Shown here: piece by piece, positions 1 to 49,249 of the stretch
How the letters are laid out: each line of letters opens with the position of its first letter
Position numbering within the stretch: the stretch's first letter is position 1
DNA from: Bacteroidales bacterium
GTDB lineage: Bacteria > Bacteroidota > Bacteroidia > Bacteroidales > UBA932
Assembly (NCBI GenBank): GCA_017446775.1
Contig: JAFSQE010000004.1
Coordinates: forward strand, 1 to 49,249
Length of the DNA stretch: 49,249 nt
Direction of reading: 5' to 3'
The notes under the pieces: model-generated
What the model was told of the DNA's origin: nothing
Seen by the model: the letters and a program-made list of their open reading frames with translations, nothing else
Databases searched by the model: none
Made by a program: the position numbers and the translations under genes

Positions 1-178
1 GATAGCTCAGTGTAAAATTTTTACTTCCATGAGAGCGTGGAGAATAGAAGTATCTGTTATCGCCCGGGTCATCCCAGAGTTTGAGCTTAGGGCTTGAGAT
101 AGAGACCTTTCCCTGCCCAAAACAAAATACCGAACCAAACAACAATAAAAGAACTGTTAGTAGAAATGATTTTTTCAT
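1..178 (-). CDS. Exported protein of unknown function, C-terminus outside window
   Basis: An open frame starts at the ATG complementary to 176-178 and runs off the left edge without a stop, so only the first 59 codons are visible. The N-terminus (MKKSFLLTVLLLLFG) is a hydrophobic Sec-type signal peptide ending near FCFGQ, so the product is probably exported to the periplasm or outer membrane. The mature start (GKVSISSPKLKLWDD) matches nothing I recognise. It lies 38 bases downstream of the FISUMP-type lipoprotein on the same strand and is probably co-transcribed with it. Confidence 0.6.
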   Translation of the reverse strand, partial: MKKSFLLTVLLLLFGSVFCFGQGKVSISSPKLKLWDDPGDNRYFYSPRSHGSKNFTLSY

Positions 179-216
179 GGTAGGTTATTATCCTCACAAA
201 AATACAAAATATTCAT

Positions 217-978
217 TCAATCTTTGACAGGGCGTACCGGGCGGCCGAAAGCGCGATAGTCGTAACCGGAATAGACCCCTTTTGCCGTTGAGTTGAAAAA
301 GAGTCCGCTGGCGCAGAAAGGCAGGGGTTGATACAGGCTTGATGTCCAGTAGTAGCCGCTTGCGCCATTGTTCTGCAGCTGCGAGCCATCGTAAAAGCCG
401 GCTGCCGGCAGGAATATGTTCGCCTCTCCGTTCTTGGCCGTAAACTGGCGGCCGCCTGTGCTGCCAATCTCAATCCATTGGGATGTGGTGTTCTTTACCA
501 GCTCGTCAAAATCTGCGGCCGTCGGCATCCGGCAGCCATTGCCCCACAGCACACAGGCGGCATCGTCTGACTTGTCCAGTGTAAACGTCTCTCCCACCTG
601 GCCATACTCCGGCAAGGTATTGTACTTTGAGAATTTGACATTGTCCCAGTCGTTACCGCTTACCACAAACGGACAATTCTCCCATGTGTATGAACTTTTG
701 GGAGCGGTATCTCCCCACGCAAAATAATCGCCAGACTCCTCTGGGGAGGATGCACCGATGTTGAAAGTAGCCCACTTCAGGCCCGATGGCAAACCCAGGT
801 CAACCCACTCTGGTTCAATCTCCGGCTCCGGTTCTGGGTCTGGGTCTGGCTGAGTCTGCTCTTTCTGTTCCTGATCCGGGTCCTTTTCTGGTTCTGGTTC
901 TATCTTGTGGCAGGCGACAACCAGCACAGATAACATTAAAAGGGGCACGAGCCCCCTTATGATATTTCTTTTAGACAT
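217..978 (-). CDS. FISUMP-domain surface lipoprotein
   Basis: 253 aa. The N-terminus is a lipoprotein signal with lipobox LVVAC, giving Cys23. An acidic proline-rich linker follows (about residues 25-57, repeated PEP/DPD units). The body opens with WVDLGLPSGLKWA and contains GDYFAWGDT and CRMPTAADFDEL, the pattern of the FISUMP (Fibrobacter succinogenes major paralogous domain) family common in Bacteroidota lipoproteins. It ends with AFGRPVRPVKD, the usual C-terminal signature of that family. The charged residues soon after Cys23 suggest surface display (inferred). The biochemical role of the family is unknown. A TACCTTTG -7 box lies at 1013-1020 on the same strand. Confidence 0.75.
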   Translation of the reverse strand: MSKRNIIRGLVPLLMLSVLVVACHKIEPEPEKDPDQEQKEQTQPDPDPEPEPEIEPEWVDLGLPSGLKWATFNIGASSPEESGDYFAWGDTAPKSSYTWENCPFVVSGNDWDNVKFSKYNTLPEYGQVGETFTLDKSDDAACVLWGNGCRMPTAADFDELVKNTTSQWIEIGSTGGRQFTAKNGEANIFLPAAGFYDGSQLQNNGASGYYWTSSLYQPLPFCASGLFFNSTAKGVYSGYDYRAFGRPVRPVKD

Positions 979-1012
979 AGCCTTATTAGCGGTATTGTTA
1001 GGATAATATGTT

Positions 1013-1020
1013 CAAAGGTA
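1013..1020 (-). promoter_or_regulatory. Bacteroidota -7 box for the FISUMP lipoprotein
   Basis: TACCTTTG on the minus strand matches TAnnTTTG and lies 34 bases before the ATG at 978. I see no good -33 TTTG, so this rests on one box and its position. Confidence 0.4.
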
Positions 1021-1047
1021 AGAAATAAACATGATGTTGGAATAAGA

Positions 1048-2370
1048 TCATGATAGCGGGCAAAAAAACAGGGGATAAGCATCGCTTACGGTGAAATTGC
1101 TGCCGCCGATGAAAATGAGGTCGGAGGGGGTGGCGGCCTGCCGGGCAAGTGTGACGGCCTCGGCTACGGTTGAGGTGGTGGGGCCGGAAATGCCGTGGCG
1201 GGCAAGGGCATCAGCCAACTGCTTCACCATCATCGCCCTTTGGGTGGAGGGCTGCGTCAGGATGTAGGAGACGTTGCTGCCCGGCTGTATCATCAGCGGC
1301 GCGATGGCATCCACATCCTTGTCGCTGACAACGCCAAAGATGATATGGATATGCCGGTATTGCGGCGCGAGCTCCCGTAGCTGGTCAAACACGTTCTTGA
1401 GCCCATGGGCGTTGTGGCCGATATCGCAGATAACATCGGGGCTGCCGGCCAGTTTTTCCCAGCGGCCGTGCAGGCCTGTAATGTGCGCGGCGCGCTCCAG
1501 GCGGGAATTATCGGCCTCGATGCCGTAGTGAGTCCGGAGTATTTCCAGCGCTACCGCTACGGTGTCCAGATTCTGCCGCTGGTATTCGCCGGGGAGGTCC
1601 ATCTTCTTTAGTGTTGTGTGCAGGCTGGATGGGGTAAGGGCTGCTTTTGCCTCCGGTTGGTTTTCTGCCACCAGCGCTTTGCATCGCTCAGGCGCAAAGA
1701 CAATCTCGCAGCCGCGCTCCGCAGCGGCGCTTTCAAACACCGGCCGGGTCGCCTCATTTATCTCACCGATAACAACCGGCACACCGTTCTTGATGATGCC
1801 CGCCTTCTCGAAGGCGATCTTTTGGAGCGTATCGCCCAGATAGGCGGTGTGCTCCAGGCCGATATTGGTGATGATGCTGACCAGTGGCCGGATGATGTTG
1901 GTGGAGTCCAGTCGCCCGCCCAGGCCGCACTCTATCACCGCCAGGTCGACACCGGAGGCGGCGAAATACCAGAACGCCATCGCCGTGGTGATTTCGAAGA
2001 AAGAGGGGCGATGGCTTTCGATGAATCTGTCGTAAGTATCCAGAAACTCCTCCACCGCCTCGCGCGGAATCATCTCGAAACCATCTTCAGTAACGATTTT
2101 TATCCGCTCGCGGAAATCGGTCAGGTGGGGCGAAGTGTAGAGTCCGATGCGCCTTCTGCCGCTGCTCAAAGACGCCGCCAGAAAAGAGCTCACGCTTCCC
2201 TTGCCGTTGGTTCCGGCGATATGGATGCACTTTAGCCTGCGCTGCGGATGCCCAAGCTGTCCGGCGAACTTAAGCATCGTCTCCAGCCCCGGCTTGTAGG
2301 CCGCAGCTCCGACCTGTTGGAACGACGGAGTCCGTGCAAAAAGTTTCTCTATTTTTTCTTCGTAACTCAC
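1048..2370 (-). CDS. folC: Bifunctional folylpolyglutamate synthase / dihydrofolate synthase
   Basis: 440 aa, normal for FolC, a cytoplasmic ATP-dependent ligase that joins glutamate to dihydropteroate or to folates. The Mur-ligase-type P-loop GTNGKGS is at residues 53-59, followed by SPHLTDFRERI and ECGLGGRLDSTN, which are FolC signatures. The C-terminal ligase domain has CDIGHNAHG where most homologues have DGAHNP. The start is GTG at 2370: it directly precedes SYEEKIEKLF, the usual FolC N-terminus, and the next in-frame Met (residue 32) is too close to the P-loop. The gene is divergent from purL with 49 bases between the starts, placing two one-carbon/purine genes back to back. Confidence 0.93.
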   Translation of the reverse strand: MSYEEKIEKLFARTPSFQQVGAAAYKPGLETMLKFAGQLGHPQRRLKCIHIAGTNGKGSVSSFLAASLSSGRRRIGLYTSPHLTDFRERIKIVTEDGFEMIPREAVEEFLDTYDRFIESHRPSFFEITTAMAFWYFAASGVDLAVIECGLGGRLDSTNIIRPLVSIITNIGLEHTAYLGDTLQKIAFEKAGIIKNGVPVVIGEINEATRPVFESAAAERGCEIVFAPERCKALVAENQPEAKAALTPSSLHTTLKKMDLPGEYQRQNLDTVAVALEILRTHYGIEADNSRLERAAHITGLHGRWEKLAGSPDVICDIGHNAHGLKNVFDQLRELAPQYRHIHIIFGVVSDKDVDAIAPLMIQPGSNVSYILTQPSTQRAMMVKQLADALARHGISGPTTSTVAEAVTLARQAATPSDLIFIGGSNFTVSDAYPLFFCPLS

Positions 2371-2392
2371 GCCGCTAAATTACACATTTTGC

Positions 2393-2400
2393 TAAATTTG
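2393..2400 (+). promoter_or_regulatory. Bacteroidota -7 box for purL
   Basis: TAAATTTG matches TAnnTTTG and ends 19 bases before the purL ATG. No clear -33 element is visible. It would also transcribe the DUF2461 gene two bases downstream of purL. Confidence 0.45.
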
Positions 2401-2419
2401 CTGCTACAAACAGTGCCAG

Positions 2420-5400
2420 ATGAAAATATTGTTTTTCCGTTCTGATTTAGGCAGCGTCATTGCAGTACAGACAGTCCAGACCCAGCCACAAGAGGCCGTT
2501 GATGCCCTTGAGTGGCTTTTTTCTTGTGCCCGCAAGACCGATGCGGACAGCCTGGAGGGCTTCTTTGTGGGTCCCCGCCGCGAGATGATAACCCCCTGGA
2601 GCACCACCGCCGTGGAGATTGCCCAGAACATGAATATTCAAGGGTTGAAGCGCATAGAGGAGTACTTCCCCGTGCAGAGCGAAAAGGCATCTTACGACAA
2701 GATGCTACAGCGTCTCTACCGAGGCCTGGACCAGGATATTTTCACCGTGGACCACACTCCAGACCCGATAGAGTACATCGCGGATTTTGAGGAGTACAAC
2801 CGCCGCGAGGGGCTGGCACTCTCTCCGGACGAGATAAAGTATCTGCAGGATCTGTCTGCAAAGTTGGGTCGCAGCCTCACCGACAGCGAGGTGTTCGGCT
2901 TCAGCCAGGTCAACAGCGAGCATTGCCGCCACAAGATTTTCAACGGCACATTCATTATCGACGGCCAGGAGCAGCCATCGTCTCTGTTCAAGCTGATTAA
3001 AAAGACCACGGAGGTCAATCCGAACCGGGTGGTATCGGCATACAAAGACAACTGCGCCTTTATCCAGGGACCCGAGGTGGATCTTTTCCACCCGACTGAC
3101 GCATCCAAGCCATCGATGTTCCGGCGCGAGAAGGCGGAGACGGTGATTTCTCTGAAGGCAGAAACACACAACTTCCCCACCACGGTAGAGCCCTTCAACG
3201 GTGCCGCTACCGGCACGGGCGGGGAGATCCGCGACCGCATGGCCGGTGGCAAGGGGTCGTTCCCGATTGCCGGCACGGCCGTTTACATGACCGGCTACCC
3301 CCGCTTTGAAGAGGGACGGCGTGCCTGGGAGGCGTTCCAGGAGCGCAAATGGCTCTATCAGACCCCCCAGGAGATACTAATCAAGGCGTCCAACGGTGCC
3401 AGCGACTTTGGCAACAAATTCGGCCAGCCGATAATCTGCGGGTCGCTGCTCACCTTTGAGTATGGCGACAGCCGCGGCATGTACGGCTACGACAAGGTGA
3501 TAATGCAGGCAGGAGGCGTGGGCTATGCCAAGAGGCGCGACTCCATAAAAGAGACTCCGGGTAAAGGGGATGCAGTGGTGCTGCTGGGCGGCGACAACTA
3601 CCGTATCGGCATGGGAGGCGGCGCTGTGAGCTCTGTCGCCACCGGAGAATATGCCAACGCCATAGAGCTCAATGCGGTTCAGCGCTCCAACCCGGAGATG
3701 CAGAAACGTGCATACAACGCCATCCGCGCCATTGCAGAGGAAGATCGCAACACTATCATCTCCGTGCACGACCATGGCGCCGGCGGCCATCTCAACTGCC
3801 TCTCCGAGCTTGTGGAGGAGGTGGGCGGCACCATCGACATAGCAAAACTGCCCATCGGCGACCCGACCCTTTCTTACAAGGAGATCATCGGTAACGAGAG
3901 CCAGGAGCGGATGGGACTGGTGATGAAAGAGCGCGATGCCGAGCATCTGCGTGCCATCGCGGAACGCGAACGCGCTCCGTTCTACAAGATCGGCACTACC
4001 ACAGGTGAGGACAATTTCACCCTGAAAGACAGTGCCACCGGTGTTGCCCCGATAGATTTGGCAATCGGCGACATGATGGGCAGCACCCCCCGGACGGTGA
4101 TGACCGGCACCACGGTAGAAAAGAAGTATCCCGATGTTAAGCCGGTTGGCAGCTATTCGCCCGAAGAACTCACAAAAGTGATAGAGGATATCCTTTCGCT
4201 GGAGTCGGTAGCCTGCAAGGACTGGCTCATCAACAAGGTAGACCGCTCCGTGACAGGGCTTATCGCCTGCCAGCAGACAGCGGGCGAGATTCAGCTCCCG
4301 CTCAACGATGTGGCGGTGACGGCCATCGCATACGATTCCAACCGCGGTATCGCCACCTCCATTGGACATGCCCCCGCCGTGGGGTTGATAGACCCGGCGG
4401 CCGGCAGCCGCATGACCATAGCCGAGGCACTCACAAACATGGTTTGGGCTGCGATAGACGGTGGCCTGCGTGGGGTGTCGCTCTCTGCCAACTGGATGTG
4501 GCCTACCCGCAACGAGGGGGAGGATGCGCGCCTGTATAAGGCGGTCGAAGGCGCCAGCGACTTTGCCATTGCGCTCGGGGTAAACATCCCCACAGGCAAA
4601 GATTCGATGTCGATGACCCAGAAATATCCTTCCGGAGAGAAAGTCCTGTCGCCCGGCACGCTGATAGTCTCTACGGTGGGGCAGGTGAGCGATATCACCA
4701 AGACTGTCCGGGCAGCGTTCGAGAATGTCCCCTCTACGATATTGTATATACCGTTTGACCGTAGGCCAACCTTTGCCCTGGGCGGCAGCGCCTATGCGCA
4801 GGTATGCTCTGCGGTGGGTTCCGAATGTCCCGATATCAAGGATCCGGCATATTTTGCAAAGTGCTTCGAGACGGTGCAAGGCCTTGTCAACGAAGAACTG
4901 GTACTCGCCGGGCACGATGTGAGCGCAGGCGGCCTTGTTACCGCGCTGCTGGAGAGCATGTTTGCAAGCACAAAGGGCGGCCTGGCCATCGACTTGGGCG
5001 GTTTGGACGCAAACGTGCTGCTCAGTGAGCAGCCGGGCGTGATTATCCAGGCAGGTATCCCGTTCGTAGAGGATTATCTGAACGGACAGAGGATACAATA
5101 TTACAAGATAGGCAGTTGGCAGGCAGCCCGCACCCTGGATATCAGATATTCCGGCGGCGAACTCCATCTGGATATCGACGACATGCGTTCCCGTTGGTTC
5201 GAAACATCCTATCTGCTTGACAAGCGGCAGACGGCAGGTGACTGTGCCCGCCGCCGTCGCGATAATTTCTCAAAGCAGCCGCTGGTTTACCGTTTCCCCC
5301 AGCAGCGGGTGCAGAAGGTTGCCGGCGGTCGCAAACCCGTGGCGGCCATCATACGCGAAAAGGGTTCCAACGGCGATCGCGAGATGGCCTGGGCTCTCTA

Positions 5401-6082
5401 TATGGCCGGTTTCGATGTGAAGGATGTGCACACCACCGATTTGACGAGCGGACGCGAAGACCTTACAGGTGTGGATATGATAGTGTTTGTTGGCGGCTTC
5501 TCCAACGCCGATACCCTGGGCAGCGCCAAGGGCTGGGCGGGGGCGTTGATGTACAACGACAAGGCACGCGCCTCGATTGATGCTTTCTATGCGCGCAAAG
5601 ATACCCTCAGTCTGGGCATCTGCAACGGCTGCCAGTTGATGGCAGAACTGGGTGTAATCACCCCCGACGACCGTTCCCGCGCCCCCAGGATGATGCACAA
5701 CGACAGCCATAAGTTTGAAAGCAGCTTTGTGGGGGTCACGATAGAAGATTCCCCTGCCGTGATGCTTCAATCGCTCAAGGGGAGCAAGCTGGGTATCTGG
5801 GTGGCCCATGGAGAGGGCAAGTTCAGTTTCCCTGCAGGGCGCAACGTAGAGGTGGCCGTCCGCTACAACTACAACGACTATCCGGGCAATCCCAACGGTT
5901 CGCCGCTTGGCATCGCCGGCGTATGCAGCCCCGACGGCCGGCATTTGGCGATGATGCCTCACCCGGAGCGCTGCCTGCGCCCCTGGAACTGGCCCTGGTA
6001 CCCCCGCGACCGCCGTCACGACTCCGATACCCCCTGGCTGGATATGTTCACCGCCGCCTACAACTGGCTCTCAAGCAGATAG
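2420..6082 (+). CDS. purL: Phosphoribosylformylglycinamidine synthase, long single-chain form
   Basis: 1220 aa. It carries out the fourth step of de novo purine synthesis, converting FGAR to FGAM with glutamine and ATP in the cytoplasm. All parts of the long PurL type are fused: a PurS-like N-terminal domain, two AIR-synthase-like halves with the FGAM-synthase signatures [12 protein letters not shown] and [14 protein letters not shown], and a C-terminal class I glutaminase. The glutaminase nucleophile is Cys1068 (GICNGCQLM) with His1181 and Glu1183 in MPHPERC. The gene ends two bases before the DUF2461 gene. purM and purD are elsewhere in the window, so purine genes are dispersed here. Long open frames on the opposite strand are shadows of high-GC coding. 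Confidence 0.97.
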
Positions 6083-6084
6083 TT

Positions 6085-6747
6085 ATGGAACAGGTCATAT
6101 CGTTTCTGGAAGAACTCGCGCAGCACAACTACAAAGAGTGGTTCGATGCCCACAAAAGTGAGTATCTGCAGGCCAAAAACACCATCGCAGTGGTTGCGGC
6201 AGAGCTGATAGCCCGTGTGGCTGAGTTCGATAAGCGCATGAAAGGGCTGCGGGTAGAGGATTGCACCTACCGCATCTACCGCGACATCCGTTTTTCTGCC
6301 GACAAGACTCCATACAAGACCCACATGGGGATATATGTCTGCGCCGGTGGCAAGAAGAGCGGCCGTGCAGGCTACTATCTGCATATCGAACCCGCCACCA
6401 AAACTTATTTCATCTGCTCCGGATTATACAATCCCACCAAAGAGATGATAAAGAGTGTCCGGGAAGAGATCATGCTCTCCGGCAGTAAGTTCGACGCCGC
6501 AATCAAGGCGGCAAAGGGCTTTGAGCTGGATTGGGACGGCGCCCTGACGCGTCTGCCGCTGGGTTGGCAACCAGGACCCTATAGCGATTATTATCGCCTC
6601 AAGTCGTACATCATCATAAAGAGTGTCGATAAAAAATACATCACGGCCGGCAATCTTGCCAGCCGTGTTGCACGCGACCTTAAACCCACCGTCCCTTTCT
6701 GCGAAATCCTCAACCGCTGCGTGGATTACGTCCTGGACGGAGAGTAG
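6085..6747 (+). CDS. DUF2461 (TIGR02453) family protein
   Basis: 220 aa. The frame is open further upstream inside purL, but the ATG at 6085, two bases after the purL stop, gives the typical family N-terminus: ISFLEELAQHNYKEWFDAHK. YRIYRDIRFSADKTPYKTHM and GGKKSGRAGYYLHIEP are the conserved central blocks of DUF2461. The family is widespread in bacteria and fungi and has no settled function. The residues are polar and there is no signal peptide, so it is likely cytoplasmic. The tight spacing suggests co-transcription with purL, although a functional link to purines is not established. Confidence 0.85.
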   Translation: MEQVISFLEELAQHNYKEWFDAHKSEYLQAKNTIAVVAAELIARVAEFDKRMKGLRVEDCTYRIYRDIRFSADKTPYKTHMGIYVCAGGKKSGRAGYYLHIEPATKTYFICSGLYNPTKEMIKSVREEIMLSGSKFDAAIKAAKGFELDWDGALTRLPLGWQPGPYSDYYRLKSYIIIKSVDKKYITAGNLASRVARDLKPTVPFCEILNRCVDYVLDGE

Positions 6748-6753
6748 TAGACG

Positions 6754-7839
6754 TCAGATACCGAAGTACTCCCTGTACCTTTCGTACAGGTGCCCCGCCT
6801 GCAGGTATGCGGACTGGGGACTCATAAAGTGTGAAAATTCGAATGTGATGGCTTTGTCGTAGCCGCAGCGCTTCGCCGCCTCCAGTTTGAGGCGCAGTTT
6901 GTCGAATTTGATGGGGAAGAAATGTATGGGCATGTCCCTGTCAAAACTTTCTGCATTTGTCCAGCACTGCATTCCGTATCTGTCGGCCAGTTTTTTGTTT
7001 ACAGAGAAGAAGGCGTCCAGTTCGTCGTAGTCTATATGCCCGTCCTGGAATGCGCATGCATCTACATATTCGTGGATGCCGTCAAAAATCTCGTCCCACT
7101 CTTTTTCGTGCTGGGCGACAGACACGGCTTGCTCTTTGGTAAGGTTGGAACTGGTGGCCCCCACCGCCTTCTTGCCGTCAATCCAGGGAGATATGAAAGT
7201 TGGCAGTCCGCCAGAAACCTCCTTGCACTGCCGTCCCATGGTACGGAACGATTCAATAGCCCCTTTTGTCGCGCGGGAAATCTCTCCGGAGATGTACCAT
7301 CCGCCAAAGCTGCTGTACTTCTTGCCGTACATTTCCCATATCTCGTCTATGACATATTTGTTGGATTCGACCTCGTAACTCATGTCACCGGTATCCCAAT
7401 ACTGCCCCGAGTCGTAGAGTCCAAGCATAAACTTCATGTCATACTTTTGGGCAAGCCGGCAGAACATATCAATCAGGTCTACGGATGGCATGTAACACCC
7501 CTTGCCCAGGAGATATTTGGAGGGGTAGGTGATGAACTTGCGGTAGCCGCACCTAATGTCGATGACGGTATCTATGCCGATATCTTTCATATACCTGAAA
7601 TCCCGGTCCCATTCCCGTTCGCCCCAGTTCTGGTGGGGGATGTCGTGTGATATCTCATCCAGAAAAGTACCGGTGATGGGCAGGGCGTTGGCTTTTGGAA
7701 CAATCAGGTCGCCCGTCACGGCAGGGTCAGCTTCGATGCCCCATCTGTCTTTGTCGCAGGTGCTCTTGCAGGATGCAAGCAGGGGCGCTGAAGCAACAGC
7801 AAGGGCACTCTTTTTTAAGAAAGAACGTCTGTTTTCCAT
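6754..7839 (-). CDS. Tat-exported DUF4434 lipoprotein, putative glycosidase-like barrel
   Basis: 361 aa from the ATG at 7839; the longer frame only adds residues that would mask the signal. The N-terminus ENRRSFLKKSALA fits the twin-arginine motif and is followed by lipobox LLASC (Cys24), so this looks like a Tat-dependent lipoprotein. The mature part has ITGTFLDEIS, WDRDFRYMKDIGIDTVIDIR and GWYISGEIS, typical of DUF4434, a predicted TIM-barrel family often found with carbohydrate enzymes. Its reaction is unknown. It lies 19 bases after the ROK regulator gene and is probably in its operon. It converges tail to tail with the DUF2461 gene, and its context ties it to the glycan locus. Confidence 0.75.
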   Translation of the reverse strand: MENRRSFLKKSALAVASAPLLASCKSTCDKDRWGIEADPAVTGDLIVPKANALPITGTFLDEISHDIPHQNWGEREWDRDFRYMKDIGIDTVIDIRCGYRKFITYPSKYLLGKGCYMPSVDLIDMFCRLAQKYDMKFMLGLYDSGQYWDTGDMSYEVESNKYVIDEIWEMYGKKYSSFGGWYISGEISRATKGAIESFRTMGRQCKEVSGGLPTFISPWIDGKKAVGATSSNLTKEQAVSVAQHEKEWDEIFDGIHEYVDACAFQDGHIDYDELDAFFSVNKKLADRYGMQCWTNAESFDRDMPIHFFPIKFDKLRLKLEAAKRCGYDKAITFEFSHFMSPQSAYLQAGHLYERYREYFGI

Positions 7840-7858
7840 AATCTTGCAAGTATTATGA

Positions 7859-9055
7859 CTAATTATTGAGCATCCTGCTCTTTGCAAGCAGGCTGGCGCC
7901 GATAGCCCCGGCAGTTTTTCCGAGGTGGGAGGCCTTGATTATGGTGTCGTTGTTCACCAGGTTCAAGGAGAGTTTGTTGACCGCAATCTTAAGCGGCGGC
8001 ATAAGGTATCGTTCAGCAACGGAGAGGCGGCCTCCGATTATCACCATGTCCGGGTTGAAGATGTTTATCAGGCCAGCGACTGCGCGCCCGAGGGTTGCGC
8101 CGACCTCCTCTACGCACTCAATCGCGGTGACATCTTCTTTCTGGACTGCATCCAGGATATCGTCCAGCGATATTTCGCGGCCGTTGTTGCCATTCTCTGT
8201 GAGCAGCGAAGGCTGTCCTTCGCGAATGCGTTCCAGAACAAGGCGGTGCAGGGCTATCCCGGAAGCACCGGTTTCAAGGCAACCAATCTTTCCGCACTGG
8301 CAGATCTGGTTGTTGTCCAGCATGGGGAAGTGCCCGACCTCGCCGGAAAAGCCCGATTTGCCGTAGAACAGCTTGCCGTCAAGGACCATTCCCATACCAA
8401 GGCCCCATCCGACATTCAAAAACAAAATGTTGCTCGCCCCGGCAGCAATTCCACTCATGTATTCGCCGTAGGCCATGCCGTGTGAGTCGTTCTCTACGGA
8501 AACGGGCTTGCCAAAACCATCTTCCAGCAGGCTCTTTATGGGCTTTTCTTCGCTGATGAAATAAGAGTAGCTGTATCCCGTCTCGTGGTTCACGCGCCCG
8601 GTGAGGTTGACTCCGTAAGAGCGTACCTTGGTGCTGTCGATATGGGCTTTTTTGAGCCGCTCCAGTACGGCAGAACACATTCCGAGAACAGACTCTTCTG
8701 TGTTCTTGAGGCTGTATGGGACATCGTGCTCGAAGTGGACGACCCTGCCGGGGAAGTCAGTCACCGCAATGGATAGTCCATCCTGCCGTACGTCTATGCC
8801 CACAAAGAACCCCGCTTCTGGATTCAATCCGTATATGCTGGGACGCCTTCCGGATGCAGATTCCTGTTTGCCCAGATCGGCCAGGTAGCCCGTTTCTACC
8901 AGCTCGCTTACGATCCTGGATATTTTTGGAATACTGGTGTCAAGGTCTTTTGCCAAGTCGGCAAGGGAGAACCCGGATCCCTTTACGCACAGCTTAAGGA
9001 TGGTTCTCTTTTCGGCCGCATAGTGGCCGTTGATGTCATTTAAAAAAGAGGTCAT
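7859..9055 (-). CDS. ROK-family transcriptional regulator (NagC/XylR-like)
   Basis: 398 aa from the ATG at 9055 (MTSFLNDINGHYA). Residues about 20-75 form a winged helix-turn-helix (LADLAKDLDTSIPKISRIV followed by GRRPSIYGLN). A full ROK sugar-kinase-like domain follows with the zinc motif CQCGKIGCLE and GEVGHFP. Asp of ENDSHG, at the place of the kinase catalytic Asp, is kept, so residual kinase activity cannot be excluded. ROK regulators with this layout are usually sugar-responsive repressors. The gene is divergent from the epimerase-SusCD operon, which makes it the obvious local regulator. The 10-bp inverted repeat at 9107-9131 is a candidate operator. The effector is inferred to be an amino sugar. 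Confidence 0.88.
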   Translation of the reverse strand: MTSFLNDINGHYAAEKRTILKLCVKGSGFSLADLAKDLDTSIPKISRIVSELVETGYLADLGKQESASGRRPSIYGLNPEAGFFVGIDVRQDGLSIAVTDFPGRVVHFEHDVPYSLKNTEESVLGMCSAVLERLKKAHIDSTKVRSYGVNLTGRVNHETGYSYSYFISEEKPIKSLLEDGFGKPVSVENDSHGMAYGEYMSGIAAGASNILFLNVGWGLGMGMVLDGKLFYGKSGFSGEVGHFPMLDNNQICQCGKIGCLETGASGIALHRLVLERIREGQPSLLTENGNNGREISLDDILDAVQKEDVTAIECVEEVGATLGRAVAGLINIFNPDMVIIGGRLSVAERYLMPPLKIAVNKLSLNLVNNDTIIKASHLGKTAGAIGASLLAKSRMLNN

Positions 9056-9071
9056 ACAGTTATTTGTCGTG

Positions 9072-9079
9072 CAAAGATA
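9072..9079 (-). promoter_or_regulatory. -7 box of the ROK regulator promoter
   Basis: TATCTTTG on the minus strand lies 16 bases before the ATG at 9055. An ATTG at about 9098-9101, 18 bases upstream on that strand, could serve as the -33 element. The inverted repeat at 9107-9131 begins just beyond it. Confidence 0.5.
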
Positions 9080-9106
9080 CCAATTGTTTGTGAAAAGCAA
9101 TAATTA

Positions 9107-9131
9107 TATTTTTAACGTTTTGTTAAAAATA
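9107..9131. promoter_or_regulatory. Inverted repeat, candidate ROK operator
   Basis: Perfect 10-bp arms, TATTTTTAAC and GTTAAAAATA, are separated by the 5-base spacer GTTTT. The repeat sits between the two divergent promoters, one base from the -33 box of the epimerase promoter. ROK regulators such as NagC, Mlc and XylR bind AT-rich dyads with T-runs and A-runs about this far apart. Its use as an operator is inferred. Confidence 0.5.
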
Positions 9132-9132
9132 C

Positions 9133-9162
9133 TTGGTTATTTAATAATAGTTCGTAAATTTG
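9133..9162 (+). promoter_or_regulatory. Promoter of the epimerase-SusCD operon
   Basis: TTG at 9133-9135 and TAAATTTG at 9155-9162 are separated by 19 bases, which fits the Bacteroidota -33/-7 arrangement (TTTG, N19-21, TAnnTTTG). The ATG of the epimerase is 42 bases further on. The adjacent inverted repeat would let a bound regulator block this promoter. Confidence 0.55.
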
Positions 9163-9204
9163 TTTCACTGTGTTACGGTTTATTTGATAAAAACTTGCGC
9201 TGCA

Positions 9205-10392
9205 ATGACAGGAACAGACTTTGAAAAACTCGCGCATAAATACAATAGCGAGCTCTATGACAACATTTTACCCTTTTGGCTTGAGAAGTCGCAGGACTTA
9301 TCTTACGGTGGATATTTTACCTGCCTTAACAGAGACGGGAGTGTCTTTGATACCGACAAATTTGTGTGGCTGCAGGGGCGGCAGGTGTGGTTGTTTGCCA
9401 TGCTGTACAATAAGGTAGAGAAGAATCCCGCATGGCTTGAGTGTGCCCGGCAGGGGGCGGAGTTCCTTGATAAATATGGTCACGACGGCAACTACGACTT
9501 CTATTTCTCACTCACCCGCGATGGGCGGCCGATAATTCAGCCATATAACATATTCTCAAACACATTTGCATGCATGGCTTTCGCTCAGATGGCGGTTGCC
9601 ACATCAGACAGCCATTATGCCTATATCGCCCGCAGGACTTTCCAACGCATCCTGCTGCGCAGGGCCAACCCTAAAGGGGAGTGGAACAAAGCAGTTCCGG
9701 GGACCCGTCCCATGAAAGATTTCGCGTTGCCGATGATCATATGCAACATGGCACTGGAGGTAGAGCCGATAATAGAAGACAAGAGAGTGCTGGACAGCAC
9801 CATAGAAGAGGCTCTGCACGAAGTGTTCGATGTCTTCTATCAGCCCGACCTGGGGGTTATGGTAGAGAACCTTGCCCCCGACGGCACCCTGGTAGATTGT
9901 TTCGAAGGGCGCAAGATAAACCCCGGTCACGATCTTGAGGCATTGTGGTTTATGATGAATCTCGGGCTCAGGCTCAACCGGCAGGATGTCATAGATAAAA
10001 GTATGGAGATAGCGCTGCGGGTGATTGATTATGGATGGGACAAGGAGTATGGCGGCATATTCTACTTTATGGACCGCAAGGGATACCCTACACAGGAGCT
10101 GGAGTGGGATCAGAAACTCTGGTGGGTCCATTTTGAGAGCGCCATTACGATGATCAAGGGGTATCAGCTTACAGGCAATCCCAAGGCCCTGGAGTGGTTC
10201 CTCAAACTTGACGATTACCTCTGGAGCAAGTTCAAGGACCCCGAATATCCCGAATGGTTTGGCTATCTGAACCGCCGTGGAGAGGTACTCCTGCCGCTCA
10301 AAGGAGGCAAGTGGAAGGGCTGTTTCCACGTTCCGCGCGGTTTATACCAGATTGGCAATATACTTTCTCAAATAGCAAACACTTCAAAATAA
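9205..10392 (+). CDS. AGE-family N-acylglucosamine 2-epimerase
   Basis: 395 aa, the usual length for the AGE (alpha6/alpha6-barrel) superfamily. The start at 9205 gives MTGTDFEKLAHKY; the earlier Met reads through the promoter region. FVWLQGRQVWLF, NPGHDLEALW (His242) and KGCFHVPR (His375) are present. The last motif is like the renin-binding-protein/GlcNAc 2-epimerase branch rather than cellobiose 2-epimerases, so interconversion of GlcNAc and ManNAc in the cytoplasm is the best guess; another N-acyl sugar or mannose-type substrate remains possible. No signal peptide is seen. It is the first gene of the plus-strand operon, 10 bases before SusC, and its product would act after import. Confidence 0.8.
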   Translation: MTGTDFEKLAHKYNSELYDNILPFWLEKSQDLSYGGYFTCLNRDGSVFDTDKFVWLQGRQVWLFAMLYNKVEKNPAWLECARQGAEFLDKYGHDGNYDFYFSLTRDGRPIIQPYNIFSNTFACMAFAQMAVATSDSHYAYIARRTFQRILLRRANPKGEWNKAVPGTRPMKDFALPMIICNMALEVEPIIEDKRVLDSTIEEALHEVFDVFYQPDLGVMVENLAPDGTLVDCFEGRKINPGHDLEALWFMMNLGLRLNRQDVIDKSMEIALRVIDYGWDKEYGGIFYFMDRKGYPTQELEWDQKLWWVHFESAITMIKGYQLTGNPKALEWFLKLDDYLWSKFKDPEYPEWFGYLNRRGEVLLPLKGGKWKGCFHVPRGLYQIGNILSQIANTSK

Positions 10393-10402
10393 CACAACGC
10401 AG

Positions 10403-13400
10403 ATGAAACAATTATTCCGATTCTTGACGCTTGCCCTGGCCGGAGTTCTCCTTGCCACGGCACCCGTTTTTGCCCAGACGAGGCTCTCGGGCAAAGTTAC
10501 CGATTCGGACGGTCAGCCTCTTGCCGGAGTCACGGTGATGGTAAAAGGTACCTCAAACGGCACTGTGACCGGAGCAGACGGAACATACTCGCTGCGGGTT
10601 TTCGAGGGTGATGTGATAGAGTTCTTCTGTCTTGGACTGGCTACTGAACAACGCTCTTTTACCGGGCAGACTTCCCTTAATGTCAGAATGAAAGAGGATA
10701 CACTCTTCTTGGAAGAGACTGTTGTGGTTGGTTACGGAACTGTGAGGAAGGAGACATTGACGGCCGCTGTCTCTGCCATAAAGGGAGAAGAGCTCCTGAA
10801 GGCCCCTGCGACAAATGTGTCACAGGTACTTGCCGGTAAGTTGCCGGGTATATCTTCTGTCCAGGAGTCGGGTGAGCCCGGTCTGGACCAGGCTTCCTTG
10901 CGTATCCGCGGCTCGGTTTACGGAGTCGCATATGTTGTGGACGGTTTCCCGGTGGATAATATAAACGACATAGATCCGGCCGACATAGAGAGTGTATCTG
11001 TGCTAAAGGATGGTGCGTCTGCTGCCGTATATGGTTTGAAGGCGGCCGGCGGTGTGATAATCATTACCACCAAACGCGGCGCTAAGGGGACTCCGACAAT
11101 TACTTATAACGGATCTGTGGGTGTCTCGATGAACGCCAACTTCCCCAGGTTCATGAACGGACCCCAGTTTGCCTATTATTACAACCTGGCTCAGGAAATG
11201 GACCAGCTGGCAAGCGGGGCGATTGCCTCGGAAGATGAGTACGAGCCCTATTTCACACTGGCCAATGTGGAGGCAATGCTCAATGGGGACCCCACCGACG
11301 GATGGGACAATGTCGATTACATCAAGAAGGTGTTTGGCACGGGCCGCACATCCAAGCACAACGTCACGGTGCAGGGGGGTAACGACAACACCAAATACTT
11401 TATCTCTGCCGGGTATCTGGGGCAGAAAGGTAATGTAGAGGGCTACAACTATTACAGGTATAATGTGCGCACCAACATAGAGAGCCGCCTTGCAAAGCAT
11501 CTGGTTTTCAATGCAGGACTCAGCGGTGTGGTATCGCGCCGCGAGACTCCGCGGTTTCTTTCCGGCGGCTCCGACGGTTCAGAGTCCGGGGCGACATCGG
11601 AGGTGGGCTGGTTCTCAGTAGCGCATCAGGTAATCGGTATCCATCCGTACCTTCCCGAGACCTATAACGGTTATTATACCGGCTCGATAGCTACAAACCA
11701 GGCCTATCCCTACAGCCCTCTGGCGGCGCTCTATCAGTCTGGTTCCAAAAAGACCAACGGCTTTACCGGTACCCTTAACACGGGCCTGACCTGGGAGATT
11801 CCGTGGGTGAAGGGCCTTCAGGCAAAGGTGAGCGGTTCGTATGACTATCACAACTCTTACAACAAGAATCTCGATACCCCCTATTATGTGATTGTCCGCC
11901 GCAAGAATGCCGACGGTACATGGGGCTGGACCACCCCTATGATTGATGTCAACGGTACCGCCAACGGCATCAAACTGGGCGAGGGAACGGTGTATTCCCA
12001 GACGATGACTGCCCAGGCGAGCCTGTCGTATGTCAACTCTTTCGGCCCGCACAACATAGAGGCGCTGGCGCTTGCCGAAATCCGCGACTGGCAGACCAAC
12101 AATCTCAGCGCGTATGTGCGCAACCTGCCGTTTGCGCTTCTTCCGGAATTGAAAAACGGAACCCCCACTGCAAATCCCGTGAGTGGTTCCAGCAATGCTT
12201 CCCGCAGCGCAGGTTATGTGGGGCGCGTGCGTTACAATTACGACGAAAGATACCTGGCAGAATTTACCGGACGTTACGACGGCTCTTACAAGTTCGCCGG
12301 GATGACCCGCACCCGCTGGGGCTTCTTCCCCTCCGCATCTGTTGGCTGGAACATATCAAATGAGGATTTCATGCAGGGCTTTGCCGCTCTCGACAACCTC
12401 AAGGTGCGTGTCTCTGCCGGTTTGCTCGGTAACGACGGCGTCAGCCCCTATATGTTCCTTAGCAAATATGCCGCTGGAGGCAAAGTCGTGTATACAGGCG
12501 GTTCCGGGGTTCCCTCTTATTACACCTCCGGCATTCCCAACAAGGACCTGACCTGGGAGAAGACCCTGTCGTACAACGCCGGTTTTGACTTCTCCCTGTG
12601 GAACGGACTTCTGGGCGGAGAAATAGATGCATTTTACAATTATACATTCGACATCCTCTCTTACAATGGCGGCGGGCATCCCGATTCCATGGGTGGTTAC
12701 TTCCCCACCTATGTAAATGGCAATGCAATCGACAGCAAGGGTATAGACGTACTCATTACACACCGCAACCATTTTGACCTTACAGGCAAGCCCTTCTTCT
12801 ATGAACTGGCCGGGACGGTGACCTATTCCAAGACCCGCTGGCTCAAGTATAACGACAATCCCAATATCGCAGAGTGGCAGAAAGTAACAGGCACTACCTA
12901 CGGTGCAATAGACGGATGGCTGGCAGAGGGACTCTATCGTACAGAAGAGGAGATTGACAACTCGGCATGGTACGGTAACTCACGCCCCAACATCGGCGAT
13001 ATCAAATACGTTGACCTTAATGGCGACGGCGTGATAGACTGGTCGGGCGACCGTGGAATATTCGGCAAAAGCAACAGGCCGGAACTCACTTTCGGGTTGA
13101 ATGTGAATGCCACGTGGAACGGATTTGACCTGAACCTCCAGTTCACAGGAGGAGCCCTGTTCCAGGTATCGATGCTGGGTAATTACTACAACGGGAATGA
13201 CGACAATACAGTGTGGACCCGCACCTTCAAGGAGGGTGGCAATTCGCCGCTTTTCCTGGTAGAGAATGCATACAGCCTTGACAATCCAGACGGAATCTTC
13301 CCCAGACTGACCCTTGGCAATACCGGACACGGCGGCCATAACGGTCTCAACTCCAGCTTCTGGTGGAGAGATGGAACCTATGTCCGCCTCAAAACGGCCC

Positions 13401-13594
13401 GGATGGGGTACACCATTCCCCAGTCGTTTACCCGCAAGTTCAGCGTAGAGGCCCTGCGAATCTTTGTAGAGGGGAATAACATATTCACCATCGACGGCCT
13501 CCCCGAAGGAATAGACCCCGAGTCACCGGGTGTGAACAACGGCTACTATCCTCAACAGAGAAACCTGATGGGCGGTATTACAATAACCTTATAA
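10403..13594 (+). CDS. SusC/RagA-family TonB-linked outer-membrane transporter
   Basis: 1063 aa. Signal peptide ending at VFAQ; a carboxypeptidase-D regulatory-like domain (RLSGKVTDSDGQPLAGVTV, residues about 27-105); the SusC linker ETVVVGYGTVRKETLTAAV; a TonB plug domain (VSQVLAGKLPGIS, ASLRIRG, VVDGFPVDNIND); and a long beta-barrel. It forms the outer-membrane gate for an oligosaccharide or glycoconjugate, with SusD as its lid. There is no N-terminal STN extension, so control through an anti-sigma factor is not indicated, in line with ROK control. The usual SusD partner is 13 bases downstream. The sequence alone does not reveal the substrate. Confidence 0.95.
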   Translation: MKQLFRFLTLALAGVLLATAPVFAQTRLSGKVTDSDGQPLAGVTVMVKGTSNGTVTGADGTYSLRVFEGDVIEFFCLGLATEQRSFTGQTSLNVRMKEDTLFLEETVVVGYGTVRKETLTAAVSAIKGEELLKAPATNVSQVLAGKLPGISSVQESGEPGLDQASLRIRGSVYGVAYVVDGFPVDNINDIDPADIESVSVLKDGASAAVYGLKAAGGVIIITTKRGAKGTPTITYNGSVGVSMNANFPRFMNGPQFAYYYNLAQEMDQLASGAIASEDEYEPYFTLANVEAMLNGDPTDGWDNVDYIKKVFGTGRTSKHNVTVQGGNDNTKYFISAGYLGQKGNVEGYNYYRYNVRTNIESRLAKHLVFNAGLSGVVSRRETPRFLSGGSDGSESGATSEVGWFSVAHQVIGIHPYLPETYNGYYTGSIATNQAYPYSPLAALYQSGSKKTNGFTGTLNTGLTWEIPWVKGLQAKVSGSYDYHNSYNKNLDTPYYVIVRRKNADGTWGWTTPMIDVNGTANGIKLGEGTVYSQTMTAQASLSYVNSFGPHNIEALALAEIRDWQTNNLSAYVRNLPFALLPELKNGTPTANPVSGSSNASRSAGYVGRVRYNYDERYLAEFTGRYDGSYKFAGMTRTRWGFFPSASVGWNISNEDFMQGFAALDNLKVRVSAGLLGNDGVSPYMFLSKYAAGGKVVYTGGSGVPSYYTSGIPNKDLTWEKTLSYNAGFDFSLWNGLLGGEIDAFYNYTFDILSYNGGGHPDSMGGYFPTYVNGNAIDSKGIDVLITHRNHFDLTGKPFFYELAGTVTYSKTRWLKYNDNPNIAEWQKVTGTTYGAIDGWLAEGLYRTEEEIDNSAWYGNSRPNIGDIKYVDLNGDGVIDWSGDRGIFGKSNRPELTFGLNVNATWNGFDLNLQFTGGALFQVSMLGNYYNGNDDNTVWTRTFKEGGNSPLFLVENAYSLDNPDGIFPRLTLGNTGHGGHNGLNSSFWWRDGTYVRLKTARMGYTIPQSFTRKFSVEALRIFVEGNNIFTIDGLPEGIDPESPGVNNGYYPQQRNLMGGITITL

Positions 13595-13607
13595 ACCGGA
13601 ATGCCTT

Positions 13608-15254
13608 ATGAAAAAGATTATCATTATCCTTTCTCTCTGCTGCGTTCTGGCAGCATGCAACGATTATCTGGATATGACTCCCCGCGACAGCATCTCCGAC
13701 AAGGTGATGTGGGCCACCACAGAGAGTGCAGAATATGCTGTTAACAGCATCTACTCATACGCTTATGACATATTTGCCAGCTGGCCCAGCCAGGTGGGTA
13801 TGACAGAGGCTTTCACCGACGAACTCAAGTACGGCTCCTATGTAAATTTCGCCTATTGTTATATTCCCAGCCGGGTAGCTTACGGCGGTGCGGACCTCAC
13901 AGCCAACTTCGTATCGGTATATCTGGGGTGCTGGTCGTCGCTTTACAGCGCAATAAGACGTACAAATGAGGCTATCAGCAATCTCAAGTCACTTGGCGGC
14001 GGGCTTGACCAGACCAGCCAGGTCCGTCTTCAGGCAGAGCTGCGGCTGATGCGCGGCTGGCTCTATTTCGAGCTGATGAAGCGCTACAAGGAGGTTATCA
14101 TATACGACGAAGATCTCTCGAAAATCAGCATAGACAAAGCCCTCTCTACAGAAGAGGAGGGGTGGGATTTTGTGTTGCAGGACCTTCAGTATGCTGCCGA
14201 TAACCTGCCGGAGAAGGCGATGGCGAAGGGCCGTTTGGATAAAGGTGCTGCCTACGCGCTGATTTCCCGCTCTATGCTTTATGCAGAGCGCTGGGGCGAG
14301 GTTATAACGGCTGTCGATGCTCTCGAAGAACTTGGCTATGGCCTGCTTGACGACTATGCGAGCGTGTTTACCGTATCGGGCAACAAGGAGTCCATACTGC
14401 AGTATAATTTCTCTTACAGCGATGCCGTCTATCACGAATTTGATTTCTACTACACCCCGGGAGGAGACTACAAGCTGGTGGACCAGCAGGGTGGTGGCTA
14501 CGGCACTCCCACGCAGGAGATGGTCGAGAGTTACGAACTTGCGACCGGCGGATTCCCCGACTGGAGCCCCTGGCATGGCGCTACTACGGCAGAACCGCCT
14601 TATGCACAGCTGGAACCGCGCTTCCAGGCCACTATATTATATAACGGAGCCTCCTGGAAAGGGCGGACAATTGAGCCGTATGTGGGAGGAACAGACGGTT
14701 GGTGCCAATGGAACAAGGAGCCACAGCCGCAGGGCCGCACAACAACCGGTTATTATCTCCGTAAGTGGGTGGACGAGGGGCACAATTTGCTTGAACGCAC
14801 ACAGAGTACCCAGCACTTTGTGCTGCTGCGCTACGGCGAGGCTTTGCTGAATAAGGCAGAGGCTTGCTATCACAGAAACGATCCCGCCGGCGCAAATGCC
14901 GCCATAAGGGCCATCCGGTCGAGAGTCGGGCTCCCTTACACCGACAGAAGCGGTGTCGCCCTCTGGCAGGCCATCAGGCAGGAGCGTCGTATAGAACTTG
15001 CTTTTGAAGGTCTCTGGTACTGGGACTTGCGCCGCTGGGAAGAGGCGGCGGAGGTGTATCCTACCGGACTCAATTCCTATCAGGTACATGGCCTAAAGAT
15101 AGAGCCCACTGCGGTCGACGGCGAGTTCCTCTATACGTATGTGTCTGTGGATGACAATGACCGCAACTTCCCCGCTAAAATGTATCGCTTCCCCATGCCG
15201 GAAAGCGAAATGAGTTCTAATTCCCTTGTTGAACAATATCCAGAATGGAGGTAA
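13608..15254 (+). CDS. SusD/RagB-family nutrient-binding lipoprotein
   Basis: 548 aa. Lipobox LAAC gives Cys17 and the mature start NDYLDMTPRD is typical of SusD. TPR-like helices include RLDKGAAYALISRSMLY. The conserved C-terminal region has GEALLNKAEACY, GANAAIRAIRSRVGLP and RQERRIELAFEGLWYWDLRRW. SusD proteins cap SusC at the cell surface and bind the incoming glycan. The gene lies directly between SusC and the DUF5018-like lipoprotein, the standard order for SusC, SusD and an accessory surface glycan-binding protein. It stops two bases before the next start. Confidence 0.95.
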   Translation: MKKIIIILSLCCVLAACNDYLDMTPRDSISDKVMWATTESAEYAVNSIYSYAYDIFASWPSQVGMTEAFTDELKYGSYVNFAYCYIPSRVAYGGADLTANFVSVYLGCWSSLYSAIRRTNEAISNLKSLGGGLDQTSQVRLQAELRLMRGWLYFELMKRYKEVIIYDEDLSKISIDKALSTEEEGWDFVLQDLQYAADNLPEKAMAKGRLDKGAAYALISRSMLYAERWGEVITAVDALEELGYGLLDDYASVFTVSGNKESILQYNFSYSDAVYHEFDFYYTPGGDYKLVDQQGGGYGTPTQEMVESYELATGGFPDWSPWHGATTAEPPYAQLEPRFQATILYNGASWKGRTIEPYVGGTDGWCQWNKEPQPQGRTTTGYYLRKWVDEGHNLLERTQSTQHFVLLRYGEALLNKAEACYHRNDPAGANAAIRAIRSRVGLPYTDRSGVALWQAIRQERRIELAFEGLWYWDLRRWEEAAEVYPTGLNSYQVHGLKIEPTAVDGEFLYTYVSVDDNDRNFPAKMYRFPMPESEMSSNSLVEQYPEWR

Positions 15255-15256
15255 TT

Positions 15257-16999
15257 ATGAAAAGGATACTATACACTCTGATATTTGCAGCCCTGCTGAT
15301 AACAAGCTGTCATAAGCCGGAATATGTCTTACCTACGGCAGAGAGGCAGGGGATATCGTCTCTGGTGGCCTATTTCACATTTGGCCCGTTCGTAGATCAG
15401 GAGATGGGGCGTCTGGAGATTTCCGATCCTGACATGGACCGCTACGTGATACCCATCCCCTGGTATTTTCCGGAATCATCCGACGATATCACAACTCCCT
15501 ACATGACAAAGGTGAGGGTAAGAGCGTCGCTGCAGCCCAACTGCATCATCGATCCGCCTTTGACGATCCTGGACCTTACAGAGGAGAATACCTTCACCTA
15601 TACCGATGCTACCGGCACCAAACGTAATATAATCATAACTGGGGAGCGGGTAAAATCATCCAAGTGCGAGCTTATCAGTTTCGCACTGAAGCACCCGATG
15701 GTAAATGGCATCATAGACAAGGCAAAGGGAACTGTCTCCCTGATAACTGCAAACGACCTTTCTGTGGCGCAGGCCACTGCAACCATATCGGCTCACGCTA
15801 CAATATCCCCGGATCCGTCAGAGGCGCACAACTATAACGAGGGGTTCACTTTCACCGTGACGGCCGACGACGGCGTTACAAAGATGGAATATTTCGTGGT
15901 GAAAAACGTACCCGAGAAGATAGATTACGGTGTGAGCGCCTCCAGCGCAGAGAAACTCTTCAACATGGATCCCGCCACGGGACTCGGGCTGCCCGGCTAC
16001 AAGACAGCGGCCAATGTCTCGATGGGCGTGCTGGACAGCTGGCTTATCGTGAACATCGGCGACGGAAGCACACCCCGCTATTACAACAAGATTGTTGCTA
16101 CCTACATGGGCACTATCAACATTGGCAGTGCGGAGCCGACAGGCTCCATCGCATCCGATGAAAAGGATCACCTGCTTATCTGCAATCTTGCGCAGAAAGA
16201 CGACACATTCAACATCTGGTGGACTCCTTCTGTTACAACAGCGCCCGAATTGCTGCTCTCTTTCGTAAACGAGATGGGCCTGCCTTTGGGGCAGGAGATG
16301 AAGGTTATCGGCAACATCAAGGAAGAGGCCGTGATTACAGTAACATATCCCGGTATTGCGGGAGTTACAACCAGCGGCTTCTTCAGGGCAATCCATATCG
16401 TAGACGGGGAGGTCGTGTCTAATGAGATAATTGACCTCTATGCAGCCAATGGTTTTCACTGGGGTCCGGGACCCTCCCGGTCTACCTGTGTGGTGTCCGG
16501 TTCCCCCATGATGGATAAGGGGTGGTACAGTTGTGCATATTCAGAAAATGTTCTCTACTGGTTCAAGTCCGACCTAAGCATAGGCAGCGCTTCTCCCGGA
16601 GAAGGTGACGGGTCTGTAGATGATGCTCCTGCCGGCGGGGCTTTTGTGAACGGCAATGTGGATCCGAATAACCTGGATACCAAATGCTTCAATAATGCCC
16701 GCTACCTGGCGCTGTTTGTATCTACCCACTTCCCGCAGTGGTGGCCCGGTCCGCAACTCTATGTATATGACATTACAGGCAGCAGCATAAGCGGCAGGAT
16801 CTTCAACAGTCCGCAGCTGGTATTCTCTGTGCCGTTTATGTTCGATATGGAGTATCAGAGCAGCTCAGCCGACGGGAACGGGGCTTGCGGAGACTGCATA
16901 CTGGCACCTTCGGCCGACGGATATATGCTGTACATCTATTATTACGACCATTACTGCCAGATGATTGGCGGTTATAGCATGGATTGCATAAAACGATGA
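15257..16999 (+). CDS. DUF5018-like surface lipoprotein, putative glycan-binding protein
   Basis: 580 aa from the ATG at 15257 (MKRILYTLIFAALL); two earlier codons are part of the frame but would overlap susD. Lipobox ITSC gives Cys18. The first half holds Ig-like repeats (ending near EYFVVKNVP), similar to DUF5018 proteins. The second half has repeated beta-strand units such as DHLLICNLAQ and FNIWWTPS that resemble propeller blades and are similar in style to the C-terminal half of the BACON protein at 19457. Third place after SusCD suggests a surface glycan-binding protein. No enzymatic motif was seen. The stop overlaps the start of the next gene (ATGA). Confidence 0.6.
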   Translation: MKRILYTLIFAALLITSCHKPEYVLPTAERQGISSLVAYFTFGPFVDQEMGRLEISDPDMDRYVIPIPWYFPESSDDITTPYMTKVRVRASLQPNCIIDPPLTILDLTEENTFTYTDATGTKRNIIITGERVKSSKCELISFALKHPMVNGIIDKAKGTVSLITANDLSVAQATATISAHATISPDPSEAHNYNEGFTFTVTADDGVTKMEYFVVKNVPEKIDYGVSASSAEKLFNMDPATGLGLPGYKTAANVSMGVLDSWLIVNIGDGSTPRYYNKIVATYMGTINIGSAEPTGSIASDEKDHLLICNLAQKDDTFNIWWTPSVTTAPELLLSFVNEMGLPLGQEMKVIGNIKEEAVITVTYPGIAGVTTSGFFRAIHIVDGEVVSNEIIDLYAANGFHWGPGPSRSTCVVSGSPMMDKGWYSCAYSENVLYWFKSDLSIGSASPGEGDGSVDDAPAGGAFVNGNVDPNNLDTKCFNNARYLALFVSTHFPQWWPGPQLYVYDITGSSISGRIFNSPQLVFSVPFMFDMEYQSSSADGNGACGDCILAPSADGYMLYIYYYDHYCQMIGGYSMDCIKR

Positions 17000-18039
17000 A
17001 AAGGTTTGTTATCATAGCGTTGGCTTATCTTGCGGCATCGTGTTCCGGTGCGGCGAGCAGCGATTATCCCCAATGGCGGTGGGTCGACAAGGATGTGCCT
17101 GCCGACGAGTTCGTGGAGCCTAACCCCGACATCGTTGAAAAGGGTTGGATCAACGTCACTGACAGTTATGCCGCCATGCCCGACGGGCTGTCTGTCTACC
17201 GTAGCCCGGAGCAGATGCAATCTGTAAGCGCGATAGCATATATCGCGGTGGCAGACTTGTCCAGGATTCAATGGGATGTCCGCAGCATAGATGACCCCAA
17301 GCTGCAGGGTACCAGGGATGAATTGCGTACCCCTTCCCGGTTCTACGGTGAGTCGCCAGCACCTGTGATTGTAAACGGAGGCTTCTTCTATGCAGAGGGT
17401 GGCAAGCGCTACAGCGCCAGCGTCGCTGTGAGCGGTGGCCGCACATACGGAGTCAATATTAATTATGCCTCCAGGGACTGGGTTACCATGTATTACCCCA
17501 CCCGCGGAGTCTTCTACGAGAAAGATGGCACCCTTGCGGCTGGATGGACATATTATGTAAACGAAAGCCACCACTACCTGTACGATACCCCGGCTGCGAA
17601 TAGCTGGGATACAGCGCCACTGGCCAGGCCCGACGAAACCTTCCCGTCTGCAGCATCGCCCTTTACTGCGCAGACAGCAATCGGCGGGGGGCCGGTACTG
17701 ATCAAAGGGGGCGAAATACGTAATACATACCCTGAAGAGCTCTTCGACGGTCCCGGCGGTATCCTCTGCGATGCCCGGCATCCCCGTACCGCCATTGGCG
17801 TTACGGCCGACAGACGTCTGATACTTTTTGTATGCGAGGGGAGAAATATGACAGACGGCGTTGCCGGTTTCACGACCGGGGAGGTAGCTGCAATCTTGAA
17901 GCATCTGGGCTGTACGGAGGCACTCAATCTCGACGGCGGCGGCTCCAGTTGCATGATAATCAACAACCAGGAGACCATCAAACCCTCCGACGGGGGGCAG
18001 CGGGCAGTCGCTTCTGTGGTTGTGTTAAAGTCAAGATAA
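16996..18039 (+). CDS. Phosphodiester glycosidase (NAGPA / DUF2233 domain) lipoprotein
   Basis: 347 aa. The ATG at 16996 overlaps the previous stop; an upstream TTG would add four residues. Lipobox LAASC gives Cys16 with no acidic residues close by, so a periplasmic location is more likely. VIVNGGFFYAEGGK, TAIGGGPVLIKGG, RTAIGVTADRRL and NLDGGGSS (Asn311-Ser318) are hallmark blocks of the NAGPA family. The human member removes GlcNAc from GlcNAc-1-phospho-mannose (the lysosomal uncovering enzyme), and a Bacteroides member has been structurally characterised. Here it could cleave a GlcNAc-alpha-1-phosphodiester or a related sugar phosphodiester. This is one of the clearest clues to the locus's substrate. 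Confidence 0.85.
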   Translation: MKRFVIIALAYLAASCSGAASSDYPQWRWVDKDVPADEFVEPNPDIVEKGWINVTDSYAAMPDGLSVYRSPEQMQSVSAIAYIAVADLSRIQWDVRSIDDPKLQGTRDELRTPSRFYGESPAPVIVNGGFFYAEGGKRYSASVAVSGGRTYGVNINYASRDWVTMYYPTRGVFYEKDGTLAAGWTYYVNESHHYLYDTPAANSWDTAPLARPDETFPSAASPFTAQTAIGGGPVLIKGGEIRNTYPEELFDGPGGILCDARHPRTAIGVTADRRLILFVCEGRNMTDGVAGFTTGEVAAILKHLGCTEALNLDGGGSSCMIINNQETIKPSDGGQRAVASVVVLKSR

Positions 18040-18040
18040 G

Positions 18041-19432
18041 ATGAAAAAGTTTTTCATAATAATGATGTTAGGCCTGATGGTCCTGTCGCCAGCCTGCGAG
18101 AAGGAGGATGGCTCTTTCAAGTGGCGCGACGAGTGGAACAAGGGCGGGAACGTGGACCCGGGCACAGATCCGGTTCCGTTCGACCCCGACATCAAGGGCG
18201 GCCCAAGGTACGTGTGGATAGATGCGGCGGCCAACTTCCAGTATTATGCAAACGATGCAGAGTACATCACCGCCGATTGCGACCGTATAGCCAAAATGGG
18301 ATTCACCGACATCATTGTGGATGTCAGGCCCACCAGCGGCGATGTCCTTTTCAATTCGTCGGTGGCGCCCCCGTGCAGGAAAACGGCGGCATGGGTCAAC
18401 GGACGCTACCGTTGGGTCGAGCGGACAGCCACATTTGATTATCTGGAGACCTTCATCGCCGCAGGCCACAAGGCTGGCCTGCGGGTCAACGCTGCCATCA
18501 ACACGATGGTCGGAGGATATCGTACATCATTGGGAGATATCGGTATGTTGTTCGACAAACCGTCGCTTCGCTCCTGGTGTTCTGTGGACAATTATCCGGA
18601 AGGACTGACCAATGTGATGGACAATCCCGATACCGGTCCCAGATTCCTGGACCCGGCAAACGAGGCTGTGCAGGAGTTCCTGCTTACGCTGCTGTCAGAA
18701 CTTGCGGCATACCCCGGACTGGATGGCATAGTGCTGGACCGTTGCCGATACGACGACACTTGTCTGGATGCGGGTTATACCGATGCGGCAAAGGAGGCTT
18801 TTACCAAATATCTCGGTGCCGAACCATCGTCCTGGCCCACAATTCCGCAGGGGATGACCTTCCTTGACAAACCCAGCACCTTGCAGCGCAACTGGCTCAC
18901 CTTCCGGTGCAAGACTATCCACGACTTTGTGGCAAAGGCGGCGGACAAGGTGCATAAGGTATCTCCCAACATAAAGTTCGGGATATACGTCGGCGCGTGG
19001 TTTTCTGAATATTACCGCAGCGGGGTCAACTGGACCAGCCCCGATTATCAGCTGGCAAAGAATGAGTCCTCGTACAAATGGGCGAATACCGCCTATCAGA
19101 AGACCGGTTTTGCCGATTTGCTGGACTTTATCCTGCTGGGTGCATACGCCGGGTCGGACTATGTCCACGGCAGTACGGAGTGGACGATGGAGGGTTTTGC
19201 CAAACTTGGCAGAAAGCGGCTCAACGGCGCAGTCCCCTTTGCCGCAGGCCCCGATATCGGGAACGGATCCGGGTTCACGAACGGACATAAAGAGGCTGTC
19301 ATTCCCGACATAGTAAACACGATGATGTCCTCTGCCGACGGCTTGTTTATATTCGATTTATGCCATATCAGGATGTACAACTACTGGGATGCCTTCGAGA
19401 ATGCAACAGAAAGCTATCTAAATACACTATAA
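18041..19432 (+). CDS. GHL10-like family 10 glycosyl-hydrolase-like lipoprotein, copy A
   Basis: 463 aa. Lipobox SPAC gives Cys19 followed by EKEDG, an acidic context that in Bacteroidota favours export to the cell surface. The body resembles GHL10 (DUF187) TIM barrels: YVWIDAAANFQYY, FTDIIVDVRPTSGDVLF, FLDPANEAVQEFL and DGIVLDRCRYDD with Asp233 at the end of a predicted barrel strand, a candidate catalytic residue. The family is thought to act on glycans, but its substrates are mostly unknown. A paralogue lies at 21516-22802, sharing long blocks such as WLTFRCKTIHDFVA. The start is two bases after the NAGPA gene. Confidence 0.75.
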   Translation: MKKFFIIMMLGLMVLSPACEKEDGSFKWRDEWNKGGNVDPGTDPVPFDPDIKGGPRYVWIDAAANFQYYANDAEYITADCDRIAKMGFTDIIVDVRPTSGDVLFNSSVAPPCRKTAAWVNGRYRWVERTATFDYLETFIAAGHKAGLRVNAAINTMVGGYRTSLGDIGMLFDKPSLRSWCSVDNYPEGLTNVMDNPDTGPRFLDPANEAVQEFLLTLLSELAAYPGLDGIVLDRCRYDDTCLDAGYTDAAKEAFTKYLGAEPSSWPTIPQGMTFLDKPSTLQRNWLTFRCKTIHDFVAKAADKVHKVSPNIKFGIYVGAWFSEYYRSGVNWTSPDYQLAKNESSYKWANTAYQKTGFADLLDFILLGAYAGSDYVHGSTEWTMEGFAKLGRKRLNGAVPFAAGPDIGNGSGFTNGHKEAVIPDIVNTMMSSADGLFIFDLCHIRMYNYWDAFENATESYLNTL

Positions 19433-19456
19433 TATCAATCAATAAATCAATCAGTT

Positions 19457-21439
19457 ATGAAACAGTTTAAACTTTTGGCACTTCTTTCGCTCGTATTGCT
19501 GGCAATCTCCTGCGAGAAGAAAGAGGATCCCTTCCTGACACTGAACTCCGATGAGGCAGTTACGGTGTCCGTAGAGGGGGATGCGGTGAGCATCAAAATC
19601 AACACAAATGTTGCATGGACAGCCAAGTCCTCGCAGACATGGCTCTCTATCACTCCCAACAGCGGCGAGGGTGTAAAAGGCGGTACGGATTTCACAATCA
19701 AGGCTTCGGTACTGAAAAACGATGATACCGATACCCGTACAGCAACTGTCACCATTACCGCCGGCTCTCTTACAAAGACAGTTACCATAACCCAGGGCCA
19801 GAAAGATGCCCTTGAAGTTGATGTAACCGAATACGAGGTTCCCCAGGAAGGTGGTATTGTAGAAGTAGAGGTCAATTCCAACGTAGAGTACACGGTGTCA
19901 ATTCCCGAGGCTATAGACTGGGTATCACTGGCTTCTGGCAGGGGAATGGCTAAATCCACGGTGAACCTGGCAGTCGATCCGAACTATGAAGAGGCAACGG
20001 AAGAGGCTCCCAACAGGGTTGCCAACATCACTATCACAAGCGGTGCACTCTCCAAGACCATCAAGATTATCCAGGCACCATTCGAGCCCTACTTCGAACT
20101 TCAGGGAGAGTGGGCAGGCATCCAGTGGAGCGCTTACGGCGAACCTACGATAATCCCCCGCGAGGGTATTTCAATTACTATCCCCGTCGCGACAAATCTC
20201 GACTGGAGACCGTACTTCTCTTACTGGAGCGATGAGGCCGGCGGAAGCGTACAGACCGACGACCTTGGCTGGGTGCACCTGAGCTTCGATAAGGAAAAGG
20301 CAGAAATATACCTGGTATTTGACGAGAACACCACCAACTTCTCCCGTGAACACTACTTCTACATCGAGTGCTACAACCACGATGGCAGCAAAAATGGTGC
20401 ATACGGCGGAACCGGCCACTATGTACAGGAAGGAGTAAAAGTAGAAGGCGCTGCCTATGAGGTGGTTTGGAACAAGAAACTCAGTGAGGTAGGTATTCCC
20501 GCAGCATATAACCGTATCGCCTACAAGACTGCCGGCGGTCCCGCCCTTGTCATCTCCGACGGTGAGAAAGTACACGCGATGGGACCTAACAACGGTGCAT
20601 ACTACAAGGCAATTACCTGGAGCACCGTTACGCCCGCTTCAATCTGCAGCGACGATGCCGGCAATGTGATTGTTGCCGACCACACAGCAATGGAATCGGG
20701 GACCACATACTCTGTATATTATACATCTGACATCAATGCAGATCCAGTCAAGCTCTTCGACCAGACTTCTGACTTTGCCGGAACTATCGGCGCGTGGAGA
20801 GTCCGTGGCGATATCTCTACGGCGGCCATGATTACTGCAGTTGTCGGTGGCGACCCTGCATACTGGGCAGGCTGGGAGATAAAGGACAAAGTTGTGTCTC
20901 TGGACAACACCTATGTACAGGGCACAGGCGGTCAGAACCGCGGCCCCGCAACCGGTACTGTATGGAGCCCTCTCAACGGCGCTTGCATGGCATTGGGTAC
21001 CACTGCAGCATCCGGCATTTACTTCCGCGGCTACGACGGGACAAGAGCCGTCCAGCTGCTTGCCGATGCAACATGCCCCAACTGGGTAACTCCCTATGTA
21101 TGGACTCCCGTGATTACCCTTGGCGATGGCGGTAACGAAAGCCAGAACAGTATGTCTATTGTCGACTATAACGGCAAAAGGATCCTGGCGATGACACAGG
21201 GTTATCACTTCGCTTACTCAGGTAATGGTAATATCTTCGTCCTGGATGTTACAGACGCTGCAAATCCCGTTATGCTTCTTGATATCAAGCCCGGTGACTG
21301 GATTATTACTGAAGAGAATGATTTCTCGGGCCAGACAGGTTCAGACGTGCTGCTGCGTCCCGGCGACGGTGTCCTCGAGCTCTATGCTATAAACTCCGGA
21401 CGTCCGACTCTTGCACGCTTCAATCTGATTATTCCTTAG
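19457..21439 (+). CDS. BACON-domain surface lipoprotein with propeller-like C-terminus
   Basis: 660 aa. Lipobox AISC gives Cys19, followed by EKKED, a strong acidic surface-export context. Two consecutive BACON domains follow at roughly residues 27-115 and 118-205, each with the pattern of NTNVAWTAKSSQTWLSI and an ending like TVTITQGQ. The remaining 440 residues form repeated beta units, for example SICSDDAGNVIVADHT and NGNIFVLDVTDAANP, suggesting a propeller. BACON domains occur in Bacteroidota surface carbohydrate proteins, so a glycan-binding or scaffold role is likely. No catalytic motif was recognised. It sits between the two GHL10 genes and is followed by a terminator-like hairpin. Confidence 0.75.
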   Translation: MKQFKLLALLSLVLLAISCEKKEDPFLTLNSDEAVTVSVEGDAVSIKINTNVAWTAKSSQTWLSITPNSGEGVKGGTDFTIKASVLKNDDTDTRTATVTITAGSLTKTVTITQGQKDALEVDVTEYEVPQEGGIVEVEVNSNVEYTVSIPEAIDWVSLASGRGMAKSTVNLAVDPNYEEATEEAPNRVANITITSGALSKTIKIIQAPFEPYFELQGEWAGIQWSAYGEPTIIPREGISITIPVATNLDWRPYFSYWSDEAGGSVQTDDLGWVHLSFDKEKAEIYLVFDENTTNFSREHYFYIECYNHDGSKNGAYGGTGHYVQEGVKVEGAAYEVVWNKKLSEVGIPAAYNRIAYKTAGGPALVISDGEKVHAMGPNNGAYYKAITWSTVTPASICSDDAGNVIVADHTAMESGTTYSVYYTSDINADPVKLFDQTSDFAGTIGAWRVRGDISTAAMITAVVGGDPAYWAGWEIKDKVVSLDNTYVQGTGGQNRGPATGTVWSPLNGACMALGTTAASGIYFRGYDGTRAVQLLADATCPNWVTPYVWTPVITLGDGGNESQNSMSIVDYNGKRILAMTQGYHFAYSGNGNIFVLDVTDAANPVMLLDIKPGDWIITEENDFSGQTGSDVLLRPGDGVLELYAINSGRPTLARFNLIIP

Positions 21440-21459
21440 TATCATTGATTATCGAATCT

Positions 21460-21505
21460 GCGGGGGCGCTGCGCTCTTCACCGGGCTCATGCACCCCCGC
21501 TTTTT
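21460..21505 (+). terminator. Possible Rho-independent terminator between BACON gene and GHL10 copy B
   Basis: Stem GCGGGGG (21460-21466) pairs with CCCCCGC (21494-21500), followed by TTTTT. The 27-base loop is long. It could reduce read-through into the downstream part of the locus, making GHL10-B, the acetyltransferase, the oxidoreductase and the transporter less expressed. I see no strong promoter after it. Confidence 0.5.
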
Positions 21506-21515
21506 ATAAACAATC

Positions 21516-22802
21516 ATGAAATTACGCAACTTGTTGCTGGCGGCGACGCTGTTGCTTATGACCGCCTGCTCGCCCAAACCCCAGCAAAAGATCCGAATGG
21601 TCTGGATAGAGGTCGGCGCCAATTTTGAGCGGTATGCATCCAGCCTGGACAATATCGCTGCCGACTGCCGTCGCCTTGCCGATGGGGGCTACACCCACAT
21701 AGTGGTTGAGGTGCGTCCCACCAGCGGGGACGTGCTCTTTTGCAGTGACGTTGCCCCACAGCTGCGAGAGGTGGCGCTCTGGCGAAGTGGCGGACTGCAG
21801 TTTGTCCCGCGCGAGGCCGATTTTGACTATTTGCAGGCTTTCATAGATGCCGGCCACGCCGCCGGGCTGAAAGTACTGGCGGGGGTGAATGTCATGGTGG
21901 GCGGTTTCCGGTGCGATGCCGGCTGTAGAGGTATGCTTTACGACCATCCCGGGTTGCGCGACTGGGCGGCGGTCGATTTGACTTTTGGCGGGCTGCAGAA
22001 CCATCTAGACGATTCCACAACCGTCGGCGGCCGATTCTTGGATCCGGCCAATGGCCAGGTGCAGGAATTTCTGCTGGATATGCTTGCCGATGTCGCTGCC
22101 TATGAAGAACTGGACGGCGTGGTTCTGGACCGCTGTCGTTACGACGACTATGCGATGGATGCGGGATATACAGAGGCCGCGCACAAGGCTTTCTGCGATT
22201 ATCTTGGCCGTGCACCTGAGCGATGGCCGGTTTTTGAAGAGCCGGGGCATATCTTTCTGGACAGAGAGCCGGATGAACTTGAGGTGAAATGGCTCACTTT
22301 CCGCTGCAAGACAATCCATGACTTTGTGGCAAGAGCGGTAGACCGGATACACGCCGTCCGCCCCGATCTCAAGGTGGGCGTATATGTCGGCGCCTGGTTC
22401 AGCGAATATTACAGAAGCGGTGTCAACTGGACAAGCCCGAAGTACCCTTTGGCTTTGGAAGAGGAGACATTCAGGTGGGCTACCCCCGAATACCAGGCAA
22501 CCGGATTTGCCGATCTGGTGGACTTTATGCTGCTTGGAGCCTATTGTCCTGCGGATAATATCCACGGCGACGTGGAAAAAACGATGGAGGGCTTTGCGAA
22601 GCTTGGGGCTAAACGTCTCTGCGGCGAGGTACCCTTTGTGGCGGGCCCAGACATCGGCAACCAGCCAGGCTTCCAGAATGGCGGACGTGCCGATATCCTG
22701 CCCGAGATAGCCCGGACGATGGACGGGATCTGCGACGGATGTTTTATTTTCGATATGTGTTACATCCGCGCTTTTGATTATTGGGACGCACTCAGGAATT
22801 GA
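21516..22802 (+). CDS. GHL10-like family 10 glycosyl-hydrolase-like lipoprotein, copy B
   Basis: 428 aa. Lipobox MTAC gives Cys18, followed by SPKPQQK with no acidic cluster, so it is predicted to stay in the periplasm, unlike copy A. It matches copy A along its whole length: VRPTSGDVLF, FLDPANGQVQEFLLDML, DGVVLDRCRYDD (Asp205 equivalent to Asp233 of copy A) and GAWFSEYYRSGVNWTSP. The two are clearly an ancient local duplication rather than a recent copy, since many positions differ. The function is inferred to be hydrolysis of a glycan, or another reaction on the same barrel. It stops two bases before the acetyltransferase start. Confidence 0.75.
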   Translation: MKLRNLLLAATLLLMTACSPKPQQKIRMVWIEVGANFERYASSLDNIAADCRRLADGGYTHIVVEVRPTSGDVLFCSDVAPQLREVALWRSGGLQFVPREADFDYLQAFIDAGHAAGLKVLAGVNVMVGGFRCDAGCRGMLYDHPGLRDWAAVDLTFGGLQNHLDDSTTVGGRFLDPANGQVQEFLLDMLADVAAYEELDGVVLDRCRYDDYAMDAGYTEAAHKAFCDYLGRAPERWPVFEEPGHIFLDREPDELEVKWLTFRCKTIHDFVARAVDRIHAVRPDLKVGVYVGAWFSEYYRSGVNWTSPKYPLALEEETFRWATPEYQATGFADLVDFMLLGAYCPADNIHGDVEKTMEGFAKLGAKRLCGEVPFVAGPDIGNQPGFQNGGRADILPEIARTMDGICDGCFIFDMCYIRAFDYWDALRN

Positions 22803-22804
22803 TT

Positions 22805-23956
22805 ATGGATAAAAGGAATCTGGCCATAGACATATTCAGGGGGCTGACAGTGGCTCTGATGGTTTGCGTCAACGATTTTTGGGCGGTGCATAATGTCCCG
22901 CACTTTCTGGAGCATTTTGCCGTAATGGAAGACGGTATGGGACTGTCCGACATCATCTATCCGATGTTCCTGTTTGCAATGGGAATGTCGGTACCATTGG
23001 CTCTGGAGCGTCGCTTTCAGAAGGGATACACCTTGGAAACGACTCTGCGTCATATCCTGGGCCGTACCCTTGCCTTGCTGCTGATGGGCTCTTTCATAGT
23101 CAATTCCGAGTCGGGAATAGCTTGGAACAAAGGGATTTTCTGGCTCATGATGGTAGTCGGTTTCTTTCTGGTGTGGAATAATTACAGAGAAGGTTTCAAG
23201 TTTAAAAAGCCATTGCGATGGCTCGGCATCGTGATTCTGGCCGGATTGGCGATAACGTTCAGAAGTCCCGACGGCGGCCTTTTCAGATCCAGTTGGTGGG
23301 GTATTCTGGGCCAGATCGGCTGGATGTATCTCTTCTGCGCACTGGCTTATATCCTGTGCCGCAGACGATGGTGGATACTGATTGTCCTTTGGGTTGTATT
23401 CTGCCTGGTGAACATTTCCGTGGCCCCGATGCGCGACGGTTCAGAGCTTCTTGGCGGCAACTATGTCGCAGACTTCTCGGATGCTCTGCATCTTGGCAAC
23501 GGCCATAGCATAATAATGGCCCTTGGAGGTGTGATATGCGTGCTGGCAGATCAGAAACTCAAGAAGCACCGGCTGGTCACAGGGCTTGTCGCATCGGTTG
23601 CGCTTGCGCTTCTGGCAGCCCTGACCCACAAATGGTGGATTGTTTCCAAAGGGCTGGGTACGCTGCCATGGTGTCTGTATGTATCTGCCATATCGGTGGC
23701 ACTTTATTCGCTGCTCCGTAGTTTGGAACTTAAAGGGCTTACCGCCTGGGCCAGACCTGTCGATCCCGCAGGAAAGGCCACCCTCACGGTGTATATGCTA
23801 CCTTACTTCTTCTATAGTTTTTGGATATTCCTCGCGCCCACGGTTCCGGCTTGGATGTCGGGATGGGCCGGGGTTGCAAAGTGTGCACTGTTCTCCGCTC
23901 TCTGCATAGTCTCCGCATGGGGGCTTGGCAAGATGGGTGTCAAACTCAAGATATAA
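22805..23956 (+). CDS. HGSNAT-like transmembrane N-acetyltransferase (DUF5009/DUF1624 group)
   Basis: 383 aa from the ATG at 22805 (MDKRNLAIDIFRGLTVALM). About ten hydrophobic segments are visible. The N-terminal DIFRGLTVALM and the block EDGMGLSDIIYPMFLF fit the heparan-alpha-glucosaminide N-acetyltransferase family, which moves acetyl groups from cytoplasmic acetyl-CoA across the membrane to glucosamine outside. The histidines in HFLEHFAVMEDG are candidates for the acetyl-carrying residue; which one is equivalent to the human catalytic His needs an alignment. In this locus it could acetylate glucosamine in the periplasm so that GlcNAc-specific enzymes can act. Acyl donor and acceptor are inferred. 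Confidence 0.7.
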   Translation: MDKRNLAIDIFRGLTVALMVCVNDFWAVHNVPHFLEHFAVMEDGMGLSDIIYPMFLFAMGMSVPLALERRFQKGYTLETTLRHILGRTLALLLMGSFIVNSESGIAWNKGIFWLMMVVGFFLVWNNYREGFKFKKPLRWLGIVILAGLAITFRSPDGGLFRSSWWGILGQIGWMYLFCALAYILCRRRWWILIVLWVVFCLVNISVAPMRDGSELLGGNYVADFSDALHLGNGHSIIMALGGVICVLADQKLKKHRLVTGLVASVALALLAALTHKWWIVSKGLGTLPWCLYVSAISVALYSLLRSLELKGLTAWARPVDPAGKATLTVYMLPYFFYSFWIFLAPTVPAWMSGWAGVAKCALFSALCIVSAWGLGKMGVKLKI

Positions 23957-23969
23957 CGATACAGTAAAT

Positions 23970-25469
23970 ATGAAGAAATATCTTTTGCTTTTCCTGATGC
24001 TGAGCATGGTTTGCTGCGCCCGCCGCTACGACGTGGTGGTTGTGGGTGGAGGCACGGGCGGGAGTGCTGCCGCCATTGAGGCGGCACGATGCGGTGCGTG
24101 CACACTTGTGGTGGAGCAGACCCCCTGGCTTGGCGGGATGCTCACCAGTGCAGGCGTGAGCGCAATAGACGGCAATTACAAGCTCCGCGGTGGCATTTTT
24201 GGTGAGTTCACCGACTCCCTGGCTCTCCGCTACGGCGGTTACGACAATCTTAAATCGGGCTGGGTCAGCAATATCCTCTTCAATCCCAAAGTAGGGGCGA
24301 GGGTGCTTTCAAACATGGCAGACGAGGCCGGAGTAAAGGTCCGCTATGGGACATCGCTGGTCCGGGCAGACAGCATCGATGGTGGCTGGCGTTTAAAACT
24401 ATCCGACGGATCCACACTATTTGCAAAGGTTCTGATAGACGGTACCGAACTTGGTGATGTTTCCAGAATGGTGGGGGCGGCGCAGTTGGATGACAGGCAT
24501 TATGTGCAGGATATGACATACGTGGCGATAGTCAAGTTCTACGACCACGAAGTGCTGATAGATATGCCCGAGGATTATGACATAGAGTATTACCGCAGTT
24601 GTTGTGACAATCCGCTCGCAGAGAATAACGGTGGATTCAACCCGCTTGGCCAACAGCTGTGGAGTGAAGAGATGATGCTTTCCTACGGCCGGTTGCCGGA
24701 TGGGTACGTGATGCTCAACTGGCCTATCTATGCAAATGACTATTACGCAGAATATCTTGATATGACGGTGGCGGAGCGGGATGAATTGTACCGTAAGGCC
24801 AAAAACCGCACGCTGGGTTATATCTATTTCCTTCAGCACGAGCTGGGATACACCACTCTGGGTGTTGCCGACGATGTCTATCCCACAGAAGACCGATTGC
24901 CCTTCTTCCCCTATTTCAGGGAAGCGGCAAGGGTGGCCGGCCGCGATACAATGACAGTGGCTGCAGCAAAGAATCCATACGAATACGACTTGTACACACG
25001 TGCAGTGGCGGTAGGGGACTACCCTGTTGACCACCATCACATCCAGAATCCTCACCGGGAAGAACTCTCACACTTATGGTTTGGCAAGATCCCCTCTTTC
25101 AGCGTGCCGCTGGGGGTGGTCATCCCTATAAGTGTAGATAATCTGCTGGTGGCCGACAAGGCTGTGTCGGTAAGTTGGGAGATGAACGGCGCGGTGCGTC
25201 TGCAACCGGTGATAATGGGCTTGGGACAGGCAGCCGGTGCGCTTGCAGCCATTGCGGCAGGCAGCGGCAGAAAGCCGTCAGAGGTACCCTCAGCCGAGGT
25301 CCAGGCTCTTTTGCTGGATCATGGCTGCTATCTGATGCCCTTCCTGGACCTGAAGCCGGATGAGCCCGGATTCAGGGACCTTCAACAGCAGGGGGTCAGG
25401 GGTGAAGTCCGCGGCAAGGGACGCACCGTAGGATGGGCAAACGAAACATGGGTAAATCTTCCCCGGTAA
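23970..25469 (+). CDS. Exported FAD-dependent oxidoreductase (FAD_oxidored family)
   Basis: 499 aa from the ATG at 23970. A short hydrophobic signal (KKYLLLFLMLSMVCC) with a possible lipobox at SMVC runs straight into RYDVVVVGGGTGGSAA, the dinucleotide-binding Rossmann fold with GxGxxG-type glycines. The downstream block LGGMLTSAGVSAIDG and the late NLLVADKAVSVS and AVRLQPVIMGLGQAAGA match PF12831-type FAD oxidoreductases common in glycan loci. A flavoprotein with a Sec-like rather than a twin-arginine signal would have to take up FAD outside the cytoplasm. The substrate is unknown; oxidation of a sugar hydroxyl is an inference. The stop overlaps the likely start of the transporter (TAATG). 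Confidence 0.75.
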   Translation: MKKYLLLFLMLSMVCCARRYDVVVVGGGTGGSAAAIEAARCGACTLVVEQTPWLGGMLTSAGVSAIDGNYKLRGGIFGEFTDSLALRYGGYDNLKSGWVSNILFNPKVGARVLSNMADEAGVKVRYGTSLVRADSIDGGWRLKLSDGSTLFAKVLIDGTELGDVSRMVGAAQLDDRHYVQDMTYVAIVKFYDHEVLIDMPEDYDIEYYRSCCDNPLAENNGGFNPLGQQLWSEEMMLSYGRLPDGYVMLNWPIYANDYYAEYLDMTVAERDELYRKAKNRTLGYIYFLQHELGYTTLGVADDVYPTEDRLPFFPYFREAARVAGRDTMTVAAAKNPYEYDLYTRAVAVGDYPVDHHHIQNPHREELSHLWFGKIPSFSVPLGVVIPISVDNLLVADKAVSVSWEMNGAVRLQPVIMGLGQAAGALAAIAAGSGRKPSEVPSAEVQALLLDHGCYLMPFLDLKPDEPGFRDLQQQGVRGEVRGKGRTVGWANETWVNLPR

Positions 25470-26869
25470 TGTTAAACGACAATATTATGAAGCAAAAAGT
25501 AAGTGCTTATGTGGTTTTCCTGTCGGTTGTGGCTGCCATTGGCGGAATCCTTTTTGGCTATGACACGGCGGTTATCTCCGGTACCACGGAGATAGTCAAG
25601 ATCCAGTTCGGCCTCTCCACAGGGATGGAGGGCTGGTATGTCGGCTGCGCCCTGATAGGCTCAATCCTTGGCGTGCTGATTGCCGGGATGCTGTCAGATT
25701 TCCTGGGGCGCAAGAAAACGATGCTGACAGCGGCGTTGATGTTTTCTATTTCTGCCATTGGCTGTGCCGTTTGTGCCAACTTCACGCAGCTTGTAATCTA
25801 CCGTATTATCGGCGGGGTAGGCATCGGCATAGTGTCTATAGTGTCGCCCATCTATATCTCTGAGGTATCGCCGGCCCGCGTCAGGGGTACTATGGTAAGT
25901 TTCTACCAGCTGTTTATTACCATCGGTTTTCTGCTGGCATATCTTGTGAATTTCTTCATCTTGAAGGGCGCAGCGCTGGATTCCGGTGATCCGGGACTTG
26001 GCGCAAGGATGTTCAATAACGAGTACTGGCGAGGCATGCTGGGCTGTGAGACTATCCCCGATTTGTTGTTCCTGATAGTGATATTCTTTATCCCTGAGAG
26101 TCCCCGGTGGCTCATCGTCAAAGGTCATGACCCCAGGGCACTGGCCATTTTGAGGCGGATTTACGCCAGCGACAGCGAGGCTCAGGCCGGTCTGGCAGAA
26201 ACCCGGGAGTCCATTGCCGGGGAGGTCAAGACGGAGTGGAAGACAATGCTGGAGCCCGGTATCCGCAAGGCGGTGCTGGTGGGCAGTGCAATTGCCATCC
26301 TGGGGCAGTTCATGGGTGTCAATGCGGTGTTGTATTATGGCCCCAAGATTTTTACCGATGCCGGCTTTTCCGATCCGCTGTTCTCTACCGTGCTGGTTGG
26401 AATAGTGAATATGCTTACCACCGTCATAGCGCTTGCAATCATTGACAAGGTGGGGCGCAAGAATCTTGTCTGGTGGGGCGTCGGCGGTATGATATTCTGC
26501 CTGCTGATGATAGGTCTCTATTTTTTGCCGTTCACCAATCTGCCCAACTGGTTCATGCTTACGTTCTTCCTGCTTTATGTCTTCTGCACGGCCATCTCCA
26601 TCAGCGCCGTGGTGTTTGTGTTGCTGAGCGAGATGTATCCCAACCGTGTCCGCGGCATGGCGATGTCAATAGCGGGCTTTGCCCTCTGGATCGGTACATA
26701 TCTTATCGGCCAGCTCACCCCATGGATGCTGGAGACACTCACCCCCGCAGGCACCTTCTTCCTCTTCGCATTTATGTGCCTGCCGTACCTGTGGATTATG
26801 TACAGGTATGTCCCCGATACTACCGGAAAGACCCTTGAAGAGATAGAAGAGTACTGGAAGAAACGATAA
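25469..26869 (+). CDS. MFS sugar porter (XylE/GalP-like)
   Basis: 466 aa from the ATG at 25469, which overlaps the previous stop; ATG 25487 (MKQKVSAYVV) is equally possible. Twelve hydrophobic segments and the sugar-porter signatures are present: GYDTAVISG in TM1, DFLGRKKTML between TM2 and TM3, PESPRWL before the central loop, GQFMGVNAVLYYGP in TM7, DKVGRKN, and PDTTGKTLEEIEEYW at the C-terminus. Most sugar porters have QQ at the start of the TM7 motif, here GQ. It would import a released monosaccharide by proton symport through the inner membrane, feeding the cytoplasmic epimerase. It is the last gene of the locus. Confidence 0.9.
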   Translation: MLNDNIMKQKVSAYVVFLSVVAAIGGILFGYDTAVISGTTEIVKIQFGLSTGMEGWYVGCALIGSILGVLIAGMLSDFLGRKKTMLTAALMFSISAIGCAVCANFTQLVIYRIIGGVGIGIVSIVSPIYISEVSPARVRGTMVSFYQLFITIGFLLAYLVNFFILKGAALDSGDPGLGARMFNNEYWRGMLGCETIPDLLFLIVIFFIPESPRWLIVKGHDPRALAILRRIYASDSEAQAGLAETRESIAGEVKTEWKTMLEPGIRKAVLVGSAIAILGQFMGVNAVLYYGPKIFTDAGFSDPLFSTVLVGIVNMLTTVIALAIIDKVGRKNLVWWGVGGMIFCLLMIGLYFLPFTNLPNWFMLTFFLLYVFCTAISISAVVFVLLSEMYPNRVRGMAMSIAGFALWIGTYLIGQLTPWMLETLTPAGTFFLFAFMCLPYLWIMYRYVPDTTGKTLEEIEEYWKKR

Positions 26870-26877
26870 TGTAACTC

Positions 26878-26985
26878 GCAGCGCCCCAGTATAATATGCG
26901 CCATCAGGCGCTAGCGTAGCGCGTGCGGGTACGCAAGAGGAATAGCCAGCGCGAAGCGGCGGGGTTTGGGGCAGCGCCCCAGTAT
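26878..26985. repeat. GC-rich hairpin block flanked by 15-bp direct repeats
   Basis: The convergent gap after the transporter holds GCAGCGCCCCAGTAT twice, at 26878-26892 and 26971-26985, 93 bases apart. Between them are stems GCGCC/GGCGC (26898-26911), GCGCTA/TAGCGC (26908-26922) and GGGGC/GCCCC (26968-26980). Read on the minus strand the unit begins with a GGGGCGCTGCCCC hairpin followed by AAACCCCGC, which resembles the block at 49122-49162. It may act as a two-way terminator and looks like a dispersed REP-like element. The second repeat reaches the stop codon of the neighbouring gene. Confidence 0.6.
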
Positions 26986-27653
26986 TATAGCCGCCATCCG
27001 AACCGGAAGGCGATGGTCGGCAGCAGCCAGTCGTAGGTTTTGGTGGTGGCGGTAGCGTTGTATCCGTCGCTGTCGGGCTCGGCAAGCATGGTTACATCCG
27101 TGCGGTTGAAGATGCAGCGCTGGAAGGTCGGCCCCACTGCGAAGTACAGCGAACGGCTCTTTTCCACTCCCTTGAGGCGAAGTGTGTAGCCGAAAGAGGG
27201 TTCAACATACATCCCGTGTTTCTGTGCGGTCTTGTCAAAAAGGAACTGGTCCCAGTCAAAGCGGAACACCGCAAACTCGTAGCCCACATCTACCCGGACA
27301 AATGGCTGCCACTTTTTCCCCGGAGTAAGGTAGTATTGCAGGGAGCCATATACCGGCACAAAGAAGTTGGTGCGCTCGCGCGTCCACCTGTAATCGTTGG
27401 GACCGTCCAGGTTGTTTACCCGCTTGAAATCGGTCAGGTATGCCGTTGCCACCATACCGCTGCCGACGCCTGCATAGAAGCCGTTACCCCAGTTGAAGCG
27501 GTAACCGTTAAGGATGTTTATCCCGGCGTAGTTGTTGCTGCAGCGGATGGGTCCGACAGAACCCATACCCTCTATCGAGAGTTCATAGCCCTGGGCAAAA
27601 GCGCCCAGCGACAAGCCCAGCATGCAGGCGATGGTCAGCAGTAGTTTTTTCAT
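26985..27653 (-). CDS. Outer-membrane beta-barrel protein
   Basis: 222 aa. Signal peptide MKKLLLTIACMLGLSLG with cleavage near AFAQ. The mature chain is made of alternating polar and hydrophobic stretches with many aromatic residues (RFNWGNGFYAGVGSGM, FFVPVYGSLQYYLTPGKKW) and ends in FRFGWRL, typical of small outer-membrane porin-like barrels in Bacteroidota. The specific role is unknown. It follows mscL by 12 bases on the same strand, so both may be co-transcribed. Its stop codon lies within the second copy of the 15-bp direct repeat, so that element has shaped or at least touches its 3' end. Confidence 0.7.
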   Translation of the reverse strand: MKKLLLTIACMLGLSLGAFAQGYELSIEGMGSVGPIRCSNNYAGINILNGYRFNWGNGFYAGVGSGMVATAYLTDFKRVNNLDGPNDYRWTRERTNFFVPVYGSLQYYLTPGKKWQPFVRVDVGYEFAVFRFDWDQFLFDKTAQKHGMYVEPSFGYTLRLKGVEKSRSLYFAVGPTFQRCIFNRTDVTMLAEPDSDGYNATATTKTYDWLLPTIAFRFGWRL

Positions 27654-27665
27654 CGTGATAGAAGA

Positions 27666-28088
27666 TTATTTCTTGAGACTGTCGCGGATTTCACGCAGCA
27701 GCTGGATGTCCTCGGGAACGACGGGCTCTGCGGGCTCTGCCGGTGCGGGAGCTTCCTCTTCTTTCTTCTTGATATTCTTCATCTTGTTGATAGCCTTGAC
27801 TACCAGGAAGATGCACCATGCAATGATGAGGAAGTCGAAGACAACCTGGATAAAGTTACCGTAGGTCAGAGCTACTTCTGCCTTGGTTTCGGTAGCTGCA
27901 GAGAGGACCCATTTCCATTGGGTGAAATCTACACCGCCAACCAGCAGGCCAATGAGCGGCATAATGATGTCAGCAACAAAAGAGCTTACGATTTTGCCGA
28001 AAGCTGCACCGATAACGATACCGATGGCCATATCCACGACGTTGCCCTTTATTGCAAAGTCTTTGAATTCATTGATAATCTTTCCCAT
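27666..28088 (-). CDS. mscL: Large-conductance mechanosensitive channel
   Basis: 140 aa, the normal MscL length. The N-terminus [22 protein letters not shown] followed by [18 protein letters not shown] is the conserved gate helix of MscL. A periplasmic loop follows, then TM2 ([21 protein letters not shown]), then a charged C-terminal helix (KKEEEAPAP linker and [13 protein letters not shown]). It forms a homopentameric inner-membrane safety valve that opens under hypo-osmotic shock. A minus-strand -7 box lies at 28128-28135. Confidence 0.97.
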
Positions 28089-28127
28089 AGTTTTAAGATT
28101 TTATCAGTTATTATGATTCACGTCTGA

Positions 28128-28135
28128 CAAAAGTA
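28128..28135 (-). promoter_or_regulatory. -7 box for mscL
   Basis: TACTTTTG on the minus strand matches TAnnTTTG and lies 39 bases upstream of the mscL ATG, in the gap after the exonuclease gene. No -33 box was found. Confidence 0.35.
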
Positions 28136-28152
28136 AAAAAATAAAATGAAAA

Positions 28153-28734
28153 TCACGACGCCAGCAGCGCCTTATACATCACAAGGCAGATCCAGGCATC
28201 GGTGGCGGCATACAGCTGCTGGGGCCATGAGAGTTGAGGTGCTTCCCAGTTGGAAAGCTGCTGCGCCTTTGAGACCCTGCGTGAAAGAATTATGGCGGTG
28301 AGCTTTTTTACGCTCTTGTCCTTGATGCCATACTGCTCTGCGAACCGCTGCAGGTCCATGAACCGGGCTGGTTCGAAATGGGCAAAATGCTGCAGGCCAC
28401 GCACATCGTCTGCGACTGCCGCCCCGACCTTGGTGATGGTCTTGCTGGCAAGGATGTCGGCCAGAGGCTTTGGCAGGCCAAGCGAGTGCAGGCGGAACAG
28501 GTACGATGTGTTCTCGTTGGAGAGTTGCAAAAGGGCGGTGGGGCAGCGCGGAGCGTGCGGCTGGAAGACGGGCTTGGTCTCTGTGTCGAACCCGATCATC
28601 CGGCATGAGGCCAGGTCGCGTATCGCGGCATCGAACCGTGGCCCCTCCTCCGTTATTATTTCTATATCCCCGGGGAAGGCAATCAGTTCCAGCTTCTCTA
28701 TCTCTTCCGGGGTTACACTCTCTTTGAAATTCAT
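28153..28734 (-). CDS. RNase D-like 3'-5' exonuclease
   Basis: 193 aa. DEDD-family exonuclease motifs are visible: GFDTETKP (Exo I Asp and Glu), KVGAAVADDVRGLQ (Exo II region) and YAATDAW (Exo III, Tyr four residues before Asp, the DEDDy type). The RNase D/WRN-like nuclease domain fills the whole protein, without HRDC domains, so this is a minimal stand-alone form. It probably acts on RNA or DNA 3' ends in the cytoplasm; the actual substrate is unknown. It starts two bases after the upstream lipoprotein gene and is at the end of the purM operon. Confidence 0.85.
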   Translation of the reverse strand: MNFKESVTPEEIEKLELIAFPGDIEIITEEGPRFDAAIRDLASCRMIGFDTETKPVFQPHAPRCPTALLQLSNENTSYLFRLHSLGLPKPLADILASKTITKVGAAVADDVRGLQHFAHFEPARFMDLQRFAEQYGIKDKSVKKLTAIILSRRVSKAQQLSNWEAPQLSWPQQLYAATDAWICLVMYKALLAS

Positions 28735-28736
28735 AT

Positions 28737-29825
28737 CTACATAGGGAGGTCTGTATACAGCAAAACCTGCTGGTCTTCTATCCGCAGGGCGAGATTATTG
28801 TCTTTGCGCAGAACCCTGTAGCACTCCATCGCCGCCAGTTCAGCCGGGTTTACAATAATCAGCTTGTCGCTTACCACAGACCTGTACGGGTAATTTCCGT
28901 TTATCCTTTTTGAACGATAGTTATTGATTACTTCTTGAAAAGCCGCTGCCAGATCTTCGTCAGAGAAATCGTCGTCTAAAGAGGCGTCGCAAATCACTGC
29001 GCATATCGGGAACGGTTTGCCGTCGCTGTAGTGGTTCTCCAGCATTGTGGCAAAGGCCGTCGACAGGGTGGCTGTAGAGAGCGAGTCGGTCGCCTCAAAG
29101 CTCTGGCTCACCAGCGGAATGGCAGATTTTATACCTCTTTCTGCCAGTATATCCTGCATGGTTTGCTGGTATGCGCCGCTGGCGATTGTGAGACTGTCGG
29201 CAATCAGGCCTATCGAATAATTCAGCACCGGTAACTCCAAAAGGGCATCCAGAAGCCCTTTCACCCCCTCTTCCACAACGCCGATCGCCTTCACCCCGGA
29301 ACCGCTGGCCGCGAGCATTGCGCGTATGTCGTCCAGACCGGTGCTGCGGGTTATGTTGCCCGCCGCAATCACGATCTTCGCCCGCTCCTTGTCGCCCTGC
29401 GCGCACTTGTCGCCCACCAGAAACAGGGTGTTTTTGATGGCGGCATCGTGGATGTCCATCCGCCCCTGGTCGTCATACAGGCTGTCGGCATCGCTTAGCG
29501 CGGTGTAGTAGATGATATGCTCTCCGGCAAAGTCCCGTATCCTGTCGGGCTTCTCCCCTCCGGTGATATTGTCAAACCGGTCAAGCAGCACGGTGCGCTC
29601 CAGCGTGCCGGAGCCATGGGCATGCAGGTCAAAGATGCCTATCGGCAAATCGGCAATATTCCTGGGGTAGGTAGAAAAATCGGTGTAGTAGCTCGATGTT
29701 GTGTCGTACAGGGCCATCTTTACCAGCGGGTCCAGGTCTGTCTCCTGTACCGGAGCGTCCTTGCAGCCGGCCACGCACATTGTGGCGAGCATCAGGACAT
29801 ACAATGTGAATCTTGTGCGCATCAT
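28737..29825 (-). CDS. Lipoprotein of unknown function in the purM operon
   Basis: 362 aa from the ATG at 29825; a longer frame reads back into purM and is discarded. The start overlaps the purM stop (ATGA), suggesting translational coupling. A signal peptide with lipobox VAGC gives Cys21. The mature protein includes FDLHAHGSGTLERTVLLDRF, IKNTLFLVGDKCAQGD, KIVIAAGNITRSTGLDDI and VICDASLDDDFSDEDLAAAF. It looks like a soluble alpha/beta periplasmic or membrane-anchored protein, possibly with two lobes like a binding protein, but I do not recognise a family. Its place between purM and an exonuclease gives no clear job. Confidence 0.6.
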   Translation of the reverse strand: MMRTRFTLYVLMLATMCVAGCKDAPVQETDLDPLVKMALYDTTSSYYTDFSTYPRNIADLPIGIFDLHAHGSGTLERTVLLDRFDNITGGEKPDRIRDFAGEHIIYYTALSDADSLYDDQGRMDIHDAAIKNTLFLVGDKCAQGDKERAKIVIAAGNITRSTGLDDIRAMLAASGSGVKAIGVVEEGVKGLLDALLELPVLNYSIGLIADSLTIASGAYQQTMQDILAERGIKSAIPLVSQSFEATDSLSTATLSTAFATMLENHYSDGKPFPICAVICDASLDDDFSDEDLAAAFQEVINNYRSKRINGNYPYRSVVSDKLIIVNPAELAAMECYRVLRKDNNLALRIEDQQVLLYTDLPM

Positions 29826-31003
29826 TTTACATATTTGAAGTTGCCGTAGCCGCTCTCCAGCACCACCTCTGCAGATTCGGCCGCCTCTACGTGTCCTAGA
29901 ACCCTGGCGTCTACGCCAAAACTGCGGCTGATCTCTATTATATCCCCTGCAACCTGCTGCGGAACATATATCTCCATACGGTGTCCCATGTTGAATACCT
30001 TGTACATCTCGCTCCACGGGGTCTTTGATTCTTCCTGAATTATCCTGAACAGCGGGGGAGTGTCGAACAGGTTGTCCTTTACCACACGCAGGCCGTCGAT
30101 AAAACCCAGAACCTTGGTCTGGGCGCCGCCGGTGCAGTGAATCATGCCGTGAATCTGACTCCGCAAGCTCTCCAGCACCGCCTTTATCACCGGGGCGTAA
30201 GTTCGGGTCGGGGAGAGCACCAGCTTTCCGTAGGTCAGCCCGGTCTCAGGTTCGATGTCTGTCAAACGCCTGCTGCCGGTGTATACGTATTGTTTATCGA
30301 TGGCGTCTTCGTAGGTCTCGGGATACTTTTCTGCGATATCTTTCGAGAAGACGTCGTGGCGGGCGCTGGTAAGGCCGTTGCTCCCCATGCCGCCGTTGTA
30401 ACAATCCTCCCACTCTGCCTGTCCGAACGAAGCCAGGCCAACTATCACGTCGTCTGCGGCGATGTTCTTATTGTCGATGATGTCGCGCTTGAGGGCACGG
30501 GCGCAAACGGTACTGTCTACGATGATGGTGCGTACAAGGTCGCCCACATCGGCCGTTTCGCCGCCCGTAAGGGTGATGTCGATGCCGTAGCGCCGCATTT
30601 GCTCTACGAACTGCTCTGACCCTTCTATCACTGCGGCAATCACCTCGCCCGGCACGCGCATCTTGTTGCGTCCTATGGTAGATGAGAGCATCATCCCGGA
30701 GGTGATGCCCACGCACAGCAGGTCGTCGGTATTCATCACAATCGCGTCCTGTGCGATGCCCTTCCACACACTCATGTCGCCCGTCTCACGCCAGTATGCG
30801 TACGCCAGGCTGCTCTTCGTGCCGGCGCCGTCGGCATGCATCGCCAGGCAATAATCGCTCTTCTCTCCTTCAAAATCGGGGACAATCTTGCAGAAAGCAG
30901 AGGGGAAAAGACCCTTGTCCATCTTTGCAATAGCCCTGTGCACCTCCGCCTTCGACGAAGACACACCCCGTGCTGCATACCTGCTGGCTTCTCTGTTTTC
31001 CAT
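29822..31003 (-). CDS. purM: Phosphoribosylformylglycinamidine cyclo-ligase (AIR synthase)
   Basis: 393 aa from the ATG at 31003 (MENREASRYAARGVSSSKAE). This is the longer PurM form seen in Bacteroidota. It closes the imidazole ring (FGAM plus ATP to AIR), the step after PurL. Signatures: DGAGTKSSLAYAYW, DAIVMNTDDLLCVG, LTGGETADVGDLVRT and IHCTGGAQTKVLGFI. It is cytoplasmic. It is the first gene of a three-gene minus-strand operon (purM, lipoprotein, exonuclease) and divergent from dacB. A TATCTTTG box lies 28 bases upstream. Confidence 0.93.
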   Translation of the reverse strand: MENREASRYAARGVSSSKAEVHRAIAKMDKGLFPSAFCKIVPDFEGEKSDYCLAMHADGAGTKSSLAYAYWRETGDMSVWKGIAQDAIVMNTDDLLCVGITSGMMLSSTIGRNKMRVPGEVIAAVIEGSEQFVEQMRRYGIDITLTGGETADVGDLVRTIIVDSTVCARALKRDIIDNKNIAADDVIVGLASFGQAEWEDCYNGGMGSNGLTSARHDVFSKDIAEKYPETYEDAIDKQYVYTGSRRLTDIEPETGLTYGKLVLSPTRTYAPVIKAVLESLRSQIHGMIHCTGGAQTKVLGFIDGLRVVKDNLFDTPPLFRIIQEESKTPWSEMYKVFNMGHRMEIYVPQQVAGDIIEISRSFGVDARVLGHVEAAESAEVVLESGYGNFKYVK

Positions 31004-31030
31004 CCGAAAAAAGTGAGTGGTATCAATCCG

Positions 31031-31038
31031 CAAAGATA
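31031..31038 (-). promoter_or_regulatory. -7 box for the purM operon
   Basis: TATCTTTG on the minus strand, 28 bases before the purM ATG. A second, divergent TATCTTTG lies 33 bases away. I do not see a good -33 element. Confidence 0.5.
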
Positions 31039-31070
31039 GCAATTCAAATAATATAAGGCGATTTTTTCTT

Positions 31071-31078
31071 TATCTTTG
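31071..31078 (+). promoter_or_regulatory. -7 box for dacB
   Basis: TATCTTTG on the plus strand, 29 bases before the dacB ATG. Paired with the divergent box at 31031-31038, it defines the shared promoter region. Confidence 0.5.
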
Positions 31079-31106
31079 CCGGGAATGTAAACCCCTTTGC
31101 AAGGCG

Positions 31107-32582
31107 ATGTTCAAGAGGATTATATGTGCGGTGACGATGGTGGCGATGTGCGCTGCCGGGAATCTGCTCCTGCCAGTTGCGATGTATGCCCAAAACAACG
31201 TGCAGAGCTATGTCGACGGGACACTTAAGACCGACCCCAGGCTCAAAAATGCAGCGGTGGCGCTGCTGGCGGTAGATGAGGCAGGACGGACTGTTGCTGC
31301 GTGGAACCCCGAACAGCCGCTGCTTACAGCCTCTACCATGAAGACTATAACCACCGGCGTCGCCCTGGATGTGCTGGGAGAACATTTCTGCTTTGAGACG
31401 ACCGTCGCTACCGCAGGGGAGACAGACGCAGATGGCACGCTGCACGGCGACGTGTACATCATTGGCGGCGGCGACCCGACACTTGGTTCGCACAGCGACA
31501 TTGCCGAGCCGGTCGATCTGGTATTTGCAAAGTGGAAGACGGCGCTCGGCAATTGCGGCATCACCTCCATAGACGGCAAGATAGTAGCAGACGCGAGCCT
31601 GTTTTCTAATGATATCATCCCGGAGACCTGGAGCTGGAACAACATCGGTACCGATTTCGGCAGCGGACCGTGTGGACTGTCGTTTGCAGAGAACCTCTCT
31701 TATTACCGGGTGGAGCCCGGCCTGGAAGAGGGTGATTACCTTTGGATATCCCCCGTACGGTGGGTTTATTCCGAGATGGACCTGCAGGAGCTGTCGCGCA
31801 CCGGAGCCCCCGGGACGGGCAACAAGTTGAACTATTATGCCAGCGACCTGTCGCCCTCGGGCCGTTTTACCGGCACGTATGCCGTAGACAGGAGGGTCGA
31901 CACAATTGCTGTATCCAACAAATTCCCGGCGCTGACCTGTGCCGAGGCTTTTGCCGGTTATCTTGCAAACGAGGGGATCTGCAACCTTGGCGCAAGATAC
32001 GCCGCGGCCCCCGATACGGCACGGGCGGTGGCAAAGACATATTCCCCCACGCTGCTAACGATTTGCCGCGAAACCAACACCATCAGCAATAATTTCTATG
32101 CAGAGACGCTGCTGATGATGCTGGGGCTGCACCTTTGCGGCGAGGCCGATTACCCTGCGGCGACCGCTGCGGTAGAGGAGTATATCGGCACTGCGGGTTG
32201 CGACACCACCGGCCTGAAGCAGGCCGACGGCAGCGGGCTGAGCCGTCAGAACTACGTTTCACCCCGATTCTTCTGCAACTTTTTCAAAATGATGGAAAAG
32301 AGCACTATTTTTGCGGGGTACCTCTCTACATTCCCCACGCCGGGGGCAGAGGGGACACTAAAGTATGTGCTTGCCAAAGAGCCCGGCCAGTTGCGTAGCC
32401 GTATCCATTGCAAAAGCGGTTCGCTGGACAGTGTCCGCTGTTACGCGGGATATGTAGAGGCACCCGACGGGAGTCTGCTGCGGTTTGCCATACAGGTAAA
32501 TAATTACGACTGCGCTACCCGCGAGATACAGCCCGCAATAGAGGGCTTCCTCAAGCAGCTGGCGCTATATGAAAGACAATAA
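31107..32582 (+). CDS. dacB: D-alanyl-D-alanine carboxypeptidase/endopeptidase, PBP4 type (peptidase S13)
   Basis: 491 aa from the ATG at 31107 (MFKRIICAVTMVAM); earlier codons overlap the promoter. A signal peptide ends near MYAQ. The three penicillin-binding motifs are present: STMK with Ser76 and Lys79, SNN in NTISNNFYAET, and KSG in IHCKSGSLDSVRCYAG. DPRLKNAAVALLAVD and DGSGLSRQNYVSPRFF are usual in the S13 family. The enzyme trims or opens peptidoglycan cross-links in the periplasm. It lies 12 bases upstream of the first aminotransferase, but a metabolic link is not evident. Confidence 0.92.
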   Translation: MFKRIICAVTMVAMCAAGNLLLPVAMYAQNNVQSYVDGTLKTDPRLKNAAVALLAVDEAGRTVAAWNPEQPLLTASTMKTITTGVALDVLGEHFCFETTVATAGETDADGTLHGDVYIIGGGDPTLGSHSDIAEPVDLVFAKWKTALGNCGITSIDGKIVADASLFSNDIIPETWSWNNIGTDFGSGPCGLSFAENLSYYRVEPGLEEGDYLWISPVRWVYSEMDLQELSRTGAPGTGNKLNYYASDLSPSGRFTGTYAVDRRVDTIAVSNKFPALTCAEAFAGYLANEGICNLGARYAAAPDTARAVAKTYSPTLLTICRETNTISNNFYAETLLMMLGLHLCGEADYPAATAAVEEYIGTAGCDTTGLKQADGSGLSRQNYVSPRFFCNFFKMMEKSTIFAGYLSTFPTPGAEGTLKYVLAKEPGQLRSRIHCKSGSLDSVRCYAGYVEAPDGSLLRFAIQVNNYDCATREIQPAIEGFLKQLALYERQ

Positions 32583-32594
32583 AGGTTAACAGAT

Positions 32595-33794
32595 ATGCTC
32601 ACATTCTCCAAGAAGGCGCTTGCAATGCCCTATTCTCCAATCCGCAAACTCATCCCCCTGTCGGACGAAACCGCAGCCAGAGGTGTCAAGATATACCGCC
32701 TGAACATGGGCCAGCCCGACCTGGATTCGCCCGCAGTGGCTCTGGATGCAGTGCGTGCCAACCGCCTGCCGATAATATCCTATCCCAATTCCCTGGGCGA
32801 TAAAGAGCTGCGCGAAGGGATGGTGGGTTATTACAAAGGTATCGGCGTAGATGTGCAGGCCAAAGACATAATAGTGACCCACGGCGGCAGCGAGGCGATA
32901 CAGATATCGATAGAGGCGATTTGCGACCCGGGCGATGAGATAATCGTTTTTGAGCCTTTCTATACCAACTACAATACCTTCTCGATACAGTTTGATGCCC
33001 GTCTGGTGCCCATTACCACCCATATCGAGGATGGTTTTGCGCTACCCCCGATGAGTGAGGTGGAGAAGGTCATCACCCCCAGGACCAAGGCGATACTTAT
33101 CTGCAACCCGGCAAATCCCACCGGTAAGCTCTACAGCAAAGAGGATGTGCTGCAGCTTTGCAGCATTGCCAAAAAGCACAATCTGTTCATAATCGCAGAC
33201 GAGGTGTATCGCGAGTTCTGCTACAGCGAGCAGCCTCACTTCTCTTTTATGGAGGTGCCCGGCATGGGCGACAATATCATCCTTATCGACTCTGTGTCCA
33301 AGCGCTACAGCCTTTGCGGCGCGAGGGTTGGCTTTATCGTCTCCCGCAACAAAGAGTTTATGCCGCTCGTGCTCAAGTACGCCCAGGCGCGCCTGTGCTG
33401 CAGCAAGTGGGGCCAGATAGCTGCGCTGGCAGCGCTGGATACTCCGCAGGAGTATTTCGACAATGTCAAGCAGGAGTATCTCAAGCGTCGCCAGATTTTG
33501 GTGGAGGGCCTGCGCAAGATAGACGGCATAGTATGCCCGATGCCCATGGGCGCCTTTTACGCTGCCGTACAGCTCCCCGTAGACGATGCCGAGAAGTTCT
33601 GCCGCTGGCTGCTGGAAGAGTTCAACTACAACAACCAGACGGTGATGTTTGCCCCGATGGCCGGCTTTTACGTTACCAGGGGGATGGGCAAGAACCAGGC
33701 GCGCTTTGCGTACGTGCTTAAAGAAGAAGACCTGCGCGCAGCCCTTGTATGTCTGGAAAAAGCGCTTAAGGAGTATCCTGGCCGCACATTGTAA
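32595..33794 (+). CDS. PLP-dependent class I aminotransferase
   Basis: 399 aa. Fold-type I aminotransferase with YRLNMGQPDLDSP at the N-terminus, SYPNSLGDKELREG, the NPANPTGKLYSKED block, DEVYREF and the PLP lysine Lys236 in SVSKRYSLCGARVG. The C-terminal Arg region (GKNQARFAYVLKEEDL) is the usual carboxylate-binding segment. It transfers an amino group between an amino acid and a 2-oxo acid; an aspartate or aromatic amino-acid substrate is plausible but not determined. It is directly followed, six bases later, by a second aminotransferase of similar layout. Confidence 0.9.
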   Translation: MLTFSKKALAMPYSPIRKLIPLSDETAARGVKIYRLNMGQPDLDSPAVALDAVRANRLPIISYPNSLGDKELREGMVGYYKGIGVDVQAKDIIVTHGGSEAIQISIEAICDPGDEIIVFEPFYTNYNTFSIQFDARLVPITTHIEDGFALPPMSEVEKVITPRTKAILICNPANPTGKLYSKEDVLQLCSIAKKHNLFIIADEVYREFCYSEQPHFSFMEVPGMGDNIILIDSVSKRYSLCGARVGFIVSRNKEFMPLVLKYAQARLCCSKWGQIAALAALDTPQEYFDNVKQEYLKRRQILVEGLRKIDGIVCPMPMGAFYAAVQLPVDDAEKFCRWLLEEFNYNNQTVMFAPMAGFYVTRGMGKNQARFAYVLKEEDLRAALVCLEKALKEYPGRTL

Positions 33795-33800
33795 ACAGCC

Positions 33801-35117
33801 ATGAAGAACAATCTGCTAGACGAATCTCTGGTAAGGCGAATTTTTGCTGAGAGCGGCCTGCCTGTGGTTGGCAAGGCCACCATCCGTGAAATCAAGAAAC
33901 TCGCCGACACGCTGGAAACGGCCAGCGGAGTGCACTTTATCCACATGGAGATGGGTAATCCCGGCCTGCCGGCAGCTGGTGTCGGCATCGATGCCCAGAT
34001 TGAGGCGCTCCGCAAGGGGGTCCCAGCCAATTATCCCGACATCGATGGCATTCCGCCGCTGCGCAAGGAGGCCTCCCGCTTTATCAAAAACTTTATCGAT
34101 ATCAATATAAAGCCAGATAACTGCCTGGCAACTGTGGGCTCTATGCAGGCGGCCTTTGTCTCGTTCATGATTTGCAGCCGCACCAATGCAGAACGCACCA
34201 CCACGCTGTTCATAGACCCCTGTTTCCCGGTGCACAAGTTCCAGAACAAGGTGCTGGGCATACCCGTGGAGGCGTTCGATATCTATGACTACCGCGGTGA
34301 GAAGCTCCGCGGCAAGCTGGAGGAGATACTCTCCAGGGGTCATATCCACAGCATACTCTATTCCAACCCCAACAACCCGTCGTGGGTTTGCCTTGCGGAA
34401 GAGGAATTGAAGATAATAGGGGAGGTGTGCCGCAAATACGACGTGATTGTAATTGAGGACCTGGCTTATTTCGGGATGGATTTCCGCAAGGACTACAGCC
34501 ACCCCGGCGAGCCCCCTTACCAGCCCTCGGTGGGCAAGTATGCCGACGACTATATCCTTCTGGTCTCCAGTTCCAAAGCGTTCAGCTATGCCGGCGAGCG
34601 CATAGCTATCCTGGCGCTGAGCGACCATCTGGCCTCGCGCAGGTATCCTGACCTGAAGCGGTTCTACTCTTCTGAGGTGTTCCGCAACGCCGTGGTTTAC
34701 GGGGCGTTGCACCCACTTTCCAGCGGCACGTCGCACTCTGCCCAATATGCCCTGGCGGCCATTTTCAAGGCTGTGAACGATGGTGGATACAATTTCCGGG
34801 ACGATGTGATAGAGTATGGCCGCAAGGCGCGCGAAATGAAAGATGCCTTTCTTGCGGCGGGCTTTGAGATAACCTACGACAAGGATCTGGACGAAGATGT
34901 GGCCGACGGCTTCTATTTCACATACGATTACCCCGGCATGAGTGGTGCAGATCTGCTGGAAGAGATGCTGTTCTATGGTATCTCCGCCATCAGCCTGGAT
35001 ACATGCGGAAGCACGCGTCAGGGCATTCGCGCCTGCACATCGCTCATAGCAAAAGAAGATATCCCCGAGCTTGCGCTGAGGTTACTCCTTTTCCACGAAG
35101 ACCATCCGCTGGATTAG
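33801..35117 (+). CDS. PLP-dependent class I/II aminotransferase
   Basis: 438 aa. Blocks HMEMGNPGLPAAGVG, NYPDIDGIPPLRKE, YSNPNNPSWVCL, IEDLAYFGMD and the PLP lysine Lys259 (SSSKAFSYAGERI) show a fold-type I aminotransferase. It has an N-terminal extension of about 40 residues compared with its neighbour at 32595. The C-terminus includes STRQGIRACTSLI, the carboxylate-binding Arg. The substrate is unknown. The two tandem genes are distantly related rather than recent duplicates. The 3' end overlaps deoC by four bases, tail to tail. Confidence 0.88.
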   Translation: MKNNLLDESLVRRIFAESGLPVVGKATIREIKKLADTLETASGVHFIHMEMGNPGLPAAGVGIDAQIEALRKGVPANYPDIDGIPPLRKEASRFIKNFIDINIKPDNCLATVGSMQAAFVSFMICSRTNAERTTTLFIDPCFPVHKFQNKVLGIPVEAFDIYDYRGEKLRGKLEEILSRGHIHSILYSNPNNPSWVCLAEEELKIIGEVCRKYDVIVIEDLAYFGMDFRKDYSHPGEPPYQPSVGKYADDYILLVSSSKAFSYAGERIAILALSDHLASRRYPDLKRFYSSEVFRNAVVYGALHPLSSGTSHSAQYALAAIFKAVNDGGYNFRDDVIEYGRKAREMKDAFLAAGFEITYDKDLDEDVADGFYFTYDYPGMSGADLLEEMLFYGISAISLDTCGSTRQGIRACTSLIAKEDIPELALRLLLFHEDHPLD

Positions 35118-35986
35118 AAATACTTGACCTCTTTCTCTTCCAGTGCGCTTAGCAGGTTGTTGGCCATGCGGCTGGCGCCAAAGCGCATCAGGGTGGGGTT
35201 GAGCCACTCGCTGCCCAGCACCGTGTCCACGATTCCGTAGTAGAGAGAAGCATCTTCTGCAGAGGATACTCCGCCGGCAGGCTTGAAGCCGATCTTCTTG
35301 CCGGTGGCATCGTAATAAGCCTTGATGCACTCGCACATCACATAAGCAGCTTCGGGGGTGGCGCTTACGCCAATCTTGCCCGTCGAGGTCTTGATAAAGT
35401 CGGCCCCGGCCTCGATTGACAGGAAAGATGCCACAGCAATATCCTCATAACTTCCAAGGGCGCCGGTCTCGAGTATCACCTTGAGATGTACGTTGGGATT
35501 GATGGAGAGGATCGCTTTTTTGATGTCGGAGATCTCCTTCGAGGCATCGTCGAAACGGCCGTCGCAGAAAGAGTTGTGGGCCAGCACTATGTCGATCTCG
35601 TCGGCACCGTCTTTAACAGCAGCTACGCACTCCGCAATCTTGATGCTGGCAAATGTCTGCGATGCGGGGAATCCGCCGGCAACTGCGGTTATGTGGATTT
35701 CACGGCTGTAACGGGCATCGGCCACGCTTTTTGCCAGATTGGGATATACGCAGATGGATGCAGGCTTTGGATATTGGGGGAATACGTTGTTGAAACGGTT
35801 CACCTTATCTGTCATGGCGGCGATTTTGGTGGGAGTGTCGCTCACTGTGAGTGAGGTGAGGTCTATCATTCCCAACGCCTTACACCAGACCTCCTTGTTC
35901 TGCCACTGGGAAGCATTTTGCTTCACCGCGGCGACCTTGGCGTCGATATCGGCGCATCGGTAAGAATACTTTTCAAAGAAATCCAT
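35114..35986 (-). CDS. deoC: Deoxyribose-phosphate aldolase
   Basis: 290 aa. A class I aldolase that splits 2-deoxyribose-5-phosphate into glyceraldehyde-3-phosphate and acetaldehyde in nucleoside salvage. GFPASQTFASIKIAE, GADEIDIVL, KVILETGAL and GADFIKTSTGKIGVSATPEA are DeoC signatures, the Lys of FIKTSTGK being the Schiff-base residue; KPAGGVSSAED supplies the second conserved Lys. The length fits the longer form of the family. It starts 10 bases after the DUF4296 gene on the minus strand, so they may share the promoter at 36446-36477. Confidence 0.94.
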   Translation of the reverse strand: MDFFEKYSYRCADIDAKVAAVKQNASQWQNKEVWCKALGMIDLTSLTVSDTPTKIAAMTDKVNRFNNVFPQYPKPASICVYPNLAKSVADARYSREIHITAVAGGFPASQTFASIKIAECVAAVKDGADEIDIVLAHNSFCDGRFDDASKEISDIKKAILSINPNVHLKVILETGALGSYEDIAVASFLSIEAGADFIKTSTGKIGVSATPEAAYVMCECIKAYYDATGKKIGFKPAGGVSSAEDASLYYGIVDTVLGSEWLNPTLMRFGASRMANNLLSALEEKEVKYF

Positions 35987-35996
35987 ATTTTAAGTT

Positions 35997-36440
35997 TTAA
36001 TTATCTGTCCGGGACAATTTGGATGGCTTCTCCAAGACGAGGGTGTCTGCACTCTCTTTCACCTCGCGCCTGGGTCTGGCACCCGATGTGGTGTCGGCCT
36101 TTCGCGCCGCGATATCTATGTTCTTCTGTATCTTTGCCTTACGCTTGAGAAGTATCTTTTCTGTGGTTGAAATAATCTTGGCCATGTCGCGCGAATTCTC
36201 CAGATAGTAATCGACAGAAGCGAAATAATCTTCTGCAGTGTAGCCGTAAGAACGCAGCACCGGGAGGTAGATGGCGCATGTGTCATAAAAACTGCGCATC
36301 TGCTGGTCGGCACCGGCATACTGGTCAAGAAGGAATAAATCGGCGTTGATGGCAGCCATCGTCTTACCCGGGATAATCCCCTTTGGGGTGCAGGCAGCCA
36401 GCAAAAAACAGCACAAAAATGTAAGCCCGATTTTTTTCAT
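35997..36440 (-). CDS. DUF4296-family lipoprotein
   Basis: 147 aa from the ATG at 36440 (MKKIGLTFLCCFLLAAC); a longer frame begins within the promoter. Lipobox LLAAC places a lipidated Cys after 16 residues. The mature chain has AINADLFLLDQYAGADQQ, YDTCAIYLPVLRSYGYTAEDYFASVDYYLENSRDMAKII, the pattern of DUF4296, a small helical family common in Bacteroidota with no known function. A basic C-terminal tail ends the protein. It is divergent from purD and upstream of deoC. Confidence 0.8.
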   Translation of the reverse strand: MKKIGLTFLCCFLLAACTPKGIIPGKTMAAINADLFLLDQYAGADQQMRSFYDTCAIYLPVLRSYGYTAEDYFASVDYYLENSRDMAKIISTTEKILLKRKAKIQKNIDIAARKADTTSGARPRREVKESADTLVLEKPSKLSRTDN

Positions 36441-36445
36441 AATAG

Positions 36446-36477
36446 CAAATGTAGCTATCTTTGTGACAATAAACAAA
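36446..36477 (-). promoter_or_regulatory. Promoter of the DUF4296-deoC unit
   Basis: On the minus strand CTTTG (36477-36473 region) and TACATTTG (36453-36446) are about 20 bases apart, close to the Bacteroidota consensus. The -7 box ends six bases before the DUF4296 ATG, so the transcript would be almost leaderless. It overlaps the purD promoter on the opposite strand. Confidence 0.5.
36456..36463 (+). promoter_or_regulatory. -7 box for purD
   Basis: TATCTTTG on the plus strand, 19 bases before the purD ATG. It lies in the spacer of the opposing promoter, so RNA polymerase could not occupy both at once. Confidence 0.5.
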
Positions 36478-36482
36478 GCTAT

Positions 36483-37766
36483 ATGCCATTAAATGTTCTG
36501 GTTTTGGGCAGTGGCGGCCGGGAACACGCTCTGGCGTGGAAAATTTCCCAAAGCGGTAAGCTGTCCAATTTGTATTGCCTGCCGGGTAATCCGGGTACCG
36601 CAGCCATTGCCACAAACATCGCAGCCGGGGCCGATGATTTCGAGGCGGTGGCCACGGCCGTTAGTGCCAATGCCATAGATATGGTGGTGGTCGGGCCGGA
36701 GAATCCGCTGGTAAGTGGGATAACGGATTTTCTCAAAGAGAGATTCCCCGACCTGATGGTGGTGGGACCGTCGCGGCAGGGGGCGCTTCTGGAGGGGAGC
36801 AAACAGTTCGCCAAAGATTTTATGGCGCGCCATGCGATTCCCACTGCGGCTTACCGTTCTTTCACCTCTGCGACTCTGGGCGATGCGAAAGCGTTTATGA
36901 AGACCCTGCAGCCCCCCTACGTGCTTAAGGCCGACGGCCTTGCCGCTGGCAAGGGAGTGGTGATTCTGGACGATTATGAGTCTGCCTGCACAGAGCTGGA
37001 AGAGATGTTCTCCGGAAAGTTTGGACAGGCATCCAGCAAAGTCGTAATTGAGCAGTTCCTCTCTGGAATAGAGGTCTCTGTATTTGTGCTTACCGACGGA
37101 CGCGACTATCTGATACTGCCCGAGGCCAAGGATTACAAGCGAATAGGCGACGGCGACACCGGCCTGAATACCGGTGGGATGGGGGCGGTATCTCCCGTTC
37201 CGTTTGCCGATGCGGCGTTTATGGCAAAGGTAGAAGATCGCATCGTTAAACCCACCATTGCCGGCCTTGCGGCAGAAGGGATAGATTACAGGGGCTTCAT
37301 ATTCCTGGGATTGATGAATTGCGGCGGCGAGCCCTACGTGATAGAGTACAATGTGCGCATGGGCGACCCCGAGACAGAGGCGGTGATGACCCGCATTGGC
37401 AGCGACCTACTCTCTCACCTTGAGGCGGCGGCAAAGGGGAGCCTGGCAGGTGAAACGATAAGTATCGAAAACCAGGCGGCGGTCACCGTGGTGATGGTCT
37501 CGGGCGGTTATCCCGGGGCTTACAAGTCGCAATATCCGATAAGCGGGCTGGAAAAAGCCGCTGCGGCTGCCAATGTGTTCCACATGGGGACAAAAGCCGC
37601 CGGCGGCGATATCGTGACCGCTGGCGGCCGTGTGCTGGCCGTTACCGCGAATGCGGCCGACATGGTATCCGCTGCTGGGAAAGCATACGAAGCTGCCGGC
37701 GAAATCTCTTTCATGGATTGCTACCGCCGCAGCGATATAACAAAAGACCTTCTTAAATATCTGTAG
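36483..37766 (+). CDS. purD: Phosphoribosylamine-glycine ligase (GAR synthetase)
   Basis: 427 aa, the usual PurD length. It joins phosphoribosylamine and glycine using ATP, the second step of purine synthesis, in the cytoplasm. ATP-grasp signatures are clear: LVLGSGGREHALAWK at the N-terminus, KADGLAAGKGVVI, NTGGMGAVSPVPF, and YNVRMGDPETEAVM. The C-terminal domain (FHMGTKAAGG, GRVLAVTA) is complete. It is followed six bases later by a membrane protein of unknown function, with which it is probably co-transcribed. Confidence 0.96.
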   Translation: MPLNVLVLGSGGREHALAWKISQSGKLSNLYCLPGNPGTAAIATNIAAGADDFEAVATAVSANAIDMVVVGPENPLVSGITDFLKERFPDLMVVGPSRQGALLEGSKQFAKDFMARHAIPTAAYRSFTSATLGDAKAFMKTLQPPYVLKADGLAAGKGVVILDDYESACTELEEMFSGKFGQASSKVVIEQFLSGIEVSVFVLTDGRDYLILPEAKDYKRIGDGDTGLNTGGMGAVSPVPFADAAFMAKVEDRIVKPTIAGLAAEGIDYRGFIFLGLMNCGGEPYVIEYNVRMGDPETEAVMTRIGSDLLSHLEAAAKGSLAGETISIENQAAVTVVMVSGGYPGAYKSQYPISGLEKAAAAANVFHMGTKAAGGDIVTAGGRVLAVTANAADMVSAAGKAYEAAGEISFMDCYRRSDITKDLLKYL

Positions 37767-37772
37767 CGCGCC

Positions 37773-38705
37773 ATGAAGCGCAGGTTTGACATACGCCGGT
37801 ATCTGTATGTGGCTGCAATCGCCACGGTGCTGATGTATGTCCTTTCTACCTTCGTCTTCTCCCGGGCAGAGGCCTCTTTTGTCGCCGTTATCGCGGGTTT
37901 GCTGCTCTTTGCCTTCAACGCGGCGGTCGTCTACGTCACGGTGGATACCTTCACCATTGGCCTCAACCACACCGCTCCGCTGCTGTTTGCATTCCTTGCG
38001 CTCAGCTTTCCGTCGGTAGCTATCTACGATGTCTCATACTGGTGTGTGGTGCCCTTAAATGCCGCTTTTTACCTTGCTACACGCTTCTACATGGGCGATG
38101 TAAACAACGACCTGGCCTTCTTTTACAACCTGCTGCTGGGATTGACCTCGCTGCTTTTGCCGCCGGTGGCCTGGGTGGCGTTGTTCATGTTGCTTATGAA
38201 CCTGTTTGTGGCTGCCGACAAGGGGCGGTTTGTGGTGATGTCACTGGCAGGTTTCCTGCTGCCGCTGCTATCTGCGATGTTCGTGGTGTATGCCGGCGGC
38301 GATAACCGCCTGCTGTCGCTGGCGATACAGGGATATCTGGACGATATCGCTCAGCCGGAGCTCACCATTGGGGCCATGTCGGCCGCAAGTGTGATAAAGA
38401 TACTCACTTTTGTTATATGCTTTGCTGTGGCTCTGTCGGCCTTCTTTAAGAACAGCGCGAAGTATAGCGTTTCCCACGCCAGGGCGATGATAATGGTGTT
38501 TGCATACTCTGCGATAGCCACCCTGCTGGCTCTGTTGTTCTCTTATAACAACCACACAATGAGCATCATGATAATCATGGTGCCTGTATCAATCGTGATA
38601 TATGACTATCTGGTGTGGGGAACTTCAGACAAGCAGTGCCGCATTGCGCTCTCTTTCATCCTTCTGGCCGCGCTGCTGGAATATGCATTCCTCTGGATCA
38701 AATAG
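37773..38705 (+). CDS. Polytopic membrane protein of unknown function
   Basis: 310 aa with about eight to ten hydrophobic segments (for example YLYVAAIATVLMYVLSTFVF and LLGLTSLLLPPVAWVALFML). No signal peptide or catalytic motif is visible. FYMGDVNNDLAFFYNLLLG in the middle and GNDNR-like loops (YAGGDNRLLSLAIQGYLDDI) resemble inner-membrane proteins often found after purD in Bacteroidota, but I cannot assign a family. It starts six bases after purD. Its 3' end overlaps the opposing hypothetical gene by 81 bases. Confidence 0.65.
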   Translation: MKRRFDIRRYLYVAAIATVLMYVLSTFVFSRAEASFVAVIAGLLLFAFNAAVVYVTVDTFTIGLNHTAPLLFAFLALSFPSVAIYDVSYWCVVPLNAAFYLATRFYMGDVNNDLAFFYNLLLGLTSLLLPPVAWVALFMLLMNLFVAADKGRFVVMSLAGFLLPLLSAMFVVYAGGDNRLLSLAIQGYLDDIAQPELTIGAMSAASVIKILTFVICFAVALSAFFKNSAKYSVSHARAMIMVFAYSAIATLLALLFSYNNHTMSIMIIMVPVSIVIYDYLVWGTSDKQCRIALSFILLAALLEYAFLWIK

Positions 38706-39131
38706 CTCCGTTTCTACATAATCCGGCAGATATTTGTTCTGGAAGGCCAGCAGATAGCCTTTCCAGAGCGACGGGTAGTAGCGGGCTGTCTCTTTAGGGA
38801 ACCGGTTTACAAGGAATAATATCTCCTCCGGACTGAAAGGCCGCCTCTGGCTCATATACCAGAACCGCGCCCCCTGATGTGTCAGAGAGGCGGGTTCTGC
38901 AGGGACTCTGTGCATGAGAGCTATCAGCCTGGCGCGATCTACTGTGCCCGGGCGGATATCAATCCCGCACATCTCCAGTTTGGTGAAAAGCTTGTCGGCA
39001 CTTAGCTCGACGCCTCTGAAATAGAGATTCTCCAGAGAACGGCGGTGTATGTCGCCAAGCGAAGAGATATCTAAGCCATATCGCTCTTTGTAGTAAACCT
39101 CGGCACTTTCAGAATTGTTCAAGGTTTGCAT
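38625..39131 (-). CDS. Conserved-looking hypothetical protein
   Basis: 168 aa, soluble and rich in charged residues, with no signal peptide. Visible features are YYKERYGLDISSLGDIHRRS, ELSADKLFTKLEMCGIDIRPG and RRPFSPEEILFLVNRFPKETARYYPSLWKGYL. It is possibly all helical. I recognise no family. It lies nine bases downstream of the PUR-family gene and may be co-transcribed with it. Its last 81 bases overlap the end of the membrane-protein gene on the other strand; the frame still looks real there because the composition does not change. Confidence 0.55.
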   Translation of the reverse strand: MQTLNNSESAEVYYKERYGLDISSLGDIHRRSLENLYFRGVELSADKLFTKLEMCGIDIRPGTVDRARLIALMHRVPAEPASLTHQGARFWYMSQRRPFSPEEILFLVNRFPKETARYYPSLWKGYLLAFQNKYLPDYVETELFDPEECIFQQRGQKDERERNAALLV

Positions 39132-39140
39132 GGCATCAAC

Positions 39141-39518
39141 CTAGAGCTCGTCAAAGTCTACATCGGAATAGCTGCCTGCGGGCTGGTTTCCATCAGCTTC
39201 AGCAGAGGGGCGATCTGCATAGGGACGTGCCTCTACAACCGGGCAGCGCTCTTTTATGTAGTCGATAACCTCCTGGAGGCCTTCAGAAAATTTTTCAAAA
39301 TCTTCTTTGTAGAGGAAAATTTTATGCTTGTCGTAGACATATTTGCCATCCCTTTCGATTTTGCGCTTGCTCTCTGTGATGGTCAGATAGTAATCGTTGC
39401 CCTTGGTGGCCTTAACGTCAAAGAAGTATGTACGTTTGCCGGCTCTCACAGGCTTGGAATAGACGTCATCGCTGCTTCGCTCCTGACTCTTTGCGTTTTC
39501 GTAATCTTCAAAATACAT
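39141..39518 (-). CDS. PUR-family (DUF3276) nucleic-acid-binding protein
   Basis: 125 aa. The core TYFFDVKATKGNDYYLTITESKRK followed by HKIFLYKEDFEKFSEGLQEVIDYI is the PUR repeat seen in Bacteroidota DUF3276 proteins, related to eukaryotic Pur-alpha, which bind single-stranded purine-rich DNA or RNA. The C-terminal tail is acidic and disordered (SYSDVDFDEL). It probably acts in the cytoplasm on nucleic acids; targets are unknown. A TACCTTTG box lies at 39545-39552, divergent from nusB. Confidence 0.85.
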   Translation of the reverse strand: MYFEDYENAKSQERSSDDVYSKPVRAGKRTYFFDVKATKGNDYYLTITESKRKIERDGKYVYDKHKIFLYKEDFEKFSEGLQEVIDYIKERCPVVEARPYADRPSAEADGNQPAGSYSDVDFDEL

Positions 39519-39544
39519 AGCGATCTTTTTTAAAATTCTCTAAA

Positions 39545-39552
39545 CAAAGGTA
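39545..39552 (-). promoter_or_regulatory. -7 box for the PUR-family gene
   Basis: TACCTTTG on the minus strand, 26 bases before the ATG at 39518. It faces away from the nusB box at 39573-39580. No -33 box is clear. Confidence 0.4.
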
Positions 39553-39572
39553 ATTTATTTATACATAAAACC

Positions 39573-39580
39573 TATCTTTG
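39573..39580 (+). promoter_or_regulatory. -7 box for the nusB operon
   Basis: TATCTTTG on the plus strand, 21 bases before the nusB ATG at 39602, in an AT-rich stretch. It may drive the long operon down to fabG. Confidence 0.5.
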
Positions 39581-39601
39581 TGAAAAAATTTTCTTCCTTT
39601 T

Positions 39602-40546
39602 ATGATTAATCGCCGGTTAATCCGCATCAAGGTTTTTAAAGTTCTTTATGCAGCTGAAGCATCGCAAGAAGCAAATGTGTCGGCTGCCCAAAAGCAATTG
39701 CTGCTCTCCTGCTCCAAAACGTTGGATCTCTACTACTTTATCCTGAATCTGGCTCCCGCCCTAAAGAATCTTGCAGAGCAGAAGATCGAGATAGGGAAAA
39801 ACAAGTTCAACCCAAGCGAAGCAGAGCTGAATGCCAGCACCCGGTTTGTGGACAACCGGTTTGTCGCCCTTCTGGAGGCGGACGAGGCTTTTAATACTGC
39901 CTGCACCAAAAAGGGGCTGGGATGGGGCGAATACGATGTTTTCCTCAAGAAGCTCTATGCCCGGGTGGTTGCTTCGGACTATTATGCAGAGTATATGTCT
40001 GCGCCGGAGAGTTCCCTTCAGGCCGATTGCCGTTTTATCAGCCGTATCTTTGAAGAGGAACTGGAAGACGACCAGATGCTGTGGGATCTTCTGGAGGAGA
40101 CCAGTGTCTACTGGGCTGATGATCTGAGCTATGTGCTGAATGTGATTATGCGCGATCTGGCCGGCGTGGCGGCCGGCAATCCGTTGCCTGTCCACGATGT
40201 GTTCCTGAAAGACGACGACAGGGATTTTGCGCTTAAACTGCTCTCGGCCTCGATGACTGGCTTTGACAAGTATCTGGCAACGGTAGAGAAAAGCGTCCCC
40301 AACTGGGACCCCGACCGCATCGTCCGCGTGGATGCATGCCTGGTGGTGATGGGCATGGCAGAGGCGGTGACTTTCCCCACCATCCCGATAAAGGTCACCA
40401 TCAACGAATATGTCGATATTTCCAAGTTCTACAGCACCCCCAACAGCCATGTCTTCGTGAACGGCCTGCTGGATGTGATTCTCAAGAAGATGGCCGGCGA
40501 AGGCGAAGTTGTAAAGCAGGGGCGCGGCCTGTACGAGGGCAAATAA
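39602..40546 (+). CDS. nusB: Transcription antitermination factor NusB, long form
   Basis: 314 aa, about twice the length of E. coli NusB, as is usual in Bacteroidota. The N-terminus RRLIRIKVFKVLYAAEAS and the C-terminal half (DRIVRVDACLVVMGMAEAVTFPTIPIKVTINEYVDISKFYSTPNSHVFVNGLLDVIL) fit the NusB fold, which binds boxA RNA with NusE for rRNA antitermination. The intermediate 150 residues are a lineage-specific insertion. It is the first gene of a plus-strand run with yajC 27 bases downstream. Confidence 0.9.
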   Translation: MINRRLIRIKVFKVLYAAEASQEANVSAAQKQLLLSCSKTLDLYYFILNLAPALKNLAEQKIEIGKNKFNPSEAELNASTRFVDNRFVALLEADEAFNTACTKKGLGWGEYDVFLKKLYARVVASDYYAEYMSAPESSLQADCRFISRIFEEELEDDQMLWDLLEETSVYWADDLSYVLNVIMRDLAGVAAGNPLPVHDVFLKDDDRDFALKLLSASMTGFDKYLATVEKSVPNWDPDRIVRVDACLVVMGMAEAVTFPTIPIKVTINEYVDISKFYSTPNSHVFVNGLLDVILKKMAGEGEVVKQGRGLYEGK

Positions 40547-40573
40547 CAGAATAAACCAAATACAAAGAATATC

Positions 40574-40894
40574 ATGAGATTTTTAACATTTTTCTTGCAA
40601 GAGGCACCTGCCCAGCAGGGCGGTAGTTCCTGGTCGTTTATGATAATGATTGTCGTGCTCTTCGTGATCATGTGGCTGTTTATGATTCGTCCGCAGCAGA
40701 AGAAGCAGAAGGAGATGGACAAGTTCCGCAAAGAGCTCAAGAAGGGCGACAAGGTCGTTACCGTGGGCGGCATTTACGGTACCGTGTCGGAGATCAAAGA
40801 CACCACAGTCGATATCGAGATAGCCAAGGATGTCCGCATCCGTGTCGACAAAGCATCTCTTGTAAAGGATTTCACCGACGCCCAGCAGTCGTAA
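40574..40894 (+). CDS. yajC: Preprotein translocase subunit YajC
   Basis: 106 aa. A single transmembrane helix (FMIMIVVLFVIMWLFMIRPQ) is followed by QQKKQKEMDKFRKELKKGDKVVTVGGIYGTV, the YajC signature. It associates with SecDF and the Sec translocon in the inner membrane. The short N-terminal tail (EAPAQQGGSSW) is typical. It lies between nusB and the YbbR-like gene, as in many Bacteroidota. Confidence 0.95.
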   Translation: MRFLTFFLQEAPAQQGGSSWSFMIMIVVLFVIMWLFMIRPQQKKQKEMDKFRKELKKGDKVVTVGGIYGTVSEIKDTTVDIEIAKDVRIRVDKASLVKDFTDAQQS

Positions 40895-40901
40895 CAGACC
40901 G

Positions 40902-41855
40902 ATGTTCAAAAGAATTGGCAACGATTGGGTAGTCCTGCTCATCTCGCTCCTGCTGGCCTTCTCGGTATGGTTCATACACGGCATGTCGCTCAAATACATG
41001 GTCCCCATGAAGTTCAAGGTGACCATAGCAACCGACCTGGAAGGGTATGCCGGGGAGTCCTCGAGCGATGATGTGCTGGTGATCAGAGCCACCGGCACGG
41101 GCTTCTCCATAATCGGACTGCGTACAAGTCCGAATGTGGCCCGCAGCATAAAGCTCAACGTGCCGGGTGCCAAGCTGCGCCGGATTGCCGGCGAGGCCAA
41201 CCTGTTCGATGTCTACACCCGAGACCTCTCGGAAGAACTCTATCAGGCGCTGGGGGCTAAAGTCACCATCAACACCTTTGATACAGAGAAACTGACTTTC
41301 CGCCTCACCCCGCGCACCCACAAAAAGGTTCCGGTGGTGCTCCAGAGCGATATCAGCTGCAAGAGCCAGTACATGATAGCATCGGATATCGTGCTCCGGC
41401 CCGACTCCGTGGCGGTGTACGGCGATGTCTCTATCCTGGAGAACATCACCCAGGCAGAGACGGAGAAGGTGACCTTTTTCAACGCGGACGCCCCGCTGGA
41501 CGGCAAGACGCGCATCAAACCTCTCAGAGGTGCGGAGATGTCGGCTTCTGAGGTTGAATATCATGTGGATGTGGTCCGCTACATAGAGCTCACGGCAGAG
41601 GTCAGTTTCTCTCCGATAGGCGTTCCCGCCGGCTACAACATGATAATGATACCCTCTTCTGGCACTGTCCGCTACCGTGTGCCCTATGCACTGGCCGGAA
41701 GCGAACAGAATCCGCCGGTTTTCGTGGTCTATTACAGCGATTTTTCCGCTTCCCGGTCAGGAATCGTGGTGCCAAGTCTGTACAGCGCTCCGGCCCAGAT
41801 GATCTCATACGAGATCGAACCTGCCTCGGTAGAGTGCATCCTTACAGAGTTGTAA
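40902..41855 (+). CDS. YbbR-like domain protein
   Basis: 317 aa. One N-terminal transmembrane helix (WVVLLISLLLAFSVWFIHGM) anchors an extracytoplasmic part made of beta-rich YbbR-like repeats (for example VTIATDLEGYAGES and VVLQSDISCKSQYMIASD). In Firmicutes YbbR (CdaR) proteins regulate the diadenylate cyclase; in Bacteroidota the role is not settled. The gene ends at TAATG, overlapping the coaE start by one base, so translation is coupled. Confidence 0.82.
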   Translation: MFKRIGNDWVVLLISLLLAFSVWFIHGMSLKYMVPMKFKVTIATDLEGYAGESSSDDVLVIRATGTGFSIIGLRTSPNVARSIKLNVPGAKLRRIAGEANLFDVYTRDLSEELYQALGAKVTINTFDTEKLTFRLTPRTHKKVPVVLQSDISCKSQYMIASDIVLRPDSVAVYGDVSILENITQAETEKVTFFNADAPLDGKTRIKPLRGAEMSASEVEYHVDVVRYIELTAEVSFSPIGVPAGYNMIMIPSSGTVRYRVPYALAGSEQNPPVFVVYYSDFSASRSGIVVPSLYSAPAQMISYEIEPASVECILTEL

Positions 41856-42448
41856 TGGCTAAGACCGTCATAGCGCTCACCGGAGGCATCGGCAGCGGGA
41901 AAAGTGCGGTTGCGACCGCCTTTTGCGCTCTCGGCATCCCTTCTTACGATTGTGACAGCCGTGCCAAGGCGCTGTATCGTACCGACAGGGTTTTGGCAGC
42001 CCGTGTGGCGAAGTTGCTTGGTGAAGATGTGCTGGCGGATGACGGTACACTGGATATCCGGAAGATGGCAGAGCGGGTTTTTGCCGATGCTGCGTTACTG
42101 GAACAGCTGGAGGCGATAGTGCATCCGGCGGTAGCGGAGGATTTCAGGCAGTGGGCTGCCGCACAGGAATCGGACATCGTTATAATGGAGTCGGCCATCT
42201 TGCAGCAGAAACCTTTTTTTGATAATTTTGCAGACTACACCATAACTGTTTCGGCGCCGGAAGAGGTTCGTATCCAAAGGGTTATGCGGCGTGACGGACT
42301 TAGCCGCGAGCAGGTGAGCTCCCGCCTGGCAAATCAGTGGACAGATGAGCAGCGCGCTGCCGGGGCGGACTTGGTGCTTGCAAGCGACGATGAAAGTGCA
42401 TCGCTGCCAAAGATATTGGAATTGATAGACAAACTCAGAAACAAATAA
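41855..42448 (+). CDS. coaE: Dephospho-CoA kinase
   Basis: 197 aa from the ATG at 41855. The P-loop GGIGSGKS (residues 10-17), the YDCDSRAKALY segment with the substrate-binding Asp, VHPAVAEDF, and VSAPEEVRIQRVMRRDGLSREQ are all CoaE signatures. It phosphorylates dephospho-CoA to CoA in the cytoplasm, the last step of CoA synthesis. An earlier in-frame ATG inside the YbbR-like gene is not needed. Confidence 0.94.
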   Translation: MAKTVIALTGGIGSGKSAVATAFCALGIPSYDCDSRAKALYRTDRVLAARVAKLLGEDVLADDGTLDIRKMAERVFADAALLEQLEAIVHPAVAEDFRQWAAAQESDIVIMESAILQQKPFFDNFADYTITVSAPEEVRIQRVMRRDGLSREQVSSRLANQWTDEQRAAGADLVLASDDESASLPKILELIDKLRNK

Positions 42449-42457
42449 ACAAGTACA

Positions 42458-42874
42458 ATGGCAACAGATTTAAAGAAAGTGCTCTCGATCTCGGGTCAGC
42501 CGGGATTGTTTGAATATATCGCCCAGGCCCGCAACGGATTTGTTGTGGAGGCAATGGCCACCAAACACCGCAGCTCGGTATCCACCAACTCCAAGGTCAC
42601 TACGCTTGCCGATGTCTCGATTTATACAGACGACGGCGAGGTGACACTCAAGAAGGTGCTGGAGAGCATGCGCGATGCCCTCGAGGGCAAGGCTGCCATG
42701 GGCAGCAAGTCCAATCCGGAAGAGATCAAGGCCTTCTTCGCAAAGGTGCTCCCGGGCTACGACCGCGACCGTTTCTATGTATCGCACATGAAAAAGGTGC
42801 TGGACTGGTATAACTGCCTGGTACAGTTTGCATCCCTTGAATTCGTAGAAGAAGAACAGGAATCCGCAGAATAG
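42458..42874 (+). CDS. DUF5606 family protein
   Basis: 138 aa. KKVLSISGQPGLFEYIAQARNGFVVEAM followed by LADVSIYTDDGEVTLKKVLESM fits DUF5606, a small family found next to coaE or rimO in Bacteroidota. The function is unknown. There is no signal peptide, so it is likely cytoplasmic. The C-terminal tail is acidic (FVEEEQESAE). It lies nine bases after coaE and three bases before rimO. Confidence 0.82.
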   Translation: MATDLKKVLSISGQPGLFEYIAQARNGFVVEAMATKHRSSVSTNSKVTTLADVSIYTDDGEVTLKKVLESMRDALEGKAAMGSKSNPEEIKAFFAKVLPGYDRDRFYVSHMKKVLDWYNCLVQFASLEFVEEEQESAE

Positions 42875-42877
42875 GTC

Positions 42878-44179
42878 TTGAAGGTTCAGGTAGTCACTTT
42901 AGGCTGTTCCAAGAACAGAGTTGATTCGGAGCATTTGCTTTATCAGATAGCCGCGTCCGGCATTGGCATCTGCCCCGAAGAGACCCCCTTTGACGCCGGC
43001 GTGGCCGACGTGGTGATTCTGAACACCTGCGGCTTTATAGCCGATGCAAAACAAGAGTCGGTGGAGGCCATCATGCGGGCAGTAAAAGCCAAGCTGGATG
43101 GTTTTATAAAGCGGATATATGTATTCGGATGCCTCTCCGGCCGCTATCACAAAGAGCTGGTGGCAGAGATTCCGGAGGTGGACGGCTTCTTTGGCCCAGA
43201 CGACCGCGCGGCGCTTCTGTCTGCTCTGGGCGTGAAATATTCGCCGCTGCTGGACATACGCCGCCATCTTACCACGCCGCCGCATTATGCATACCTCAAG
43301 GTTTCAGAAGGTTGCGACCGCTCATGCGCCTATTGCGCCATTCCCGGCATCCGGGGGCGCCATGTGTCGGTGGATATGGACTCTCTGGTGGCAGAGGCCA
43401 CGGCGCTGGCTGCCCAGGGGGTACGCGAACTGATCGTTATCGCGCAGGACACTACCTACTACGGGCTGGATCTCTACCGCAGGCGGATGATTGCCCCGCT
43501 GCTGGAGCGTCTCTCGCAGATATCGGGCATAGAGTGGATACGGCTGCACTACAGTTATCCCGAAGGTTTCCCGGACGACCTGCTGGATGTGATGGCAGGT
43601 TGCGACAAGATATGCAAATATATCGATATCCCGCTGCAGCACTGCGACGGCAAGGTGCTGGGGATGATGCGCCGCCCTTCTGATGAGAATCAGATGCGCG
43701 CCCTTATAGAGAAGTTCCGCACCCGCGTGAGCGGCGTGGCGCTGCGGACCACCATGATTGTGGGGCATCCGGGCGAGGGCGAACGTGAATTCAAGCGGCT
43801 GCTGAAATTTGTAGAGGATATGCGTTTCGAGCGGCTGGGGGCCTTTACCTACAGCGAAGAGGAGGGGACTTACGGGGCTCTGAACTATAAGGACAGCGTG
43901 CCGCAGCGCGTAAAACAGGAGCGTTACGCCCGGCTGATGGAATTGCAGGGCGGCATATCCCTGGATTATAACCTCTCGCGTGTGGGTTCTGTGCAACGGG
44001 TGATTGTGGATTCTTTTGAGGATGGCAACCTTTTCTGCCGCACGCAAAAAGAGTCGCCGGAGGTGGACGGACAGGTAATCGTCCCGGTAAAGGCCGCCCC
44101 GGCACAGTTGATTGGTAATTTTGTAAATGTAAAAATAACCGGTGCGGACTATTACGATATGTCCGCAGAATTAATCTGA
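42878..44179 (+). CDS. rimO: Ribosomal protein S12 methylthiotransferase
   Basis: 433 aa. A radical-SAM methylthiotransferase that modifies an Asp of ribosomal protein S12. The N-terminal UPF0004 cluster cysteines are seen in GCSKNRVDSE (Cys10), NTCGF and FGCLSGRY; the radical-SAM motif CDRSCAYC gives Cys146, Cys150 and Cys153. A TRAM domain closes the protein. The start is TTG at 42878: the in-frame codons before it are GTC and a stop, and the first ATG is far downstream of Cys10, which must be kept. fabG follows after seven bases. Confidence 0.95.
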   Translation: MKVQVVTLGCSKNRVDSEHLLYQIAASGIGICPEETPFDAGVADVVILNTCGFIADAKQESVEAIMRAVKAKLDGFIKRIYVFGCLSGRYHKELVAEIPEVDGFFGPDDRAALLSALGVKYSPLLDIRRHLTTPPHYAYLKVSEGCDRSCAYCAIPGIRGRHVSVDMDSLVAEATALAAQGVRELIVIAQDTTYYGLDLYRRRMIAPLLERLSQISGIEWIRLHYSYPEGFPDDLLDVMAGCDKICKYIDIPLQHCDGKVLGMMRRPSDENQMRALIEKFRTRVSGVALRTTMIVGHPGEGEREFKRLLKFVEDMRFERLGAFTYSEEEGTYGALNYKDSVPQRVKQERYARLMELQGGISLDYNLSRVGSVQRVIVDSFEDGNLFCRTQKESPEVDGQVIVPVKAAPAQLIGNFVNVKITGADYYDMSAELI

Positions 44180-44186
44180 TTGCATT

Positions 44187-44930
44187 ATGTTACTTCAAGG
44201 ACAAACAGCTTTGATAACTGGCGCGGCCCGTGGTATCGGCAAGGCCATCGCGCTCAAATTCGCAGCAGAGGGGGCAAACATCGCCTTCTGCGATATCGTG
44301 ATAGATGAAAACGCCCTTGCCACCAAGGCAGAACTGGAGCAGCTGGGCGCCAGGGTGCTGGCTGTTCAGGGCGACGTATCCAGCTTCGAATCGGCCGCAG
44401 ATATCGTAAAACAGACCGTAGATACCTTTGGCGGCATAGATATCCTGGTGAATAACGCCGGTATCACCCGTGACGGTTTGCTGGTGCGCATGGACGAGAA
44501 GGCCTGGGACGACGTGCTCCGCATCAATCTCAAGAGCGTCTACAACTATTGCCATGCTGCGGTTCCCGTAATGATGAAGGCCCGCAAGGGGTGCATCATC
44601 AATGTGAGCTCTGTGGCAGGTCTGCACGGCAATGCCGGCCAGTGCAACTACTCCGCGTCCAAGGGGGCTATCGTGGCCTTTACCCGTACCCTGGCAAAGG
44701 AGATTGGCCCGCGCAACATACGCGTGAACGCCATTGCACCAGGCTTTATCATCACCGACATGACCCAGAAGATGCCGGAGGAGATACGCAAGCAGTGGGA
44801 GGCAAGCATTCCCCTGCGCCGCGGCGGTACCCCGGAAGAGATTGCAAAGGTGTGCTGCTTTCTTGCCAGCGACCTGGCATCTTATGTCTCCGGTCAGGTT
44901 ATCACCATCGACGGCGGCATGATTGCATAG
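44187..44930 (+). CDS. fabG: 3-oxoacyl-ACP reductase
   Basis: 247 aa short-chain dehydrogenase. It reduces 3-oxoacyl-ACP with NADPH in fatty-acid elongation. TGAARGIG (residues 11-18) binds the cofactor, NNAGITRDGLLVRM (from residue 89) is typical of FabG, and the catalytic Ser141/Ser142, Tyr155 and Lys159 are in place (YSASKG). The ending VSGQVITIDGGMIA is standard. Paralogues with other substrates exist, but these motifs favour the fatty-acid enzyme. Confidence 0.92.
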   Translation: MLLQGQTALITGAARGIGKAIALKFAAEGANIAFCDIVIDENALATKAELEQLGARVLAVQGDVSSFESAADIVKQTVDTFGGIDILVNNAGITRDGLLVRMDEKAWDDVLRINLKSVYNYCHAAVPVMMKARKGCIINVSSVAGLHGNAGQCNYSASKGAIVAFTRTLAKEIGPRNIRVNAIAPGFIITDMTQKMPEEIRKQWEASIPLRRGGTPEEIAKVCCFLASDLASYVSGQVITIDGGMIA

Positions 44931-44973
44931 GCTCCCGGGCCTGGAATATGCCATTTTGTCGCAATTGGCCCAT

Positions 44974-44989
44974 TGGCAAACTATTTGCC
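44974..44989 (+). promoter_or_regulatory. Palindrome with sigma-54-like spacing before grpE
   Basis: GGCAAA-CTA-TTTGCC is a perfect inverted repeat at 44975-44989. The same bases read TGGCA, N6, TTGC with ten bases between the GG and GC dinucleotides, as in -24/-12 sigma-54 promoters. It lies 31 bases before the grpE ATG. No CIRCE element was seen. It may be an operator, a sigma-54 promoter, or neither. Confidence 0.35.
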
Positions 44990-45019
44990 TTCTGAAAGAG
45001 CTGTAAAAAGCCAAGGATT

Positions 45020-45607
45020 ATGAAGAACAAGGATTATAAGAAGAAACACGACATAGATAAGGAAGATCTGGCGGCAGAGGCAGCAGAGAACGCACAGGCG
45101 GCAGAAACGGCAGCGGAGACATCAGAAGATACCGCCTCCGGCGAGAGCGCTGCAGACGATGCGTTGCAGCAGGCAGTCAAGCGGGCGGCCGAGGCAGAAG
45201 ACAAATATCTGCGCCTGGCGGCAGAATTCGACAACTATCGCCGCCGTACCGCCAAAGAGAAACTCGATATGGTGAAAAGTGCAGGTGAGGATATCCTCAA
45301 GGGCATCCTTCCCGTACTTGACGATTGCGAAAGGGCTATCGAGCAGCTTGAGAAGACCCAGGCGAGCACCTTTGAGAAAGAGGGTACCGGCCTTATTTAC
45401 AGCAAGCTGCGCTCTTATGTAAAGAGTTGCGGGTTGGAAGAGATGGATGTCAGGGGCAAGGAGTTTGATACTGACACGGCAGAGGCTGTGGCCCAGATTC
45501 CGGCGCCGGACCCTGCCCTGAAAGGCAAGGTGGTGGAGGTTGTACAGAAAGGTTATACCCTGGGCGGCAAGGTCGTCAGGTTTGCCAAAGTCGTGATAGG
45601 ACTCTAA
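45020..45607 (+). CDS. grpE: Nucleotide exchange factor GrpE
   Basis: 195 aa. An acidic, alanine-rich N-terminus (about residues 12-55) leads into the long coiled-coil ([24 protein letters not shown]), then the four-helix region with VLDDCERAI and the C-terminal wing ([26 protein letters not shown]), all typical. GrpE releases ADP from DnaK. Partner gene dnaJ is 13 bases downstream; dnaK is not in the window. Confidence 0.95.
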
Positions 45608-45620
45608 AACAGGCGGCATT

Positions 45621-46778
45621 ATGGCAGAAAAAAGAGATTATTACGAGGTGCTGGGCGTTGCGCGCACAGCTACCGAAGAGGAGATAAAGAAGGCCTACCG
45701 CAAAAAGGCCATCCAGTATCACCCCGACAAGAATCCCGGCGACAAGGATGCCGAAGAGAAGTTCAAGGAGGCGGCAGAGGCCTATGACGTCCTCTCCAAT
45801 GCCGACAAGCGTGCCCGTTACGACCGTTACGGCCATGCCGGAGTAAGCGGCTCTGCGGCTGGTGGCGCGGGCGGATTTTCTATGGAGGACATCTTCTCGC
45901 AGTTTGGCGACATATTCGGCGACGCCTTTGGCGGAGCCTTTTCTGGCTTCGGGTTTGGCGGCGGACGCTCTTCTGCACGTCGTGTGCCTCGCGGCAGTGA
46001 CATCCGCATCCGTGTCAAGCTCCCCTTGAAGGATATAGTTCACGGAGTAGAGAAGACCGTGAAGATAAGCAAGCTGGTACAGTGCCCCGACTGCCACGGA
46101 CGCGGTGCGGCTAGCGAAGCCGACATAAAGACCTGCCCCGATTGCAACGGCACCGGTATGGTGACCCGCGTGCAAAAGACCATCCTGGGTGCGATGCAGA
46201 CCACCTCGCCGTGCCCGCGATGCGGCGGTGAGGGTAAGATTATAACCAATCCCTGCCGCAAGTGCAGCGGCAGCGGTCTGGTAAAACAGTCAGAAGAGAT
46301 AACCTTCAAGATACCTGCCGGTGTGGCAGAGGGGATGCAGCTCACCATCCAGGGCAAGGGCAATGCCGCCAAGGCTGGCGGTGTGCCGGGCAATCTGCTG
46401 GTAGTGATAGAGGAGGAACGCGATGCCGAGCTGGAGCGCGACGGCAACGATCTGATCTATTCTCTGTTCATCTCTGTGGCAGACGCCATAAACGGTTGCG
46501 AAGCCCAGGTTCCGTCGGTGGATGGGATGCTCAGGATAAAGATAGAGCCCGGTACCCAGCCTGGCAAGACGCTGCGCCTGCGCGGCAAGGGAGTTCCAGA
46601 CGTAAACGGCTATGGAACCGGCGATTTGCTGGTAATAGTGCAGGTCTGGATTCCGAAAAAAATCTCCAAAGAAGAGAAGGCTCTCGTTGAGCAACTGGGT
46701 CAGAGCGACAATTTCAAGGCGAAACCTACCCAGGACGAGAAGAGTTTCTTTAACCGCATCAGAAATATGTTCCGATAG
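45621..46778 (+). CDS. dnaJ: Chaperone DnaJ
   Basis: 385 aa. J domain with HPD at residues 34-36; a Gly/Phe-rich region ([14 protein letters not shown]); the cysteine-rich zinc domain with four repeats, [24 protein letters not shown] and CRKCSGSG; and the C-terminal substrate-binding domains. It stimulates DnaK ATPase and presents unfolded proteins. It overlaps nothing and is followed three bases later by an M23 peptidase gene, so that gene may share heat-shock control. Confidence 0.97.
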
Positions 46779-46781
46779 GGT

Positions 46782-48467
46782 ATGAGGCGAAGGTTGGTTC
46801 TGACTGCTGTGCTGTTTCTCTCTTTGTGCGCTTTTGCACAGGATGCCCTTCGCGGCTATGCGATGCCGTTGGATATCGAACCTGTATCGTTTTCAAGTAC
46901 CTACGGCGAACTGCGCCACAACCATTTCCACGCCGGGCTGGACTGGCGCACCAACGCCCGCAGCGGATATGCACTGCACGCCATCAAGTCGGGTTATATC
47001 TGCCGCATTTCTGTCTCTCCGACGGGTTATGGCAACGCCATATACATCAATCATCCCGACGGCACGATGTCGGTATACGGCCACATGGACCGCTTTCGCC
47101 GCGATATCGCCACCCGTGTAAGGGAAGAGCAGTATAAGAACCGGAGGTATAAGGTAGACTTTGAGCTTGACCCGTCGCAGTTCCCGCTCCAGCGGGGGGA
47201 GGTGTTCGGCTGGTCAGGAAACACCGGATCTTCCGGCGGGCCGCACCTGCACATGGAGATCCGTCGCTCAGGCGGCAACCTGCCCCTCAATTATCTCGCA
47301 TCGGGGGCTTACCGGGTAGAAGACCATCAGCGGCCGGTCATTGGCAGAGTCGGCTTTTATGCCATAGAAGATTCCACCTCGGTGCCAGTTGTGCGCCGCC
47401 TGCAGATGGTCTCCAATCCCGACCGGTTCAAGGGGACGGTGGCAGTCAGCGAAAAATTCTACATAGCGATAGATGCCGTAGACCATATGGAGGGTACCAA
47501 CGGCCGTCTTGCTGTAGAGCGCTACAGCGTCTGGCTGGACGACGAAAAGATTTACGATTTCAAGGTGGGCGATGTGCCCTACAGCGAAGGTCGCTATTTT
47601 GCCTGCCTTGTCCAGCAGGGAGAGAAGGGGCACGATATGTTAAAAACGTGGTGCCAGCCCAACAACGGGTTGCTGTATAAGGTACACGCCGTTAACGATG
47701 GCATCATTACGCTGGAAGACGACCAGATTCACACCGTCCGGATCGTTGTTGCCGATTGCTTTGGCAATTCCACCGGATGCTCGTTATCCGTGAAGCGAAA
47801 TCCGGCCATCAAGGTTTACGGAGCGTCCGATTTCTCCGGTGCTGTAGCGGCGCTGTGGTATATGCCCACGCTCTATAGTTGCGACGGGATGACCATGATG
47901 ATAGATGCGGCATCGCTCAACGCCTCTGCCTACCTTGCCTGCAACCGTTTGGCAGATGCCAATCCTGACGCCGGCGTCTATTCCGATGTGTGGAGCATCG
48001 GCCGGGAAGATATCCACCTTCAGAAACCGCTCCGGTTGAGGTTGGAGACCTCCAGGGTGCCCGACAGGCTCAAGGATAAGGCCTACATTGCCGGCCGTGG
48101 CAGTCAGGGCGGGCAGTGGTATGTCGGTAACACTGCGGTGGAGGGTGGACTGCAGGCCAGCTGCCGCTTTGGGACATACTTTGTGGCGGTGGACACAATA
48201 GCGCCGACGCTCCGTCCCAGGGTATTGGATGGAGCTTCGCTGCCGGCAAACGGACGTTTTTCCATAGAGGCAGAGGATTCTGCCTCCGGAGTGGCAGAAT
48301 TTGATGTGCAGATGGATGGGGAGTGGATACTGTCACAGCTGGTGAAGGGGCGCATACAGGTTTATCCCGATGAGAGGCATCGCTCCGGAGCGCGGCACAC
48401 GGTAGAGGTTTCTGCCCGCGATCATTGCGGGAACTCTTCCCGGGTCAGGTTCCACGTGATCTACTAG
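46782..48467 (+). CDS. M23-family (LytM) metallopeptidase
   Basis: 561 aa. Signal peptide ending at CAFAQ. The peptidase domain is N-terminal: zinc ligands His50 and Asp54 in HFHAGLD and His157 in GPHLHME (His155 catalytic). These are the complete LytM motifs, so it is probably an active peptidoglycan endopeptidase in the periplasm or at the surface. The remaining 380 residues are beta-rich Ig-like repeats (AEDSASGVAEFDVQMDGEWI, HTVEVSARDHCGNSS). Its place right after dnaJ suggests joint transcription. Confidence 0.9.
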   Translation: MRRRLVLTAVLFLSLCAFAQDALRGYAMPLDIEPVSFSSTYGELRHNHFHAGLDWRTNARSGYALHAIKSGYICRISVSPTGYGNAIYINHPDGTMSVYGHMDRFRRDIATRVREEQYKNRRYKVDFELDPSQFPLQRGEVFGWSGNTGSSGGPHLHMEIRRSGGNLPLNYLASGAYRVEDHQRPVIGRVGFYAIEDSTSVPVVRRLQMVSNPDRFKGTVAVSEKFYIAIDAVDHMEGTNGRLAVERYSVWLDDEKIYDFKVGDVPYSEGRYFACLVQQGEKGHDMLKTWCQPNNGLLYKVHAVNDGIITLEDDQIHTVRIVVADCFGNSTGCSLSVKRNPAIKVYGASDFSGAVAALWYMPTLYSCDGMTMMIDAASLNASAYLACNRLADANPDAGVYSDVWSIGREDIHLQKPLRLRLETSRVPDRLKDKAYIAGRGSQGGQWYVGNTAVEGGLQASCRFGTYFVAVDTIAPTLRPRVLDGASLPANGRFSIEAEDSASGVAEFDVQMDGEWILSQLVKGRIQVYPDERHRSGARHTVEVSARDHCGNSSRVRFHVIY

Positions 48468-48489
48468 CTGCAAAATTTTGCGGTTCAGA

Positions 48490-48520
48490 TTTGGTGTAAT
48501 AAAAATTATTTCTATCTTTG
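48490..48520 (+). promoter_or_regulatory. Promoter of rplS-tRNA-Arg
   Basis: TTTG (48490-48493) and TATCTTTG (48513-48520) are separated by 19 bases, the best match to the Bacteroidota consensus in the window. Transcription would start near 48526. A 12-bp palindrome, GCAAAATTTTGC, lies just upstream at 48470-48481. Confidence 0.7.
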
Positions 48521-48533
48521 CAGTCCCAAAACT

Positions 48534-48570
48534 AGAGGCAACCTCTTGCGTGAAGGCTTTTAAGTCGCAA
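48534..48570 (+). promoter_or_regulatory. Structured 5' leader of rplS
   Basis: The leader from about 48526 to 48593 can form AGAGG/CCTCT (48534-48546, loop CAA) and TTGCG/CGCAA (48546-48570), the two stems meeting at one base. This could be an autoregulatory ribosomal-protein leader, as known for other L-protein genes. No family was matched, so the role is inferred. Confidence 0.35.
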
Positions 48571-48593
48571 TGTTGCAATAAATTAAGAGAGAA

Positions 48594-48965
48594 ATGGATT
48601 TACTTAAAGTAGCTCAGGACGCGTTGGCTCAGCAGCCCAAGGAGTTCCCCAACTTCAAGGCAGGTGACACTGTTACCGTCACTTACGTCATTAAAGAGGA
48701 GAACAAAGAGCGTCAGCAGAAATTCCGTGGCGTGGTTATTCAGCGTCGCGGTGCAGGTGTTACACAGACTTTCACTGTCCGCAAAATATCCAATGGCGTT
48801 GGTGTAGAGCGTATATTCCCCCTCGCATCTCCGTTCATTGACTCTATAGAGGTTAACAAGGTTGGTAAGGTACGTCGCGCGCGTATATTCTACCTCCGCA
48901 ACCTCACCGGCAAGAAAGCCCGCATCAAAGAGAAAAAGTACAACGCTGCGAAGGACGCTGAGTAG
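48594..48965 (+). CDS. rplS: 50S ribosomal protein L19
   Basis: 123 aa, normal for L19 of Bacteroidota. [35 protein letters not shown] and [20 protein letters not shown] are the conserved L19 core; the C-terminal [21 protein letters not shown] is also typical. It lies at the 30S-50S interface. The gene has its own strong promoter and a structured leader, and ends 18 bases before a tRNA-Arg, with which it appears to share a transcript up to the terminator at 49061-49086. Confidence 0.97.
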
Positions 48966-48983
48966 CATTGTATTTTTCACAAC

Positions 48984-49057
48984 GGCCGCGTAGCTCAACT
49001 GAATAGAGCACTTGACTACGGATCAAGAGGTTTTGGGTTTGAACCCCAACGTGGTCA
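48984..49057 (+). tRNA. tRNA-Arg (anticodon ACG)
   Basis: 74 nt cloverleaf: acceptor GGCCGCG/CGTGGTC (with two G-U pairs), D-stem GCTC/GAGC, anticodon stem CTTGA/TCAAG with loop CTACGGA (anticodon ACG at 49018-49020), five-base variable loop AGGTT, T-stem TTGGG/CCCAA. The discriminator base is A and CCA is not encoded. The D-loop (AACTGAATA) has A where G19 is expected and the T-loop (TTTGAAC) has T where C56 is expected, so the tertiary pair reads A19:U56; the Levitt pair reads A15:U48. It reads CGN Arg codons after A34 is modified to inosine. Confidence 0.93.
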
Positions 49058-49104
49058 CAAAGCTTCCCTTTTGGGAAGCTTTTTTTGTGACCACGTTGGG
49101 GTTC
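49041..49104. repeat. Inverted copy of the tRNA-Arg 3' end
   Basis: Bases 49085-49104 are the exact reverse complement of 49041-49060, that is, of tRNA positions 57 to 73 plus three downstream bases. With the terminator stem in the middle the whole structure is a 28-bp imperfect palindrome with one 4-base bulge (49081-49084). The right arm is followed by another small hairpin (GGGTTC-TGA-GAACCC, 49099-49113). Confidence 0.85.
49061..49086 (+). terminator. Rho-independent terminator after tRNA-Arg
   Basis: Stem AGCTTCCC/GGGAAGCT (49061-49068 and 49073-49080) with loop TTTT, followed by six T. It starts three bases after the tRNA and should end the rplS-tRNA transcript. Confidence 0.85.
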
Positions 49105-49113
49105 TGAGAACCC

Positions 49114-49249
49114 TAGTTATAAGGGGGCTCTGCCCCCTAACACCCCCGCGGCGCAACGCGCCGGCCTCCTCCGGAGGCTCTATCTCGTTTGCGTTTCTCA
49201 TCCCTTCCCGGGAAGGGGGCTTGAGGTACGCCTGCGACTTTTTTGCGAC
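49114..49249. repeat. Non-coding tail with consecutive GC-rich hairpins
   Basis: No gene is visible after the tRNA region. Perfect hairpins follow each other: AGGGGGC/GCCCCCT (49122-49138), GGCGC/GCGCC (49150-49162), GCCTCC/GGAGGC (49164-49178) and the palindrome CCCTTCCCGGGAAGGG (49202-49217). The first two resemble the unit at 26878-26985 read on the minus strand. This is probably a dispersed structured repeat; transcription or function is unknown. Confidence 0.6.

Follow-up and report, generated by a model that had tools for sequence, protein, structure and literature searches.

To understand which glycan is used by a SusCD locus that joins amino-sugar and phosphodiester chemistry, we examined positions 6754 to 26869 of a 49,249-nucleotide stretch of DNA (the window) from a member of the Bacteroidales. 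Pfam and NCBIfam searches recovered every gene family that the first-pass annotation had named here, each above its Pfam cut-off. The genes form a run of 13, with DUF4434 and ROK on the minus strand and the remaining 11 on the plus strand, and include a DUF5018 lipoprotein and a BACON lipoprotein that were absent from the original list. SusC adjoins SusD and is accompanied by lipoproteins and degradative enzymes, as in a SusCD polysaccharide-utilisation locus, and the lipoboxes suggest a position at the cell surface. The earlier remark that no classical glycoside hydrolase is present holds for the window but not for its relatives, which carry GH97 and GH28, GH3 and GH43, GH20 and GH84, and GH89. 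The features are as follows:

6754..7839, minus strand: candidate glycosidase, a DUF4434 lipoprotein with TIM barrel and twin-arginine (Tat) motif (Pfam DUF4434, 278.6 bits)
7859..9055, minus strand: ROK/NagC-like regulator (PF00480, 188 bits; predicted start)
9107..9131, no strand: candidate operator for ROK, a perfect inverted repeat (10+5+10) in the ROK-AGE intergenic region
9205..10392, plus strand: N-acylglucosamine 2-epimerase, AGE (GlcNAc_2-epim, 240 bits; NF052547, 647.7 bits; predicted start)
10403..13594, plus strand: SusC-type TonB-dependent transporter (TonB plug; SusC subfamily TIGR04056, 855 bits)
13608..15254, plus strand: SusD-type lipoprotein (SusD_RagB PF07980, 185 bits; lipobox LAAC)
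15257..16999, plus strand: DUF5018 lipoprotein directly after SusD, probable surface glycan-binding protein (PF16410, 359.5 bits; lipobox; predicted start)
16996..18039, plus strand: NAGPA-type phosphodiester glycosidase lipoprotein (PF09992, 103 bits)
18041..19432, plus strand: GHL10+DUF4985 barrel a (PF02638, GHL10 46.5 bits; PF16373)
19457..21439, plus strand: BACON-domain lipoprotein, probable glycan binding (PF13004, 69 bits)
21516..22802, plus strand: GHL10+DUF4985 barrel b (GHL10, 46.5 bits; 57% identity to barrel a)
22805..23956, plus strand: HGSNAT/DUF5009-like membrane acyltransferase (HGSNAT_cat PF07786, 33.5 bits; DUF5009 PF16401, 28 bits; predicted start)
23970..25469, plus strand: FAD-dependent oxidoreductase, probably exported (FAD_oxidored PF12831, 266.8 bits; hydrophobic N-terminus before the FAD motif; predicted start)
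25433..26869, plus strand: sugar-porter MFS transporter (Sugar_tr PF00083, 383.7 bits; TIGR00879, 376 bits, above cut-off)

This gene set is more than a chance assembly. All 13 genes occur in identical order in two genomes of the same genus, G033 and G091 (G033 has one extra 367-aa open reading frame between ROK and DUF4434), and parts of the set recur jointly across the order. Distribution of the locus across the genus is patchy, with a NAGPA match in 4 of 12 genomes, the window's own included, and none in the other eight. A single genome collection yielded 512 or more stretches related to DUF4434; among the best 80 of these 512, a choice that favours near relatives, MFS is found in 66, AGE in 48 and ROK in 47, and partners are undercounted because contig ends truncate many of these loci. 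The core comprises ROK, DUF4434, MFS and AGE; SusCD, DUF5018, GHL10, NAGPA and the FAD oxidoreductase are frequent partners, as is a phosphoesterase in relatives, and HGSNAT is optional.

The genes also travel together next to SusCD when the search is anchored on NAGPA. Within 20 kb of 18 NAGPA genes we found GHL10 in 14 places, DUF5018 in 13, SusC and SusD in 12 each, DUF4434 in 11, and AGE and metallophosphoesterase in 8 each. These places are the 13 strongest matches besides the window and five of seven further order-level places (G173 and a second G499 place were left out). The latter five had been fetched around DUF4434; the other 13 retain GHL10 in 10, DUF4434 in six and AGE in four. Across 393 order-level genomes, DUF4434 is present in 19, the NAGPA clade in seven (six of them with DUF4434) and the AGE clade in 27, covering 16 of the 19 DUF4434 genomes. 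The hypergeometric probabilities of co-occurrence with DUF4434, uncorrected for kinship, are 3.7e-8 for the NAGPA clade and 1.0e-18 for the AGE clade, or 6.6e-7 and 1.3e-17 when the window's own genome is omitted. The AGE clade was delimited at E < 1e-150 (27 of 43 genomes), a cut chosen after an identity gap of 54% versus 47% had been noticed.

The epimerase belongs firmly to its family, exceeding the NCBIfam equivalog cut-off for N-acylglucosamine 2-epimerase (NF052547, cut-off 600) and matching the solved enzymes 6f04 and 2gz6 in phmmer searches (E 2.8e-146 and 3.3e-144), with conserved blocks common to both. It had been proposed to convert GlcNAc to ManNAc, but its gene context argues that it probably works in reverse, from ManNAc to GlcNAc, because sialate operons, which depend on that direction, repeatedly contain related AGEs, and because the host genome has NagA and NagB, both above cut-off, without a recognised ManNAc-6-P epimerase: only two weak matches to NanE were detected in this genome, both below cut-off. 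In 18 hand-chosen AGE-centred regions away from DUF4434 loci (three of them short contigs), a lyase-family gene adjoins AGE in eight, where the AGEs are 46-66% identical to that of the window, and in region L194 an AGE of 66% identity is accompanied by a NANM-SSF fusion. All five lyase genes tested score best with the N-acetylneuraminate lyase model, each below its cut-off. In contrast to these operons, the window proteins scanned include no lyase, mutarotase or sialidase, and the genome has two DHDPS matches, DapA itself and a second for which DapA is the only matching model, and a weak one. The lyase-context AGEs are not a single clade (AU p 6.7e-96). In the AGE trees, four rows (L113, L130, L164 and G481) were assigned to DUF4434 context by hand, ORF calling having displaced or split their DUF4434 gene; both trees omit the duplicate rows G206 and G464, and the careful tree also omits four distant rows and identical sequences.

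Glycosidases of clan GH-A are TIM barrels with glutamates after strands 4 and 7. The predicted structure of the DUF4434 protein conforms to this pattern, with E202 following the strand at 194-198 and E313 the strand at 307-311, at moderate local model confidence, and both glutamates are invariant in 16 of 16 sequences. In fold comparison the top structure is 4h41, of the same family, and ranks 2-19 are occupied by Cwp19 of C. difficile (2 rows) and mannanases or mannosidases (16 rows). The barrel, the two glutamates and a fold near Cwp19 and the beta-mannosidases make DUF4434 a candidate N-acetylmannosaminidase.

A phosphodiester theme had been read from the NAGPA-type protein, which carries the Pfam NAGPA domain and the NGG, RTA and LDGGGS motifs. 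These align with solved NAGPA chains such as 6pku and are shared with the human enzyme that uncovers mannose-6-phosphate; unlike the latter, the window protein appears to be a bacterial lipoprotein and aligns well over its C-terminal part only. The theme is strengthened by the metallophosphoesterases at NAGPA-anchored places, by the GHL10-phosphoesterase fusion of relative G206 and by a GDPD-GDSL-DUF4855 fusion. Of 38 genomes, 25 have MetallophosC somewhere and 12 have it no more than ~23 kb from DUF4434 or AGE. GDPD was rejected as a regular partner: of 23, only G402 and G500 carry it within the cluster. Among 92 other neighbour proteins tallied by family (of 109 selected), no glycosidase dominates the first 25 of 89 families. 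AGE likewise supports the amino-sugar theme, as does the presence of GH20 or GH84, or of GH89, in individual relatives.

The GHL10 barrels share their fold family with Cwp19, which the family profile of barrel a detects at E 2.4e-7. The accessible text on Cwp19 describes this GHL10 protein as a peptidoglycan lytic transglycosylase (PMC6016235) and suggests Asp196 as a putative active-site residue (PMC5765458). The window GHL10s, unlike Cwp19, have a C-terminal DUF4985 domain and Arg at the Asp196 position, which is Arg in 17 and Tyr in one of 18 aligned GHL10 sequences, so we dropped the view that they are proven lytic transglycosylases. Similarly, the HGSNAT-like protein may be an acyltransferase, its translation containing DxxR in TMH1 and FxxxxG in TMH2, given in the accessible text of PMC12423673 as TmAT/HGSNAT motifs; its HGSNAT_cat match is limited to profile positions 1-86 of 222. 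Re-acetylation by HGSNAT as a core step was rejected, since HGSNAT matches occur in one and DUF5009 matches in four of the best 80 of 512 DUF4434 loci, many of them cut by contig ends. HGSNAT or DUF5009 is found at 8 of the 18 NAGPA-anchored places.

Counterparts in B. thetaiotaomicron indicate that the locus type, proposed earlier as possibly new, is not wholly so; the cluster is conserved and uncharacterised. BT_0435, the DUF4434 protein of PDB 4h41, is 74% identical over the aligned part, and BT_0436 and BT_0437 are presumably MFS and AGE. Within the same region, BT_0435 to BT0443, partial descriptions list SusCD (BT0439-0440) close by and, unlike the window, a GH89 alpha-GlcNAcase (BT0438) and DUF4855 (BT0442); neither NAGPA nor GHL10 is named in them. 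A second region, BT0446 to BT0454, resembles the window in having DUF5009, two family-10-like glycosylhydrolases, SusD, SusC and a sugar-porter MFS, and differs in a calcineurin-like phosphoesterase, which many relatives share and the window lacks; the accessible text describes its substrate as unknown and does not name NAGPA (PMC10434189). A literature search that included BT_0435, over titles and the beginnings of abstracts and with perhaps over-strict wording, returned nothing on this system.

We tentatively favour, as a reading with a reasonable though less than even chance, a polysaccharide-utilisation locus for a ManNAc- and GlcNAc-containing glycan with phosphodiesters, most likely a bacterial envelope polymer. 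The observed parts are the conservation of the gene set, the family assignment of AGE and the presence of NagA and NagB; that the locus releases ManNAc, a sugar found mainly in bacterial envelopes, is our inference. Judging from family membership, capture of the glycan at the surface would fall to SusD, DUF5018 and BACON, and its import to SusC. NAGPA would cleave a GlcNAc-1-phosphodiester; glycosidic bonds would be cut by DUF4434, with release of ManNAc, and by both GHL10 barrels. The MFS porter would carry amino sugars into the cell, where AGE may convert ManNAc to GlcNAc for phosphorylation and entry into the NagA-NagB route; the HGSNAT-like and FAD proteins would be accessory. The wall-teichoic-acid linkage unit has the structure ManNAc-GlcNAc-1-P-MurNAc, and as a guess it is our favourite specific substrate. 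The boldest version, a locus that harvests the linkage units of Gram-positive wall teichoic acid or related ManNAc-GlcNAc phosphoglycans, with DUF4434 as the first recognised N-acetylmannosaminidase family and NAGPA cutting the GlcNAc-1-P bond between polymer and peptidoglycan, is unlikely. Should the envelope-glycan reading hold, gut and rumen Bacteroidales would have a widespread, unrecognised way of living on other bacteria's envelope glycans, DUF4434 would count as an enzyme family whose activity is definite and can be tested, and the two B. thetaiotaomicron regions would gain a substrate hypothesis. Should the substrate guess be wrong, the conserved ROK-DUF4434-MFS-AGE core still clearly merits functional study in a tractable organism.

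The same core might instead be a mobile monosaccharide module placed in loci for different glycans, so that NAGPA, GHL10 and SusCD mark one of many substrates, which we consider rather unlikely. Across the best 80 of 512 DUF4434 loci the core stays while SusC identity ranges from ~25 to 79%, partner hydrolases vary (GH20, GH84, melibiase, DUF6259, GH3, GH43), and NAGPA and FAD are found in 20 and 11. However, contig ends depress these counts, and the retention of GHL10 and DUF5018 at 14 and 13 of the 18 NAGPA places implies conservation of the outer part as a set of its own. Somewhat less probable still is an alpha-GlcNAc glycan of the host or the diet (a mucin cap, a heparan-like glycan or the head group of a plant glycolipid), from which NAGPA and GH89 would remove alpha-GlcNAc and HGSNAT re-acetylate free glucosamine. 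To our knowledge such glycans contain no ManNAc, which leaves AGE unexplained; HGSNAT is optional, and no GH89 match was found in the genomes of the window, G033, G091 and G102, all of which share the locus. In G041 and G311, GH89 does lie close to AGE or DUF4434; in G497 its distance from AGE is 19 kb. In B. thetaiotaomicron, partial descriptions list BT0438 as an active GH89 alpha-GlcNAcase with SusCD BT0439-0440, BT0439 is termed a host-glycan transporter, and operons are induced in vivo.

Uptake of sialoglycan breakdown products, with ManNAc formed extracellularly or by other organisms, would accommodate the kinship of AGE with sialate operons, the SASA esterases of some clusters and a lyase-AGE pair adjoining DUF4434 in G206, but that pair uses a distant AGE (36% identity) and no lyase or sialidase occurs among the window proteins scanned, making this quite improbable. 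The original model, in which a polymer of GlcNAc-phosphate, once re-acetylated by HGSNAT, enters the cell as GlcNAc and is converted by AGE to ManNAc, appears more improbable again. Its NAGPA, AGE and HGSNAT-like genes are truly present, and its conserved gene set and both chemical themes are supported; its epimerase direction and core role for HGSNAT are not, as a catabolic locus carrying NagA and NagB in its genome needs no conversion of GlcNAc to ManNAc, AGE elsewhere accompanies sialate breakdown, and HGSNAT is rare at the best 80 of the DUF4434 loci.

In the envelope-glycan reading that we favour, expression would be controlled by ROK, which may repress the locus through the palindrome at 9107-9131. 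The best NCBIfam match of the regulator is TransRegNagC, below its cut-off. The palindrome had no equal in 100 shuffles; its arms are kept in G033 and G091 with differing spacers, and like palindromes occur in some relatives.

Scans with Pfam and NCBIfam models recovered every family that the first-pass annotation had named at the locus, together with two further lipoproteins, a DUF5018 and a BACON protein. The plus-strand genes from AGE to MFS are closely packed and several overlap. The features, in window order, are:

minus strand, first two genes: DUF4434 (candidate glycosidase), ROK regulator
9107-9131, in the gap separating ROK from the divergently transcribed AGE: perfect 10+5+10 palindrome (inverted repeat)
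plus strand, in this order: AGE (N-acylglucosamine 2-epimerase), SusC, SusD, DUF5018, NAGPA (phosphodiester glycosidase), GHL10a, BACON, GHL10b, HGSNAT-like, FAD oxidoreductase, MFS

A lipobox is present in the DUF4434 protein, which has a twin-arginine motif as well, and in SusD, DUF5018, NAGPA, BACON and GHL10b; the window NAGPA retains the NGG, RTA, LDGGGS and PSD motifs. Directly after the MFS gene, 26985-27653 on the minus strand encodes an exported-looking protein with no Pfam match. Two minus-strand ORFs, 28737-30017 (without a Pfam match) and 29822-31042 (AIRS domains), overlap by 196 bases, and a tRNA-Arg (acg) lies at 48984-49058, close to the window end.

The full 13-gene run is found in unchanged order in two genomes of the same genus, G033 and G091 (protein identity 77-92%), with one additional ORF separating ROK from DUF4434 in G033; in genome G102 the contig stops within the run. 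Within the genus the locus is accessory: a NAGPA match is missing from 8 of the 12 genomes listed, a set that includes the window genome. Of 393 order-level genomes, 19 carry the DUF4434 clade, 7 the NAGPA clade and 27 the AGE clade, the last delimited by a cut of E below 1e-150 chosen after inspecting the data. DUF4434 is present in 6/7 NAGPA-clade genomes (hypergeometric 3.7e-8; 6.6e-7 without the own genome) and AGE in 16/19 DUF4434 genomes (1.0e-18; 1.3e-17 without the own genome), both values being uncorrected for kinship. The conserved order and this co-occurrence bear out the view of the locus as a real gene set, beyond chance. The NAGPA matches in three stretches from genomes of one genus (L008, L009 and L010, from G112, G090 and G032) contain one in-frame TAA apiece, possibly decay or a boundary effect.

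Within 20 kb of NAGPA at 18 places, several of them on stretches ending at contig edges, the partners were GHL10 (14), DUF5018 (13), SusC and SusD (12 each), DUF4434 (11), MFS (9), AGE, FAD, HGSNAT/DUF5009, metallophosphoesterase and GDSL/CE2 (8 each), and ROK and BACON (6 each); two places had no partner and one a GDSL/CE2 match alone. Five of these places were originally fetched around DUF4434; the remaining 13 all belong to the family of the window and gave GHL10 10, DUF4434 6 and AGE 4. Among the best 80 of 512 DUF4434 loci, the closest of which are mostly from rumen and foregut Bacteroidales MAGs, we counted MFS 66, SusC 56, AGE 48, ROK 47, SusD 39, DUF5018 29, GHL10a 25, NAGPA 20, FAD 11, GHL10b and metallophosphoesterase 5 each, DUF5009 4, BACON 2 and HGSNAT 1. 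Given the last counts for HGSNAT and DUF5009, the re-acetylation step once assigned to HGSNAT is probably wrong. Adjoining one locus (L103:1128-4274, G434) is a protein of 1048 aa in which FAD_oxidored matches three separate stretches and a Tat signal scores under the cut-off.

The core arms of the ROK-AGE palindrome are identical in two same-genus relatives, with differing spacers, and the core pattern was not found elsewhere in the 211 loci searched (2.9 Mb, partly overlapping). Of 24 divergent ROK intergenic regions in relatives, 8 contain a nine-base perfect palindrome, where mononucleotide shuffles predict 0.88; four of these palindromes have the TTTTTAA core in common, and the other four lack it.

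It is reasonable to read the locus as one for an amino-sugar glycan with phosphodiesters, but the proposed epimerisation of GlcNAc to ManNAc probably has the wrong direction. In 8 of 18 AGE-centred regions, hand-chosen away from DUF4434 loci, a DHDPS-family lyase gene adjoins AGE; these AGEs are 46-66% identical to that of the window, two of the eight falling under the AGE clade cut. An N-acetylneuraminate lyase model gave the top score for all five lyases tested, each under its cut-off, and in L194, with an AGE sharing 66% identity with that of the window, there is also a sialate mutarotase-symporter fusion. The sialate pathway requires the epimerase in the ManNAc to GlcNAc direction. The lyase-context AGEs are not a single clade (AU p 6.7e-96), which fits an AGE that may have been swapped between sialate and DUF4434-locus contexts. 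NagB and NagA each score over cut-off in the window genome, in which we found two weak matches but no ManNAc-6-P epimerase over cut-off and recognised no N-acetylneuraminate lyase, absences that at 97.2% completeness are not proof; one DHDPS match is DapA and the other weakly matches the DapA model alone. The simplest reading is that the locus delivers ManNAc directly and AGE converts it to GlcNAc.

ManNAc as such is chiefly a bacterial-envelope sugar, and we infer, boldly, that the substrate is a bacterial-envelope glycan; the activity proposed for DUF4434 is likewise a bold suggestion. A host or dietary alpha-GlcNAc glycan is a competing candidate substrate, favoured by GH89 close to the locus in G041 and G311 and by BT0439 of B. 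thetaiotaomicron: PMC5238430 reports its detection on galacto- and milk oligosaccharides and describes it as a transporter linked to host glycans. The B. thetaiotaomicron DUF4434 protein BT_0435 is named in a table of PMC10434189 with BT0438, a GH89 and active enzyme (PMC8225759), BT0439-0440 (SusCD), BT0442 (DUF4855), BT0446-0449 (DUF5009, GH10-like, calcineurin-like phosphoesterase, GH10-like) and BT0451-0454 (SusD, SusC, MFS). With these counterparts named, loci of this kind are not new; they have been predicted before, with no substrate assigned.

In 12/38 genomes, DUF4434 or AGE has a calcineurin-like phosphoesterase (PF16370) no more than ~23 kb away; 25/38 carry the family somewhere, and in the window genome the copy sits on another contig. 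GDPD is rare in the cluster (2/23 genomes) and present somewhere in 22/23. Prophage depolymerases from a Gram-positive genus have been modelled with an NAGPA-like domain (PMC9862828), and Cwp19, a GHL10 protein of C. difficile, is described as a peptidoglycan lytic transglycosylase (PMC6016235). The window GHL10 family profile matches Cwp19 (E 2.4e-7) and, weakly, PgaB (0.017). However, of 18 aligned GHL10 sequences, 17 have Arg and one has Tyr where Cwp19 has Asp196, and lytic transglycosylase activity is therefore not assumed for the window GHL10s. Single-protein fusions were also observed: GHL10, DUF4985 and a calcineurin-type phosphoesterase in 891 aa (L080:4969-7644, G206), an SASA esterase with GHL10-DUF4985 in 894 aa (L090:2254-4938, G457) and, in the cluster, GDPD, GxDLY, GDSL_3 and DUF4855 in 914 aa (L078:88-2832, G500).
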